DNA of 40,048 nucleotides. Source: a virus. Positions 1 through 40,048 of this stretch are shown piece by piece (positions within the stretch are counted from its first letter, which is position 1; each line of letters opens with the position of its first letter). Made by a program: the position numbers and the translations under genes. The notes below the pieces were generated by a model. The model was not told where the DNA came from and ran no database searches. It saw only the letters and a program-made list of their open reading frames with translations. The DNA is taken from positions 1 to 40,048 of the IMG/VR virus record IMGVR_UViG_3300017934_000002. The stretch is one strand, 5' to 3'.

Positions 1-116
1 CAACGTAGACCATAATCCGCTCCTGGAATGCTCTCATCCCGCCGTTTTTCAACCGATGGACCCTGGAATCCACTCATCGAATCGGCTCGAACCTGCCCGG
101 CTTCGCATGCTTCAAA
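1..116. repeat. Left copy of a 116-bp exact terminal repeat
   Basis: The first 116 bases are identical to the last 116 (39933-40048). The simplest reading is that the contig is a closed circle of 39932 unique bases and the overlap is an assembly artefact. A true terminally redundant linear genome is the alternative. Genes and the boundary repeat at 18-68 run across the join without interruption, which favours a circle or circular permutation. Confidence 0.95.
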
Positions 117-340
117 GCCTGCGTAACGCGCGCTGCCTGCGCCAAGAATCGGGGAGTTTTGCGAAAACGAATCGGCGGCCCCCAGTTCGCGGGATCAGCG
201 ACGGCTGCGGCAAACATCCTAACTATCGCGTCCATTACCCGCCATGCGAGTGCTTCAGGAGAATCGAGGCCAGCATCGAAACAGGCTTGCTGAAAGATCC
301 GTTCGCTCCAGAACTCGCGCGCAAAATCAGAATCGCTCAT
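74..340 (-). CDS. Hypothetical protein, 88 aa, downstream of the transglycosylase
   Basis: Unrecognised soluble protein that begins MSDSDFAREFW. The ATG at 340 overlaps the TGA of the transglycosylase gene as ATGA, so translation is probably coupled. An upstream in-frame Met gives a Cys/Gly/Ser-rich extension that I reject because it lies inside the previous gene. The sequence has an acidic N-terminus, a central helix-like stretch and a basic C-terminus ending KPGRFEPIR. It is the last gene before the boundary repeat at 18-68. Function unknown. Confidence 0.65.
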   Translation of the reverse strand: MSDSDFAREFWSERIFQQACFDAGLDSPEALAWRVMDAIVRMFAAAVADPANWGPPIRFRKTPRFLAQAARVTQALKHAKPGRFEPIR

Positions 341-861
341 CGTGTCACCGCCAGCACTACTAGACCCACTCCCAAAGCAGCAAGAGCAAGCCAAGCTCCA
401 GTAGAAAGCTGTCCGGTAGAAAACTGGGAATAGTCAAACGCGCCCGTGTCTTCCCCGACGACCGACGCGGAAGAAACGGAAGGCGCGGACACGTCGCCAG
501 ACAAGGCCAAGACCTTTTGAGCGTACCCCGCCCCGGCTGGAATGTTTCCCGGTCCTGCATTGTACGCCGCTAAGGCGGTATCCCAGTCTCCGAACTGGTT
601 GTAGAGCTTGGAAAGGTAGGACAGCCCGCCCTGTACGTTCTGGGTCAAATCGTGCGGATCGACTCCCAGATCCGAGGCCGTACCGGGCATCAGTTGCATA
701 ACCCCGATTGCGCCCTTGGGAGAGACCGCCGATTGGTTGAACCCGGATTCAGTCTGAGCGACCGCCAAGGCCAAGGAAGGAGGCACTCCGTACCCCGGCG
801 CCATGCTCGATATCAGGTCTTGCACCGAAGATGAGGAGCCGAGACCGCGCAAGGAGTACAT
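337..861 (-). CDS. Lytic transglycosylase (SLT domain) with C-terminal membrane anchor
   Basis: A lysozyme-like soluble-lytic-transglycosylase domain fills residues 12-110. It contains the catalytic Glu38 in TESGFNQ, the GAIGVMQLMPGTA motif and the AAYNAGPG motif, all diagnostic of the family that cleaves the MurNAc-GlcNAc bond of peptidoglycan. After a Ser/Val-rich linker, residues 150-174 form one transmembrane helix ending in Arg. The N-terminus MYSLRGLG matches the Met-Tyr/GLG start of several other membrane proteins here, suggesting a shared targeting or assembly signal. The likely role is local wall opening by a virion- or membrane-bound enzyme. Overlaps both neighbours by 1-4 bases. 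Confidence 0.93.
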   Translation of the reverse strand: MYSLRGLGSSSSVQDLISSMAPGYGVPPSLALAVAQTESGFNQSAVSPKGAIGVMQLMPGTASDLGVDPHDLTQNVQGGLSYLSKLYNQFGDWDTALAAYNAGPGNIPAGAGYAQKVLALSGDVSAPSVSSASVVGEDTGAFDYSQFSTGQLSTGAWLALAALGVGLVVLAVTR

Positions 862-983
862 CAGCGTCTCTCCGAATCCTTCAAACGCGCATTTTCGCTG
901 AAGGCCATGCGGATCAGCAGGACCGCCAAGACGAGCGCCGGAAATCCAACACAGCCGACCAGGAAAAGGCCCGCTTCGCTCAT
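861..983 (-). CDS. Small single-span membrane protein, 40 aa
   Basis: Starts MSEAGLFLVG and has one hydrophobic helix (residues about 5-27), then a short charged tail ending KDSERR. Its ATG overlaps the previous stop as ATGA, and GGGGAAGAC upstream supplies a Shine-Dalgarno. It sits directly before the transglycosylase gene, where phages often keep holin-like genes, but the size and location are the only support for that role. Confidence 0.6.
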   Translation of the reverse strand: MSEAGLFLVGCVGFPALVLAVLLIRMAFSENARLKDSERR

Positions 984-1321
984 GTCTTCCCCTGCCCTTC
1001 CCGAAGCCAATAATCGTCCGTGTGTCTTATGTTTGCCGGATAGCGCCGCAACATCATACGAACGTACCGTCGAAGTCGAAAAATATAGTGCGATGCGACC
1101 GAAGGCTTCCCATGCCGCCGCTTCACGCTTTCCCCTTGCCCTTCCCCGCACAGAGGGCAATTGACGTGCAAATGCCGACAGAGTTCTGGGCGCGGGCCAC
1201 TATCCGGCGGCGGTATCGGGAGCGCTCGTCTCCAGAAGTCTGCCAGCCATGCCCGGAAGCCATAGCCGAGCGCAAAGCCGGAAATCACGGCAATAGGCAA
1301 AAGCCAAAGAGCTTCTTGCAT
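980..1321 (-). CDS. Membrane protein with a CPLC zinc-knuckle-like segment, 113 aa
   Basis: An N-terminal transmembrane helix (residues 2-22, MQEALWLLPIAVISGF) is followed by a proline-rich stretch, a HVNCPLCG segment and a basic C-terminal half (FRLRRYVRMMLRRYP). The ATG at 1321 is chosen over upstream in-frame Mets because AAGGATTGACG lies just before it and a 27-codon gene ends there. Function unknown; topology predicts a basic cytoplasmic domain. Confidence 0.6.
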   Translation of the reverse strand: MQEALWLLPIAVISGFALGYGFRAWLADFWRRALPIPPPDSGPRPELCRHLHVNCPLCGEGQGESVKRRHGKPSVASHYIFRLRRYVRMMLRRYPANIRHTDDYWLREGQGKT

Positions 1322-1323
1322 CG

Positions 1324-1407
1324 TCAATCCTTCGGAATCGTCTTCCCGCGCAATTTCACGAGCGCCGCTTGAGCCAGGAACTTCAGAGCCGCCCAAACAG
1401 TTCTCAT
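1324..1407 (-). CDS. Tiny amphipathic peptide gene, 27 aa
   Basis: Encodes MRTVWAALKF then LAQAALVKLR and a short Lys-rich end. The start overlaps the stop of the 82-aa gene upstream as ATGA, and its stop lies 3 bases before the next start, the same spacing as the rest of the operon. The sequence looks like an amphipathic helix. Coupling and tight packing are the support; the product itself is unrecognised. Confidence 0.45.
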   Translation of the reverse strand: MRTVWAALKFLAQAALVKLRGKTIPKD

Positions 1408-1652
1408 GCCGCCGCCTTTTCGCGCAACGCGATTTCAACCACGCGGTTCAAGGGAAGCAGGTAGTACGATCCATCTGGTTTGATCACGTGCAGGTCCAAT
1501 CCATCGGACACCAGCCGGTTATCCGGCGCATACGCTTCCCGGTGTCCATCCCGGTACGTCACTTCAATGAAAGAGTAGATTCGCCGCGCCACAGCCCGAT
1601 TATACGGCTTTTTCGACGTGGGGAGGCTCGGAAACTTCGCTGATCGGTTCAC
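1404..1652 (-). CDS. Hypothetical small protein, 82 aa
   Basis: Contains IEVTYRDGHREAYAPDNR and a second beta-rich half (VIKPDGSYYLLPLNRVVEI), so probably a small beta domain. The ATG at 1652 overlaps the end of the fibre gene by 53 bases. A GTG about 60 bases in is an alternative start that removes a basic leader and leaves the conserved-looking part. It ends EKAAA, produced by the AAGGCGGCGGCATGA junction shared by many genes here. Confidence 0.6.
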   Translation of the reverse strand: MNRSAKFPSLPTSKKPYNRAVARRIYSFIEVTYRDGHREAYAPDNRLVSDGLDLHVIKPDGSYYLLPLNRVVEIALREKAAA

Positions 1653-3198
1653 AAGCAGTACTAGGACGCCGCTTCACGCCCCGGAGAATCACTTCCACCC
1701 CCGCCACGTACGCCTGAATCGTAATTGAACAAGCGACCGTGGCGACCACGGCCGCGGAGTCGGTGACTTGCACCGTGAAGGTAAAGACGCCGTAGGTCGT
1801 AGGCGTGCCCGAGGCGACCCCCGTGGCCGCGACCAAGGAAAGGCCCGGAGGCAGCGCCCCGGCTGAAATTGCAAACGTGTACGGAGGCGTTCCCCCGGAA
1901 GCCGTAAAAGTGTGGCTGTACGGCTGTAGCAGAAGCCCGCCAGGGGGATTGTTGCAGGAAGGTACCAAGGGAGGGACGAGTGGAGCGAAGAGAAAGAAAA
2001 GCGCATCGACGAACCCTGGCAGGAAAGCGGCCAAACGTCCCAGAACAGATCCGATGCGCCAATTCGGCAGCGAGAAAGCCTGCCCAGGAAATACGAAACC
2101 GGGTGGCGTCGGATCGACCAGGAAGTCATAAACCGTGCTAGTGGTCCATCCCAAAAGCGGGTTTGCGCTCTGCGCCACGCGAACCTGATTCGCCCCATAT
2201 GCCGGGTCCGTGGGTTGGACAAAAATCACGTACCAGAGCGCTCCATCGAAGGCAGCGGCGGGATATGGCGCAGTTCCATCGAACACGTTATAGGACGCTG
2301 CATCGACCCCCGGCGCCGCCAATTCGGTCCAGACCGGAGCGTTCAAAGGCGTACCGACATAAACGCTCACATAGCCTGGTATCGGCCCTGGCAGGCTGCG
2401 TATGACGGGCATGAGAATCGTGTTGTTCCCAACCGCTGGAGTAAGGCCGAAATACAGCAGATCGACCGGCAGCGCGCCTTGACCTGGAAAGTCGAAAAAC
2501 GAACCTAGACCGCCGCCCGACAAAAACTGCTGGTAGAAAAATCTGTCAGTCCACCCAGGCGTAAACGGATCGGTCAAAGCGAAGAAAATGTGCAGGGTAT
2601 CTGCGGCATCCATGACCGCCGGCAGCACATTGTTGAAAGAACCGATATTGGCGCCCGAACCGGCCCATCCAGGTAAGGCTTCCACATTCGTCTCAAGATC
2701 GACAATCGAAGACCATGCGCCTCCGCTGAACACATAGGCGCCCAGCCGGCTTGGAACGCCCGGCAGCGCGGTGGTATCTTCCACCAGGAGCACCAAGTCT
2801 CCGCTGGATCTTCGATATAAACCGAAAAGCGCATCTGGAGACGGAGCGCCCGCACCTCCAAAGGGAGCGCCCCAAGTCTCGCCAGCCAAATCGAAATTGC
2901 GCAGAATGACCGGAGCGCTTGCGCCCGGCGACGGCAGAAGCGCAATTGTGAGAGTGTTGGCTCCATCCCAAGCGAGACATTGAGCGTCGTAGAGCGCATT
3001 TGGCTCGTTAGCCGCATCGAGTTGGGTCCATGAGACCCCGCCATCGGTCGATTTCCAGACCTGTACGTCTTGCTGAACAGGCGGATAAACAATGACCGTG
3101 AATAGGTTTCCACCATGACGAAAGACCCCAGGATCACCCGCCCCAGGTTGCGGCATTCCAGTCGGACTCAAATTGCCGATCTGAGACAGGAGCATCAA
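1600..3198 (-). CDS. Beta-propeller/Ig-domain fibre-like protein A, 532 aa
   Basis: The first 390 residues are a repetitive beta-rich region with sialidase-like elements (KSTDGGVSWTQLD is an Asp-box type repeat), consistent with a propeller. Residues about 400-505 are a putative-Ig (He_PIG-like) domain with GGTPPYTFAISAGALPPGLSL. The end is GVEVILRGVKRRP, similar to the C-termini of the beta-rich proteins at 8585-11196. The Ig region is a near-copy of the one in the next gene upstream. Likely an adhesion or receptor-binding component of the particle. Starts 4 bases inside the upstream gene. Confidence 0.75.
   Translation of the reverse strand: MMLLSQIGNLSPTGMPQPGAGDPGVFRHGGNLFTVIVYPPVQQDVQVWKSTDGGVSWTQLDAANEPNALYDAQCLAWDGANTLTIALLPSPGASAPVILRNFDLAGETWGAPFGGAGAPSPDALFGLYRRSSGDLVLLVEDTTALPGVPSRLGAYVFSGGAWSSIVDLETNVEALPGWAGSGANIGSFNNVLPAVMDAADTLHIFFALTDPFTPGWTDRFFYQQFLSGGGLGSFFDFPGQGALPVDLLYFGLTPAVGNNTILMPVIRSLPGPIPGYVSVYVGTPLNAPVWTELAAPGVDAASYNVFDGTAPYPAAAFDGALWYVIFVQPTDPAYGANQVRVAQSANPLLGWTTSTVYDFLVDPTPPGFVFPGQAFSLPNWRIGSVLGRLAAFLPGFVDALFFLFAPLVPPLVPSCNNPPGGLLLQPYSHTFTASGGTPPYTFAISAGALPPGLSLVAATGVASGTPTTYGVFTFTVQVTDSAAVVATVACSITIQAYVAGVEVILRGVKRRPSTACEPISEVSEPPHVEKAV
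1670..1975. repeat. Imperfect direct repeat encoding the Ig module (copy in protein A)
   Basis: About 300 bp match 3266-3571 closely, with scattered synonymous and some non-synonymous changes. The repeat encodes the C-terminal Ig module and the VAGVEVILRGVKRR end. Boundaries are approximate. Confidence 0.85.
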
Positions 3199-4526
3199 AA
3201 TGTCCTAGGAACATGGGGAGGCTCTTCTATTTCGCCAACCGGTTCCAAACAGGTATCAGGACGCCGTTTCACGCCCCGTAGGATGACTTCTACTCCCGCC
3301 ACGTACGCCTGAATCGTGATTGAGCAAGCCACCGTGGCGACCACGGCCGCAGAGTCGGTGACTTGCAGGGTAAAGGAGAAGACGCCGTAGGCCGTAGGAG
3401 CGCCCGAGGCAATGCCAGTCAGAGGGTCCAACGAAAGGCCCGGAGGCAGCGCGCCCGCCGAAATAGCGAACGTGTACGGAGGCGTGCCCCCCGCAGCCGT
3501 AAAGGTGTGGGTGTAGGGCTGTAGCAGCAGGCCGGAAGCAGGGCTGTTGCAGGAAGGTATCAGGGGAGGGATGCCCAGCCCGAACGCAACCACCTGGACA
3601 GTATCGGGGATCTGGGAGGTTTGGAGCGTCCAGGCGATGCCATCGGGAGAGGTAAGGACATTTTGACCGCCCCCCGAACTGTATCCCACCGCCACAAACT
3701 CAGTTCCCGACCAAACCACCGAATGCAGGCCGGTATCGACGACCACGACCGGGGCGACTTGCCGAGTCCAGGTGATGCCATCGGGCGAAGTCATGACGGC
3801 CGGCTGTACTGGCGTCGGAGGCGAATTGGGAGATCCTACGGCGACATACAGCCCGGCGCCATACGCGATTCCAAGCCAGGAGACCCGCGGAACCGTAACC
3901 GGCGTAACCTGAGGGGTCCAAGTGACGCCATCCGGCGAAGTCATGGCTTGATGGTTTAGACCTGAACTCGCCAGCGCTACGAATTGACCGTTTGCAAAGC
4001 AGACCGCGCTCCAGTCCCGCACAGGGCCGGGAACGGCCTGTGGAGTCCAGGTGACCCCATCGGGAGAAGTCGCCACCATGGCTCCGCTTCCCACCGCCAC
4101 CAGAGCGGAAGGACCGGCAGGCCCGGCGCAGATGGATTGAAAAGAATTGCCGCCGGTGACAACCGTGGCCGTCTGGGTCCAAACCGTTCCATCGGGAGAA
4201 GTGACGACTACGGCGCCGCCGAATGTAGCATCGTCGATGGCTACAAACAGCCCAAGCGGAGCGCTGAAGCATACCGCGACAAATTCGCTGTTGGGCTGCG
4301 GGATGGCGTACCCCGTCCATGCCGCTCCATCGGGAGACGTCATCGCAATTTGCGTACTTCCGCCCGCATCGAAGCACAGCGCCACAAACGTGCTCAACGC
4401 GAAAGTAAGGGCGAAGCCACCGCTCGGATCGGTGGGAGAGGCGCGCAAGGTCCAGGTAACCCCGTCCGGGGAGCTTTCGACCTGGTTGGCCCCGCTCGAA
4501 AAGTTTCCGAGAGCGACAAAGGGCAT
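3195..4526 (-). CDS. BNR/Asp-box beta-propeller with Ig domain, fibre-like protein B, 443 aa
   Basis: Seven or more copies of SPDGxTWT occur at roughly 40-50 residue spacing through the first 310 residues. These are the Asp-box repeats of BNR/sialidase-like propellers. Residues about 315-415 form a He_PIG-type Ig domain, followed by VEVILRGVKRRP. Catalytic residues of a true sialidase are not evident, so a carbohydrate- or surface-binding role is more likely than hydrolysis. It is paired with protein A and shares its C-terminal third, indicating duplication or module exchange. Confidence 0.8.
   Translation of the reverse strand: MPFVALGNFSSGANQVESSPDGVTWTLRASPTDPSGGFALTFALSTFVALCFDAGGSTQIAMTSPDGAAWTGYAIPQPNSEFVAVCFSAPLGLFVAIDDATFGGAVVVTSPDGTVWTQTATVVTGGNSFQSICAGPAGPSALVAVGSGAMVATSPDGVTWTPQAVPGPVRDWSAVCFANGQFVALASSGLNHQAMTSPDGVTWTPQVTPVTVPRVSWLGIAYGAGLYVAVGSPNSPPTPVQPAVMTSPDGITWTRQVAPVVVVDTGLHSVVWSGTEFVAVGYSSGGGQNVLTSPDGIAWTLQTSQIPDTVQVVAFGLGIPPLIPSCNSPASGLLLQPYTHTFTAAGGTPPYTFAISAGALPPGLSLDPLTGIASGAPTAYGVFSFTLQVTDSAAVVATVACSITIQAYVAGVEVILRGVKRRPDTCLEPVGEIEEPPHVPRTF
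3266..3571. repeat. Imperfect direct repeat encoding the Ig module (copy in protein B)
   Basis: Partner of 1670-1975. The propeller parts of the two proteins differ while this module is conserved, as expected if it is the attachment end and the propellers are exchangeable binding heads. Confidence 0.85.
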
Positions 4527-4527
4527 A

Positions 4528-4896
4528 TCAAGCCAGATTCGTTACGTCCACCATCAGCGAAGACCCCGCAGGACAGAACAGTTCAGGCTCCAGCGCCAGT
4601 CCCGGACCGGACTTCGTAAACACGCCCGCAGGTACCCAGACCCCGCCATACGTCAGATGCGTTCCGAAGGCATCCCGGAAACGGACGCCCAAGACCCCGC
4701 TTGGGTCGATCACTTCGATGGATCGGATTCGATACTCCACGTCCTTTTCCAGTTGCAAAGGGACGTTCAGAAACGATTGGCCCGGAAGAAGGCCAGGCGT
4801 CAAAGACGGCGTGTTGCTCCGGTCGAACGAGTACACGAATTCCTCATCTGTGAAGCCGGGAGGCGTCGGATAGGCGAATTGAGGACGGTAAGGCAT
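4528..4896 (-). CDS. Beta-rich structural-type protein, 122 aa, short paralogue of the 162-aa protein
   Basis: Begins MPYRPQFAYPTPPGFTDEEF and is homologous to the protein at 9474-9962 (NYRPQFA...GFHDEEF). Both carry LQLE.D...R.R/.ARG. in the middle and PEL/IxCPAGSxxM near the end. The start at 4896 follows from that alignment and GAAGGGCAGACA upstream. The frame stays open upstream to 5064, so an N-terminal extension through the otherwise empty 4897-5085 stretch cannot be excluded. Likely a virion component of jelly-roll type (inference). Confidence 0.7.
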   Translation of the reverse strand: MPYRPQFAYPTPPGFTDEEFVYSFDRSNTPSLTPGLLPGQSFLNVPLQLEKDVEYRIRSIEVIDPSGVLGVRFRDAFGTHLTYGGVWVPAGVFTKSGPGLALEPELFCPAGSSLMVDVTNLA

Positions 4897-5085
4897 TGTC
4901 TGCCCTTCAGAATGCCACCAAATGGAGAGCTTGACAACCACGACGGCAGCGACGCCGTTTCCAGCGATGGGTCCAGGAAGCGCCCGAAATTCCAGGTACA
5001 AAACCATTACCCCACCCGTCCAAAGGGCCTTGTAGGGCTTCCCTTGCACCGGAAAAAGGCACAAACGGCGTATTCCAGGGTCCTT

Positions 5086-5412
5086 TCAGCTTTTCGGGGA
5101 AGGTTGGCAGGATTTCAGGAATGCGGGCACATCGCCGGTAATTCCAGGCTGTTTCATGCGTTCCGGCCGGTTTTTTCGGAAGTCCTCAAACGCCTGAAGC
5201 CGGTTAGCGATTCCCGCCATGTGGGACGGTGTACAGCCATCTTCCATCGCCAACCACTGATAGTAAGTAAGCATTCGAGCCGCCAAGCGGTCCCGCGCCC
5301 GGAACAGAATCAGCGGCTCATCCTCCGGTATCGGAATGCCGGTTACAGCATTCACAATGACCGGCTCCCCGTCTCGAATGTCGATTGCGTATTTCGGATC
5401 TATCGCCTTCAT
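5086..5412 (-). CDS. Hypothetical protein, 108 aa
   Basis: Starts MKAIDPKYAIDIRDGEPVIV. The first half carries beta-strand-like segments and PIPEDEPLILFRARDRLAARML; the second half is helical and basic. The ATG overlaps the HNH stop as TGATG. Soluble; its position after the HNH gene is the only functional clue. Function unknown. Confidence 0.65.
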   Translation of the reverse strand: MKAIDPKYAIDIRDGEPVIVNAVTGIPIPEDEPLILFRARDRLAARMLTYYQWLAMEDGCTPSHMAGIANRLQAFEDFRKNRPERMKQPGITGDVPAFLKSCQPSPKS

Positions 5413-5984
5413 CAGAACGGAACCTCCGATGCCCGCCCACCACGCCGACCGGAACGCGCTGCCGCCAATTTCGAGGCGAACTCGGAACGCTTGTGGCTGG
5501 GCGTGGCCCGGATCATGGCGACCGCATCGGAGACCTTCATAGTGGAAGTCAGGCCGGCATTCCGGTCAGAGCTTCCCACCCCGCCTTTTACTTTGCCCTG
5601 TGCGCGCGGTCTGATAGCTCCCACAGCCTGAACCCACTCCCCAAGGCTTGCAGCCCCGCCGCCCCTTGTCGGATTGAACTGGGCCGTTCTACGCCCCATT
5701 CTGGCCCGTTTCAGAGCATTGGAGTGATAACCGTTGCAGGACCGGCAAGTCCAGCAGAGGTTTTCCGGCTCGTTGTGGGATTCGTGGCCGTCCAGATGGC
5801 CCACCATGATCTGTTTCTTGGAGCCGCAGAATGCGCAGACTTTCGGGCCTTCGGGAGCGTTCCGGTTGGCCCGGTAGCGTTGCGCACGGTCTGTCAGATT
5901 GGGAACTTGCCGCGCGGAGTACTCCGTGACATGCAGGCCTTTGGAGCGGGTGACCGGACGGAATTTGACTACCACCAGGGGCAT
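5412..5984 (-). CDS. HNH-type endonuclease-like protein, 190 aa
   Basis: Zinc pairs CAFC (residues 50-53) and CRSC (80-83) flank a VGHLDGHESHNEPENL core. This is the layout of HNH-fold proteins common in phages (zinc ribbon, His-rich strand, Asn, second CxxC). The ATG at 5984 is preferred because GGAG lies 8 bases upstream; a longer frame runs to 6056 but that part overlaps a separate tiny ORF. The C-terminal half is basic with SDAVAMIRATPSHKRSEFASKL. It may be a homing-type or packaging-associated nicking enzyme; the activity is inferred from the family. Confidence 0.8.
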   Translation of the reverse strand: MPLVVVKFRPVTRSKGLHVTEYSARQVPNLTDRAQRYRANRNAPEGPKVCAFCGSKKQIMVGHLDGHESHNEPENLCWTCRSCNGYHSNALKRARMGRRTAQFNPTRGGGAASLGEWVQAVGAIRPRAQGKVKGGVGSSDRNAGLTSTMKVSDAVAMIRATPSHKRSEFASKLAAARSGRRGGRASEVPF

Positions 5985-5988
5985 ACGG

Positions 5989-6069
5989 CTACTCCAACGT
6001 ATCTTCCAGCAGCCACCACCAGAGATTGCCAGAGCAACCACCAAGAAAAAGCCCAAATAGCCACATCAT
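5989..6069 (-). CDS. Tiny hydrophobic peptide gene, 26 aa
   Basis: Encodes MMWLFGLFLGGCSGN then LWWWLLEDTLE, a very hydrophobic Trp-rich peptide. It lies between the stop of the 72-aa gene and the start of the HNH gene and fills the gap almost exactly. Its stop is 4 bases upstream of the HNH ATG, and that ATG's Shine-Dalgarno falls inside it. Reality depends on this packing alone. Confidence 0.35.
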   Translation of the reverse strand: MMWLFGLFLGGCSGNLWWWLLEDTLE

Positions 6070-6071
6070 CG

Positions 6072-6290
6072 TCAGGCCGCTTTCTTGCGCCGAGCCTTCG
6101 TCTTCACGGGCATATCTGTGCCCTGCCCCACCCACTTGCCGGTCTTCCGGTCCCATTGGTAGTCTCGCGGGCCGACGTACAGCAGCACGTTGTCATCATC
6201 GAGCGCCACACGGATCTTGACCGACCGGCCCAAGTCAAGAATCGGCAATACCCGGTCTTCAGTCTCGAAAACTTGCCTTGGCGTCTTCAT
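6072..6290 (-). CDS. Small basic-tailed protein, 72 aa, probably leaderless
   Basis: The N-terminal part is a small beta-like domain (ILDLGRSVKIRVALDDDNVLLYVGP), followed by a Trp/Lys region and a tail ending KTKARRKKAA. The ATG has no Shine-Dalgarno; TACAAT (6298-6303) stands 7 bases before it, matching the leaderless pattern elsewhere. It is the first protein gene after the tRNA. Function unknown. Confidence 0.65.
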   Translation of the reverse strand: MKTPRQVFETEDRVLPILDLGRSVKIRVALDDDNVLLYVGPRDYQWDRKTGKWVGQGTDMPVKTKARRKKAA

Positions 6291-6312
6291 GGGATTGATT
6301 GTACACCCTTGT

Positions 6313-6410
6313 TGGTGCGGGCGGCAGGACTCGAACCTACACCATTCTGCTTATCGAATGGCCTTCCGGCTTTTCATCCGGCGCCCTGATGCCAATTCGG
6401 GTACGCCCGC
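6313..6410 (-). tRNA. Class II (long variable arm) tRNA with encoded CCA and atypical anticodon arm
   Basis: The 98-nt minus-strand RNA folds with a 7-bp acceptor (GCGGGCG/CGCCCGC), discriminator A and encoded CCA. It has a 3-bp D stem with a Leu-like loop, a 6-bp variable arm (CCATTC/GAATGG) and a T arm GTAGG-TTCGAGT-CCTGC. The anticodon arm reads CCGG-ATGAAAAG-CCGG, giving an 8-nt loop (or 6 nt with an A-G closing pair), so the anticodon cannot be assigned safely. The only loop U would make it GAA, which does not suit a class II body. Expression is supported by the promoter at 6422-6451. Confidence 0.8.
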
Positions 6411-6421
6411 ACATGCCCCCA

Positions 6422-6451
6422 ATTCTACGCCCTCACTCCTGGAACGCGCAA
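6422..6451 (-). promoter_or_regulatory. Promoter of the tRNA: TTGCGC-N18-TAGAAT
   Basis: On the minus strand, TTGCGC (6446-6451) and TAGAAT (6422-6427) are separated by 18 bases. The initiation site would lie a few bases before the mature tRNA 5' end at 6410. The spacer holds the GTTCCAGGAGTG near-palindrome of the dispersed boundary repeat. A non-coding RNA using the same element shows that it is a promoter and not part of a coding sequence. Confidence 0.75.
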
Positions 6452-6518
6452 GAGCGTCTGAGTACCAGATGGGTGATTGGAAGACCAAAAAGCCTTGGAA
6501 GTGTTCCAAAGACCGTTC

Positions 6519-6743
6519 CTACTGCTTTAATGGCTCGGAGGATGCAAGGACCGCGCCATACTTCAGCCTCACGTCGGCCAAACGGGCTTCAGCGGCTAAC
6601 CGTTCCCTTCTCGCATCCGCCAAGCACGCTTGAGCCTCCAGCGCCCGCGCTTCAGCCTCCAGCGCCCCGCGACGGCAATAACGTAAAGCCCACAACGACA
6701 CCACGAAAGAGATCGCCGCAAAAATCAAGCTCACGCCGGCCAT
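6519..6743 (-). CDS. Membrane-anchored coiled-coil protein, 74 aa
   Basis: One N-terminal transmembrane helix (GVSLIFAAISFVVSLWAL) is followed by a Cys-Arg-Arg border and an Ala/Glu/Arg-rich coiled coil (about residues 26-62). The layout resembles spanin or holin-accessory proteins in general form, but no lipobox or recognised motif is present. Starts inside the end of the upstream gene. The 108 bases between its stop and the tRNA hold the promoter and a boundary repeat copy. Confidence 0.65.
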   Translation of the reverse strand: MAGVSLIFAAISFVVSLWALRYCRRGALEAEARALEAQACLADARRERLAAEARLADVRLKYGAVLASSEPLKQ

Positions 6744-7291
6744 GTAAACCCCTCGAAGATGGAAATGAGATAGTTCGGATCTCCCGTGGAGACGTTCGCC
6801 ACCGTCGTCGCCTTTGATCGCAGATCGGTTTCCGGCTTCAGGATGAAAGGCTTCTCAAACCGCATCGGAGGCCAAGCCACGCCGTTCTGACTCAACATGG
6901 GAGGTAAGGAGGTGCTGATCTGGTACAGACCCGCCAGGGGGTTACCCTGCAATGCCGTAACGCCGACTGGCGAATCCAGGTCCACAGTCCAAAGGATATC
7001 GCCGCGGCCTGGAACGAACCCCGCGCCAACATAGATCTGTAGCAACCCGCACAGCGCGAATTGCAGCCCCGCGGGAACGGAGTACTTGAGCACCTCGACC
7101 TGGTTGGCGCCTCCGAAAGCCGGCGCCGCGATTGAGCCGTAACGAAACACCGGCTCGGCCGATTCGGGCGGACAGAGCCAGGGATAGGGCCACTGATCGC
7201 GGTTGCGTTCGATCTGGTGAAGCGCGTGCATCTGCTTCACAGCTTCGGGTCCGGTAACGACGCGCCGATCACGCTCTCTCACTGGGGACAT
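6731..7291 (-). CDS. Beta-rich structural-type protein, 186 aa
   Basis: After a charged N-terminus (MSPVRERDRR), the sequence is dominated by short beta segments and prolines. Examples are VEVLKYSVPAGLQFALCGLLQIYV in the middle and a C-terminal KPETDLRSKATT...YLISIFEGFTWPA. GGAGGTGAGCGA gives a strong Shine-Dalgarno before the ATG. It belongs with the other beta-rich proteins encoded at 7279-11196 and is likely part of the particle. Unrecognised by family. Confidence 0.65.
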   Translation of the reverse strand: MSPVRERDRRVVTGPEAVKQMHALHQIERNRDQWPYPWLCPPESAEPVFRYGSIAAPAFGGANQVEVLKYSVPAGLQFALCGLLQIYVGAGFVPGRGDILWTVDLDSPVGVTALQGNPLAGLYQISTSLPPMLSQNGVAWPPMRFEKPFILKPETDLRSKATTVANVSTGDPNYLISIFEGFTWPA

Positions 7292-7791
7292 TCGCTCACC
7301 TCCAAGGCTCCGATAAGCACCTCGATACGCTGAGGACTCGCCGCCGTGCTCTGAATCGTGGCCCGGAACAGCCCGGAGCCAACCACTGGATAAGCCGAGT
7401 CCAGCAGGTTCCAGAAAGCCGACATCTGCGTTAGCCGGTTGTCGAGCACCACCGGATGATAGTTGGAGATCAGCACGGCGGGTATCGGCTCATCCCAGAA
7501 CTTGTGCCCGGTCGAAAGGTCTTCAAGCTGAAACACGAACTGCGGCGGAAGCCCGGTTACCGGGTCTGGAGGCACCAGGAAGCCGTACAGCAGATCACCA
7601 GGCGTCACCTGGAGGCCGAACTCCACGTAGCCGCCGGCCGCAACCACTTCGTTTTGCGGATCGGGAACTCGATAGATTTTCGGTTTGTAGCAGTCTTCGT
7701 AGGCCAACGGGTCGAGTTGCGAGAGCACCAGAGGGTCATAGTTCCCCCAGGTTGCCCGGATGAGAGGATCGAGCCACAAAGGGCCTAACAT
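7279..7791 (-). CDS. Beta-rich structural-type protein, 170 aa
   Basis: Begins MLGPLWLDPLIRATWGNYDP. The core has VVAAGGYVEFGLQVTPGDLLYGFLV and FVFQLEDLSTGHKFWDEPI, followed by a C-terminal strand pair (PQRIEVLIGALEVSE). A perfect GGAGGTCTC precedes ATG 7791, which I prefer over upstream Mets. The pattern of an L-x-G-x-x-x-x-x-x-x-x-P core and a final hydrophobic strand matches the neighbours; a jelly-roll virion protein is the likely class (inference). Confidence 0.7.
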   Translation of the reverse strand: MLGPLWLDPLIRATWGNYDPLVLSQLDPLAYEDCYKPKIYRVPDPQNEVVAAGGYVEFGLQVTPGDLLYGFLVPPDPVTGLPPQFVFQLEDLSTGHKFWDEPIPAVLISNYHPVVLDNRLTQMSAFWNLLDSAYPVVGSGLFRATIQSTAASPQRIEVLIGALEVSECPQ

Positions 7792-8180
7792 GAGACCTCC
7801 AACGATGCTTGAATAGCCGTGTCCAACGTCCGATTCGCCACACCGGAGCCGCCCTGAAAGATGCCCATTCCGATGCCCTGAGAATCGGCAAAGGCCATCA
7901 GCCACATGAAGCCTTTGACGACCGCCTCATCCGAGGCCGGCTCATCCTGGAGCGCCGCTGCGGTCAAGGCCAACACGCCGCGCAACGCACCGGAACCGCA
8001 CGTATGCTTGTACCGCTCTCCGAACACGCACGCTTCACAGCCGCGCACTTTGACGCCCTTGAAGTCGCCAAAGAACAGTTTTGACGTGTGGCGCCCATGC
8101 AGAAAGTCCGACTTTTCAGGGTCGAAATTCGCTTGCGGAACGCCCTTGCAAAGATCAACGGCGGTAGGTTTAACGGGCAT
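7785..8180 (-). CDS. Hypothetical cysteine-containing protein, 131 aa
   Basis: A central GCEACVFGERYKHTCGSG segment could hold a metal or disulphides. A helical C-terminal half (KGFMWLMAFADSQGIGMGIF) ends in SLEVSC. GGAGGGCC upstream of ATG 8180 is a good Shine-Dalgarno. It lies between structural-type genes and overlaps the next gene's start. Function unknown. Confidence 0.65.
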   Translation of the reverse strand: MPVKPTAVDLCKGVPQANFDPEKSDFLHGRHTSKLFFGDFKGVKVRGCEACVFGERYKHTCGSGALRGVLALTAAALQDEPASDEAVVKGFMWLMAFADSQGIGMGIFQGGSGVANRTLDTAIQASLEVSC

Positions 8181-8255
8181 CGGAAGGCCCTCCGTTGTTC
8201 CGTGGAGGCGCTACGCAGCCCCGAGGCTCTACAGCGTGCGAGGACTGAGGCCCCG

Positions 8256-8308
8256 CGCTCCTGGAACGCTCCAGACCCACTGCGCGAACTGTTGGACCCT
8301 GGAACGCC
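8256..8308 (-). repeat. Boundary repeat (R-B type) upstream of the 131-aa gene
   Basis: Carries both halves of the dispersed element: CGCTCCTGGAACG and, 38 bases on, ACCCTGGAACGCC. It occupies most of the gap 8181-8316. Unlike the tRNA copy, no TAGAAT box follows at the right distance, so promoter activity here is uncertain. Confidence 0.7.
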
Positions 8309-8316
8309 ATAGCCGT

Positions 8317-8583
8317 TTACTTTCGCACTCTTACGACCACCTGACGCCCTTTTCGTTCGATCTTCACCGCTTTGGCGGGTTGCCAGCCGGGAGGAGGATT
8401 GCGGCGATGGCCAAAAAAATATCCGTAGTCGTATCCCTCGCGCCATCTTCGCTGATTCGAGGGGATTAACATCTGCCGTTTACTTTCTTCAACAAGCCAG
8501 CGGCCAGCCAAAGGCACCGCGCCACTTCGACGGTCTTTAATTCCCGCTTTCTTGCCCTCTTGGTACGCGGTTATTTTCGCCAT
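8317..8583 (-). CDS. Small basic protein, 88 aa
   Basis: Contains repeated Lys/Arg patches (EGKKAGIKDRRSG, KIERKGRQVVVRVRK) and an aromatic centre (REGYDYGYFFGHRRNPPPGWQP). Starts 2 bases after the stop of the 302-aa gene. The basic character fits a nucleic-acid or capsid-interior contact, but this is inference only. Confidence 0.6.
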   Translation of the reverse strand: MAKITAYQEGKKAGIKDRRSGAVPLAGRWLVEESKRQMLIPSNQRRWREGYDYGYFFGHRRNPPPGWQPAKAVKIERKGRQVVVRVRK

Positions 8584-8584
8584 A

Positions 8585-9493
8585 TCAAAACACCTTCATT
8601 CCCCCGAACGTCAGAGGGTAGTCAACCGCAGCCGCCCCGGCGTAGGCCAAGTCGTTGCGCTCGATATCAAACCACATCTTGTGGGTTCGCGGGATGTAAA
8701 TCTCGGGCACTAGCAGCCCCGGTTGACTTGCTCCAGGACCGACCGGCGCGACAAACGACGTTCCCACCGGAAACACAGCCGGGAACGTGGAGCGCCCGAA
8801 AAGCACGTCCGCATGAACCGGAGCGTTCGAGTAAGGCTTCATAGCCTCGTCTTTGAGCGTAATGAAAACCTCGTATGTCCCAGTCTGCGGCCCGGCTTGG
8901 CCGAATCGGAACACGAAATCCGAATCGTTTTCAGGCGCAAAAGGCACGCTGATTCTGGCTGGATCGTTGACGCCCAAGGATGAAACCGTGAGCGGATACC
9001 AGAAGGGCAGGGGAGGCCGGCTCATTTTTGCGGGATAGGTGTAGTTGGCCCCGAATGCCCCTTGCGGACCCACCTTGACGCCCCGGAAAAACAGTTGCAG
9101 CCCGGTTACTATGGCCGCGCCATCGTTGCGAAGGTCAATCGTGATGATGCCCTTGCGCGGCCAGCGCACCGGAGGAAAGACCGGTTTCGGATTGCCCAGT
9201 TGGCCGAAGTAGGGACCCAGGAGCAGAGGCAACGGTACAAAATCCTGCTGCTTATAGTCTTGCGTATTGGGACCGGCCCACCTGGCCGAGATGAACTGCA
9301 AACCGTTTTGAGTGCCGAGCGCCGGTCCCGGAAGCGCAACGTACGGCACGCGCGCCGCCAAGCCCCGCAGTTCAAAGGGCCAATCCGCGTCCAACTGAAA
9401 CGAGATGCCCGCCGCCACTTGCCCCGCAATGAGGGTGGGAGCGTCGAAGACGTAATCCTGATGACGCTCTTGCTCACCGTTTGCAGTCGGCAT
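8585..9493 (-). CDS. Two-domain beta-rich virion-type protein, 302 aa
   Basis: The first domain carries ISFQLDADWPFELRGLAARV and ends in an LQLFFRGVKVG strand (residues about 25-155). These are the same LxxD-x-x-F-x-x-R-G and GVK signatures seen in the proteins at 9474-9962 and 10231-11196. The second half repeats the plan more loosely (ISVPFAPENDSDFVFRFG). Two stacked barrels in one chain would suit a capsid, vertex or spike component (inference). GGAG lies 9 bases before ATG 9493, inside the upstream gene. Confidence 0.75.
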   Translation of the reverse strand: MPTANGEQERHQDYVFDAPTLIAGQVAAGISFQLDADWPFELRGLAARVPYVALPGPALGTQNGLQFISARWAGPNTQDYKQQDFVPLPLLLGPYFGQLGNPKPVFPPVRWPRKGIITIDLRNDGAAIVTGLQLFFRGVKVGPQGAFGANYTYPAKMSRPPLPFWYPLTVSSLGVNDPARISVPFAPENDSDFVFRFGQAGPQTGTYEVFITLKDEAMKPYSNAPVHADVLFGRSTFPAVFPVGTSFVAPVGPGASQPGLLVPEIYIPRTHKMWFDIERNDLAYAGAAAVDYPLTFGGMKVF

Positions 9494-9962
9494 AGCGCTT
9501 GACTCCGAAAATGGCGATTACCGCATCGATAGCGACCGGCGCGGGCGGGGAAGTCGCATTTTGAAAGTAAGCCATGAACACGCTCCCCGCGGGGCATTCG
9601 ATTTCCGGCTCCAAAGGCACCGTCATCAACTCGAATCCGCCCGCAGGCGTCAAATCCAGCCCGCCCGGCAGGTAGGATTGATATGGAATCAGAAAGCCGG
9701 AACCGGAGACCTCGGGAGACAGAAGCCTCCCGCCCGGCTCTCGCAGTTGCACGTTGACGGTAGCGATGGAACCCAACCGGACGCCCCGCGCGATGAAGAC
9801 CGCATCGGTTTCAAGCTGCAACGGAATGTCCCGCAGCGTGGCGCCGCCCGCCAGCGTCAGGCCCAAGGCCGGATTGCTCAACTCATCGAAGTAGTGAATG
9901 AACTCCTCATCGTGGAAGCCCGCAGGACAAGGCGATACGGCGAATTGAGGCCGGTAGTTCAC
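9474..9962 (-). CDS. Beta-rich virion-type protein, 162 aa (GTG start)
   Basis: Reads V/MNYRPQFAVSPCPAGFHDEEF, then IPLQLETDAVFIARGV, then PLEPEIECPAGSVFMAYF and a terminal AVIAIFGVKRYADCKR. The GTG at 9962 overlaps the previous TGA as GTGA, and homology to the 122-aa protein at 4528-4896 confirms the start. It is one of at least four paralogues with the LQLE.D..F..RG signature. Likely a particle component. Confidence 0.75.
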   Translation of the reverse strand: MNYRPQFAVSPCPAGFHDEEFIHYFDELSNPALGLTLAGGATLRDIPLQLETDAVFIARGVRLGSIATVNVQLREPGGRLLSPEVSGSGFLIPYQSYLPGGLDLTPAGGFELMTVPLEPEIECPAGSVFMAYFQNATSPPAPVAIDAVIAIFGVKRYADCKR

Positions 9963-10231
9963 CGCTGCCCTCCGAAGGTCCAAAAAGCCGCGCCAAGGCC
10001 CAATGCGGCCAGCGCAAGCAAGCCGTTCGATATGCCGGGAATCAGGCTCATTGCGACCGGCGATGTTGCCGGCGGAATCGTCCATGCCGGTGATGTGGAA
10101 GAGGCAGGAGATTGGACAACCGTTATCGGAGGCGCTACAGCGGCCACAGCAGGGGCCGCAGCCTTCCGCGCCGCCGCCGCCGCAAGAGCGGCTGGAATAT
10201 CTTCGATCACTTGACCGAGGCCGACGTACAT
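9959..10231 (-). CDS. Tail-anchored Ala/Pro-rich membrane protein, 90 aa
   Basis: Begins MYVGLGQVIEDIP, then has a long Ala/Pro/Ser linker, and a C-terminal transmembrane helix (GLLALAALGLGAAFWTF) ending GGQR. The Met-Tyr/GLG start and basic end match other short membrane proteins in the same unit. Likely inserts with a short positively charged cytoplasmic or interior tail. Function unknown. Confidence 0.7.
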   Translation of the reverse strand: MYVGLGQVIEDIPAALAAAAARKAAAPAVAAVAPPITVVQSPASSTSPAWTIPPATSPVAMSLIPGISNGLLALAALGLGAAFWTFGGQR

Positions 10232-11196
10232 TACGCCTTCCTCCGTTTCACGCCTGAGAGGACGCCCGCGATGTAGATGTTGCCCGTACCGGAGTAGTCG
10301 ATCAAGACCAGATCCACAAACACGGTATCGCCCGCGCGCACTTTCCAGTCTTTCGCTTGAAGCACCCCGTTCAGGATGCCGTAGCGCACGTAATCGTCCG
10401 TGAGAGCATAACCAGTGGAGTCCCGTACTTTGACCAGTACATCCCCCACCGCGGGCGCTCGGCCCTGATCCGCGCCGGTTGCGAAAGAGACTTTGCGGAC
10501 CATGAAATCCGCGGCTTGCTCGATCTGGAATTGGAGGGTTGCGCTTTTCGCCGTGGCCGCCCCCACGTCGATCTGCGCGGTATCCGAGACGTAATCGAAC
10601 CCGCCCGGCTCATCGATGAAGCCTTGAGGGGTTTGCGGTCCTTCCCCGAAGGCATGGCAGGGCGCCATGATGTTCTGGTTCGCGCCGGCGACCCACCGTG
10701 GAAGCGACGATGCCAGATCCGCCGCGCGGACGCGCGTGTCCGCTCCCCTGACGTGGTAATAGTACGATCCTTCGAGCAGCAAAGGGACCGCTTGCGCCGT
10801 TCCGGCCGCCGAGTCGCCAAACGTTACTTGGATCTTCGTGCCCGGCGGACAGGCCCGCGCGAAGGTGAGCGGATAGCGCCAGGAGCCGAACCCGCCGATA
10901 GCGCGGATATCGGCTAAGTTGTGAAACAGAAAGCGTCCGTCCGGGAACTGAATCTGCATCACCAGACCGACCGGAACGGTGATGTAGGAAGAGATCGACC
11001 GCAGCATCCAAGTCGTATCGCCCGTGATGGTGACTTGAACGGTCGAAAGCAAGGAAGACGGAGCCGCAGCGAACACGGCCCAACACTTGAACGCCTTCGC
11101 AATCGCCACCACGCGCAAACCTGGATCTTTCGGAACCGGCCTTCCGCAACGGGAAAGAACTATGTCGGCTTGGCGCAGCAGATCAGGCGTCATCAT
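10231..11196 (-). CDS. Large beta-rich virion-type protein, 321 aa
   Basis: The N-terminal part includes a Cys/Pro-rich helix and a beta region (STVQVTITGDTTWMLRSISSYI). The C-terminal half has LQFQIEQAADFMVRKVSFAT and ends in the strand IYIAGVLSGVKRRKA, matching the paralogue signature (LxFQIE.A.DF..R and GVKR). The region 10726-10743 is a copy of the dispersed GCGGAC palindrome. Two-domain layout, probably two barrels. Starts within the coiled-coil gene's ATGATG overlap. Confidence 0.72.
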   Translation of the reverse strand: MMTPDLLRQADIVLSRCGRPVPKDPGLRVVAIAKAFKCWAVFAAAPSSLLSTVQVTITGDTTWMLRSISSYITVPVGLVMQIQFPDGRFLFHNLADIRAIGGFGSWRYPLTFARACPPGTKIQVTFGDSAAGTAQAVPLLLEGSYYYHVRGADTRVRAADLASSLPRWVAGANQNIMAPCHAFGEGPQTPQGFIDEPGGFDYVSDTAQIDVGAATAKSATLQFQIEQAADFMVRKVSFATGADQGRAPAVGDVLVKVRDSTGYALTDDYVRYGILNGVLQAKDWKVRAGDTVFVDLVLIDYSGTGNIYIAGVLSGVKRRKA

Positions 11197-11471
11197 GCGC
11201 CGATGCTCCTAGTTCCGTCCAAGAAACGATCCAGCCGATTGCGCAGCCGTTCAATTTCCGCGCCGATGTCTTGCAACTTGGCGGTGATGGAAACGAGTTC
11301 ACGCGATTCCGCCAACAACGTACGTACCTCTTTTTCGAGCATTCGGAGCCGGTCTTCGTTCTGAACCCATTCCCGCTCTTGTTTTTTGATGACGCGGGAC
11401 GCCGCGATAAGGAGAGAACAGAAGGTAGCCAGCGAAAGCGCGCACGAAAGGTACAGAGCGACCGTTGGCAT
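11193..11471 (-). CDS. Membrane-anchored coiled-coil protein, 92 aa
   Basis: An N-terminal transmembrane helix (VALYLSCALSLATFCSLLIAA, about residues 4-25) is followed by an acidic/basic coiled coil (residues 30-85; QEREWVQNEDRLRMLEKEVR). The form resembles inner-membrane spanins or t-holin partners, but no outer partner is identified. Follows the 59-aa gene with TGATATG spacing. Confidence 0.68.
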   Translation of the reverse strand: MPTVALYLSCALSLATFCSLLIAASRVIKKQEREWVQNEDRLRMLEKEVRTLLAESRELVSITAKLQDIGAEIERLRNRLDRFLDGTRSIGA

Positions 11472-11472
11472 A

Positions 11473-11652
11473 TCACCGCTTGCCTCCGCTCGAAATCGCC
11501 GCTACGACTACTATCGCCGCCAGCAGCGAAAGAAACGGATGCGCGGCGATCCATCCCATAGCCCTAGAGGGGAGAACACCAGGCCCGCCGCAGCAAGCAT
11601 AGTCGTCTCCCCAAGGAGGCTCCAAACCCGACGTTTGCGATGGCGCGTACAT
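11473..11652 (-). CDS. Small tail-anchored membrane protein, 59 aa
   Basis: Reads MYAPSQTSGLEPPWGDD, then a Cys-Cys-Gly-Gly turn, then one transmembrane helix (about residues 33-54) ending SSGGKR. A perfect GGAGGT precedes the ATG. The N-terminus and basic C-terminus match the Met-Tyr membrane protein group. It directly follows the candidate capsid gene in transcription order, so it is probably a particle or assembly component (inference). Confidence 0.65.
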   Translation of the reverse strand: MYAPSQTSGLEPPWGDDYACCGGPGVLPSRAMGWIAAHPFLSLLAAIVVVAAISSGGKR

Positions 11653-11675
11653 CCGACCTCCACTATACGCCAGAA

Positions 11676-11710
11676 TGCGGACGGGACGCCATCCATACGC
11701 CCCGTCCGCA
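11676..11710 (-). other. 10-bp perfect hairpin between candidate capsid gene and the next gene
   Basis: TGCGGACGGG (11676-11685) pairs perfectly with CCCGTCCGCA (11701-11710) around a 15-nt loop. No U-run follows on the minus strand, so it is not a simple terminator. It may be a partial terminator, a processing site or an mRNA stabiliser that sets the ratio between the gene before it and those after it. Confidence 0.6.
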
Positions 11711-11738
11711 GTACCAGACGGCCCAGAGTCCTAATCGC

Positions 11739-12464
11739 TTAGGAGACCGGACGGCCCAGCAGACCGAACATGAAGGCGCGGATGACCGTACCAACGCCGC
11801 CCGTGGGCTTCGCCGCCCCCGCCGTCAGGGAGGCTTGCGCGGGCTGATTGGTGATCGCGCTCACCGGCCCGGAAGTGGCCGGGAAGAACAGGTTGAAAGA
11901 CCACTGGACATTCGGCGCCAAGTATTTGCCGAAGTGGCCGAACCGCTTGCGGGCGCCCGGATCGGGCATCCCGTTTTGCCAGCCGCTTTCGTTGGTCTGG
12001 GTGGTGAACCCCGAGTAGCCGATGCCCGGAGGATAGGCCACCACCTTGCCGTCCCACTGGACTTTCGACAGGATGGCGAACTCGAAGTAGCTGTAAAGCT
12101 CGATGATGTCGAGATCCGCCTTGATGGTGGACGGCTCCACGAACAGCGCAACCGAGTCGATCACGATGTCATAGGGAGGCGTCAGGCCCGTCGAAGCCTT
12201 GCTCGGGATGTTGGTTTCGACTTTGGAAAGAGTCGGGAACGGCGGCCCGACGATGGTAGAGAGCGGGTAGGGGTCCGCATCCCCGATAGCCGCGTTGAAC
12301 AGGGTGTAGCGCTCCAGCAGCGCGGTACCTGCGGCCAGTTTCAGCGTGTAGTAGAAATTCCCGGTGACGCGATCCGAAATGCCGCCCAGAAGGGCATTCA
12401 TATCGACCGTGCCGCCAGGGGTGACGGGAACTTGCGTTCCGGCCACGACAGAAGGCATTGGCAT
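11739..12464 (-). CDS. Candidate major capsid-type protein, 241 aa
   Basis: A beta-rich chain with no signal peptide or long helix: GNFYYTLKLAAGTALLERYTLF, DIVIDSVALFV, IIELYSYFEFAIL and a C-terminal VQWSFNLFFPA. GAGGAG sits 9 bases before the ATG and a structured 100-base leader precedes it, as expected of a highly translated gene. It sits centrally among virion-type genes. I suggest it as the main coat protein from size, composition and expression signals; no family is recognised, so this is inference. Confidence 0.6.
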   Translation of the reverse strand: MPMPSVVAGTQVPVTPGGTVDMNALLGGISDRVTGNFYYTLKLAAGTALLERYTLFNAAIGDADPYPLSTIVGPPFPTLSKVETNIPSKASTGLTPPYDIVIDSVALFVEPSTIKADLDIIELYSYFEFAILSKVQWDGKVVAYPPGIGYSGFTTQTNESGWQNGMPDPGARKRFGHFGKYLAPNVQWSFNLFFPATSGPVSAITNQPAQASLTAGAAKPTGGVGTVIRAFMFGLLGRPVS

Positions 12465-12566
12465 TTTCTTAGCTCCTCATGGACCACTAAGGTCCGGTCA
12501 AACCTCTTGGCCTGGGGCGCCGCATTCAAGCAGCGCCCCGCCAGCCATTCGCGCCCCGCGAACGGC
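12465..12566 (-). promoter_or_regulatory. Structured leader of the candidate capsid gene: three hairpins
   Basis: The minus-strand RNA would form TTCGCG/CGCGAA (12548-12562), GGGGCGC/GCGCCCC (12514-12539) and GGACC/GGTCC (12481-12495), the last just before the GAGGAG ribosome site. All stems are perfect. Such a leader could terminate upstream transcripts, protect the mRNA end or tune translation. Confidence 0.55.
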
Positions 12567-13457
12567 CTAATTCCAGTCGGGCGCCGCCAGCAGCGCTCCC
12601 ACGCCCTTGTTATGCGTTACCACCGGCATCGTCGCCGGCTGTCCGAACGAACTGCCCGGAGGCAGAATCATGGAAGGCGGATAGCCGCCCCCGACTCTCT
12701 GCGGCCAAACGAAATTCCAGTTGGTCTGGTAATCGCCCAAGCCGGCCCCGGAAAGCGCCTGACCGTAGGGGGTTTGGTCCGTCAGGATGCGGACGATCAG
12801 TTGCGCGATGCCGCCCGCCACGACCATCGTGGCGATGCTCTTGTCGCGGAAAAACAGGTGCGCTCCGTAGCCGAGCGCGATGGTGGCGCCGATGTTGCCG
12901 GCGTACCCCATCGCCCCCGTGTTCTTGCTCTGCAAAATGAGTTGCGTGAGCGCCTTGCTGCCGACCGCGCCGCCGACTACCGATGCGCCCGCAATCGCGT
13001 ACTGCATGACCTTCCCGCCGGCCGGATTGTGACGGCGCCGACGCGCGTACATTCCCCGCATGGCCGGATTCCTTCTGTGCCGCCGCCCCGGCTCGTTGCG
13101 CTTGCGGCTGCCAGCGCGATGATGCCGGACGGCATTCTTTCGTTTCGCCATACTGCCTCTCTTTCTCGCTGGATTGCCAGCCGTCCCGAGCACGTAGACT
13201 ACTTCGCCAAGGTTCCGCCGTTTGGCGGTACGCGGACGATGGGAGGCCGCCCGGGCTTGCCTCCGAACCTGTTTCCGCCGAGGAGCGGCGTTATGCCGCT
13301 TGGCGGGCTTGCGCCGCTTGGCGGACAGCGCATGACGCGCCGCCGCTCTCTGGCGCTTCGTGCCGAAATGCAATTTCTGTTTGAGCGTCATGCGTCCTCC
13401 ACCGGCCCTCCGATGGGCCGGGTTTGCGATCAAAGTCGTTCTTTCCGAGTAGGCCAT
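12567..13457 (-). CDS. Arg/Lys-rich membrane protein with several in-frame starts, 296 aa
   Basis: The first 150 residues are extremely basic (runs such as KRQRAAARHALSAKRRKPAKR and RKRNEPGRRHRRNP), suited to neutralising DNA. Residues about 155-240 hold glycine-rich membrane-helix segments, and the end is proline-rich. Three in-frame ATGs each have their own Shine-Dalgarno: 13457 (AAAGGGGG), 13391 (GGAGGACGC, protein MTLKQKLHFG...) and one at MAKRKN (GAGAGG). A DNA-condensing, membrane-linked virion protein is likely (inference). I recall similar basic proteins in metagenomic phages, but have no search result. Confidence 0.7.
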   Translation of the reverse strand: MAYSERTTLIANPAHRRAGGGRMTLKQKLHFGTKRQRAAARHALSAKRRKPAKRHNAAPRRKQVRRQARAASHRPRTAKRRNLGEVVYVLGTAGNPARKRGSMAKRKNAVRHHRAGSRKRNEPGRRHRRNPAMRGMYARRRRHNPAGGKVMQYAIAGASVVGGAVGSKALTQLILQSKNTGAMGYAGNIGATIALGYGAHLFFRDKSIATMVVAGGIAQLIVRILTDQTPYGQALSGAGLGDYQTNWNFVWPQRVGGGYPPSMILPPGSSFGQPATMPVVTHNKGVGALLAAPDWN

Positions 13458-13487
13458 GCGGACCCCCTTTCAGCGGACCCGCGCGTC

Positions 13488-13940
13488 CTACTGCGCCGCC
13501 GAATGCGGGCGCCAGGCGTACAGCTTGGCGACCACCGAAGTGCCCGCAGTCGTACCCCCGGAGCCGGCGAGATTCTGTTTGGTAAGCGTGATCTGAGTTC
13601 CCGCCGCCGTCACGCCCCAGGTGCTTACCAGCGACGTGGTTGTACCGCCCCCGTTCGATAGGGCCGACTGAATCCAGATCGTATCGGGCGGACTGGACCC
13701 CATCCCGTGCGCGATGGCTACGGTCGTGTCCGTGTCGAGACAGGTGATGTTCCAGGACTTGTAGTTGTTGTTGTCCACCACCTTGGTAGCTACGATCGCC
13801 ATGGGCATGAGAGCGAAGCCCCCGCCGATCAGCACGACGGCCAAGGACCCGAACGAAAGCCCGTGATGGAGGCCCAGTACACCCGCGCCCACCATGCAGG
13901 CCAGAATCGAAAGCAGGCCCAATACTCGTTTCAACGTCAT
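13488..13940 (-). CDS. Membrane-anchored beta-rich protein, 150 aa
   Basis: Two hydrophobic segments near the N-terminus (LLSILACMVGAGVLGL and LAVVLIGGGFALMPMAIVA) are followed by a Thr/Gly-rich beta domain (residues about 60-150). GAGGAGGT lies 7 bases before the ATG, which overlaps the glycosyltransferase stop. Function unknown; probably exported or membrane-displayed. Confidence 0.65.
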   Translation of the reverse strand: MTLKRVLGLLSILACMVGAGVLGLHHGLSFGSLAVVLIGGGFALMPMAIVATKVVDNNNYKSWNITCLDTDTTVAIAHGMGSSPPDTIWIQSALSNGGGTTTSLVSTWGVTAAGTQITLTKQNLAGSGGTTAGTSVVAKLYAWRPHSAAQ

Positions 13941-15388
13941 ACTGCAACCTCCTCAAGTTGCTTTTTCACAGGTGCGAAATCGGAAATCGGCCGCAGATCG
14001 AAGCGCGGAGGCTCCACCGGGCCGAACTTCAGGTGCTCCACATGGGCGCCGGGATGCAGAAAGATCAGATGCCCCGCCTGTTTGGCGCGGTAGCACCAGG
14101 ACACGTCATCGGTCAGGAATCCCCGCCCGTCGTCCACCGCGACCGGCCAGAAGCCGCGCGGCCCGCCAAGCTCGTTCAGAACCGACCCGCGCATCAGCAG
14201 CATTCCGAAACCGATGAAGGCGAGGTCCTGAATCAAGGTATCGCCCTTCAGGGCTTCCAAAACCTCCGCTTCGGTCAACTGACAATCGTTTGGACCGAAA
14301 CTGCGGCCGGCCGCGATGTAGCTGCGCATCGGGTCAGGTCCTTTGTAGCGGTACCAGGCCCCGATCACGTCGATTGGCGGTAAGGTTTTGTCCGTGTTGC
14401 GCTCCGAGGCTTCAAGAGCGTTCATCAAGGCCTGAAACGCGGCCACTGTCGGCGGATTATCCGAGTCGATCCAGAGCACATAATCGGGCGAACCGAACTT
14501 CAAGGCTTCAAGAGCCGTCGCCATGCGGACGTGGTAGATGTTGTTCGACTGCCCATATATGCGCGAGAAGGCGAAGCGGCCCCAGAGGTAATAGTGCAGT
14601 TGATCCCATTCGGCCAGCCATTCGCTCGAGAAATTCGACCCCGGCGTAATGACCACGAGGCTTTTCAGGGTATCTTGCCCGCCCGTGAAGCCGTTGCGCC
14701 GCCGTTTGGCGAGAACCCGCGCCTTGACCGCCCAGGCGTCCGGACGGTTGCTCTGCCGGTACACCGCGTCCGCTGTTTGCGGTATCCCATCGCCCGCCTT
14801 TTTAACCGGGTGACGATGCTCGAATTTGACCGCTGCCCGCGCGTCGATCACCACCCCATCTTTGTTCGCGTATTCGGTGAAATCGTCATCCGATCCGACC
14901 GAGTTGTACGCGGGGTAGAACAGTTCCCCATTGGGACAGCCGCCGCGGCCCGGCCGTTCGTAGTAAGCCCGCGTCAGAATCGGATGGGTCATGATCCAGG
15001 GCCACGGGTCTTGCGCGTTGACGTGGACTGCATACTCCCCGCCAATGTCCGGTATGACGTTCAGGAGCGCCGTGTCCCAATGTTTGCAGGGGAAGAAATC
15101 GTCGGCCACGCAAATGAGCACTTGACCCGTGGAGGCCCGCGCCGCCGTGTTCCAGGCGTCCACAACGCAATGACGGCCCGTATTCAGCGTCAAGCGGACG
15201 TTGCGCGGAGGTCCGGGAACACTGAGGCGAGAATCCGTTTCAAAGAATGGCCCGCCCTTGTCCACGCACAGGATGTATTCCACCGTGCTCGGATCGTCGG
15301 CAGACGAGAGCCAGGCTTCAAACGCTTCCCGCCACTTCTCGGGACGCGCGGAGACGTGCAGCAAGGAAAAAAGAGGCCCTGTGCTCAC
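13937..15388 (-). CDS. Tandem two-domain glycosyltransferase (GT-A/GT2-like), 483 aa
   Basis: Residues about 5-230 form a first nucleotide-sugar transferase-like domain with VADDFFP (metal-binding ADD at 95-97). Residues about 243-475 form a second with VLWIDSDNPP (DSD 308-310), WYRYKGPDP and a DDVSWCYRAKQAG acceptor-site stretch. Each domain resembles family-2 GT-A enzymes. A fused pair suggests sequential addition of two sugars, perhaps to virion proteins or to host surface glycan. GTG 15388 overlaps the previous stop. No signal peptide, so it acts in the cytoplasm or at the membrane face. Confidence 0.8.
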   Translation of the reverse strand: MSTGPLFSLLHVSARPEKWREAFEAWLSSADDPSTVEYILCVDKGGPFFETDSRLSVPGPPRNVRLTLNTGRHCVVDAWNTAARASTGQVLICVADDFFPCKHWDTALLNVIPDIGGEYAVHVNAQDPWPWIMTHPILTRAYYERPGRGGCPNGELFYPAYNSVGSDDDFTEYANKDGVVIDARAAVKFEHRHPVKKAGDGIPQTADAVYRQSNRPDAWAVKARVLAKRRRNGFTGGQDTLKSLVVITPGSNFSSEWLAEWDQLHYYLWGRFAFSRIYGQSNNIYHVRMATALEALKFGSPDYVLWIDSDNPPTVAAFQALMNALEASERNTDKTLPPIDVIGAWYRYKGPDPMRSYIAAGRSFGPNDCQLTEAEVLEALKGDTLIQDLAFIGFGMLLMRGSVLNELGGPRGFWPVAVDDGRGFLTDDVSWCYRAKQAGHLIFLHPGAHVEHLKFGPVEPPRFDLRPISDFAPVKKQLEEVAV

Positions 15389-16683
15389 TTGTCGATGCCC
15401 TCCGCTTTGATTTCGTACGTGCCCCCGGCGAACTCCAAGGACTTGTCACGGGTTCGGTAGATCAATTGAGGACCGTACCCGACTTTGCTATGCCTGCCCA
15501 TGGCCGTTACCGTCGTACCCGCCTTGTGGAAGTACAGGGCCGTACCGCCGTCCGAGCCGAGATGGTCTTTCGTCGTAAAGTAGCGGATTTCCGCGACTTC
15601 GCCGACCACGTTCTTTTCATGCGGCCATTCCTCCAGGTGAAACTCTGCCGCGTCTAATTCCTGGTCGCCGCCTTCGATGAAAAGCTGATTCTTCTCTTCA
15701 TTCGAGGCCAAGATTGCGCCATCGAAGCCCACGATGCGATGACGGTAGCCGTCTTCCCCGTCCACCACCAGCAGTTCCAACGAGCCGAGCTCGGCCAGGT
15801 GCATATGGTGATGCACGCGAGCTCGCACCGCCGTTTCGCGCGTGGACGGCCGCCCGTGGAACTGTTCGTAAACGGCAGCGGCTTCAGAGGCGGGATTGGG
15901 GTGATGCAGCCCCGAGCTTACCGGAGCCGCACGCGAAATCCGTTCCAGAAACTGGATGTCACTCAAGGACACGCTCTGTCTGGCGCCATCGAGCCAAGCG
16001 GCCACGCGCTCACGAGCCGCCGCCGCCTTGTTGCCGCGTTCACCACCCCGACGCGACAGATCAAGAGCACGCGCGGCGCGGTCCCGCAAATCGTCAGGCA
16101 CGCGATTCCGTTTCTTTGCCGCCGCCCGCTTTCCCGCTTTCGCCCGCCTGGTCAATTCGGCTTGCCCGTACTTCCGCCGTTCCATCGCTGCGCAGACTGC
16201 GCGCGGATCGTAGGCGCCGCCTTTGGCCGCCACCGCTTCAACGCATCGTTGAAATTCGCCTTCGGTTCCAGCCGGGTTCAATCGATGCCAGGCGTCGATG
16301 AAATCCTTGACGGCCCGCTCTGATGGGAAGGTCGCCAGCGAATTGAGCGAAGTCTTCCAGCCGCCCGGGACCGGCCAGATCGTATGCCCGTGGTAGAGCC
16401 GGATTTCAGCGTTCGATGAGAAATGGCCACGCGCCGATGGATTCGCCGTCAAAAACTCATGGAGAGAGCCGCCACGCGCGTAATGGGCTTTCAGTTTGCG
16501 CTCCAGATCGGGATCGTCCAACTTCCGGCGCATCCGCTCCTGTTCGCGCTGCTTCGATTCGCGCACGGATGGGCCGAGAGCAGACCGGGGAGAGGACGCG
16601 CGTGTCCGCGTAACGCGGTACGTGGTACGCCTTCCAAGCGGTTGCCCCGCTCCGAAAGGCCAGATGTTGGCGCGCTTCTTCAT
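15385..16683 (-). CDS. Multi-domain hypothetical virion-associated protein, 432 aa
   Basis: A basic, disordered N-terminus (about 1-60) leads to an FSSNAEIRLYHGHTIWPVPGG segment. A helical region follows with CVEAVAAKGGAYDPRAVCAAMERRKYGQAELTRRA, and then a conserved-looking C-terminal domain with HHHMHLAELGSLELLVVDG, LFIEGGDQELD and VAEIRYFTTKDHLG. Similar arrangements seem familiar from metagenomic phages, but I know no function. It lies in the structural block. A copy of the dispersed palindrome is at 16594-16610. Confidence 0.68.
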   Translation of the reverse strand: MKKRANIWPFGAGQPLGRRTTYRVTRTRASSPRSALGPSVRESKQREQERMRRKLDDPDLERKLKAHYARGGSLHEFLTANPSARGHFSSNAEIRLYHGHTIWPVPGGWKTSLNSLATFPSERAVKDFIDAWHRLNPAGTEGEFQRCVEAVAAKGGAYDPRAVCAAMERRKYGQAELTRRAKAGKRAAAKKRNRVPDDLRDRAARALDLSRRGGERGNKAAAARERVAAWLDGARQSVSLSDIQFLERISRAAPVSSGLHHPNPASEAAAVYEQFHGRPSTRETAVRARVHHHMHLAELGSLELLVVDGEDGYRHRIVGFDGAILASNEEKNQLFIEGGDQELDAAEFHLEEWPHEKNVVGEVAEIRYFTTKDHLGSDGGTALYFHKAGTTVTAMGRHSKVGYGPQLIYRTRDKSLEFAGGTYEIKAEGIDK

Positions 16684-16684
16684 T

Positions 16685-16715
16685 ACATCCCCGGTTTATC
16701 GAGCGTCATTTTCAA
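16685..16715. repeat. 31-bp direct repeat at a gene junction, copy 1
   Basis: Matches 16913-16943 with one mismatch (core CCCCGGTTTATCGAGCGTCA). In both copies it lies immediately before the start of a minus-strand gene and can encode MTLDKPGM in one frame, so a gene junction has been duplicated. Confidence 0.9.
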
Positions 16716-16911
16716 CGGATCGCCGCCTTGTCCCACCCAAACCTTGCAAGTCCAACCGCAGTTTGCTTTCAAGCATTTGAAGCTCTTCTCCGAGAACCCA
16801 CTGAAGCAACGTAGCCGAGGCACCAAGAATCGCCGCCAATAAGGGACTCTCTGGCACGGCCATTTCACTCAGTTCCCTGAACTTCTCTCGAATTTCGGTT
16901 TCTGTCCGCAT
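16696..16911 (-). CDS. Hypothetical small protein, 71 aa
   Basis: Begins MRTETEIREKFRELSEMAVPESPLL, with a central hydrophobic helix (LAAILGASATLLQWVLG) and a charged amphipathic C-terminal half. Start at ATG 16911 (TGATG with the previous stop); a GTG three bases earlier is possible. Probably membrane-associated. Function unknown. Confidence 0.62.
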   Translation of the reverse strand: MRTETEIREKFRELSEMAVPESPLLAAILGASATLLQWVLGEELQMLESKLRLDLQGLGGTRRRSVENDAR

Positions 16912-17096
16912 CACATCCCCGGTTTATCGAGCGTCATCTTCAAGGCCGCCACAGCGGGCGCCATGCCGATCAATCCGCCCTTGCAAAAAGCCCATGGGTC
17001 TTGCCAGGGCGCTTTGTCTTGCACCGAAGCGACCGTACAGAATCCGCCCAGGAAGCCCAGGAACAAACTCAAGATCCATCGGTGGGTGTTCGTCAT
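16911..17096 (-). CDS. Small membrane protein, 61 aa
   Basis: Has an N-terminal transmembrane helix (ILSLFLGFLGGFCTVASV), a Trp/Cys loop and a second weakly hydrophobic segment (GLIGMAPAVAAL), ending MTLDKPGM from the junction repeat. Its start shares a 26-base divergent gap with the plus-strand gene at 17123. Function unknown. Confidence 0.62.
   Translation of the reverse strand: MTNTHRWILSLFLGFLGGFCTVASVQDKAPWQDPWAFCKGGLIGMAPAVAALKMTLDKPGM
16913..16943. repeat. 31-bp direct repeat at a gene junction, copy 2
   Basis: Partner of 16685-16715. It forms the 3' end of the 61-aa gene and the translational entry to the 71-aa gene. Confidence 0.9.
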
Positions 17097-17122
17097 GCCG
17101 CCGCCTGAGATAAGATTGAGAG

Positions 17123-17260
17123 ATGACTCCTATCCAAACGTTCCTGTCCGCTTTTCTCGGCGGCCTCCTTGGCGCAATCGCTACAGGTTTCATTGCCTTC
17201 CACAGCGTTTTGCAAGCTATGAGAAAAATAGGGAACGGAGAAATAAAGCTGCCAGAGTGA
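17123..17260 (+). CDS. Small single-span membrane protein on the opposite strand, 45 aa, probably leaderless
   Basis: Encodes MTPIQTFLSAFLGGLLGAIA plus a second hydrophobic part and a charged tail (MRKIGNGEIKLPE). It exactly fills 17097-17262, the only gap in this part of the minus block, and its stop faces the stop at 17263 two bases away. TAAGAT lies 6 bases before the ATG with no clear Shine-Dalgarno, like other leaderless starts here. Phage small membrane or holin-like protein is possible. Confidence 0.55.
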   Translation: MTPIQTFLSAFLGGLLGAIATGFIAFHSVLQAMRKIGNGEIKLPE

Positions 17261-17262
17261 TT

Positions 17263-17637
17263 TCAAAACAGCCCTCCAGAAGTCTTGCGCTTGCGCGTTG
17301 GCGGGCCTTCGAGCCTTCGCGCCTCTTCGCGCAGTTTCGCCGCCTTCTCTTGCCGCGCCCGCTCCCCGGCCCCGGCGATGTAGCGGACCTTGCCCCGCAC
17401 CTTCTTGTAACCCCGGCTAGACGTGCTGAAGACCGAATACAGAACAAACAAGCCAAAAGCCCCAACCAAGGCTTCGCCCATGCCCCAAGTCGTGATATCG
17501 GAGGATGCAAACAGATTTGTTCCAAACAGGCCCGTACCGTCCAGCAAGCCCAGTCCGCACGCTCCGCAGCCGATTCCCGGCCCTTCAAAGGGATTTCCCG
17601 AGATTCGCTGAACCGTATTGGGAGATGGAACGTACAT
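17263..17637 (-). CDS. Met-Tyr membrane protein with basic C-terminus, 124 aa
   Basis: Begins MYVPSPNTVQRISGNPFEGPG, then a Gly/Cys turn, one transmembrane helix (LVGAFGLFVLYSVF) and a strongly basic tail (KKVRGKVRYIAGAGERARQEK, RKRKTSGGLF). A clear GGAGGT precedes the ATG. Tail charge suggests contact with nucleic acid or with the inner face of the particle (inference). Confidence 0.68.
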   Translation of the reverse strand: MYVPSPNTVQRISGNPFEGPGIGCGACGLGLLDGTGLFGTNLFASSDITTWGMGEALVGAFGLFVLYSVFSTSSRGYKKVRGKVRYIAGAGERARQEKAAKLREEARRLEGPPTRKRKTSGGLF

Positions 17638-17639
17638 GG

Positions 17640-18002
17640 CTACCTCCGCATCCCCATCAGCAGAATCATGCCAAAGCCCAAGCCTGCGACCAAGAGAATA
17701 GTAGTAGTGTCGATACCGGAACTTGGGGACGGAACCGCCGCAGGCGCAGCAGCCGCAGGGACGCTGGGCGCAGGCGCCGCAGGTGTGCCAGCAGCGCCAG
17801 GAGCCGGAACGATTGACACCGAGCCGTCGCTATTCGTGATCGGGATTCCAGCGCCGCCGCCCGGCGCAACCGGAGTCACCGAAGACGCGAACGGATTCCA
17901 GCAGACGCCCTGAAAAATATTGCTCCAAGAATCGCAGTCGATCACCGTGCCCGTGGAGGGATCAGTCTTGTAGAGTGTGCCCAAGCCGCGCCTCATGTAC
18001 AT
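17640..18002 (-). CDS. Met-Tyr/GLG tail-anchored membrane protein, 120 aa
   Basis: Start MYMRRGLGTLYK at ATG 18002, supported by GGGGAGGTTCGCC and by the shared N-terminal motif; the longer frame is rejected. A Gly/Pro/Ala-rich middle leads to a C-terminal transmembrane helix (ILLVAGLGFGMILL) ending MGMRR. Member of the Met-Tyr group. Function unknown. Confidence 0.68.
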   Translation of the reverse strand: MYMRRGLGTLYKTDPSTGTVIDCDSWSNIFQGVCWNPFASSVTPVAPGGGAGIPITNSDGSVSIVPAPGAAGTPAAPAPSVPAAAAPAAVPSPSSGIDTTTILLVAGLGFGMILLMGMRR

Positions 18003-18030
18003 GGCGAACCTCCCCGGCGTACCGTGTACA

Positions 18031-18123
18031 TCACGCCCGCCTCCAGGACATGCAGCGCTCCTGTTTCGCACGCAACCGCTGAATGCCGACTGATTTTCGA
18101 TACGACCGAAAACGCCGCCTCAC
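18031..18123 (-). CDS. Possible tiny basic peptide gene, 30 aa
   Basis: GTG 18123 overlaps the previous TGA as GTGA, giving an Arg-rich peptide (VRRRFRSYRKSVGIQRLRAK...). It fills most of the gap 18003-18119, and GGAGGCGGGCG at its end could serve a following 12-codon ORF (MYTVRRGGSPCT). Coupling and packing are the only support. Confidence 0.3.
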   Translation of the reverse strand: MRRRFRSYRKSVGIQRLRAKQERCMSWRRA

Positions 18124-18341
18124 AGCCGCCCTCCAATCGCATCCCGCAGCGCCTTCCCGAAACCATCGGACAGCAGATTGCGTTTCGGAACGCCTATCCT
18201 CTTTATTGCGCTCTCAGCAGCAGGCTTCAGGTAGTCCCAGAGCAGAAACCCGGCCCGAGGCTCCAAACGTGTCCGCGTGACGCGCTCTGCGAGACCCAAC
18301 AGCAGCAGATCGGCCCGCCCGGTGGGATTCGCCCGTTTCAT
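18120..18341 (-). CDS. Small basic protein, 73 aa
   Basis: Starts MKRANPTGRADLLLLGLAERV with ATGA overlap to the upstream stop. Contains a short hydrophobic stretch and a basic helical C-terminus (AIKRIGVPKRNLLSDGFGKALRDAI). Function unknown. Confidence 0.6.
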   Translation of the reverse strand: MKRANPTGRADLLLLGLAERVTRTRLEPRAGFLLWDYLKPAAESAIKRIGVPKRNLLSDGFGKALRDAIGGRL

Positions 18342-18652
18342 CGGCGCGAACCTCCAACCACCGAAACCAGAACCAAGGCCGCAATGCCGAAGCCGAGCAG
18401 CATGGCATTCTTGTTGAGCCAGGCCGTAACCGATGAACTTGTAGGCCCTCCTGTCGGATTCGCCGCCGTAGCCGCAGCCAGAGACGCGCGCTGAATGGCC
18501 GCCGTGATGTACGCTTGCGTCGAAGCGTCTACTTCGATGCATAGCCCGGTAGTTGGGTCCGCTACTCCCGTATCACAGCCCATTTGACCGGCTGCGATTC
18601 CCGCGCCGAGCGGCCCGCCCACGTCGGATTGTCCAAGCCCACAGGTGTACAT
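18338..18652 (-). CDS. Met-Tyr/GLG tail-anchored membrane protein, 104 aa
   Basis: Begins MYTCGLGQSDVGGPLGAG. The middle includes CDTGVADPTTGLCIEVDASTQ, possibly one disulphide, and an Ala/Thr-rich helix. The end is a transmembrane helix (AMLLGFGIAALVLVSVV) followed by GGSRR. Typical of the Met-Tyr group in this unit; probably a virion-membrane protein (inference). Confidence 0.7.
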   Translation of the reverse strand: MYTCGLGQSDVGGPLGAGIAAGQMGCDTGVADPTTGLCIEVDASTQAYITAAIQRASLAAATAANPTGGPTSSSVTAWLNKNAMLLGFGIAALVLVSVVGGSRR

Positions 18653-18665
18653 AGGCCCTTGCCCT

Positions 18666-19250
18666 TTACGTTCCGGTTGTCCAATAGCCGTAACCGCGTC
18701 GATGACGTTCGATCAAATCTCCCAAACCCGCGAACGCTCCTAACCCGCCAGGGCCGATGCCGGCGAGTCCGGTAGCGGCTTTGATGACCGGAGCTTGCGC
18801 GGACCAATAGTCGGTAAACGCGAGTTGGCCAGGACCGTACGCCGCCGAGAACGTCTGTCCCATGATGTTGTTGGCGTAGTAGTTCCAGTGATCGCCCGAC
18901 ATTTTGCCCGAGACAAGGTTCGGATCAGCGGATGCCGCCTTCTGGATCGCTACAGCTAGAGCGTCCATGCTGGCAGCGGGAGCCGCCTGCGCCGTCGCCG
19001 CAGCTTTGGCCTGTTCGTACAACGCCGCTTCCTGAATCTGTTGAGCGGTCGCACTGGAAGGAGCGCCCGTAGCGCCGGCCGTGCCATACTGCGCGGTGAA
19101 GGCCTGCTGCTGCGCCGAGGTTAGCGCGTTCCATTGCGCCTGCGTACCGCCCTGCGAAGTCCACGAGGCCGGCGCGGAGAAAAATTGCTGGTAGACGAAG
19201 TAGCCGCCCACCGCCAGCGCACCGAACAGAACTAGATTGCTCGATTCCAT
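18666..19250 (-). CDS. Membrane-anchored Ala/Gln-rich protein, 194 aa
   Basis: ATG 19250 follows AAAGG. The N-terminal transmembrane helix (NLVLFGALAVGGYFVYQQFF) leads to an Ala/Gln/Thr-rich coiled region. A globular segment has GDHWNYYANNIMGQTFSAAYGPGQLAFTDYW, and the tail is Gly-rich (LGAFAGLGDLIERHRRGYGYW). I prefer this start to the 398-aa frame, whose front part overlaps another gene. Function unknown. Confidence 0.68.
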   Translation of the reverse strand: MESSNLVLFGALAVGGYFVYQQFFSAPASWTSQGGTQAQWNALTSAQQQAFTAQYGTAGATGAPSSATAQQIQEAALYEQAKAAATAQAAPAASMDALAVAIQKAASADPNLVSGKMSGDHWNYYANNIMGQTFSAAYGPGQLAFTDYWSAQAPVIKAATGLAGIGPGGLGAFAGLGDLIERHRRGYGYWTTGT

Positions 19251-19257
19251 AAGCCTT

Positions 19258-19911
19258 TCACCCCGCAAGTTTGAAAACCAGAAACACGCCCGCCGCGATC
19301 GCCAGCAGCGGCAGAAAAGACGATCCCGCCGGCAACAGCGTCGAAACCGCCGATGCTGCGGAAGCCGCAACCGAATCCTCCACCACGTTCGGATCGTTCG
19401 CAATCGGGTCTCTGTAGCCGTTGAACCAGTTCCAGCACTCGCCGGCCGCAGGCGTGCCCCACGCTGGAACCGAAGAGGCCGGTTGTTTCCAGATACACGC
19501 GCCGGCTTGCCGATCCGTGATGCACCGCTGCCCCGCCGTCGTGTTCGTGCCTTGACACTGAGCGACCAGGGAGGCCCACACGCGATCAAAGTTGGACAAG
19601 GCCGCGGCTTGGTTGGATTGCGACCGTGGGGCCGGAAGCGCGAAGTAGGCCGCGATGTTCTGTTGCAGAGCCTTTTCCGCCGCATTCGCCCAATCGGACG
19701 TGATAATGCAGGACTCTCCGCACCCGGAGTTTTCGATTGCCGAGACGACCGCCGAGACCGCCATGATTCCAGCCGCGATGAACGCGCCGGCCACCGGGAC
19801 TCCCACGCCGATAGCGCCGGCAAGCGGAGCGGCGCCAGCGGCCACTGCGACAGGCTGTCCAATCGCCGCGATCTGCCCCGCGCTCTGTCCCATGCCCCGC
19901 ATGACGTACAT
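19258..19911 (-). CDS. Met-Tyr/GMG membrane protein with cysteine-rich ectodomain, 217 aa
   Basis: Start chosen at ATG 19911 (MYVMRGMGQSAGQ), matching the group; a GTG at 19920 is the alternative. A first hydrophobic segment (PLAGAIGVGVPVAGAFIAAGIMAVSAV) is followed by about 120 residues with six or more cysteines (SGCGESCII, CQGTNTTAGQRC, ACIW, CWNW). The C-terminal helix is LLPLLAIAAGVFLVFKLAG. The cysteine-rich middle is probably exported and disulphide-bonded. Confidence 0.68.
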   Translation of the reverse strand: MYVMRGMGQSAGQIAAIGQPVAVAAGAAPLAGAIGVGVPVAGAFIAAGIMAVSAVVSAIENSGCGESCIITSDWANAAEKALQQNIAAYFALPAPRSQSNQAAALSNFDRVWASLVAQCQGTNTTAGQRCITDRQAGACIWKQPASSVPAWGTPAAGECWNWFNGYRDPIANDPNVVEDSVAASAASAVSTLLPAGSSFLPLLAIAAGVFLVFKLAG

Positions 19912-19916
19912 TCGTT

Positions 19917-21050
19917 TCACTTCTTCCTCATCAACAACACGACCACCGCCACCCCGGCGAGAAGCAGCAGCATCGTACCGCCGCCCGATCCGAAGGCCGC
20001 CGTTACCCCGCTTCCCACCGGGTACCCTGCGGCCTGCCTGAGAATTTGTCCGTTGGGTCCGACCACCGTGCCCGGCTGAATCGCACTCAGTTCGGCCAGC
20101 GTCAAGCCCGCTTTAGTGGCCGCCGTTATGGCGTTAGCCCAGGCAGCCGAATTGCTTGGAGATGGAACCGTGAACGAACCCGATGGCAGTGGAGCATTCA
20201 CGTTGTACGTGTCGGTCGGAGCGACTACAGGCGCGGTGTCGCCGTATTGCGCCTGATAGAGCATATCGGACGTAACGGTCACGTCTGACGCATCGTCTCC
20301 GAATCCCCGGCTGACGTATTCGTGCAGCCCGGTAAATCGAGAGGCCTGGTCCGGTATCGGCTGACCATCCGCGCTCCACACTTGGCGCCGGAACACGTCT
20401 TGCGCCGGCACTTCCCACCCCGGCGACTTTCCCGCATGAACGTCCAGCGCCAGGCGGACACGCGCGTCCGGTCCGGCAGTTTCGATAAGCGCCTGCGGGT
20501 AGACGTGCGTGAAGAGCGCCGGCTCTTCCGGATCGGCTGCAACCGTCACCAACTCGTAGCGGACGCCCAGGCAGCGAAGCAGCGCGCACACAAGCATCGT
20601 AAACGCCGAGCAGTCGCCGGCCGGATGCGGCATGCCGAGCAGCGCAATGGGGTCCACGATGAGTTGCTTCTTTTCCGGGAAGGCTGCGATCAGGGCCTTG
20701 AACTCGGAGTGCCGCATCGGCTCGACGGCGTACTTGACCCACCAGAAGACCGCCCGCGCCAGATTCGCCGATGAGCGCCGGCGCGATTCGCCGGAATCGG
20801 CGATGGGAATCCAGGGCGACATATCGAGATTCACGCCGCTGAACCGCGCTACCGCATCCCGCGCGGCAGCTTGCACTATCGGTTCCCCAGCGCAATGGTT
20901 GATGCCCAGGTAATGCCACGGACCCTCCGTAACCTTGCCGTTGCACATGAAGTCGATGGTTTGAGCCGTAGCGACGTCCGGGACGAGCGACGGCTGGAAG
21001 ACACCATAGAGGAGGCCAGATTGCGGAGCCATCACCGAAGATGAGAACAT
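19917..21050 (-). CDS. Transglutaminase-like protein with C-terminal membrane anchor, 377 aa
   Basis: The papain-fold transglutaminase-like core is visible: GDCSAFTMLVCALLRCLG (Cys147), FTHVYPQ (His182) and LALDVHAG (Asp203) form the expected Cys-His-Asp triad. Phage and bacterial members are thought to act as cysteine peptidases or cross-linking enzymes. A Thr/Pro/Ser-rich linker follows, and residues about 357-377 form a transmembrane helix ending RKK. First gene of the long minus unit; the region 20454-20470 holds a copy of the dispersed palindrome. Likely processes or cross-links virion or wall components (inference). Confidence 0.82.
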   Translation of the reverse strand: MFSSSVMAPQSGLLYGVFQPSLVPDVATAQTIDFMCNGKVTEGPWHYLGINHCAGEPIVQAAARDAVARFSGVNLDMSPWIPIADSGESRRRSSANLARAVFWWVKYAVEPMRHSEFKALIAAFPEKKQLIVDPIALLGMPHPAGDCSAFTMLVCALLRCLGVRYELVTVAADPEEPALFTHVYPQALIETAGPDARVRLALDVHAGKSPGWEVPAQDVFRRQVWSADGQPIPDQASRFTGLHEYVSRGFGDDASDVTVTSDMLYQAQYGDTAPVVAPTDTYNVNAPLPSGSFTVPSPSNSAAWANAITAATKAGLTLAELSAIQPGTVVGPNGQILRQAAGYPVGSGVTAAFGSGGGTMLLLLAGVAVVVLLMRKK

Positions 21051-21172
21051 ACCCCACCCCCATCAGTAAACATCACAAAGCACAAGTTGATAGCTTAGGT
21101 GTACTATAAGGCGAATGCCCCTTAACGCCCCAAAAACGCCCCATTTTGCCAATGTAGGAGCCAAAAAACTTC
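21051..21172. promoter_or_regulatory. Divergent control region with three GGGGCRTT direct repeats
   Basis: It separates the long minus unit from the plus unit. On the minus strand GGGGCGTT, GGGGCGTT and GGGGCATT occur at 21135-21142, 21124-21131 and 21114-21121, spaced 11 and 10 bases, one helical turn each. A TATAGT box for the minus direction follows in CCTTATAGTACACC. TAGGAG precedes the plus start. This looks like an activator or repressor array that sets the late switch (inference). Confidence 0.6.
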
Positions 21173-22651
21173 ATGCCGAGAAGTGAAAAGACCACCAAAA
21201 CAGCCACCGCGACCGCGGAGACCGAACCGCCAGAGGCCGCGCCGTCTGAAAAAAAGCGCATCGGGCGCCCGCCCAAGTCCGAAGACCGCATCCCCCGCGT
21301 CTTGAGCTTTTTCAACCGGGTATCGGCCATCGAAAAAGACGATTGGGGGCAGCGCGCCTTCATCAAGGTCTACCGGCTAGAACCGTCGATAGACCGGACT
21401 CGACTCGGAGAGCCAAAGCACATCGCAAAGTACTCCGAGCCGATTGACGAGGACAGGATCAAGAGCGACCACGGCAGCGGACGATACCGTCTCTACCTCA
21501 ATTTCAAAGCGCCCACCGAGAAGACCGAGCGGGAACTCGATTCGATGGAAATCGACATCCTGGACATGAACTTCCCGCCCAAACTCGCCCGTGGAGAATG
21601 GCTCGATATCCCCTACAACAAGAAATGGGAATGGTGCAGGGCCATGCTTCCCAAGACCGACGCCGAGCAGATCCAACAAAAGACATCGGCCACCGGAGAC
21701 CTCGTAGAAGCCCTGGACGTGCTCGACCGCGTGCAATCGCGCGCCGAGGACCGGATGCGACCGCAGCAGCCGCAGCCGAATCAGACGCTCGATATCATCC
21801 GCGGCGTCAAAGAACTCATGCCGCCGCCGCCCGCTCCCGCGCCGCCCGCCACCGAGAATAAGATGCTCGATACGGTTGTGGCGCTACTCACCAAGCAGAT
21901 CGACCGGGACGCCACCGAAGCCGCCGAGCTTCGCAAGGAAATCCGCGAGATGCGCGAGAAGCCCAACCAGGAGAAGAAAGGCCCCTTCGGATCGCTCAAG
22001 GACATCGTTACGGAAGTGAAGGGGATTCTGCCGGACCTCAAGGAGATGTTCCCCGGCTTCGCAGCCAAGGCCGGAGAACTCGCAACCAGCGTAGCGCGGT
22101 CCCGCATGTCCGGAGATCAAGAGTTTTGGCAACCAACCATCGGCAAGCTCGTTGACGGGGTAATGCCGATCATTCAGATGACGACGGCCAAGTTCATGTC
22201 CGGCCGCCCGCCGCAGCCACAGCCGGGCACAGGACAGCCAGGACCGCAGCCCCGGATTCCCGGCGCCGCGCCAGACCAGCCGCCGACCGTAGCCGCGCCG
22301 AATGGTTCCGCCGCAGCCCCGCCGGCCGCAGGACCGCCAGCGCTGAGTTTCCTGCACCGAATCGCGCCGGCCTTAATGAATCATTTGCGAGACGACATGA
22401 GCGGAGGCGACTTCGCGGAATGGATGTTCTCGGGCTTCGGCCCGGAAATCGACAACCTCAGTTGGGTTTCGATCAAGAACGCCATCGGAGCGGACGCCAT
22501 TGTCGAGATGTTCCGGGACTCGCCCTACTGGCAAGAGCTTCAATTGATCGAAGCCAAGTTTATCAAATTCGTGCAGGAATTCTGCGCGTGGCAACCCGGT
22601 GCGGAGGAGCAGACCTTGACCCCGCCCTATGAAGAACTGGAGGCCAACTAG
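21173..22651 (+). CDS. Large hypothetical protein with proline-rich linkers, 492 aa
   Basis: N-terminal 45 residues are Thr/Ala/Lys-rich and disordered, with KKRIGRPPKSEDR (AT-hook-like GRPPK). Residues about 45-130 form a domain with VYRLEPSI and DHGSGRYRLYLNFK. A coiled coil (EAAELRKEIREMREK) and two long Pro/Gln/Ala linkers follow, then a helical C-terminal domain (FLHRIAPALMNHLRDDMSGGDFAEWM). No Walker A motif is seen, so it is not the missing packaging ATPase in any standard form. DNA binding through the hook and a scaffold or portal-associated role are possible (inference). Confidence 0.7.
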   Translation: MPRSEKTTKTATATAETEPPEAAPSEKKRIGRPPKSEDRIPRVLSFFNRVSAIEKDDWGQRAFIKVYRLEPSIDRTRLGEPKHIAKYSEPIDEDRIKSDHGSGRYRLYLNFKAPTEKTERELDSMEIDILDMNFPPKLARGEWLDIPYNKKWEWCRAMLPKTDAEQIQQKTSATGDLVEALDVLDRVQSRAEDRMRPQQPQPNQTLDIIRGVKELMPPPPAPAPPATENKMLDTVVALLTKQIDRDATEAAELRKEIREMREKPNQEKKGPFGSLKDIVTEVKGILPDLKEMFPGFAAKAGELATSVARSRMSGDQEFWQPTIGKLVDGVMPIIQMTTAKFMSGRPPQPQPGTGQPGPQPRIPGAAPDQPPTVAAPNGSAAAPPAAGPPALSFLHRIAPALMNHLRDDMSGGDFAEWMFSGFGPEIDNLSWVSIKNAIGADAIVEMFRDSPYWQELQLIEAKFIKFVQEFCAWQPGAEEQTLTPPYEELEAN

Positions 22652-22653
22652 CC

Positions 22654-22833
22654 ATGAACCCATGGAACCCGCTCGGAATCCTTCAGTCCAAATTCGCGGG
22701 CCTGTACGTGCTTGGAAAATGTCTGGTGTACCTGGCCTATTTACCAGTCTCCAAACGCGCGCTGTGCATCAGGAGGCTTGACGTACTCGCCGGAACATGG
22801 ATGGTGAACGACCGTAGGAGAGAAAGACCATGA
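22654..22833 (+). CDS. Small basic/hydrophobic protein, 59 aa
   Basis: Starts MNPWNPLGILQSKFAGLYVLG, continues with a hydrophobic stretch (KCLVYLAYLPV) and ends in an Arg-rich tail (NDRRRERP). GGAGGCC lies upstream and the stop overlaps the next ATG as ATGA. Function unknown. Confidence 0.6.
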   Translation: MNPWNPLGILQSKFAGLYVLGKCLVYLAYLPVSKRALCIRRLDVLAGTWMVNDRRRERP

Positions 22834-23141
22834 CGCCCGCCGCAGCCGTGCCAGCCAGCGATGAGGCGATAGACGCCCTCATCGACCGCATGAAGCCGGA
22901 AATCCGCAAAGCGCTCAGGGCTATTCTGGAACAGGGACGCGCGGTCGATTCCTTCACTTGTCTAGAACAGCGCACCAAGCCAAATCTGAAATTGGTCATG
23001 TTCATCGCCCATGAAGCGCCCGCCGCCCTTCTCGCAAAAACAGCGGAAGGCATCCAAGAAATGGGAGCGATTTACGCGCGGCTCATCCCCGCGCTTGCCG
23101 CGCTCAACAAGTCTTTCCGAAAGGATACCAGCGCATCATGA
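22830..23141 (+). CDS. Hypothetical helical protein, 103 aa
   Basis: Mostly helical (DEAIDALIDRMKPEIRKALRAILEQG, AALLAKTAEGIQEMGAIYARL), soluble, with one Cys. ATGA overlap at both ends ties it to its neighbours. Function unknown. Confidence 0.62.
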   Translation: MTPAAAVPASDEAIDALIDRMKPEIRKALRAILEQGRAVDSFTCLEQRTKPNLKLVMFIAHEAPAALLAKTAEGIQEMGAIYARLIPALAALNKSFRKDTSAS

Positions 23142-23638
23142 CGCCCGAAGCCGTAGAACAGAAAGCCATCGAAGGCATTACCGTTTGCCGGCTCTGCGGA
23201 AAAGGCATCCGCGTGATAACCTCCGTACCGATCATCGGGGAAACCATAGAGCAGCGCGCCAAACGCTTCGTCGCCGCATTGCATCAGCACGTCCGAGACC
23301 GGCACGCCGAGCAGGCCATACGGTTGAAGGACACCTATACCGCATTCGGAGAGACGTTCCGAGACCTCTTAGTGCTCCAGTGCTATGCGACCGAAGACCC
23401 GGTACTGCAAGCCGCCATCGAAGCCGCCCGAGCGCCCATACACGCGCTCACCCGGCGTAACACAATGACCGACGATCAACTGCGCGAGTTTCTTGCCAAG
23501 CATGGAGCCACCAAAGCGCATATGGGATTCCTGCTACCCGCGGCCCAAGAGCTTCGAGACTTCCTGTGCGAACAGGGGAAATTTGAACACCCGCTTGTGA
23601 AGAAGGCGAGAGAAGCGGCCCCGCTCACCGCGGCTTGA
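23138..23638 (+). CDS. Zinc-finger-like hypothetical protein, 166 aa
   Basis: CRLCGKG (residues 17-23) with HQHVRDRH about 35 residues later is a plausible C2H2-type zinc site. The rest is helical. Ends by overlapping the cytosine methyltransferase gene tail-to-tail by 14 bases. Function unknown; DNA or RNA binding is an inference from the zinc site. Confidence 0.62.
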   Translation: MTPEAVEQKAIEGITVCRLCGKGIRVITSVPIIGETIEQRAKRFVAALHQHVRDRHAEQAIRLKDTYTAFGETFRDLLVLQCYATEDPVLQAAIEAARAPIHALTRRNTMTDDQLREFLAKHGATKAHMGFLLPAAQELRDFLCEQGKFEHPLVKKAREAAPLTAA

Positions 23639-24581
23639 AGCAGTACGCGATCCAGCGCGCAAGCTCGAAGGGAATCTTGGCGATTTGAGCGGAAGCCGCT
23701 TTACGGGCCGTCGTCCGATTGCCTGTCAGACGACACGGCGATATCGTACCAGCCGCCTTTTGCTCCGCATAGGTTCCAAACCAGTCGCCGCCCGCCTTCA
23801 GGCCGCTGGCCGCCTTCCGCCGCTCATCCAAGGCTTTATCGAACCAGGCAGGACCGGAGCCGCGCTGTTTGACGCCCGAGCCGTCCACCGGATTCCCGCC
23901 GCTACCTGAATCGGCATTGTGATTCTGAGCGAACCAGGAGCCGCCAAAGCCTTTGAACTGACCAGACCAGGGCATCAGCGCCGGAACATCGCCCCATAAG
24001 TAATAGCTTCCAAAGTGCCACGCAGCGCTACCCACCCAGGATTGAGCGCCCTTCACGTTTTCAACGATGAGCGGCACATGCCGCCCCGCCGCTTCCGAGG
24101 CTTCCCGCTGGATGCGGAAACACGCGTCGAACAGAGCATTGAGCGTAAACGAATCGGCAAACCGGGAGCCGCTATCCCGAAACCACCTTTGCCATTCCGC
24201 CTCACGCTTCGCAATACCCCAAGGCATCGCCATGTAGCTGTACGCTTTGCATGGTGGAGACGCCACAATCAACGCCGCATCTTTGAACTGGGAGCCATGC
24301 AGCGTTAGAACGTCTTGAAGAACCAGTTGCGCCGGATACTGGACAATGCGCGTACACGGCTTCGCACTCGCACCCTCAAGCCCCAGAGACACCGCGCACC
24401 CTTGAGTCCAACCCCGATGCTCCACAGGCTTCGTACCTTTCGAGCCGTCAGAATCCGGCAGTTCAGGCAAGGCGTACATATGCCGTTCGATATCGAAGCC
24501 GATGCACTCGTAGCCTTCAGACAATGCCCCTTCGGTCCATCCTCCGAGGCCGCAGAAGAGATCAATGCAAAGAGGCTTCAT
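23625..24581 (-). CDS. C5-cytosine DNA methyltransferase, 318 aa
   Basis: Motif I is DLFCGLGGWTEG (residues 7-18), motif IV ASPPCKAYS with catalytic Cys111, and motif VI VENVKG (ENV 174-176). The C-terminal KIPFELARWIAYCF matches motif X of the family. It transfers a methyl group from AdoMet to C5 of cytosine. No cognate endonuclease is adjacent, so it is an orphan phage-type enzyme, probably guarding against host restriction. Last gene of the minus early unit; starts by ATGA overlap. Confidence 0.9.
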   Translation of the reverse strand: MKPLCIDLFCGLGGWTEGALSEGYECIGFDIERHMYALPELPDSDGSKGTKPVEHRGWTQGCAVSLGLEGASAKPCTRIVQYPAQLVLQDVLTLHGSQFKDAALIVASPPCKAYSYMAMPWGIAKREAEWQRWFRDSGSRFADSFTLNALFDACFRIQREASEAAGRHVPLIVENVKGAQSWVGSAAWHFGSYYLWGDVPALMPWSGQFKGFGGSWFAQNHNADSGSGGNPVDGSGVKQRGSGPAWFDKALDERRKAASGLKAGGDWFGTYAEQKAAGTISPCRLTGNRTTARKAASAQIAKIPFELARWIAYCFKPR

Positions 24582-24835
24582 GCGCCGCCCGTCAGTTCAT
24601 CCCGTCTCTTCAACAGATCCAGGAGTCTCTTTTCCCGCAACTCGGTTTCCCGCATGTGGTAGTCAATCGAGAGCCGCATTTGAAAAATCTGCGAACGGAT
24701 TTTGGCAAGCTCAATAGCGCGCGGATCTTTCTCCGCTTTCGCCCGGCTCCGGTTGTTGCTGGCGAGAATCCGGGCGCGGTACGCCGGGTCCGTGCGGTAT
24801 CGCTGGCGCCGTTGCGCGGGATCGGCCATGGGCAT
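24578..24835 (-). CDS. Coiled-coil hypothetical protein, 85 aa
   Basis: Arg-rich N-terminus (PAQRRQRYRTDPAYRARIL) and a long charged helix (AIELAKIRSQIFQMRLSIDYH, LREKRLLDLLKRRDEL). Its position before the methyltransferase gene could indicate an accessory protein. Function unknown. Confidence 0.6.
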   Translation of the reverse strand: MPMADPAQRRQRYRTDPAYRARILASNNRSRAKAEKDPRAIELAKIRSQIFQMRLSIDYHMRETELREKRLLDLLKRRDELTGGA

Positions 24836-25291
24836 TCACACCAGCGGCGCGAGAATCCCCCCGTGATTATGAGGCTGTGGGATTCCACATGCACCATCAC
24901 ATAGCGGCTTGCGTTTTGCAGCAGCCCGCGCCGCCCGTCTCGCCATCCGTTTCGCGCGCCGCGCCTTCTCCGCTTCATCTTTCGCTTTCCAGCGGCAGGG
25001 AGACGAGTAGAAGCGTTTCTTGGGCTTGCGCTCGAACCAGCGACCACAGCCGCAATCGCACTGCACGAACTGAGCCTTGAAGGCCTGCACCGTCACAAAC
25101 AGCGCGTGAGCTTCGCAGCCTGGCTGTTCGCATTCGGAAATCAGACGGTGATGGCCGCAGTAGTGATTGCGATTCCAGATGTCCCGATGCTCCGCTTTGC
25201 AGAACTCCTGCCAGGACCGGGTTTTCATGTAGGGCTGTTTACAGGACTCCAATTTGCAGATATCGGGTTCCGGGTTGCCAAGTAGACCCAT
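24836..25291 (-). CDS. Multi-zinc-ribbon protein, 151 aa, leaderless start
   Basis: Many cysteine and histidine pairs occur: CKLESC, FCKAEH, YCGHH, CEQPGC, CDCGCGRWF and CDGAC. Together they form two or three candidate zinc sites, followed by an Arg/Lys/Ala-rich helix. The CDCGCG...F.S..CR pattern resembles small phage zinc-ribbon proteins. TAGAAT (25298-25303) stands 6 bases before the ATG, with no Shine-Dalgarno. Confidence 0.68.
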   Translation of the reverse strand: MGLLGNPEPDICKLESCKQPYMKTRSWQEFCKAEHRDIWNRNHYCGHHRLISECEQPGCEAHALFVTVQAFKAQFVQCDCGCGRWFERKPKKRFYSSPCRWKAKDEAEKARRAKRMARRAARAAAKRKPLCDGACGIPQPHNHGGILAPLV

Positions 25292-25571
25292 GGACCGATT
25301 CTAGCATGGTTATCACTTGCAGGTTAATGCATTCGCTTAGTGTTTAGTGCCGGAGGAGGATGTACTGAGAGCGTAGCGGAGGGAAGGGCCTTACAGGGCT
25401 TCTTTTAGCCCGAAATACGCCCTTGTTTAGAATCAACAACTTCTATGTGACAAGGGGGTACGTCGGTACCGGAGTATACGGGGTTTACCTTAGAAGAGTA
25501 TCCGAAGCTGAAACATGGGTCCATTCACTGAAGACGGTACGCCTTTGCGGATCGGAAGTCAAGAGGAAAAT
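25292..25571 (-). promoter_or_regulatory. Non-coding control region before the zinc-ribbon gene
   Basis: 280 bases without a convincing gene. On the minus strand TTGACT-N17-TACCGT is a good promoter match near 25535-25565. Downstream is GGGCT-AAAAGA-AGCCC (about 25397-25412), a hairpin without a U-run, and then TAGAAT next to the gene start. A long transcribed leader, or a small RNA ahead of a second promoter, would fit. Base composition is less GC-rich than its surroundings. Confidence 0.45.
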
Positions 25572-25790
25572 TCACTCGCCTCTCACAAAGGCCGCCAGCG
25601 CCGCATCCCAATCGAGCGCGATGGGTTTCGGACCTCGTTGACTTAATACCTTCCGGCAGTCTTCAGCCGCCGCAAGCTCCAAACGCGCCATCGAATCGAC
25701 GCCGCGCGCTTTCCACATGGCGGCCCACTCCTGATGACGGGAAATGGCGCTAGCAATTTCAGCCGCCGTCATGGTCTCCAGGTTCTTCAT
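25572..25790 (-). CDS. Hypothetical helical protein, 72 aa
   Basis: MKNLETMTAAEIASAISRHQ and a helical body (ARLELAAAEDCRKVLSQR). The start overlaps the preceding STKAA stop as ATGA. Function unknown. Confidence 0.6.
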   Translation of the reverse strand: MKNLETMTAAEIASAISRHQEWAAMWKARGVDSMARLELAAAEDCRKVLSQRGPKPIALDWDAALAAFVRGE

Positions 25791-26434
25791 GCGGCCTTGG
25801 TGGATTCAAGACCCTTGCGGAATTGGCCGACTTTGCAGGAACAACAGGAGCCATCGGCCAGCAACCCATCGTTACAGCACGTCGGCCGCTTCCATTGAGG
25901 CCGTGCGGCAAGCCTTCGCGCAACCTCATCGGGAGATTCCGCAACCTGCGGCGAGTCGTAACCTTCCAAACGCTTCAGCCATTCCGGCGCCGCCGCGATT
26001 TCTTCCGCTGTGGCGGGACCAGTGAAACTCCGCGCGACAGAATTTACATTGACCAGCAAGGCCACCGCGACATCAAGCGCCGGGTCTTCACTGGCGACGT
26101 GGCCCCCTGGCAGTTGCTTCAATACCGGCCCTTCAATTTCCCGGTTGCGCTCTGGATTTTCCGAAGGAATGCCATCGAGAAAAACAGATGAGCCGACGTC
26201 GATACCGTCTTTCGGTTTGAACCGCGCGCAGTAACAGGCCCGCATCTCGCGCTCACCGGGCCATTCCCCGTAGAGCGCCCGGACACGCTTGACCAACCAG
26301 CGGACCTGATCCTCCGTTTCGCACATCTCGCCAAGGGTTTCAACGAGCGCGGCCCGCGCGTACAGGTCGGACGGGAAGAATCTCATCAAAGCCAGCGACC
26401 CAACTAACTCGTTAACAACATCGGGGTGCATCAT
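25787..26434 (-). CDS. Hypothetical protein with C-terminal cysteine cluster, 215 aa, leaderless start
   Basis: The helical N-terminal half (DLYARAALVETLGEMCETEDQ, WLVKRVRALYGEWPGEREMR) has the look of DNA-replication accessory proteins in small phages. The C-terminus has TCCNDGLLADGSCCSCKVGQF, a probable zinc knuckle. TTGTAT-N17-CATACT ends 6 bases before the ATG and no Shine-Dalgarno is present. Next gene after the initiator, so an initiator partner is possible (inference). Confidence 0.62.
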   Translation of the reverse strand: MMHPDVVNELVGSLALMRFFPSDLYARAALVETLGEMCETEDQVRWLVKRVRALYGEWPGEREMRACYCARFKPKDGIDVGSSVFLDGIPSENPERNREIEGPVLKQLPGGHVASEDPALDVAVALLVNVNSVARSFTGPATAEEIAAAPEWLKRLEGYDSPQVAESPDEVARRLAARPQWKRPTCCNDGLLADGSCCSCKVGQFRKGLESTKAA

Positions 26435-26440
26435 GCGGAC

Positions 26441-26469
26441 AGTATGAGGGAATCGAGCGGAAAATACAA
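26441..26469 (-). promoter_or_regulatory. Promoter of the 215-aa gene: TTGTAT-N17-CATACT
   Basis: TTGTAT lies at 26464-26469 and CATACT at 26441-26446 on the minus strand, 17 bases apart; the ATG follows after 6 bases. The gap 26435-26482 has no room for a leader. Confidence 0.55.
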
Positions 26470-26482
26470 GATAGGTACGGTA

Positions 26483-27592
26483 CTACAGGATGCGGCCACG
26501 TGTTTTTATGTTGCGGAGAATCAGGTCCATGGTAGCATCGGTCGCATTCCGATGCTCATAAGTCATGCGGGGTTTTGCGGATACTCCCGAACAGATGATC
26601 TCAGGAACGCGGTGAAGCAGCAACCCTGACCCGTGCGCGCGTTTGCCAGTGTAGGTCTGATAGCTTTCTTCCACGGCTTGAGCAATCATGGCATCGTTGG
26701 CGATCACCCCAGCCCGTTTGGCAGCGTCAAGCGTTTCATGTGCTAGCCGTTGCACGAATCCGGCGCTGATTCCAGCGTCGTGGGACCGCACGGCAGCGTC
26801 CGTTTTGGGAAAAATAGGAGACGCCTGCTGCTGCTGCCCATCCTGCCCTTGAGCACTCTCTACGGCAGCAGCAGTAATGCTGCTCTTTCTTTCACTATCT
26901 TTACTCCTTATATGCGCGGACGCGCGTGTCACCTTTTTGGTGACGTGCGTGTCCGCTGGAACCTCATTTTCTGCGGACACGCGCGTCACATCGGATGTGA
27001 CGGGTTTGTGCTTCAAAATCTCCTGAAGCCGGCTTTCCCCACGCGCAATATCCGAGGCTATCTGTTTTGCCTCTTCAAGCTCGGAACCTTGCGGCAATTC
27101 TTCCAGCCCGAGCCGATAGCGCTTCAGGTACCGGACGAATTCCGCCGGCAAATCTTCCGGGTAAACGATTTCCGGCCGCTCTTCCGCGGCATCCCCAACG
27201 GGCTTCAAAGATTCTGGAAGCGCGCGCCGAATGATCCATTCCCCGTCGCGCGCCGCATACCCGGTGGATTCGAGCGCCGCGAGACCGCGGCAAACCTGCC
27301 GGCGATCCATGTCGCACTCTTGCGCGATATCTTTCACCATCATCGGAACGACCTTGCCGCGTTCGAGTTTCACCGCCCGCTCCGTGTGAAAAAACACCGT
27401 GTGCGACGTAAGGCAAAGGAACACCCGCGTTTTTTCGCCCCACGTCGGATCGCGCATGGCGCGAAACACCCAGGCTTTGGCATCCTGGTAGAACTCCCCA
27501 GGAGCGACCCCTAGTGCTGAAAGCCACCCTGGCACCTCTTTGCCTTCTGATCGCGCTTGTTTTCTTGGAATTGAATCTGATAGGATAGGCAC
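26483..27592 (-). CDS. Winged-helix replication-initiator-like protein, 369 aa (GTG start)
   Basis: Residues about 40-125 look like a winged helix-turn-helix of the replication protein O type (AKAWVFRAMRDPTWGEKTRVFL, MVKDIAQECDMDRRQVCRGLAALESTGYA). A charged linker follows, then a helical C-terminal part. AAGGAG sits 7 bases before GTG 27592. The linker-coding DNA holds an iteron-like cluster (26916-27002), as lambda O encloses its origin. No helicase or polymerase is encoded, so host enzymes would be recruited. The assignment rests on fold impression and context. Confidence 0.65.
   Translation of the reverse strand: MPILSDSIPRKQARSEGKEVPGWLSALGVAPGEFYQDAKAWVFRAMRDPTWGEKTRVFLCLTSHTVFFHTERAVKLERGKVVPMMVKDIAQECDMDRRQVCRGLAALESTGYAARDGEWIIRRALPESLKPVGDAAEERPEIVYPEDLPAEFVRYLKRYRLGLEELPQGSELEEAKQIASDIARGESRLQEILKHKPVTSDVTRVSAENEVPADTHVTKKVTRASAHIRSKDSERKSSITAAAVESAQGQDGQQQQASPIFPKTDAAVRSHDAGISAGFVQRLAHETLDAAKRAGVIANDAMIAQAVEESYQTYTGKRAHGSGLLLHRVPEIICSGVSAKPRMTYEHRNATDATMDLILRNIKTRGRIL
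26916..27002. repeat. Iteron-like cluster inside the initiator gene; candidate origin
   Basis: Three 17-mers of the type GCGGACACGCGCGTCAC occur: 26916-26932 (plus), 26940-26956 (minus) and 26973-26989 (plus), with a half site GATGTGACG at 26994-27002. They differ at 1-3 positions. The first two form an 18-bp dyad around TTTTT. The location within the initiator coding region suggests an initiator-binding origin. Confidence 0.6.
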
Positions 27593-27663
27593 AGCAAGTC
27601 TCCTTGACTGACTTGGGATCGGGACCCCGGAGCGTTTGGAACGGCTCTCCGGGGTTCTTTTTT
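27593..27663 (+). ncRNA. Candidate antisense RNA over the initiator leader
   Basis: A plus-strand promoter-like pair TTGTTT (27557-27562) and TAGGAT (27581-27586), 18 bases apart, would start RNA near 27593. A strong intrinsic terminator ends it at 27663. The 70-nt RNA is fully complementary to the initiator mRNA leader, including its AAGGAG ribosome site. No plus-strand gene exists nearby to need that terminator. Countertranscribed RNAs of this design control initiator synthesis in many plasmids. Confidence 0.6.
27624..27663 (+). terminator. Intrinsic terminator, plus direction
   Basis: ACCCCGGAG (27624-27632) pairs perfectly with CTCCGGGGT (27647-27655) and is followed by TTCTTTTTT. On the minus strand the run is A-rich and precedes the stem, so it cannot end the minus genes. 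Confidence 0.85.
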
Positions 27664-27723
27664 GCTCACCATGAGATTGTAAACCGGCTCAGGACACGCG
27701 GGAAGAGAAGCGTAGGCGAAACG

Positions 27724-28170
27724 TCATGCCGCCTTCCCCTCCATTGTGCCCATGGCAAGCTCGGTGAGATCGACTAGGGACATGCCGGTCTTAGCCTTCT
27801 TCAAGCGCGCCAGCAGTTTTTGATAGTCAGTCTCAAAGTACGTTTCCCGGCCATCAGTGAGCAGGTAGAGCCTTGGAACGCGTTTGACGATTGGTTGCAC
27901 GGCGGTGGTGCGCCGCAGCGCGCGCAGCATAACCCGAGCCTTGGGAATCCAATGGTTTTGATGGGGCAAACATCCCGCCCGGCGCAATGCAACCACGAGT
28001 TGAACCTCTACAAGCTGCTCAGGCGTATAGAACCGTCTTGATCCGCCGCCGCCCCCTGGAAACCCTTTCCGGTGGAGCGGCTTCACTATCGCTTGTTCAT
28101 CCCACCACTGGAGTTGGCGTTTGCTAACGCCGGCGATGCGCGCTACCGCAGAGGTTTCGTATTCGATCAT
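27724..28170 (-). CDS. MerR-family transcriptional regulator, 148 aa
   Basis: MIEYETSAVARIAGVSKRQLQ WWDEQAIVKP carries the MerR winged-helix start: helix-turn-helix, then the wing with RRFYTPEQLVEVQ. The C-terminal part is short and lacks metal-binding cysteines expected of metal sensors. The ATG at 28170 overlaps the previous stop as ATGA; a longer reading is rejected. Probably the regulator of the early/late or copy-number decision. Its own unit begins at the dyad near 28346-28377. Confidence 0.82.
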   Translation of the reverse strand: MIEYETSAVARIAGVSKRQLQWWDEQAIVKPLHRKGFPGGGGGSRRFYTPEQLVEVQLVVALRRAGCLPHQNHWIPKARVMLRALRRTTAVQPIVKRVPRLYLLTDGRETYFETDYQKLLARLKKAKTGMSLVDLTELAMGTMEGKAA

Positions 28171-28346
28171 GCCGCCTTCCCCCAACGCGCTTCATTCGCT
28201 TTTTTCGACCAGGCCCGGCGCCGCTTGAGGCTCAAGCGGGCCTGCTTCGCGCGTCCGCCTAGGATGGCGATTTCCCGGCGCCGTTCCGGTGAAAGCGCCT
28301 TTGCCCGCGCCTTCGCGGCGTTCCGAGCCGATTCCAATCGAGTCAT
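28167..28346 (-). CDS. Small basic protein, 59 aa
   Basis: MTRLESARNAAKARAKALSP then RRREIAILGGRAKQARLSLK and KKANEARWGKAA. The Lys/Arg/Ala-rich single-helix pattern with a GGRAKQ turn is frequent beside phage regulators. No Shine-Dalgarno; TACCAT stands 10 bases before the ATG. Possibly a nucleoid-type or regulator accessory protein (inference). Confidence 0.6.
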   Translation of the reverse strand: MTRLESARNAAKARAKALSPERRREIAILGGRAKQARLSLKRRRAWSKKANEARWGKAA

Positions 28347-28429
28347 TCCGAAAGTTATGGTACTCGGTTTTTCGGAAACGCGCAAGTAGGGATTGACATG
28401 CAGGCCCGATTCGTGGCAAACTCGCAAGC
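28347..28429. promoter_or_regulatory. Divergent early control region with perfect 8-bp dyad
   Basis: TTCCGAAA (28346-28353) and TTTCGGAA (28370-28377) form a perfect dyad that brackets the minus -10 box (TACCAT; TTGCGC lies 17 bases upstream). For the plus unit, TTGACA (28393-28398) and CAAACT (28417-28422) are 18 bases apart and end 7 bases before ATG 28430. The dyad is a good operator candidate for the MerR-type protein or another dimer. Confidence 0.65.
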
Positions 28430-28687
28430 ATGGAGACGGACAGCCTAAAGCATTTGCTAGTGACAATCCACGGGGACGGCTTTCTCTGCGGGCGCCAGCC
28501 CACGGTGGTTTCCGGTCTGCTGGTATTCCGCGGCTACCGGATCACCAAAGACGGCTGGCACGGCAACGCCGAGATGTTCACCTTGACCGCCGAGAGCGTC
28601 CGCTACGGCCAGGAGCTAGAGGCTCCCATGCAACCGTTCGGGGACATCGACATCTTTATCCGCAACGAATTGAGGCCGATTCGATGA
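28430..28687 (+). CDS. Hypothetical protein, 85 aa, first gene of the plus early unit
   Basis: Beta-rich and soluble (HLLVTIHGDGFLCGRQPTVVSGLL, DIDIFIRNELRPIR). The ATG lies 7 bases after the -10 box with no Shine-Dalgarno, so a leaderless start is likely. Function unknown. Confidence 0.65.
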   Translation: METDSLKHLLVTIHGDGFLCGRQPTVVSGLLVFRGYRITKDGWHGNAEMFTLTAESVRYGQELEAPMQPFGDIDIFIRNELRPIR

Positions 28688-29019
28688 GCTACGACCTCAT
28701 TTTCGGCATCCGGCCCAAACCGATCTACCGGGAAGGCCCGCCCGTGCGAGACGAAGCCTATCTGCGTTTCATCGCCTCTTTCCCGTGCGTGGTATGCGGA
28801 AAACGGGCCGAGGCGGCGCACACCGGCCCGCACGGCATGAGACAGAAATCGAGCGACCTTTCGGCCATTCCGCTTTGCCGGAAGCATCACCGCACCGGCC
28901 CGGATTCCTACCATGCCAGCGCGCGCACGTTCGCAGACCGGCACTGTTTGGACATTCCAAGCCTGATTGCGCAGTTCAACGCGCTGTGGGCTGAAAGACA
29001 AGCCAGGAGAGCGGCATGA
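28684..29019 (+). CDS. Ref/DUF968-like HNH-fold nuclease, 111 aa
   Basis: The zinc and active-site frame is clear: FPCVVCGKR (C35, C38), AEAAHTGPHGM (H46, H50) and IPLCRKHHRTGPDSYH (C65, H68, H69). This arrangement is shared by Ref-like and DUF968 phage proteins, which act on recombination intermediates or make RecA-directed breaks. ATG 28684 overlaps the previous stop. Likely supports phage recombination or replication repair. Confidence 0.78.
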   Translation: MSYDLIFGIRPKPIYREGPPVRDEAYLRFIASFPCVVCGKRAEAAHTGPHGMRQKSSDLSAIPLCRKHHRTGPDSYHASARTFADRHCLDIPSLIAQFNALWAERQARRAA

Positions 29020-29222
29020 AAACGGATACCAGTCAGGACACTGCGATTGTCGATTGGATCGAACGTTTGTGCCGTCAGCGAATGAAACTCTTCCGCCGAA
29101 CCGGCATCGTATGCTCCCCGTCTGGGACACTCAACTTCGATGATGGGGGTTTCAAGACCTTCAGGGAAGCGGCCAAACAAGCGATGAAGCCCAAGCCGAG
29201 ACAGCGAAGGAGAGCCGCATGA
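29016..29222 (+). CDS. Hypothetical small protein, 68 aa
   Basis: Helical start (TDTSQDTAIVDWIERLCRQRMK), basic C-terminus ending RQRRRAA from the AGGAGAGCCGCATGA junction. Strong Shine-Dalgarno within the previous gene. Function unknown. Confidence 0.58.
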   Translation: MKTDTSQDTAIVDWIERLCRQRMKLFRRTGIVCSPSGTLNFDDGGFKTFREAAKQAMKPKPRQRRRAA

Positions 29223-29404
29223 AAACCGTTGTTCGCATCAAAGATCCGGAATTAGGAAACGGAACCTATCTGTTCTGCCTGGCCGAGCCAGTGCCGACCG
29301 ATGACGCCGGAATCATCGCACGGGTCTGCGAATGCTCCCCTAGCGCAACCGCAGTCCTCATTACCCGTGAATATCCATGTGCCCCGCGGAGGAGAGCGGC
29401 ATGA
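29219..29404 (+). CDS. Hypothetical small protein, 61 aa
   Basis: MKTVVRIKDPELGNGTYLFC with a later CECSPSATAVLITREYPC, a possible disulphide or zinc site. Ends RRRAA. Same junction motif at both ends. Function unknown. Confidence 0.55.
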   Translation: MKTVVRIKDPELGNGTYLFCLAEPVPTDDAGIIARVCECSPSATAVLITREYPCAPRRRAA

Positions 29405-29703
29405 AGCCGCGGTTATCAAGTACCGTTAGCGGGGCCTTTCCCGAAGCGCGCAAGCGCTCGAAACGGGACAATCGAGCCATGAGCAAACCGGGCTTGAAGT
29501 ACAACGGCAAGACGATCATTGAGCAGGACCGGGACGGTTTTCTGATCCTGCTTCCGAACGGCCAGATGCGTTGCTCTCTGACCGCAAACGAGGCCCTCGA
29601 ATGGGCGCGGCTGCATTTCTCGAGCGAGACGCCCTCGGGGTTCTTAGGCATCGGTCTAATCGAATACCGGCCCCTCCAGGCGCAGGGCGGAGGGGTTCAG
29701 TGA
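29401..29703 (+). CDS. Hypothetical protein, 100 aa
   Basis: The basic N-terminus is followed by MSKPGLKYNGKTIIEQDRDGF and a compact alpha/beta body (LTANEALEWARLHFSS). An internal ATG at MSKPGL could be the real start. The last ten residues (RPLQAQGGGVQ) recur in the next gene because the junction DNA is repeated. Confidence 0.6.
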   Translation: MKPRLSSTVSGAFPEARKRSKRDNRAMSKPGLKYNGKTIIEQDRDGFLILLPNGQMRCSLTANEALEWARLHFSSETPSGFLGIGLIEYRPLQAQGGGVQ

Positions 29704-29879
29704 ACGGGAACGTTAAACGCGACTTCAGCCACACGCCCGAACACTGGTTGCACGATGCGGCACGCTGGAGAGGCATCGACCCGTTCATGGAAGACATAGC
29801 CCTGCGAATCGCCGCATACCTGACCGAGCATCCCGAAGGGTACCGACCCTTGCGGGCGCAAGAAGGAGGGGTTCAGTGA
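29700..29879 (+). CDS. Hypothetical small protein, 59 aa (GTG start)
   Basis: GTG 29700 overlaps TGA as GTGA and has GGAGGGG upstream. Reads VNGNVKRDFSHTPEHWLHDA, then a helical body, and ends RPLRAQEGGVQ like the previous protein. The start and both junctions are near-duplicates of those at 29876. Function unknown. Confidence 0.58.
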   Translation: MNGNVKRDFSHTPEHWLHDAARWRGIDPFMEDIALRIAAYLTEHPEGYRPLRAQEGGVQ

Positions 29880-30100
29880 ACGGGCTATCGTATCGCTGCT
29901 GCTGGCATTGTCTGAAGTGCCACTCGCAAGGGTTTGACGTTCCCGTGCCGCCCGATACACCAGTGCTCAATCTCGCGGCCATCGCAACCGCACATCACGC
30001 GACCACAAACCCCAAATGCGCCGAAGTCTATCAAGGACGATGGGTTGAGATTACCAAGCTGCAAGATACTGAACTGCGCGAGATCGTGAGGCCGAAATGA
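29876..30100 (+). CDS. Hypothetical small protein with CxxC-type motif, 74 aa (GTG start)
   Basis: V/MNGLSYRCCWHCLKCHSQGF has CCxxCxxC, a likely zinc knuckle; a later HHATTNPKC could complete it. Same GGAGGGGTTCAGTGAACGGG entry as the gene before. Function unknown. Confidence 0.6.
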   Translation: MNGLSYRCCWHCLKCHSQGFDVPVPPDTPVLNLAAIATAHHATTNPKCAEVYQGRWVEITKLQDTELREIVRPK

Positions 30101-30489
30101 CCGACCGCCAAGACCCCGACGCCTTCTACCGCTTCCCGCAGCCCTTCTTTGTCGAATCCCTGCCCTGCGAGAACTGCGGACGGCCATCGGAACAGCGAAC
30201 CTGGAACGCCGAGCTTCAGATGTACATCGGGGTAGATTGCCCTTGCCTTACCGAGCCGGATGAACCGATGTGCCCGGAACTGCTGGCGCCGATCTTGGCC
30301 GCTAGAAGCGTCCGGGAGATCATTGAAGTCTGCAAGGCGCATCGGATCAACTGCCCTGTGTGCGGCGCAATGCAGGGCAAACGCCAAAGCGGCCCTATTC
30401 CGTGGAGACCGCAGCGCAACCCCGACGAATTGAGGGTCCGAGGACCGGGAGGAAGGCGGCATGACGACACCAGGACCGTGGGGCATTGA
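30097..30489 (+). CDS. Double zinc-ribbon hypothetical protein, 130 aa
   Basis: LPCENCGRPSE, DCPCLTE, MCPEL and NCPVCGAMQ give two CxxC pairs. The rest is helical and the tail is Gly/Arg-rich. The last 60 bases of the gene are part of a 67-bp repeat (30398-30464). Function unknown; nucleic acid binding is plausible. Confidence 0.6.
   Translation: MTDRQDPDAFYRFPQPFFVESLPCENCGRPSEQRTWNAELQMYIGVDCPCLTEPDEPMCPELLAPILAARSVREIIEVCKAHRINCPVCGAMQGKRQSGPIPWRPQRNPDELRVRGPGGRRHDDTRTVGH
30398..30464. repeat. 67-bp direct repeat at a gene junction, copy 1
   Basis: Matches 31081-31147 with about five differences. It includes GACCGGGAGGAAGGCGGC and the ATGA of the next gene, so it is a complete translational entry module. 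Confidence 0.9.
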
Positions 30490-30769
30490 GCCAACTACGC
30501 TTGAGATTTGCAGACTGCTTATCTCGACGGAAGAAGTTAACTGCGATGCTGTCAGGCCAGAGAGCGACACGAATTACGTAATTGCTTACATTCCAACGGA
30601 CTACAACACCGATGAGCAACACGAAAACGCCATCTTGATCGCATCGACTCCACGATTATCTAAAGCCCTTAAAGACTTCGTGAACTGGCAGGTCAAGGAC
30701 GGGCTTGAACGTCTGGGATTCCTTCAAGCTCAGGCGCTTGATGCGCTCGCCGAAAGGAAGGCGGCATGA
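30461..30769 (+). CDS. Hypothetical protein, 102 aa
   Basis: Begins MTTPGPWGIEPTTLEICRLL, followed by a strand-rich part and a C-terminal coiled helix ending ERKAA. The opening and the central ASTPRLSKALKDF resemble small phage proteins often annotated only as hypothetical. Start is set by GGAGGAAGGCGGC. Confidence 0.6.
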   Translation: MTTPGPWGIEPTTLEICRLLISTEEVNCDAVRPESDTNYVIAYIPTDYNTDEQHENAILIASTPRLSKALKDFVNWQVKDGLERLGFLQAQALDALAERKAA

Positions 30770-31068
30770 GCGAGAAACCGTTTCTAACAGAACGCGAACT
30801 GGCCGCAACAGGCATCGTCGGAGGTATGCGAACTTTGCAACAGTGGCGCCTACTGCACAAAGGCCCGCCGTACATCAAAGTCGGACGCGCTGTACGATAC
30901 CGAATGGCAGACGTTGAAAAGTGGCTCGGACAACACACAGTTGACCCAAGGCTAGAGCAAGCTGGTCGTGATCTGGCAGCAGTCGAACGGCAAATGTTAC
31001 TCCGGAGCGGCTTCGCTCCTGGTCCATCCACGCCCCCAGAGCAAACGGAAGGGGAAGGGAAAACATAA
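30766..31068 (+). CDS. Excisionase/MerR-type helix-turn-helix DNA-binding protein, 100 aa
   Basis: Residues 7-55 (FLTERELAATGIVGGMRTLQ, WRLLHKGPPYIKVGRAVRYR) are a typical HTH_17 domain as in AlpA or Xis-like proteins. The C-terminal part is a charged linker ending APGPSTP-PEQTEGEGKT, and APGPSTP recurs in the next gene. As no integrase is present, a regulatory role is more likely than excision. Confidence 0.78.
   Translation: MSEKPFLTERELAATGIVGGMRTLQQWRLLHKGPPYIKVGRAVRYRMADVEKWLGQHTVDPRLEQAGRDLAAVERQMLLRSGFAPGPSTPPEQTEGEGKT
31015..31062. repeat. 47-bp direct repeat at gene 3' ends, copy 1
   Basis: Near-identical to 31423-31469, but with five instead of four cytosines in a run. The two genes therefore share APGPSTP and then diverge by frameshift (PEQTEGEGKT against QSKRKGKGNRP). 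Confidence 0.88.
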
Positions 31069-31080
31069 AATGCCTTTTAA

Positions 31081-31147
31081 TTCCGCGGAGACCGCAGCGC
31101 AACCCCGACGAATTGTGGATCCAAGGACCGGGAGGAAGGCGGCATGA
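31081..31147. repeat. 67-bp direct repeat at a gene junction, copy 2
   Basis: Partner of 30398-30464, lying in the 75-base gap before the gene at 31144. Here it is non-coding but keeps the ribosome site and start. Confidence 0.9.
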
Positions 31148-31479
31148 GACTAAACGGATTGACTGGAGTTGACGGCCCGCGCGAGGCGCTATTTGCGCGT
31201 ACTTTCACAGCCTGCATTCAGGCTCTACGCGCCGGTTTAGCCGCTACGGCCGCTGGAGATTACGGCTCTGTAACAGCATGGCAGGACGATTCAGAACGCT
31301 ATCGCTGTGAACTGAATCGGTATCGACAGATCATCGAGCAGGCGGATTTCAGGACCGCAAAAGAAGCCGCCCGATGGTTTGCTGATCGGCTTCCATGGCT
31401 AAAACACGGCCCCCAAACGCCCGCTCCTGGTCCATCCACGCCCCAGAGCAAACGGAAGGGGAAGGGAAATAGGCCGTGA
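31144..31479 (+). CDS. Hypothetical helical protein, 111 aa
   Basis: Helical throughout (REALFARTFTACIQALRAGLA, SERYRCELNRYRQIIEQADF), soluble, with a Pro/Ser/Lys tail from the repeated 3' end. Preceded by the junction repeat copy 2. Function unknown. Confidence 0.6.
   Translation: MRLNGLTGVDGPREALFARTFTACIQALRAGLAATAAGDYGSVTAWQDDSERYRCELNRYRQIIEQADFRTAKEAARWFADRLPWLKHGPQTPAPGPSTPQSKRKGKGNRP
31423..31469. repeat. 47-bp direct repeat at gene 3' ends, copy 2
   Basis: Partner of 31015-31062. Read in a shifted frame relative to copy 1 after a 1-base length change. Confidence 0.88.
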
Positions 31480-31592
31480 AGCCCCGCGTGCTTGAAACCA
31501 TCGTCTCGATAACCTTGATCGCTTTCGGCGTGGCAGGCATCGCGTGGTGGCTCTGGGGAGCCGGTCAGTTCGTATGGAGGATGATCGGATGA
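31476..31592 (+). CDS. Tiny single-span membrane protein, 38 aa (GTG start)
   Basis: VKPRVLETIVSITLIAFGVA followed by GIAWWLWGAGQFVWRMIG: one hydrophobic helix with a basic N-terminus. GTGA overlap upstream and ATGA overlap downstream, and GGAAGGGGAAGGG serves as ribosome site. Confidence 0.55.
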   Translation: MKPRVLETIVSITLIAFGVAGIAWWLWGAGQFVWRMIG

Positions 31593-31846
31593 GCCGCAAG
31601 TCCAAACCCAATTCCATGGAGGCCCCCGCGCAGCCCAGGAAGGCCAAGCGTGCGAGGACCGACCAGCCCCAGATGGGTCATCCACTTCTCACCCCGTTCG
31701 AGATGGAAGTCCATGGCGTCATATTGCGCAGTGGCCTGGGAGTCACTGAAGCAATATATCAACTGAAAGAAATCACGGACGGCCTAGAGGCCATCCGTCG
31801 TCAGAGAACGGACACCCCGCCATTGGAGACCCCATGCTCAAAGTAG
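31589..31846 (+). CDS. Hypothetical protein, 85 aa
   Basis: Basic disordered N-terminus (MSRKSKPNSMEAPAQPRKAK) and a helical C-terminal half (LTPFEMEVHGVILRSGLGVT, EIRRQR-like). Overlaps the next gene by 13 bases. Function unknown. Confidence 0.58.
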   Translation: MSRKSKPNSMEAPAQPRKAKRARTDQPQMGHPLLTPFEMEVHGVILRSGLGVTEAIYQLKEITDGLEAIRRQRTDTPPLETPCSK

Positions 31847-32544
31847 TCCTTCCGCCCAACGTTCCGCAGACCATCGCCCTCCAAGACCCGGAAGGCGACT
31901 TCAAGCCCGATGAGGCCCAAGTCGAGTATCTGACGACATGCGGAAGGCTCCTGGTGCTGAACCAGGAAGCCGCCACGCGGTTGAACATGCTGGACCTGAA
32001 GCCCGGTGAGACGTTCACAATCTGCAAACGAGTTGGCGTTTCGTGCGCAGCGTTACCGGGCGAATCGGAACGATACCGAAAACGCCGCGGCGAACTGCCC
32101 TACATCGATCTGGCGTTGACGGCCGCAACCGAGCGCGATCGCGCAGAGGCGGAAGCGGCGATGCCGCCGGCAGAATCGCCGCAGACGCCGAGGCCTGCCG
32201 GCGCCATACCGCGACGTAAACGCACAGCCAAAGTGCATGAGATGCGGCCGGACCCGCCGATCCAGCCGAGGCTGTTTGACCGCAAAGGAACCGGCACATA
32301 CGGTCCGGTCCAGCAGCCAGGCCCGACCAGCAGCCCCGCCCTGCAACCGATCCGCCACGCGCCGCCCGCCCGCATCCCGTTCAACGTCGCCTTTGTCGAG
32401 GTAACGCGATTCGTTACAGGAGGCCTCAAGGAACTTGGGGAGCAATGGACTGATGCGGCCAAACAGGACGCCATTTCAACGATCCTGATTTCCGCTGCGA
32501 AACAGGGCATGCTTACGCTCTGGGAGAGGCCCGCCAATGACTGA
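31834..32544 (+). CDS. Two-domain hypothetical protein, 236 aa
   Basis: Residues 1-70 form a small beta domain (QVEYLTTCGRLLVLNQEAAT, LDLKPGETFTICKRV). A Pro/Ala/Arg linker follows, and residues about 175-236 are a helical domain (FNVAFVEVTRFVTGGLKELG, AISTILISAAKQG). The two-domain pattern seems familiar from metagenomic phages, without known function. It lies in the early plus operon, so a DNA-metabolism or host-takeover role is the natural guess. Confidence 0.62.
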   Translation: MLKVVLPPNVPQTIALQDPEGDFKPDEAQVEYLTTCGRLLVLNQEAATRLNMLDLKPGETFTICKRVGVSCAALPGESERYRKRRGELPYIDLALTAATERDRAEAEAAMPPAESPQTPRPAGAIPRRKRTAKVHEMRPDPPIQPRLFDRKGTGTYGPVQQPGPTSSPALQPIRHAPPARIPFNVAFVEVTRFVTGGLKELGEQWTDAAKQDAISTILISAAKQGMLTLWERPAND

Positions 32545-32986
32545 ATCGAACTGGCCGAAGGACCCGCCGCCCATGACGATTGATCCTAAGGATGATGCCC
32601 TTTGCCGCATTGCAGACGCCCTGGAAAAGCTGGCGGCAACCAACTACACCAATGGGCCATCCTATAACGCGATTGCTAAAATGCTAGCCGACAGCATGAC
32701 CGAGGCCATTGTTTCACCGGCCCTCCGCATCGCAGATGCTTTGGAAAATTCCTGGCTTAAAGCAGCGCTTTTTGACGACCCGGCCAGATATGTTCCCGGC
32801 CCAGTGGAAGCCGTGCAGGAATTGATCGGAGAAGATCTGCCAACGCTTGACGAAGCCTTAACCGAAGCCCTGCTGGCCGCATTGAGCCAGCCGAATGCGA
32901 CCGCCTACCAGGTCGCCAAACCAGAAGCAATAGAGCCGTTCCTGCGCCAACACGCCGGGCAACGGCTGTTCACCGTAAGCTGGTGA
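32537..32986 (+). CDS. Hypothetical protein, 149 aa
   Basis: Acidic helical protein with a repeated ALRIADALE / CRIADALEKL motif (residues about 25 and 65) and a C-terminal AIEPFLRQHAGQRLFTVSW. Overlaps the previous gene. Function unknown. Confidence 0.58.
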   Translation: MTESNWPKDPPPMTIDPKDDALCRIADALEKLAATNYTNGPSYNAIAKMLADSMTEAIVSPALRIADALENSWLKAALFDDPARYVPGPVEAVQELIGEDLPTLDEALTEALLAALSQPNATAYQVAKPEAIEPFLRQHAGQRLFTVSW

Positions 32987-33004
32987 GAATAGAAGGACCT
33001 GAGA

Positions 33005-33346
33005 ATGGCTGAACGCATCGTTATCACGGCAAGCGCGATCCGTGGCGCGCTGCTGTCCGCGATTCCGCTGGAGACCCTGCTTCGGCAATGCGCCCTCGAC
33101 ATTAAATCCGCGCTAGAGCATAACGATTTTCATTGCACCGTCATCGAAGTCGAACGGTGCGAACCCCTCTACTCTGTCCGATTCTTGGAGAAACCACGCG
33201 AGGAGGCCGCTTGCTCTAACGACAGCGCAGACGAGCAGGCCGAAAACAACGCCTACGCCAAACTTTGGGGTTGCAGCGGCATCCCCATACCCGATGGAAA
33301 GCCGCGTTGCGGCAATGTGGCCTGCATGTGCCACGGATCGGACTGA
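33005..33346 (+). CDS. Hypothetical protein with cysteine-containing tail, 113 aa
   Basis: Helical N-terminus (RIVITASAIRGALLSAIPLE), then strands (FHCTVIEVERCEPLYSVRFL) and a tail CSGIPIPDGKPRCGNVACMC with possible zinc binding. AGAAGGACC precedes ATG. Function unknown. Confidence 0.58.
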   Translation: MAERIVITASAIRGALLSAIPLETLLRQCALDIKSALEHNDFHCTVIEVERCEPLYSVRFLEKPREEAACSNDSADEQAENNAYAKLWGCSGIPIPDGKPRCGNVACMCHGSD

Positions 33347-33348
33347 CC

Positions 33349-33624
33349 ATGCCCAACAAAAAACCTCCGAAAGAAAACAAGCCCGTCACAGGCCATATTT
33401 TCTTCCCCGAAGCCGAACCGGCGAAGCCTCTGCTCAAGCTGCATGTGCTGATCCATCGCCAACGGGATTACGAAGACGCCCCAGGCACGCTCAGGGCTTG
33501 GGTGGTCCAAAACGGCGTGAAAGGCACAGTCCTGGTCAAAGGCTCCAAGAGCATCGACGCCACGAAAACGGCAGCGGTGAAACTTCTACCGAGCTGCGAA
33601 ATCGAATGGGAAATCGAACAGTGA
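33349..33624 (+). CDS. Hypothetical small protein, 91 aa
   Basis: Lys/Pro-rich N-terminus (PNKKPPKENKPVTGHIFF) and an alpha/beta body (LLKLHVLIHRQRDYED, LRAWVVQNGVKGTVLVKG). Function unknown. Confidence 0.55.
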   Translation: MPNKKPPKENKPVTGHIFFPEAEPAKPLLKLHVLIHRQRDYEDAPGTLRAWVVQNGVKGTVLVKGSKSIDATKTAAVKLLPSCEIEWEIEQ

Positions 33625-33824
33625 GGCGCGTCGATCTTCCACCCTGCCCCAAGCCCGCATCCTGCCCGGTATGCTTATCCCGACTACATCCGCAAGTGCA
33701 TCCCAGAGCGTTCAATGGTAGACGCTGGGTCCGCCGATCCCATCCCGACAACTACAAAAGAAGCCCAGAAGCGATCCGTCGCGCCCGCCTCAAGTATTAC
33801 CAGAAACGCCACCGGCGGTGTTAA
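33621..33824 (+). CDS. Small zinc-knuckle protein, 67 aa (GTG start), tandem paralogue 1
   Basis: DLPPCPKPASCPVCLSRLHP carries CxxxxxCPVCxSR, shared with the next gene. The rest is very basic (RRWVRRSHPDNYKR, RARLKYYQKRHRRC). GTG 33621 overlaps the previous stop. Probably binds nucleic acid. Confidence 0.6.
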   Translation: MRRVDLPPCPKPASCPVCLSRLHPQVHPRAFNGRRWVRRSHPDNYKRSPEAIRRARLKYYQKRHRRC

Positions 33825-33833
33825 AATCAGCCA

Positions 33834-34022
33834 GTGAACCGAAGCAAGCCGGTCGATCCTCCAGCCTGCCCCAAATCCGACGCCTGCCCCGTGTGCTTCT
33901 CGCGCACCAATCCGGAAGCCTACAAGCATCGGTTGGAAGCCTCCTCCTTCACGCGCGCCCATTACGCCAAGCGCGTAAAACGCGAAGGCAAGATCGCAGC
34001 CCGCATTCCTGGAAACCTCTGA
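33834..34022 (+). CDS. Small zinc-knuckle protein, 62 aa (GTG start), tandem paralogue 2
   Basis: VNRSKPVDPPACPKSDACPV then CFSRTNPEAYKHR repeats the CPKxxxCPVCxSR motif of the preceding gene, followed by a basic helix (HYAKRVKREGKIAARIPG). TAAAAT lies 6 bases before the GTG. A duplicated gene pair. Confidence 0.58.
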   Translation: MNRSKPVDPPACPKSDACPVCFSRTNPEAYKHRLEASSFTRAHYAKRVKREGKIAARIPGNL

Positions 34023-34093
34023 TCCCGCTTCAGAGAAGCCCCACGGTGAACGGAATACCGCCATAGCCCGTTAAAAGCGCTACAATCGTGCGC

Positions 34094-35689
34094 ATGAAGA
34101 TCACAGTCCTTTCCGCCTTCGCATCCCTGATTCTGTTTTCGGCAGCCGGCCAGGCGCAAGGAAATCCCGACTGCCAATTCACCGATACCTTTACCGCAGT
34201 CGTGGCCGGCCCGAGCCACGCCAATACCGGAACTCCCTGCGTGGCTTGGCGCTTGACATACAGCGCGGTAGGCATGACGGCTCTTTCCATCCAGATCGAA
34301 GGGGCGCCCTGGAACTCGGGAGGGACTGGCCCCGGAACATTCGTGGCGATCGCATCGGCCGCAATTCTCCAAGGCACGAATCCGCTCACGGACCCGAACT
34401 CGGGCACGCTTGTAGTACAGGGCACGGTGTATTTTCCGTTCATCCGGCTAAACGTAACCGTCTTCACTCCGACCGGAGCTTCGGGAACGATCACCGCGCG
34501 GCTGTACGGCTACAAAGGCACATCGGCCGCAGCCATCAGCGGAGCCGATATTCTCTCCAATCCCATGTTGGCCCTTGGCGACATGATTTACGGAACCGCT
34601 GGAGGTACGCCCGCCCGCCTGCCGGCGAACACCACCACGAACCCGGATTGTCTCGTCGAGATGGGCGATGGAACCAACGGAGGCATACCGGCCTTCGGCC
34701 CGTGTCCCACAAACGGGACACTGACCTACTACATCACCCCAACCGCATCGGACCTCACGAACGGAAGCGCCATCGTCACCCAAGACGTCAAAATGCTCAC
34801 CCCGCCCTACTCGCCCATCACCAATATCGACATAGCCCACAATGCGGCGGGAGACGTGATCCTACAGAGCGTAGCGACCGACCCCGGCTTCCCCGGCGTC
34901 ACCTTCATACCGGCAGGCGTCTACACCTTCCATATCCACGCAGAGAGGCTCTCGGGGAACCGCGCCGTTACGCTGTACGGCGTGTTCCGGGAAGTGACCG
35001 CAGCGGGCGTAGCTGTAGGAACCATCGGAACGCTGACGGAATCGACGCCCGCGCTTACTGGAAGCCAACTCGAATACGTCCTCCAGATGCCGGATGGAAA
35101 CACGTACACAATGGCCCTCATCACTTCGCGCATCGTGCTCGACATCCATGCCGTCTTTACCGGAGGTTCGACAAACACGACGGTACGGCTGTTCGTGGGA
35201 GGCACGGCGGATTCCCACATGAGCTTGCCATCGAATACCGTCGATGCGACGAGCTTTGTACCGTACACGGGAGCGACCGCGGCGCTCAACCTTGGAACCC
35301 AGGCGCTCATTCTGAACGGATCGACAGTGACGGGAGTTTGGACCCAGACAACGCCCACGCCGACCTGTGCCGTGGGGGCCTTCACCACCGTCAGTGGGAT
35401 TTTGCACACGCTCACTCTCGGCAAGACAGTTTTCCTAAACCTTGCCATCACCATTACGACTAATGGCACCTGCGCCGCCGCCATTTTCCTGCCGCTGCCC
35501 TTCAGCGCGGCTTTCGACAACTCGCTCAGTTGTTCGGCGGAAGTCGCTTCGGTGAACGGAAATGGCGTGATCTTGCCGTCCTTCGGACCGCCATATGATC
35601 ACGAGGTAGCAATCGGCCGCTACGACGGAACTTTTCTCGGAGGAGACGGCGAAGTCATTGTGTGCAATGGAGTAATTCAGATTCCGTGA
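34094..35689 (+). CDS. Secreted fibre/adhesin-like protein, 531 aa, leaderless start
   Basis: Signal peptide: MKITVLSAFASLILF then SAAGQAQG, with a likely cut near residue 21. The rest is beta-rich and Gly/Thr-rich; FVPYTGATAALNLGTQALIL near residue 394 and the C-terminal GKTVFLNLAITITTNGTC region resemble phage tail-fibre repeats and heads. TACAAT lies 7 bases before ATG 34094. An exported fibre is unusual for a tailed phage and could instead be displayed on the host or on an enveloped or membrane-assembled particle. Confidence 0.7.
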   Translation: MKITVLSAFASLILFSAAGQAQGNPDCQFTDTFTAVVAGPSHANTGTPCVAWRLTYSAVGMTALSIQIEGAPWNSGGTGPGTFVAIASAAILQGTNPLTDPNSGTLVVQGTVYFPFIRLNVTVFTPTGASGTITARLYGYKGTSAAAISGADILSNPMLALGDMIYGTAGGTPARLPANTTTNPDCLVEMGDGTNGGIPAFGPCPTNGTLTYYITPTASDLTNGSAIVTQDVKMLTPPYSPITNIDIAHNAAGDVILQSVATDPGFPGVTFIPAGVYTFHIHAERLSGNRAVTLYGVFREVTAAGVAVGTIGTLTESTPALTGSQLEYVLQMPDGNTYTMALITSRIVLDIHAVFTGGSTNTTVRLFVGGTADSHMSLPSNTVDATSFVPYTGATAALNLGTQALILNGSTVTGVWTQTTPTPTCAVGAFTTVSGILHTLTLGKTVFLNLAITITTNGTCAAAIFLPLPFSAAFDNSLSCSAEVASVNGNGVILPSFGPPYDHEVAIGRYDGTFLGGDGEVIVCNGVIQIP

Positions 35690-35698
35690 AAGATCCCC

Positions 35699-35866
35699 AT
35701 GTTCTGGGTCGAGTACTTCTGCCCCCGGCAATCCCCCTTCTGGCAAAGAGGCCAGCAGCCCTACAGCACGCTTTACGCCGCGATGGTGATGGCGCAAGCT
35801 CTTAAACCACCCCAAGGCCAAGCCCGAGTGCTCGATTGCTACGGCCAGATCGTCTACAGCCTGTAG
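35699..35866 (+). CDS. Small hypothetical protein, 55 aa
   Basis: MFWVEYFCPRQSPFWQRGQQ then PYSTLYAAMVMAQALKPPQG and ARVLDCYGQIVYSL. The strand-helix-strand plan with a final D-x-x-G-x-I-V strand recurs in small phage proteins of unknown function. Starts 9 bases after the fibre gene stop and ends the plus unit. Confidence 0.6.
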   Translation: MFWVEYFCPRQSPFWQRGQQPYSTLYAAMVMAQALKPPQGQARVLDCYGQIVYSL

Positions 35867-35871
35867 CCAAG

Positions 35872-35893
35872 AGGCGGAAAGCCGCCTTCCTGC
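35872..35893 (+). terminator. Weak stem-loop after the plus unit
   Basis: AGGCGG-AAAG-CCGCCT is a perfect 6-bp stem; the following sequence TCCTGCCATTTT has only a short, displaced T-run. It is placed correctly to end the plus unit but is below a typical intrinsic terminator. Confidence 0.4.
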
Positions 35894-36140
35894 CATTTTC
35901 AGACCTTCGGAGGATCAAAACCCCCACCCGATTCCATGGAGGCCTTATTTCGCGCAGAAACCGGGGAGGATACGAGGAGCGGGAGGCTGCCAAAAACCAA
36001 ATGGCCCGGAGCCGGTTCATAACGCCGACTCCAGGCCAAGATGGTGGGCAGCCTCTTTCCGATACAAACGCCCAATGAACGATCACCGGACGCTCAGACT
36101 CAGCCCCCGCCCCCGCCCCGTACGGAGTGATAAGAGAAAC

Positions 36141-36190
36141 AGCGGACGTGCGCGTCCGCTTCCAACTCGCCTAGGACGTGTGCGTCCGCT
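36141..36190. repeat. Pair of palindromes of the dispersed GCGGAC motif
   Basis: AGCGGACG-TGCG-CGTCCGCT (36141-36160) is a perfect 8-bp dyad, and GGACG-TGTG-CGTCC (36174-36187) follows 14 bases later. Both relate to the iterons in the initiator gene and to copies at 10726, 16594 and 20454. Confidence 0.8.
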
Positions 36191-36261
36191 ACAAACCGCT
36201 TCACGCCCGAAAGAAGACTCTACAACCAATCGGGGAAGGGTGTCAAGAACAAAATCAAGGG

Positions 36262-36315
36262 CTATTCCATGGCGGCGCTTGCCTGCTTTGAGGGTGTGGA
36301 GGATGCGAGGAGCGC
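36262..36315 (-). repeat. R-A boundary repeat, copy 1
   Basis: About 54 bp shared with 36701-36754 and 37438-37491. On the minus strand it encodes the common C-terminal tail ALLASSTPSKQASAAME and the stop. Confidence 0.92.
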
Positions 36316-36612
36316 GGACATTTCGCGCATATCCACAGACTCAGCCCGCCGCCGCAGGCACTTCCCGCACGTCTTTAGATTCGGAAACAGAGCCAGCAGT
36401 TCAGGCGTTACCCTCACAATACGGCTCAGGCAATCGAGGCCCTTTTTCACCGAGCCGCAATCAGCGAAGTAGTGCAACAGGCTCACATGGTAAGTTCCCG
36501 TTCCCTCTGGAGGACTCAGGACCGAAGACCGAGACGGGATGCAGACGGGATCTGGAGACGTGTACGCGCGCCGGGAGACCTCATTCACAACTATGAAGCA
36601 GACTTGATCCAT
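36262..36612 (-). CDS. Cassette protein with cysteine pairs and shared C-terminal tail, 116 aa, leaderless
   Basis: Unique N-terminal part (MDQVCFIVVNEVSRRAYTSP; later FPNLKTCGKCLRRRAESV with a CxxC) joined to the common tail SALLASSTPSKQASAAME. TAGAAT (36619-36624) is 6 bases before the ATG, preceded by TTGCGC at 18 bases. Last gene of the long minus unit. Function unknown. Confidence 0.55.
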   Translation of the reverse strand: MDQVCFIVVNEVSRRAYTSPDPVCIPSRSSVLSPPEGTGTYHVSLLHYFADCGSVKKGLDCLSRIVRVTPELLALFPNLKTCGKCLRRRAESVDMREMSALLASSTPSKQASAAME

Positions 36613-36618
36613 GCGGCG

Positions 36619-36683
36619 ATTCTAACCCCGCGCTCCTGGAACGCGCAAGCCTTCAGGAGCGAACGGATGGACCCTGGAATACC
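36619..36683 (-). promoter_or_regulatory. Promoter plus R-B boundary repeat of the 116-aa cassette
   Basis: TAGAAT 36619-36624, TTGCGC 36643-36648 (18 apart), near-palindrome CGCTCCTGGAACG at 36631-36643 in the spacer, and the second half ACCCTGGAATACC ending 36683. Confidence 0.75.
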
Positions 36684-36700
36684 GGAAGGACCTTTAACGA

Positions 36701-36754
36701 CTATTCCGTGGCGGCGCTTGCCTGCTTTGAGGGTTCTGAGCGTGTGAGGAGCGC
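36701..36754 (-). repeat. R-A boundary repeat, copy 2
   Basis: Encodes ALLTRSEPSKQASAATE and stop on the minus strand; starts 17 bases after the R-B element of the next gene. Confidence 0.92.
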
Positions 36755-37006
36755 CCGCTCTGCCGGATATTTAGTGACCTTTTCGCACTGCCAGCAAGGG
36801 ACCGAAGCGCGCACTTGAACCCGAAAAAACACCGAATGCCCACAAGCCAACTGATACTCGTCAATTCCTTCAGGGTGATGTTTCATGGCGACCACGCTAC
36901 GGTAGAAACGCAATGGATCTGGTCTGCGACCAAGACGAAAGGCCGAAATCAGTAGACTTGCTAGAACCAGAACGGCGCAAGCGGCGCAAATAACTATCAG
37001 AACCAT
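36701..37006 (-). CDS. Cassette membrane/zinc protein with shared tail, 101 aa, leaderless
   Basis: N-terminal transmembrane helix (MVLIVICAACAVLVLASLLI), then a soluble part with QLACGH and PCWQCEKV (possible zinc site), ending in the shared tail. TAGAAT (37014-37019) is 7 bases before the ATG. Function unknown. Confidence 0.58.
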   Translation of the reverse strand: MVLIVICAACAVLVLASLLISAFRLGRRPDPLRFYRSVVAMKHHPEGIDEYQLACGHSVFFRVQVRASVPCWQCEKVTKYPAERALLTRSEPSKQASAATE

Positions 37007-37013
37007 GGGACCG

Positions 37014-37079
37014 ATTCTAAACCCGCGCTCCTGGAACGCGCAAGGGCCACAGGTACTATCGGATGGTGAACGGAATACC
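37014..37079 (-). promoter_or_regulatory. Promoter plus R-B boundary repeat of the 101-aa cassette
   Basis: TAGAAT 37014-37019 and TTGCGC 37038-37043, 18 apart, with CGCTCCTGGAACG between. The second half is changed to GGTGAACGGAATACC, a sequence also found at 34045 on the plus strand before the fibre gene. Confidence 0.72.
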
Positions 37080-37091
37080 AGAAAAGGGTGT

Positions 37092-37430
37092 TCAGAGCCA
37101 AACCGCCCAGATCAAGCCGGCAGAATTCGTAACCCGCGATCCGAAAACCCGGTCCACCACGGTTGTCACATCCGGCCATTGGGGGTTGTGGTAATCGTGG
37201 CCGCAGATGAGCCGGCGGGCCTTTGGCGTCCAAAGCTCCAGGTCGAGTGCAACACCGGCTTCCAAATGATCTCCATCCACGAAACCCATATCCACCGTAG
37301 CGTTGACCAAGCCAGCCGCTTCAGCGCTCGGAACCGAGAACACGCCCAATTTACCGTAGGTTGGAACAGAGCGCCGAAAGTCGATTTGCAGGTTTTCAAT
37401 CCGTTCGGTGAGGTTTTTGAACGAACAGAA
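37092..37430 (-). pseudogene. Truncated class I methyltransferase, remnant of the gene at 38649-39200
   Basis: The open frame, read from 37430, matches the last 110 residues of the intact enzyme (GFVDGDHLEAGVALDLELWT, HDYHNPQWPDVTTVVDRVFG). The AdoMet-binding first third is absent and no promoter or good start codon is present (a TTG at 37349 is the first candidate). The break lies about 10 bases from the R-A tail of the next gene, so it looks like a cassette cut at the boundary repeat. Confidence 0.8.
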
Positions 37431-37437
37431 TCAACCG

Positions 37438-37491
37438 CTATTCCGTGGCGGCGCTTGCCTGCTTTGAGGGTGTGGAGGATGCGAGGAGCGC
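37438..37491 (-). repeat. R-A boundary repeat, copy 3
   Basis: Encodes SALLASSTPSKQASAATE and stop; nearly identical to copy 1 over 54 bp. Confidence 0.92.
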
Positions 37492-37653
37492 AGACCTTCG
37501 TTGCATCGAAGCAAACCCCTTGTATTCCTCTGCGTGGGCCTCACAGACACGTAAGATCCATCCCCGCCCGCCGAAATAAGCGGTAAACCCACTGACCGAA
37601 TAGACCCACCGCTCCCGACAGTACGGACGCTGACATAGATCGAAGTTTTTCAC
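37438..37653 (-). CDS. Cassette zinc protein with shared tail, 71 aa (GTG start), leaderless
   Basis: LCQRPYCRERWVYSVSGFTA and RVCEAHAEEYKGF supply CxxxxC and CxxH, a plausible zinc site, followed by the shared tail. TAGAAT (37663-37668) is 9 bases before GTG. Function unknown. Confidence 0.55.
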   Translation of the reverse strand: MKNFDLCQRPYCRERWVYSVSGFTAYFGGRGWILRVCEAHAEEYKGFASMQRRSALLASSTPSKQASAATE

Positions 37654-37662
37654 GGCAGACCG

Positions 37663-37727
37663 ATTCTAAACCCCGCTCCTGGAACGCGCAAGGCCCACAG
37701 GTACTATCGGATGGACCCTGGAATACC
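37663..37727 (-). promoter_or_regulatory. Promoter plus R-B boundary repeat of the 71-aa cassette
   Basis: TAGAAT 37663-37668 and TTGCGC 37686-37691 (17 apart), CGCTCCTGGAACG in the spacer, ACCCTGGAATACC ending 37727. Confidence 0.75.
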
Positions 37728-37735
37728 AAAAGGGG

Positions 37736-37891
37736 TTGGATCGGGCGCGTCACCCCCAACTCTTCGCGCCCGATCCCGTTCCAGAGTGTCCCTACGAACC
37801 GGAGGCGGACAAGGGCTGGCCTGAAACGTTTCTCAAAGTGGGCACCGGGTCCAAAAAGAAGGGCCAACGCTTCGGATTTACAGCCCCATGA
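37736..37891 (+). CDS. Possible small gene or gene fragment on the plus strand, about 51 aa
   Basis: From a TTG at 37736 the frame reads LDRARHPQLFAPDPVPECPY, then EPEADKGWPETFLKVGTGSK and KKGQRFGFTAP. Composition is protein-like, but there is no ATG/GTG and the start region is a 12-bp hairpin. It could be a broken cassette. Otherwise 37728-37930 would be empty. Confidence 0.35.
   Translation: MDRARHPQLFAPDPVPECPYEPEADKGWPETFLKVGTGSKKKGQRFGFTAP
37738..37776. other. Perfect 12-bp hairpin between cassettes
   Basis: GGATCGGGCGCG (37738-37749) pairs fully with CGCGCCCGATCC (37765-37776) around a 15-base loop, directly after an R-B element. No T-run on either side, so not a normal terminator. 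Confidence 0.75.
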
Positions 37892-37930
37892 ATGGTCCGC
37901 ACAGCGCCCACTCTGAAGAGTATAGCGCCG

Positions 37931-38197
37931 TTATGCGGCCGGAGGGGTTGCAGGAGCGGGCGCGTGTCCGAAGAATCCGGAAGCGTTCAAGTTCTTCACA
38001 ATCGAATCGATCAAAGTGGAAGCAGCCTGTACATGGGCTTCAGGGACAGCTTCGCCGGCTTGCGCCGCGGCGTCGATGGACGCCAGCACAATCTGTTTCT
38101 TGGTTTCGCCTGGAACGCCCTTGGCGGCGGCTTCTACAGCGATGACTCCCCCGAGGATCTGCGGGAAAATCGAGAACAGGAAAGCGAGTATTTTCAT
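37931..38197 (-). CDS. Hypothetical phage-type membrane-associated protein, 88 aa, leaderless
   Basis: MKILAFLFSIFPQILGGVIA is a hydrophobic N-terminal segment. A helical Ala-rich body (ETKKQIVLASIDAAAQAGEA, VQAASTLIDSIVKNLNASGFF) and an Ala/Pro tail follow. The pattern with KKQ-V-L and a final IV.LNASG.F is frequent among phage proteins near lysis genes, function unknown. TAGAAT (38207-38212) is 9 bases before the ATG. Confidence 0.65.
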   Translation of the reverse strand: MKILAFLFSIFPQILGGVIAVEAAAKGVPGETKKQIVLASIDAAAQAGEAVPEAHVQAASTLIDSIVKNLNASGFFGHAPAPATPPAA

Positions 38198-38215
38198 AGT
38201 GATTCGATTCTAGCG

Positions 38216-38506
38216 CTATTTGAGCGCCGCCGCTATAGCGGCATCCCGTTTGGCCTTTGCGGCTTCCACGTCGGCGTCATAGGCGGCGATAGCAGCTCTG
38301 ACCGCCACGTCCACGGTCGAAAGCCCAACCGCCACCGAAGCGCCCCACATCGAAGCCCAATTCGACGGATTGCCGGAAGCCGCTATGGCTTCGCGCGCCT
38401 TTTCGGCCGCCGCGGCCTGCTCGACCGTCATGCCGTTTGGCACGACGGCCGGAACCGTTCCCGGAGGTGGAGCCGGAGTCCCGTGAAATGGAGCCATGTC
38501 GCCCAT
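38216..38506 (-). CDS. Hypothetical Ala-rich protein, 96 aa
   Basis: Pro-rich N-terminus (MGDMAPFHGTPAPPPGTVP) and a long Ala/Lys helix (EQAAAAEKAREAIAASGNPS, DADVEAAKAKRDAAIAAALK). AGGAG precedes ATG 38506 after TAGAAT (38531-38536), so this one has a leader and ribosome site. 38507-38648 holds only this promoter. Confidence 0.6.
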   Translation of the reverse strand: MGDMAPFHGTPAPPPGTVPAVVPNGMTVEQAAAAEKAREAIAASGNPSNWASMWGASVAVGLSTVDVAVRAAIAAYDADVEAAKAKRDAAIAAALK

Positions 38507-38648
38507 AAAGTCGTTTATCTCCTGGCTTCGATTCTAGCACCGGGGAAGTTCCCACGGCCATGGTTTTCAGTGAAATACTCGCCCCAAGCGCGTTTTGGCG
38601 TGCAATCTTCCCCGGATTTCGGAACTCAGAGATTGGGCACTTTGAGGA

Positions 38649-39200
38649 CTATGGTAGCACTTCCACGGCCCAGATCATGCCGGTTGGATTTTGCACGCGC
38701 GACCCGAAAACCCGGTCAACCACGGTTGTCACATCCGGCCACGTCGGGTTGTGATAGTCGTGGCCTGCAATCAACTTCCGGGCCTTTGGCGTCCACAACT
38801 CCAGGTCGAGCGCAACCGCAGCCTCCAGATGGTCTCCGTCCACGAAAACCATGTCGAGGCCAGTCATCAAGAACGGTACAGCATCAAACGCCTTTGCGGC
38901 ATCGGCGCTTTTCATCGCACAGGTTCGCAACTGGTTCCAAACGCGCTCGAAACCGATGCGGGATTCCAGATTTTGCATGAAAAGCGCATGTGGCCGTTCC
39001 CCATTGCCCATGATATCCTGCCACGTATCCACCGCATACACCGGGCCTTTGCAGCCCTGCAACAGCGCGAACGTGGAACGCCCTTGGTAGCAGCCGATTT
39101 CCACCACGGAACTCATTTGAGAGGCTGTATCGAACAGCCATTGAAGCTCGGATTCGTCCATCCAACCGGGAATGGAGAGATCGTAGGGAGGCGTCATCAC
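38649..39200 (-). CDS. Class I SAM-dependent methyltransferase (Methyltransf_24-like), 183 aa
   Basis: SSVVEIGCYQGRSTFALLQG is motif I (EIGCYQG at residues 34-40), VYAVDTW motif II, and MVFVDGDHLEAAVALDLELW the conserved DGDH strand and helix. Phages carry such enzymes for modifying sugars or small molecules; the substrate is unknown. Start is GTG 39200 or ATG 39197, with TAGAAT (39206-39211) 5-8 bases upstream. A truncated copy lies at 37092-37430. The two-domain glycosyltransferase may be a partner in glycan modification (inference). Confidence 0.8.
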   Translation of the reverse strand: MMTPPYDLSIPGWMDESELQWLFDTASQMSSVVEIGCYQGRSTFALLQGCKGPVYAVDTWQDIMGNGERPHALFMQNLESRIGFERVWNQLRTCAMKSADAAKAFDAVPFLMTGLDMVFVDGDHLEAAVALDLELWTPKARKLIAGHDYHNPTWPDVTTVVDRVFGSRVQNPTGMIWAVEVLP

Positions 39201-39234
39201 AGCCGATTCTAACGAGGTTTCGGGGCTTTCATAC

Positions 39235-39546
39235 TCAAGCCGCCTTACTGTACCAGAGAACGCCAGCAGCAGCAGCCAAAATGAACGCCATCCACTGTTG
39301 CAAAACCATCTTTTCCCCTATGACGACGCTGCCCGTGAAAATCGAGAGAACGATAGCTATGATCGTCCACAGCAGGGCGACTTCAAACCAAGAGCCACGC
39401 CGATACGATGCCCAGACCGGATAGGCGCTTACCGCATAAAAGAGGACTCCAAGCCAGAAAAACCGGTTGATCCCCACCGCATGCCTGAGGGACCAATCGC
39501 CCGCTTGCGCCAGTACAACAGCCACAACAATCAACGCGAAAATCAT
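39235..39546 (-). CDS. Four-span membrane protein, SMR/EamA-like, 103 aa
   Basis: Four hydrophobic helices: IFALIVVAVVLAQAG, FFWLGVLFYAVSAYPVWASY, FEVALLWTIIAIVLSIFTG and WMAFILAAAAGVLWYS. Length and topology match small multidrug-resistance/EamA-type half transporters, though the SMR Glu in helix 1 is not evident. CAGGAG within the boundary repeat is its ribosome site. Function in the element unknown; perhaps a lipid- or sugar-flipping accessory to the glycosyltransferase. Confidence 0.7.
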   Translation of the reverse strand: MIFALIVVAVVLAQAGDWSLRHAVGINRFFWLGVLFYAVSAYPVWASYRRGSWFEVALLWTIIAIVLSIFTGSVVIGEKMVLQQWMAFILAAAAGVLWYSKAA

Positions 39547-39608
39547 TGGCCCGCTCCTGAAATGCTCTCATCCCGCCGTTTTTCAACCGATGGACCCTGG
39601 AAAGTCAT
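39543..39608 (-). CDS. Possible 21-codon leader peptide upstream of the four-span protein
   Basis: MTFQGPSVEKRRDESISGAG starts 8 bases after TAGAAT (39617-39622), and its stop overlaps the next ATG as ATGA. It is made entirely of the boundary repeat. Its translation would couple to the transporter gene; could be fortuitous. Confidence 0.3.
   Translation of the reverse strand: MTFQGPSVEKRRDESISGAGQ
39552..39602 (-). repeat. R-B' boundary repeat, copy before the four-span protein
   Basis: Identical to 39950-40000 except for one base in CTCCTGGAA/CTCCTGAAA. In these two copies CAGGAG is the ribosome site of the gene that follows. Confidence 0.92.
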
Positions 39609-39651
39609 ACAGAGCGATTCTAACGCTATTCCGGGGAACGTGGCGACGTTT

Positions 39652-39945
39652 TCAAGCGGGTTCTGAGGGTGCGAGGAGCGCGGGACCGCGATCACGGAAA
39701 AGTGATGGAAACAACTTGCGGCCCAGTTCCATTTGACTAATTTCGAGCGCTCCAGCCTCCACCGCTAATTTGCGTTTTGCCAGGCAGATATCGAAATGCT
39801 CCTGTCGCGTGCCCGCTTTCTGAATCCATCTGGACTGAACACCGATCCGCGCCGCCATCGCCAAAAGCTCATCGTGCGTATCCGCGATCATGTGACACAT
39901 CACCATACGCCCAAACGCAGCCTTCATGCCGTCAACGTAGACCAT
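39652..39945 (-). CDS. DUF4031 family protein, 97 aa
   Basis: MVYVDGMKAAFGRMVMCHMI then ADTHDELLAMAARIGV, DICLAKRKLAVEAGALEIS and MELGRKLF are the signature features of DUF4031, a small family common in phages and of unknown function. CAGGAG 6 bases before ATG 39945 fixes the start. Ends ALLAPSEPA, a diverged form of the shared cassette tail. Confidence 0.88.
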   Translation of the reverse strand: MVYVDGMKAAFGRMVMCHMIADTHDELLAMAARIGVQSRWIQKAGTRQEHFDICLAKRKLAVEAGALEISQMELGRKLFPSLFRDRGPALLAPSEPA

Positions 39946-40048
39946 AATCCGCTCCTGGAATGCTCTCATCCCGCCGTTTTTCAACCGATGGACCCTGGAA
40001 TCCACTCATCGAATCGGCTCGAACCTGCCCGGCTTCGCATGCTTCAAA
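39933..40048. repeat. Right copy of the 116-bp exact terminal repeat
   Basis: Identical to 1-116. It contains the start codon and Shine-Dalgarno of the DUF4031 gene, a boundary repeat (39950-40000) and the 3' end of the 88-residue gene found at 74-340. Confidence 0.95.
39950..40000 (-). repeat. R-B' boundary repeat, copy before DUF4031 (also at 18-68)
   Basis: Carries CGCTCCTGGAATG and, 40 bases on, ACCCTGGAATCC. It lies in the terminal redundancy, so it appears twice in the window but once on the circle. Confidence 0.92.

Follow-up and report, generated by a model that had tools for sequence, protein, structure and literature searches.

The window, that is, the whole stretch of 40,048 nt analysed here, carries the following features (evidence in brackets; genes are named below by their first coordinate).

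1-116 with 39933-40048 (no strand): terminal identity, circle closure (exact match; relatives' gene order across the join)
337-861 (-): SLT lytic transglycosylase, membrane-anchored at its C-terminus (Pfam PF01464, E 1.3e-26; hydrophobic segment at 155; relatives)
1600-3198 (-): surface/fibre-like protein with He_PIG Ig domain (PF05345, E 2e-12) and C-terminal "..GVKRR" tail
3195-4526 (-): surface/fibre-like; contains a He_PIG domain and repeats within the protein (Pfam; self repeats)
4528-5064 (-): paralogue of 9474-10085 with one beta domain; candidate minor capsid protein or spike; start probably near 4890-4910
5412-6056 (-): HNH nuclease (PHROG HNH matches)
6731-7291 (-): conserved protein, structural candidate (conservation in relatives)
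7279-7791 (-): most conserved group protein in near relatives (70-79% identity), structural candidate; could extend upstream to a start at 7905
8585-9493 (-): tandem two-domain jelly-roll-like capsid candidate (hhalign, alignments)
9474-10085 (-): jelly-roll-like protein of one domain; translation probably begins near 9960 (hhalign, alignments)
9959-10231 (-): small membrane protein (MYVGLG...), tail-anchored by a TM at the C-terminus (hydropathy)
10231-11196 (-): tandem two-domain jelly-roll-like capsid candidate (domain comparison, AF2 model m95ea65940164, Foldseek)
11739-12464 (-): candidate major capsid protein, 241 aa (position, length)
12567-13457 (-): protein with Arg-rich N-terminus and hydrophobic membrane segments (sequence, relatives, hydropathy)
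13488-13940 (-): small protein, N-terminal TM
13937-15388 (-): family 2 glycosyltransferase-like protein (PF00535; phrog_1574)
15385-16683 (-): conserved protein, C-terminal domain with invariant HxH (family alignment)
17263-17637 (-): small membrane protein
17640-18071 (-): tail-anchored membrane protein
18338-18652 (-): tail-anchored membrane protein (MYTCGLG...)
19258-19920 (-): Cys-rich tail-anchored protein, kept in both clades
19917-21050 (-): tail-anchored transglutaminase-like (cysteine peptidase-type) protein, counterpart of gp34 of phage SSIP-1 (hhalign)
21173-22651 (+): conserved 492-aa protein with GRPPK (AT-hook-like) motif (relatives)
23625-24581 (-): C5-cytosine methyltransferase-like; weak match, under the Pfam cut-off
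26483-27592 (-): winged-helix protein present only in clade 1; may initiate replication or act as a regulator
27724-28185 (-): MerR-type regulator (PF13411, E 1.4e-9)
28393-29019 (+): DUF968/HNH nuclease (PF06147, E 2.4e-11)
34088-35689 (+): secreted/fibre-like variable protein (relatives, hydropathy)
35690-40048 (no strand): repeat-rich stretch without conserved genes (comparison with relatives; repeats)

The first and last 116 bases of the window match exactly. Positions 39949-40000, inside this overlap, repeat a 52-nt sequence that also occurs nearby, at 39551-39602; the terminal identity reaches well past that repeat. We found seven related contigs, assembled independently, whose genes lie in the same order; the near-complete ones measure 36.5-41.8 kb. 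Four of the seven also have identical ends (G002, 127 bases; G003, 123; G005, 30; G402, 40). G002 and G003 run uninterrupted across the region in which the window begins and ends, and their own ends fall at other points of the map, between the orthologues of 8585 and 9474 in G002 and in the block of tail-anchored genes in G003. Because the overlap is exact and the gene order crosses the join in relatives that end elsewhere on the same map, the window is a genuine circle, as a preliminary description made from the letters alone had claimed when it also advised a search for relatives. For the repeat-rich end stretch, the exact length may be less secure. Coding had been described as nearly continuous, which holds except for 35690-40048 plus 1-336, about 4.6 kb of repeat-rich DNA devoid of conserved genes.

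Together with the window the group comprises eight genomes, all from soil and bog metagenomes, that have about 20 genes in common, arranged in one large, conserved operon. In a tblastn search of five window proteins against 50,697 phage records only chance matches were found. The 5412-type HNH nuclease and the 15385-type protein form one fused protein in G402 and G403. As for the DNA-modification gene reported earlier, there is a methyltransferase-like match at 23625, although a weak one.

Membrane proteins and capsid candidates

Hydropathy indicates C-terminal anchors on the SLT transglycosylase, the transglutaminase-like protein, 19258 and several small proteins, a set in keeping with the membrane-containing particle that had been suggested as a possibility. 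The transglycosylase bears out the wall-degrading gene of the preliminary description but, because of its C-terminal anchor, is likelier to act as a virion entry enzyme than as an endolysin. The Arg-rich 12567 is a candidate for a DNA-condensing membrane protein of the virion. No relatives of 9959 were found by sequence.

One beta domain occurs in tandem in 10231 and 8585 and singly in 9474 and 4528. Comparison of the two-domain proteins with the 9474/4528 domain by hhalign gave probabilities of 91-97% (E 1e-6 to 1e-10), the alignments agree, and an independent HMM match to the N half of 10231 had E 4e-4. The AlphaFold2 model of 10231 (pLDDT 72.9, pTM 0.61) shows two beta-sandwich, jelly-roll-like domains. 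Foldseek matched this model in the PDB to tandem jelly-roll enzymes, to the PR772 capsid protein (probability 0.80) and to an iridovirus capsid protein (0.69), and in BFVD to I1ZBI0 (1.00, 256 aa) and to D5L2B0, "uncultured virus" (1.00). The TM-scores are low (0.1-0.35), the PDB E-values are modest, some of the top PDB matches are non-viral jelly rolls, and the lists also hold carbohydrate-binding and tail-fibre proteins. Since gp47 is the only 256-aa protein of SSIP-1, we infer from protein length that I1ZBI0 is gp47.

By sequence, none of the capsid candidates matched any known capsid in Pfam, PHROGs or NCBIfam. PDB sequence profiles of 11739, 10231 and 8585 gave nothing except one chance match, and gp47 scored no better against the group proteins than shuffled gp47 did. 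The search for gp47 relatives in IMG/VR as a bridge retrieved only SSIP-1 itself. The proteins 10231 and 8585 are candidate capsid proteins not recognisable by sequence, and this duplicated family agrees with the earlier suggestion that the capsid genes are too diverged to be seen. By its position, 11739 is the likeliest candidate for the major capsid protein (MCP); its AF2 model, built from a six-sequence alignment, had a pLDDT of 30 and was discarded.

Packaging genes, strand skew and host

The preliminary description had reported no terminase, portal, HK97 capsid, tape measure, polymerase, helicase or integrase, and the Pfam, PHROGs and NCBIfam scans likewise detected none, the Caudoviricetes hallmarks (terminase large subunit, portal, HK97 capsid) included. 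The results that it had named as contradicting its reading, that is, a match to a terminase, FtsK/HerA ATPase, portal or HK97 capsid, or a chimera, did not appear. Moreover, no packaging NTPase is encoded in the seven related contigs, and neither a P-loop nor GK[ST] is conserved in any gene-family alignment of the group. The earlier statement that Walker A motifs are missing stands for conserved families, but the window does have one regex match among the chosen ORFs, in 29377-29703 (108 aa), a frame without any relative. Walker A matches in single ORFs, not being conserved, were set aside. These results support an apparent absence of packaging and replication NTPases across the whole group.

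At 4-fold sites, strand skew does not change sign between the two gene orientations in any case where both are countable, in the window and in its relatives. Such a skew, present at silent sites genome-wide regardless of gene orientation, points to unidirectional, probably rolling-circle-like replication. The asymmetry would allow packaging of the genome as ssDNA. As a sign of ssDNA, however, the skew was dropped: it supports only unidirectional replication, since PM2, a rolling-circle dsDNA phage, also has one-sign GC skew in both orientations.

The host is plausibly an acidobacterium (Acidobacteriota). No integrated copies were found in 396 Acidobacteriota and 257 Bryobacterales genomes, where the only occurrence was the free-standing contig G004. 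A DNA search with host spacers of the 257 Bryobacterales genomes gave short matches only, several of them in the He_PIG coding region, and no convincing protospacer.

Proposed particle assembly and its alternatives

The window appears to be a full genome, that of a bacterial virus with a membrane and no tail; hydropathy and gene content suggest the membrane and the particle. We consider it probable that the eight genomes represent an undescribed family-level group of tailless, membrane-containing jelly-roll phages, whose DNA is packaged without a virus-encoded motor. Replication would be unidirectional (rolling-circle-like) and carried out by host polymerase and helicase, while the viral tail-anchored proteins would gather in the host inner membrane, where the Arg-rich 12567 would bind the DNA. 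The one-barrel (9474, 4528) and two-barrel (10231, 8585) proteins, with 11739, would assemble over the membrane around the DNA, so that no virus-encoded packaging NTPase would be needed. At entry, the host wall would be opened by the tail-anchored transglycosylase. We put forward more tentatively, at somewhat less than an even chance, the combined proposal of a family-level group with circular genomes of ~40 kb, packaging without a viral NTPase, and a capsid and membrane that assemble round condensed DNA.

The same type of virus might instead encode a motor too diverged to be recognised, for example within 15385 or 21173. SSIP-1 encodes an ATPase, gp40 (PMC4124505), and several large conserved proteins of the group have no assignable fold. 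Walker A is nevertheless kept in P-loop NTPases, yet no family alignment conserves GK[ST], and tblastn with gp40 gave no match (best E 0.99), which makes a hidden motor unlikely. Slightly less likely still, in our view, the element could be a helper-dependent satellite or plasmid: capsid and motor would come from another virus, and its own jelly-roll proteins would be only surface or receptor proteins. The joint lack of NTPase, polymerase and integrase and the carbohydrate-binding and tail-fibre proteins in the Foldseek lists would suit such an element, which the preliminary description had also considered. Several points speak against helper dependence: the full structural operon of about 20 conserved genes, with entry enzyme, membrane proteins and duplicated jelly rolls; the constant size (36-42 kb); no helper-type (Caudoviricetes) genes in the eight genomes and no integration seen; and the autonomy of the phage that comes nearest in architecture.

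The many tail-anchored proteins and the missing motor might also be expected of a capsid-less virus budding as membrane vesicles, plasmavirus- or pleolipovirus-like, with jelly-roll proteins as spikes. We regard this as quite improbable, given that the two-domain jelly rolls resemble in fold the capsids of PR772 and an iridovirus, as well as a protein of SSIP-1 size, and that the gene order parallels that of the icosahedral SSIP-1. To our knowledge, budding viruses do not need a wall-degrading entry enzyme of the SLT type. He_PIG/fibre-like proteins, SLT domains and HNH genes occur in tailed phages too, but a tailed phage (Caudoviricetes) whose head and packaging genes escape detection, or a chimeric assembly, is hardly credible when PHROGs, Pfam and NCBIfam detect no head or packaging hallmark, the group has no tape-measure-sized gene, and seven other contigs share the architecture.

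Relation to known phages

If a tailless group packaging its DNA without a motor is the right reading, its ~40-kb circles are two to five times larger than those of other motor-less jelly-roll phages. Prokaryotic DJR viruses without packaging ATPase, such as the Odin group, have 7-18 kb (PMC5894146); the expectation that ATPase-less viruses are small would be broken, and motor-free packaging of about 40 kb becomes testable. Non-tailed membrane-containing phages are badly undersampled because their capsids are missed by sequence searches.

FLiP (Finnlakeviridae), a phage with internal membrane, jelly-roll capsid and virion-associated transglycosylase, resembles the group in having no packaging ATPase (PMC7654751). 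It differs in its 9.2-kb ssDNA genome (9-17 kb in the family; 36-42 kb in the group) with a rolling-circle Rep, and profiles of its MCP and lytic protein found no match in the group (best hhalign probability for the MCP, 0.7%). PM2 (Corticoviridae) shares the circular genome, the membrane-anchored lytic protein and the uniform GC skew, and has the internal membrane and rolling-circle replication that we propose here; it differs from the group in its size of 10 kb and in encoding Rep and a packaging ATPase, and its MCP is not similar by profile. The one-barrel and two-barrel proteins suggest a capsid like that of P23-77, built of VP16 and VP17 (PMC4958249), or SH1 (vertical single-beta-barrel, sphaerolipovirus-like). 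Such viruses have a packaging ATPase and smaller genomes, whereas no ATPase was recognised by sequence in the group. Capsid proteins of one or two jelly rolls characterise the PRD1-adenovirus lineage in the broad sense, to which the group may or may not belong; the observations bearing on this are the two-domain jelly-roll-like model and its Foldseek matches to PR772 and iridovirus capsid proteins (0.69-0.80).

The closest parallel is SSIP-1, an isolated and autonomous phage of a halophilic host (Salisaeta), with a tailless icosahedral particle that has an internal membrane. Because of this parallel, the particle type that had been called undescribed is only half so. SSIP-1 has a primase and an integrase besides gp40, none of which was recognised in the group, and shows no strand skew at 4-fold sites. 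Its capsid proteins gp45-gp47 do not match the group by sequence; the one match is by fold (Foldseek), to the presumed gp47. On the other hand, both have circular genomes of about 40-44 kb (dsDNA of about 44 kb in SSIP-1; 36.5-41.8 kb in near-complete members of the group), small tail-anchored proteins and a parallel gene order. In both, a tail-anchored transglutaminase-like protein opens the structural block (gp34 and 19917; hhalign 89.5%, E 2e-6; tblastn of gp34 against G403, E 2.4e-6) and a tail-anchored lysozyme/SLT protein lies near its end (gp54 and 337-861, of the same architecture with a weak sequence link, hmmsearch E 9e-4). A two-domain jelly-roll-like structural protein may be common to both as well (gp47, if correctly identified by its length, and 10231/8585). 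SSIP-1, a near-orphan since 2012, thereby gains an apparent architectural cousin in eight genomes from soil and bog.

Circular genome, gene content and relatives

The window, a 40,048-base virus record of IMG/VR, has exactly identical ends of 116 bases, and the join between them is crossed without a break in the related contigs G002 and G003. Identical ends also occur in four relatives (127, 123, 30 and 40 bases) and, where checked, they fall at differing points of the gene map, which confirms the circle. Pfam, PHROGs and NCBIfam recognised only peripheral functions:

Domain database matches (Pfam/PHROGs/NCBIfam) in the window
SLT transglycosylase
He_PIG Ig domains
Family 2 glycosyltransferase
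HNH nucleases
MerR regulator
C5-methyltransferase (weak)
Transglutaminase-like domain

Nothing in the window was identified by these databases as a terminase, portal, HK97 capsid, polymerase, helicase or integrase. A search for Walker A motifs, both in the ORFs and in the columns conserved within each family alignment, revealed no conserved P-loop. The preliminary description, a circular element with no recognisable hallmarks of this kind, was correct. Any motor that the group may encode is not a recognisable P-loop NTPase.

The same proteins were found in further contigs, seven by our count with eight names listed, all sharing the gene order of the window:

Relatives of the window
IMG/VR 3300018040_000021
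IMG/VR 3300046505_000151
IMG/VR 3300018005_000007
IMG/VR 3300046698_000387
IMG/VR 3300046504_000111, fragment
PLGA01000082.1, 39.5-kb contig of a Bryobacterales MAG whose name refers to a bog
3300039307_000112 and 3300038415_000108, a more distant pair

The group's proteins had no match in the phage records searched, and no integrated copy was found among 396 Acidobacteriota or 257 Bryobacterales genomes, so that the suggested host comes from the single binned contig of the Bryobacterales MAG. Short matches (79–82%) to the He_PIG-coding DNA at 3436-3493, within 3195-4526, occur in several Bryobacterales genomes, and this domain is perhaps host-derived. The distant clade carries the HNH protein (5412-6056 type) and the 15385-type protein (genes are named by start coordinate) as a single fusion protein of 554-601 aa:

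L036:2610-4274, fusion
L037:4309-6114, fusion

Capsid candidates and membrane proteins

Profile comparison showed that 9474-10085 and 4528-5064 are paralogous (E 1e-40). By the same comparison, their domain makes up the C-terminal half of 10231-11196 (P 96.6%, E 7e-10) and matches each half of 8585-9493 (P 95.6% and 91.4%). The N half of 10231 was matched by a domain HMM built without it (E 4e-4), and 10231 and 8585 align over their full length as two-domain proteins (MAFFT). Once these paralogues had been added to the alignment, AlphaFold2 modelled 10231 usably (pLDDT 72.9, pTM 0.61; domain 2 mostly 75-95), as two beta-sandwich domains. A Foldseek search with this model returned tandem jelly rolls from the PDB, namely bicupins and PHM, with the capsid proteins of PR772 and an iridovirus among them. 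Two BFVD matches reached probability 1.00: D5L2B0 ("uncultured virus") and I1ZBI0 (256 aa). The latter carried no name; we take it as the structural protein gp47 of the Salisaeta phage SSIP-1, because no other SSIP-1 protein is 256 aa long. Since TM-scores were low (0.25-0.35), the modelled resemblance is one of fold class and not proof of descent; sequence comparison with gp47 was no better than shuffled controls. A 673-codon frame antisense to structural genes, 11640-13661 (+), is partly open in relatives and is probably a codon-usage effect of the opposite genes.

A C-terminal hydrophobic segment with a short tail is found in the SLT protein, the transglutaminase-like 19917, 19258 and several small proteins, and several of these tail-anchored proteins begin with MY..GLG. 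In 12567-13457, an Arg-rich stretch is joined to hydrophobic segments. xNPx motifs recur in this protein (RRNPA, HNPAG) and in SSIP-1 gp41 and gp44 (RENPS, HENPS), the bearers being DNA- or membrane-associated virion proteins in both virus types.

Strand asymmetry, tRNA-like gene and repeats

At 4-fold degenerate sites of the window + strand, A exceeds T in minus-strand (skew +0.30) and plus-strand genes (+0.32), and C exceeds G with a sign unchanged by gene orientation. The relatives agree, the fragment G006 being counted in one orientation only. One strand is thus consistently exposed or lagging, making unidirectional replication likely; packaging of ssDNA is possible. GC skew is uniform in the rolling-circle phage PM2.

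A tRNA-like gene at 6313-6410 (-), with an odd anticodon loop (gaaa), an extra arm and encoded CCA, scored 32.2 bits against Rfam tRNA and was not found in relatives; in G402, of the distant clade, a tRNA-Met lies close to the SLT gene instead. The stretch 35690-40048 is rich in repeats (7% of 12-mers repeated, against 0.2-3.6% in control stretches), centred around GATGGACCCTGGAA and TGGCGGCGCTTGCCTGC, and its counterparts are non-repetitive in most relatives.

Proposed assembly and comparison with known phages

Among the readings offered in the preliminary description, a membrane-containing particle is the best supported, by the tail-anchored proteins. We infer that host enzymes would replicate the circle, tail-anchored proteins would mark a membrane patch, 12567 would condense or tether the DNA, one- and two-barrel capsid proteins would close over patch and DNA, and the transglycosylase would act at entry. 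Of this picture, the set of structural genes, the missing P-loop and the skew are observed, whereas the particle, its membrane, the assembly sequence and the host are inferences. The element most likely belongs to a family-level group of tailless membrane phages not described before, SSIP-1-like in plan, although kinship by descent should not be claimed before capsid structures are compared.

SSIP-1 is described as a membrane-containing phage of about 100 nm (T=49) with a 44-kb circular dsDNA genome and two capsid protein types (PMC6260650, PMC6356626). Its tail-anchored, transglutaminase-like gp34 resembles the 19917 family (hhalign E 2e-6), and its tail-anchored lysozyme gp54, together with gp39, gp42 and gp52, belongs to the same set as the membrane-anchored proteins of the window. 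The relative order is also common to both: transglutaminase-like protein first, then membrane proteins, capsid block and, late, the muralytic enzyme. In contrast, SSIP-1 has no skew at 4-fold sites, whereas the group shows strand asymmetry, and the group lacks an ATPase, the predicted packaging ATPase of SSIP-1, gp40 (PMC4124505), having no tblastn match in it. Packaging without an ATPase is known from FLiP (PMC7654751) and likewise from the Odin group (PMC5894146), but their genomes are far smaller than those of the group described here.

Follow-up and report, generated by a model that had tools for sequence, protein, structure and literature searches.

Sequence comparisons make it probable that protein F, encoded in a viral DNA of 40,048 nucleotides (the window, i.e. 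the whole stretch analysed), is an unfinished barrel completed by the C-terminal strand of a fibre, and thus that fibres are attached via a split jelly-roll. F (4528..4896; like all genes, domains and strands given below, on the minus strand) is a single domain of 122 amino acids. It most likely starts at 4896 (MPYRPQF), behind a Shine-Dalgarno-like run, and ends with LMVDVTNLA, exactly before the last (GVKR) strand of its family, which makes it the proposed socket. A family-like last strand is found near the ends of two fibres, E (3195..4526, 443 aa), composed of propeller-like repeats, a He_PIG Ig domain, the strand and 21 further residues, and D (1600..3198, 532 aa), the body of which is unlike that of E, though the end is alike. 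The proposed donor strands lie at 3261..3299 in E (AGVEVILRGVKRR) and at 1666..1704 in D, and both score 19.4 with a matrix of family last strands (median of 2277 ORF ends: -5.8).

A domain family in six copies

One domain occurs in F, N, P and M, and because P and M contain two copies each, there are six in all. These are: P1 (10708..11196, boundary approximate) and P2 (10231..10707) in P (10231-11196), N (9474..9962), F, and M1 (9062..9493) and M2 (8585..9061) in M (8585-9493). N is a single complete domain of 162 aa, most likely starting with GTG at 9962 (also preceded by a Shine-Dalgarno-like run), and its last strand (9492..9530, IDAVIAIFGVKRY) is the one missing in F. A previous, sequence-only reading had described the four proteins as a paralogous, beta-rich family mixing single- and double-domain members. 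The signature motifs it quoted are all present (LQLEKDVEYRIRS in F, LQLETDAVFIARG in N, FQIEQAADFMVRK in P and FQLDADWPFELRG in M), the beta-richness and the mixture of domain numbers were supported, and the common ancestry of the copies was shown by comparison of domain profiles with hhalign, with values well above those of the controls.

This comparison, from which N of L042 and L044 (carrying an insertion) and two cut P1 copies were left out, gave 92.9–99.9% in 12 of the 15 family pairs (strongest: N-F, E 5e-31; N-M1, 6e-15; P2-N, 8e-15), and lower values for P1-F (76.5), P1-M2 (56.3) and F-M2 (27.5). All 51 control pairs, in which six further conserved proteins from these genomes took part, remained at or below 6.2%. 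Family pairs with reversed profiles reached at most 1.6%, with the sole exception of F against reversed M2 (16.2%), so the F-M2 pair is not significant by itself. A profile of N and F, used in a separate search, additionally matched M of two distant relatives in its first half (E 5e-8 and 1e-7). Neither Pfam nor PHROGs gave a match at E <= 1 for F, N, P, M, R, I or J, except for a weak unknown family matched by R. The last three proteins, R (11739..12464), I (6731..7291) and J (7279..7791), were rejected as family members by sequence (hhalign <=1.6% with any copy), although a remote relation in fold may exist. I and J are conserved proteins of the structural block; the former has no detectable family link, and the latter carries an inserted propeller-like stretch in the relative G11.

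The GVKR-type ends ascribed to several family members were located in M (FRGVKVG), N (FGVKRYA) and P (SGVKRRKA), and LRGVKRRP was confirmed in both fibres, but F has no such strand. The earlier reading saw this end on the fibres and missed the absence of precisely this strand in F.

Cut copies and strand carriers

F was found in 7 of the 14 viral genomes examined. The six copies outside the window share 54–60% identity with it, always have the same endpoint and contain no internal stops. M2 is cut at this point too, in L034, L035 and L048, and so is one copy of P1 in each of L044 and L045; judged by sequence, these copies, like F, lack one strand of the fold. The relatives seem to have acquired the split independently for M2 and for P1. 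Other relatives instead have an outer domain within the barrel chain: in L042 and L044, N contains an insertion of about 100 residues immediately upstream of the last strand.

The last-strand matrix, built without the carrier proteins, gave scores of 9.0 or more for 60 of the 2277 ORF ends, comprising 38 family proteins, 17 carriers (from 10 genomes, 9.0–25.4) and 5 others. Beyond these 17 ends, one family-like strand outside the family is internal (LTVDIQFWGVLRF, in the carrier of L044; complete P1 strands read VNIQFWGVRRY and TDLEFWGVLRY). The end of a 376-aa protein of L044 was rejected as a donor strand, since it appears to complete the domain to which it belongs; similar proteins with the same kind of end are present in G1, G5 and G8. 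The carrier ends are alike even where the bodies differ: D and E have a common 300-nt 3' end (82% identical), and two fibres of L034 without a match between their bodies have identical end residues (11/11). In the tails of the F group, 21–22 further residues follow the strand, a point against the proposed completion of the barrel. In L048 (cut M2), a short carrier was seen first and a scan of the full contig revealed two fibres with the strand, while the fibre of G8 is read as two ORFs because of ambiguous bases.

A cut copy is present in 11 of 15 assessable genomes, and each of the 11 also encodes a separate protein with the strand, versus none of the four with only complete copies (G6, G7, G11 and the provirus G554). 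As the genomes are related, these counts correspond to no more than a few independent events. The count includes two fragments (G1 and G3) and omits G14 (L045), whose contig ends within the next gene, and G15 (L043), which is only 4 kb long. The matrices assigned complete strands to the right copy in 61 of 62 cases. Among tails accompanying a cut F (an N-like copy), one of nine distinct sequences was best classed as N, six as P2 and two as M1; with a cut M2, one of six was best classed as M2. The P1 case (L044) is type-specific (19.4 vs <=6.8). The idea that the donated strand is always of the cut copy's type was therefore rejected, as it failed in two of the three groups and holds only for L044.

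This mismatch in the F and M2 groups speaks for a reading that we regard as unlikely, though as the most serious rival, which takes the GVKR end for a common docking peptide, added as a strand to the edge of a complete barrel or bound to another shell protein, and holds that F, though short, is closed in another way. Such a docking motif without barrel completion would also fit because the strand has only 13 residues, and in HCIV-1 the spike contributes an extra strand that pairs with strand G of a penton barrel which is itself complete (PMC6414509). A docking peptide, however, explains neither why truncation at one and the same point has affected family copies in three places nor why carriers are restricted to genomes with a cut copy (11/11 vs 0/4). 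It is very improbable that frameshifting joins F and the fibre in a single chain, with the strand in cis and the split only apparent. The stop of F and the start of E nearly touch in the window (TGATATG) and the in-chain insertions in N of L042 and L044 lie at the same place, but the window, G1, G4, G9 and G13 each encode two or three carriers, and other ORFs separate the cut copy from the carrier in G1, G5, G8 and G13. This separation also counts against the proposed pairing of socket and fibre. Least credible of all is that F is a functionless, decaying duplicate of N; F is indeed shorter than N and is absent from G6 and G7, but its retention in six other genomes, with the constant endpoint and uninterrupted frame described above, argues against decay.

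Predicted folds and the virus

The structure of M, the sole family member folded, was predicted with modest confidence (pLDDT 66.7, pTM 0.69). The model consists of two copies of one seven-stranded unit, with M1 strands at residues 7-17, 26-33, 40-48, 65-73, 103-111, 116-123 and 133-143 and the last strand of M2 at 290-301. The best viral structural matches of M have Z 7.4–7.9, under the safe score, and are equalled by non-viral beta-sandwiches such as peptidylglycine monooxygenase (Z 7.8) and HA70 (Z 7.6). The model comes nearest to viral jelly-rolls, which lends the jelly-roll assignment made earlier provisional support at Z <8. The best match of both M2 and R was the capsid protein of Sulfolobus polyhedral virus 1 (SPV1, Portogloboviridae; 6oj0), with Z 7.9 over 127 residues at 4.1 A for M2 and Z 7.3 over 128 residues at 3.2 A for R. 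M and R match capsid proteins of single jelly-roll fold at Z 6.8–7.9, likewise below the safe level. PDB sequence searches gave no match for the M profile and one chance-level match, not SPV1, for that of R. SPV1 differs from the window virus in its archaeal host and in the lack of a sequence match, and is not known to have a split barrel.

The equal scores of peptidylglycine monooxygenase and HA70 favour the view that the family is another kind of beta-sandwich, e.g. host-attachment modules unrelated to viral jelly-rolls. We consider this doubtful, as five of the 11 Foldseek matches of M at E <= 0.001 are capsid protein chains (STIV, FLiP, grouper iridovirus twice and infectious bursal disease virus) and the family genes share a block with R, a predicted single jelly-roll. 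The remaining six come from enzymes, with at least two labelled DUF2961 or GH172, and DUF2961 proteins are presumably the cellular counterparts of capsid proteins with a double jelly-roll. The existence of such homologs is reported in PMC8812541. The model points to a beta-sandwich, most likely a jelly-roll, as the family fold. The main shell protein is more likely R, which lies outside the region covered by the earlier reading, and F, N, P and M would build or crown the shell.

A direct repeat at both ends of the window (1..116 and 39933-40048) indicates a circular or permuted genome. The structural proteins of this virus group have no Pfam or PHROGs name; both fibres have weak PHROGs 'tail protein' matches over the Ig domain (E 0.004 and 0.016). 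S (12567..13457), which is basic and has one hydrophobic segment, is conserved across the group. The virus is probably tailless and probably contains a membrane. Among 20 scanned window proteins none matched PHROGs terminase, portal or HK97 capsid, and hydrophobic segments occur in 8 of 24 examined window ORFs, seven of which encode non-fibre proteins. A packaging ATPase with a P-loop is usual in vertical single jelly-roll viruses (Singelaviria-like); a motif scan found no conserved Walker A motif among the 10 of 16 records listed. The search of 50,697 phage records with tblastn yielded one match for P (E 0.6) and none for M or R. We infer that the hosts of this virus and its relatives are soil bacteria. 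The related provirus G554 sits in a chromosome from the same order as a Bryobacterales MAG, and R matched only this MAG among 396 genomes of its phylum, and the MAG and G554 among 257 genomes of its order.

A possible one-strand plug for fibres

In the proposed mechanism, the F copy would be a barrel with an open groove in place of the family's last strand, into which the C-terminal strand of the fibre would slot and become that strand; the fibre would therefore be held by completion of the fold. The model for this attachment is donor-strand complementation, by which, in chaperone-usher pili, the next subunit supplies the strand that an incomplete beta-sandwich lacks. Those pili are bacterial and consist of Ig-like pilins with an N-terminal donor, unlike the C-terminal strand of the fibres, and no relation is claimed.

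Closer parallels are the vertical single beta-barrel viruses HCIV-1, HHIV-2 and SH1, whose shell and vertex proteins, according to PMC6414509, are single and stacked jelly-rolls (two stacked in VP4, four in a row in HHIV-2 VP16) and whose penton serves different spikes as an adaptor and pairs through its barrel with a spike strand. The window system, as proposed, would share the single and multiple jelly-roll proteins and the pairing of an outer protein with a barrel. In these viruses of halophilic archaea, to which no sequence similarity of the window family was seen, the spike strand is added at G of a complete barrel, whereas here the last strand is missing from the barrel and such a strand is present on the fibre. 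For phiCjT23, FLiP, PM2 and PRD1, PMC9719478 puts forward the idea that spikes not fused to the penton swap readily (that of PRD1 attaches to a mixed penton), and the exchange involves whole penton-binding domains; the one proposed here involves one strand. Adenovirus also has capsid proteins that share strands, through strand swapping of the penton base and strand addition by protein IX (PMC7616808 and PMC3386624), but these are N-terminal strands between pentons or edge additions, and in neither case does a fibre provide a last strand that is missing. Our literature search, whose coverage mostly excluded subscription papers, found strand addition and swapping and no fibre-supplied last strand.

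We lean slightly towards a more general form of the split jelly-roll, located at the vertex, which any fibre ending in the strand could complete and which was split at least three times, in different copies, with in-chain versions at the same loop alongside. Fibre exchange would therefore need a plug of just ~13 residues, and a single socket could accept several fibres of differing bodies. For most tailless viruses it has yet to be explained how one capsid bears fibres whose bodies are unrelated. A one-strand plug, if true, would be a very small interface, testable with two purified proteins, and would explain why unrelated fibre bodies have one end in common. The group also displays a domain series, from one copy in the provirus G554 to five or six with shifting gene borders, which offers a rare view of the possible origin of stacked jelly-roll proteins.

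Genome architecture and relatives

Relatives of the window (40,048 bases, bounded on both sides by a direct repeat of 116 bases) were found by protein search. These are: G001–G007 (G1–G7) from IMG/VR, G008 (G8; PLGA01000082.1, a contig of a Bryobacterales MAG) and the remoter L034 (G9), L035 (G10), L042 (G11), L044 (G12), L048 (G13), L045 (G14) and L043 (G15). Exact end repeats of 30–127 bases occur in the window and eight relatives (G2, G4, G5, G6, G9, G11, G12 and G13), while the ends of G7 overlap. The gene order R (candidate major capsid protein), S, J, I (structural-block proteins), M, N, P (putative shell proteins) is nearly constant across the relatives. Neither a conserved P-loop packaging ATPase nor a terminase or portal could be made out in these circular-looking genomes of 33–45 kb, as far as covered by a Walker A motif scan of 10 of 16 records and a PHROGs scan of 20 window proteins. 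The 85.9-kb contig of G10 (L053–L057) holds a virus of this group in its first part and tailed-phage-like genes in the rest, where a 1330-aa tape-measure-like ORF and a terminase-like ORF near 83–85 kb were noted by eye; it is either a chimaeric assembly or a composite element.

The divergently transcribed genes for a 377-aa protein (19917–21050, minus strand; a weak, below cut-off transglutaminase-like match) and a 492-aa protein (21173–22651, plus strand; no family) are kept even in the provirus described below and are likely core genes. A glycosyltransferase family 2-like protein (13937–15388, minus strand), encoded within the structural block and kept in most relatives, possibly modifies the virion or host surface, and a 533-aa protein with a signal-peptide-like start (34088–35689, plus strand), common to most relatives, may be a second surface protein, encoded on the opposite strand. 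ARAGORN also called a doubtful-looking tRNA with a four-base anticodon (gaaa) at 6313–6410 (minus strand).

Screening 257 genomes from the MAG's order revealed a 20.6-kb provirus belonging to this virus group in the bacterial chromosome of G554 (contig C1, 4838481–4859092; L069:6481 to L070:7092). It is flanked by 45-base att repeats, one of them formed by a tRNA-Gly gene at its 3' end, and encodes an integrase (Phage_integrase family) and a primase-polymerase. It carries a single, complete copy of the family domain described below and no cut copies; the virus group therefore spans one to six copies.

A paralogous domain family and its predicted fold

The minus-strand region between F (4528) and P (11196) holds the four proteins that the sequence-only reading had proposed to be paralogous, on the basis of a common signature and, in several of them, a terminal GVKR strand; all of the motifs it quoted were located. 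The probable starts of F (4896) and N (9962) are internal to the long ORFs. Neither Pfam nor PHROGs named F, N, P, M, R, I or J. For hhalign comparisons, P and M were split into halves and one profile (7 to 14 sequences) was built per copy (P1, P2, N, F, M1 and M2). Twelve of the 15 family pairs scored 92.9–99.9%, the weaker ones being P1-F (76.5), P1-M2 (56.3) and F-M2 (27.5). None of 51 control pairs with R, J, I, S, T377 or X492 exceeded 6.2%, and family pairs with reversed profiles reached at most 1.6%, except F against reversed M2 (16.2%). In a joint alignment of chosen members the signature and the GVKR strand each occupy common columns. The observed paralogy is confirmed.

The AlphaFold2 model of M (11 sequences; pLDDT 66.7, pTM 0.69) contains one strand order twice (7–17, 26–33, 40–48, 65–73, short helix, 103–111, 116–123, 133–143; and 162–173, 180–185, 192–200, 209–214, short helix, 273–279, 290–301). 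In Foldseek 11 chains matched it at E ≤ 0.001, of which five come from capsid proteins (STIV, FLiP, infectious bursal disease virus and, with two chains, grouper iridovirus); the other six are from enzymes, and at least two of these bear the label DUF2961 or GH172. With VIA-align, the top row was the SPV1 capsid protein (Z 7.9), and other viral rows were SH1 (7.5), HHIV-2 (7.4), STIV (7.4) and HCIV-1 (6.8); a monooxygenase (7.8) and HA70 (7.6) were on par with these, and all Z values were below 8. For the predicted structure of R (15 sequences; pLDDT 63.1, pTM 0.60), SPV1 was again the top row (Z 7.3) and viral capsid proteins made up most of the 50 rows, while Foldseek gave nothing significant at 0.001. 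The earlier suggestion of jelly-rolls that may stack is partly supported: the paralogy stands, and a jelly-roll fold is likely, with non-viral folds scoring level.

Cut copies and carriers of the last strand

F ends ..SLMVDVTNLA, whereas N runs ~25 residues further through the last strand (..VIAIFGVKRYA), and the stopping point is identical in all seven genomes that have F. The two genes after F code for fibres, E and D, in which Pfam finds a He_PIG Ig domain and which end in AGVEVILRGVKRR plus 21 residues. F was not seen in L034, L035 and L048, where M is cut within M2 at the position matching the F end (..PEIYIPKNQLLYFDLVALP in L034). The genes next to the cut M in L034 and L035 are fibres with ends VTLTMKGEKVYA and similar; in L048 such ends lie on two fibres (from a scan of the full contig) and on one 84-aa ORF without a fibre body (G13 40810–41064; L048:15257–15511), which may be a socket cap or a remnant. 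L044 has a separate, cut P1 copy (..ESGANIVIEVSQP); two genes further on, LTVDIQFWGVLRF follows a He_PIG domain.

A last-strand matrix, built from the complete copies P2, N, M1 and M2, was run on 2277 ORF ends from 16 records; 60 scored ≥9.0, of which 38 belong to family proteins, 17 to fibres or small carriers and 5 to other proteins. A carrier is present in 11/11 genomes with a cut copy (F in W, G1–G5 and G8; M2 in G9, G10 and G13; a P1 copy in G12, whose carrier strand was detected by a P1 scan) versus 0/4 with complete copies only (G6, G7, G11 and the G554 provirus), which amounts to a handful of events because the genomes are related.

Fibre bodies may be interchangeable. The two L034 fibres share 11/11 end residues and those of G1 share 21/36 tail positions, in both cases with bodies lacking similarity; the window's D and E have a common 300-nt 3' end (82%).

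A proposed split-barrel socket and plug

The strand of a carrier that supplies exactly what was lost should resemble that of the copy cut in its genome. Complete last strands were assigned to the right copy in 61/62 cases. Against this expectation, the nine distinct tails of the F genomes were closest to P2 (6), M1 (2) and N (1), and the six tails of the M2-cut genomes to M1 (4), N (1) and M2 (1), a specific match to the cut copy being found in the P1 case only. The carrier tails clearly belong to the family but are not demonstrably of the type of the expected copy.

Insertions occur within single chains as well: N of L042 and L044 has ~100 extra residues immediately ahead of the last strand, and J of G11 (L042) is a single 588-aa chain, its gene spanning the circular junction, with ~400 propeller-like residues between its halves. 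Outer domains are therefore hung on these proteins within one chain; as proposed here, they would also be hung between chains.

The literature describes related arrangements: an HCIV-1 spike strand pairing with strand G of a complete penton barrel and HHIV-2 VP16 as a row of four jelly-rolls (both PMC6414509), separate spikes thought to be easy to swap (PMC9719478), and adenovirus strand swapping and strand addition (PMC7616808 and PMC3386624). Literature searches, largely outside subscription papers, found no account of a barrel without its last strand receiving one from a fibre, and nothing recognisable as this virus group. The new element proposed here, moderately likely, would be a split-barrel socket (the cut copy) with its plug (the carrier's last strand), a proposal that is cheap to test.
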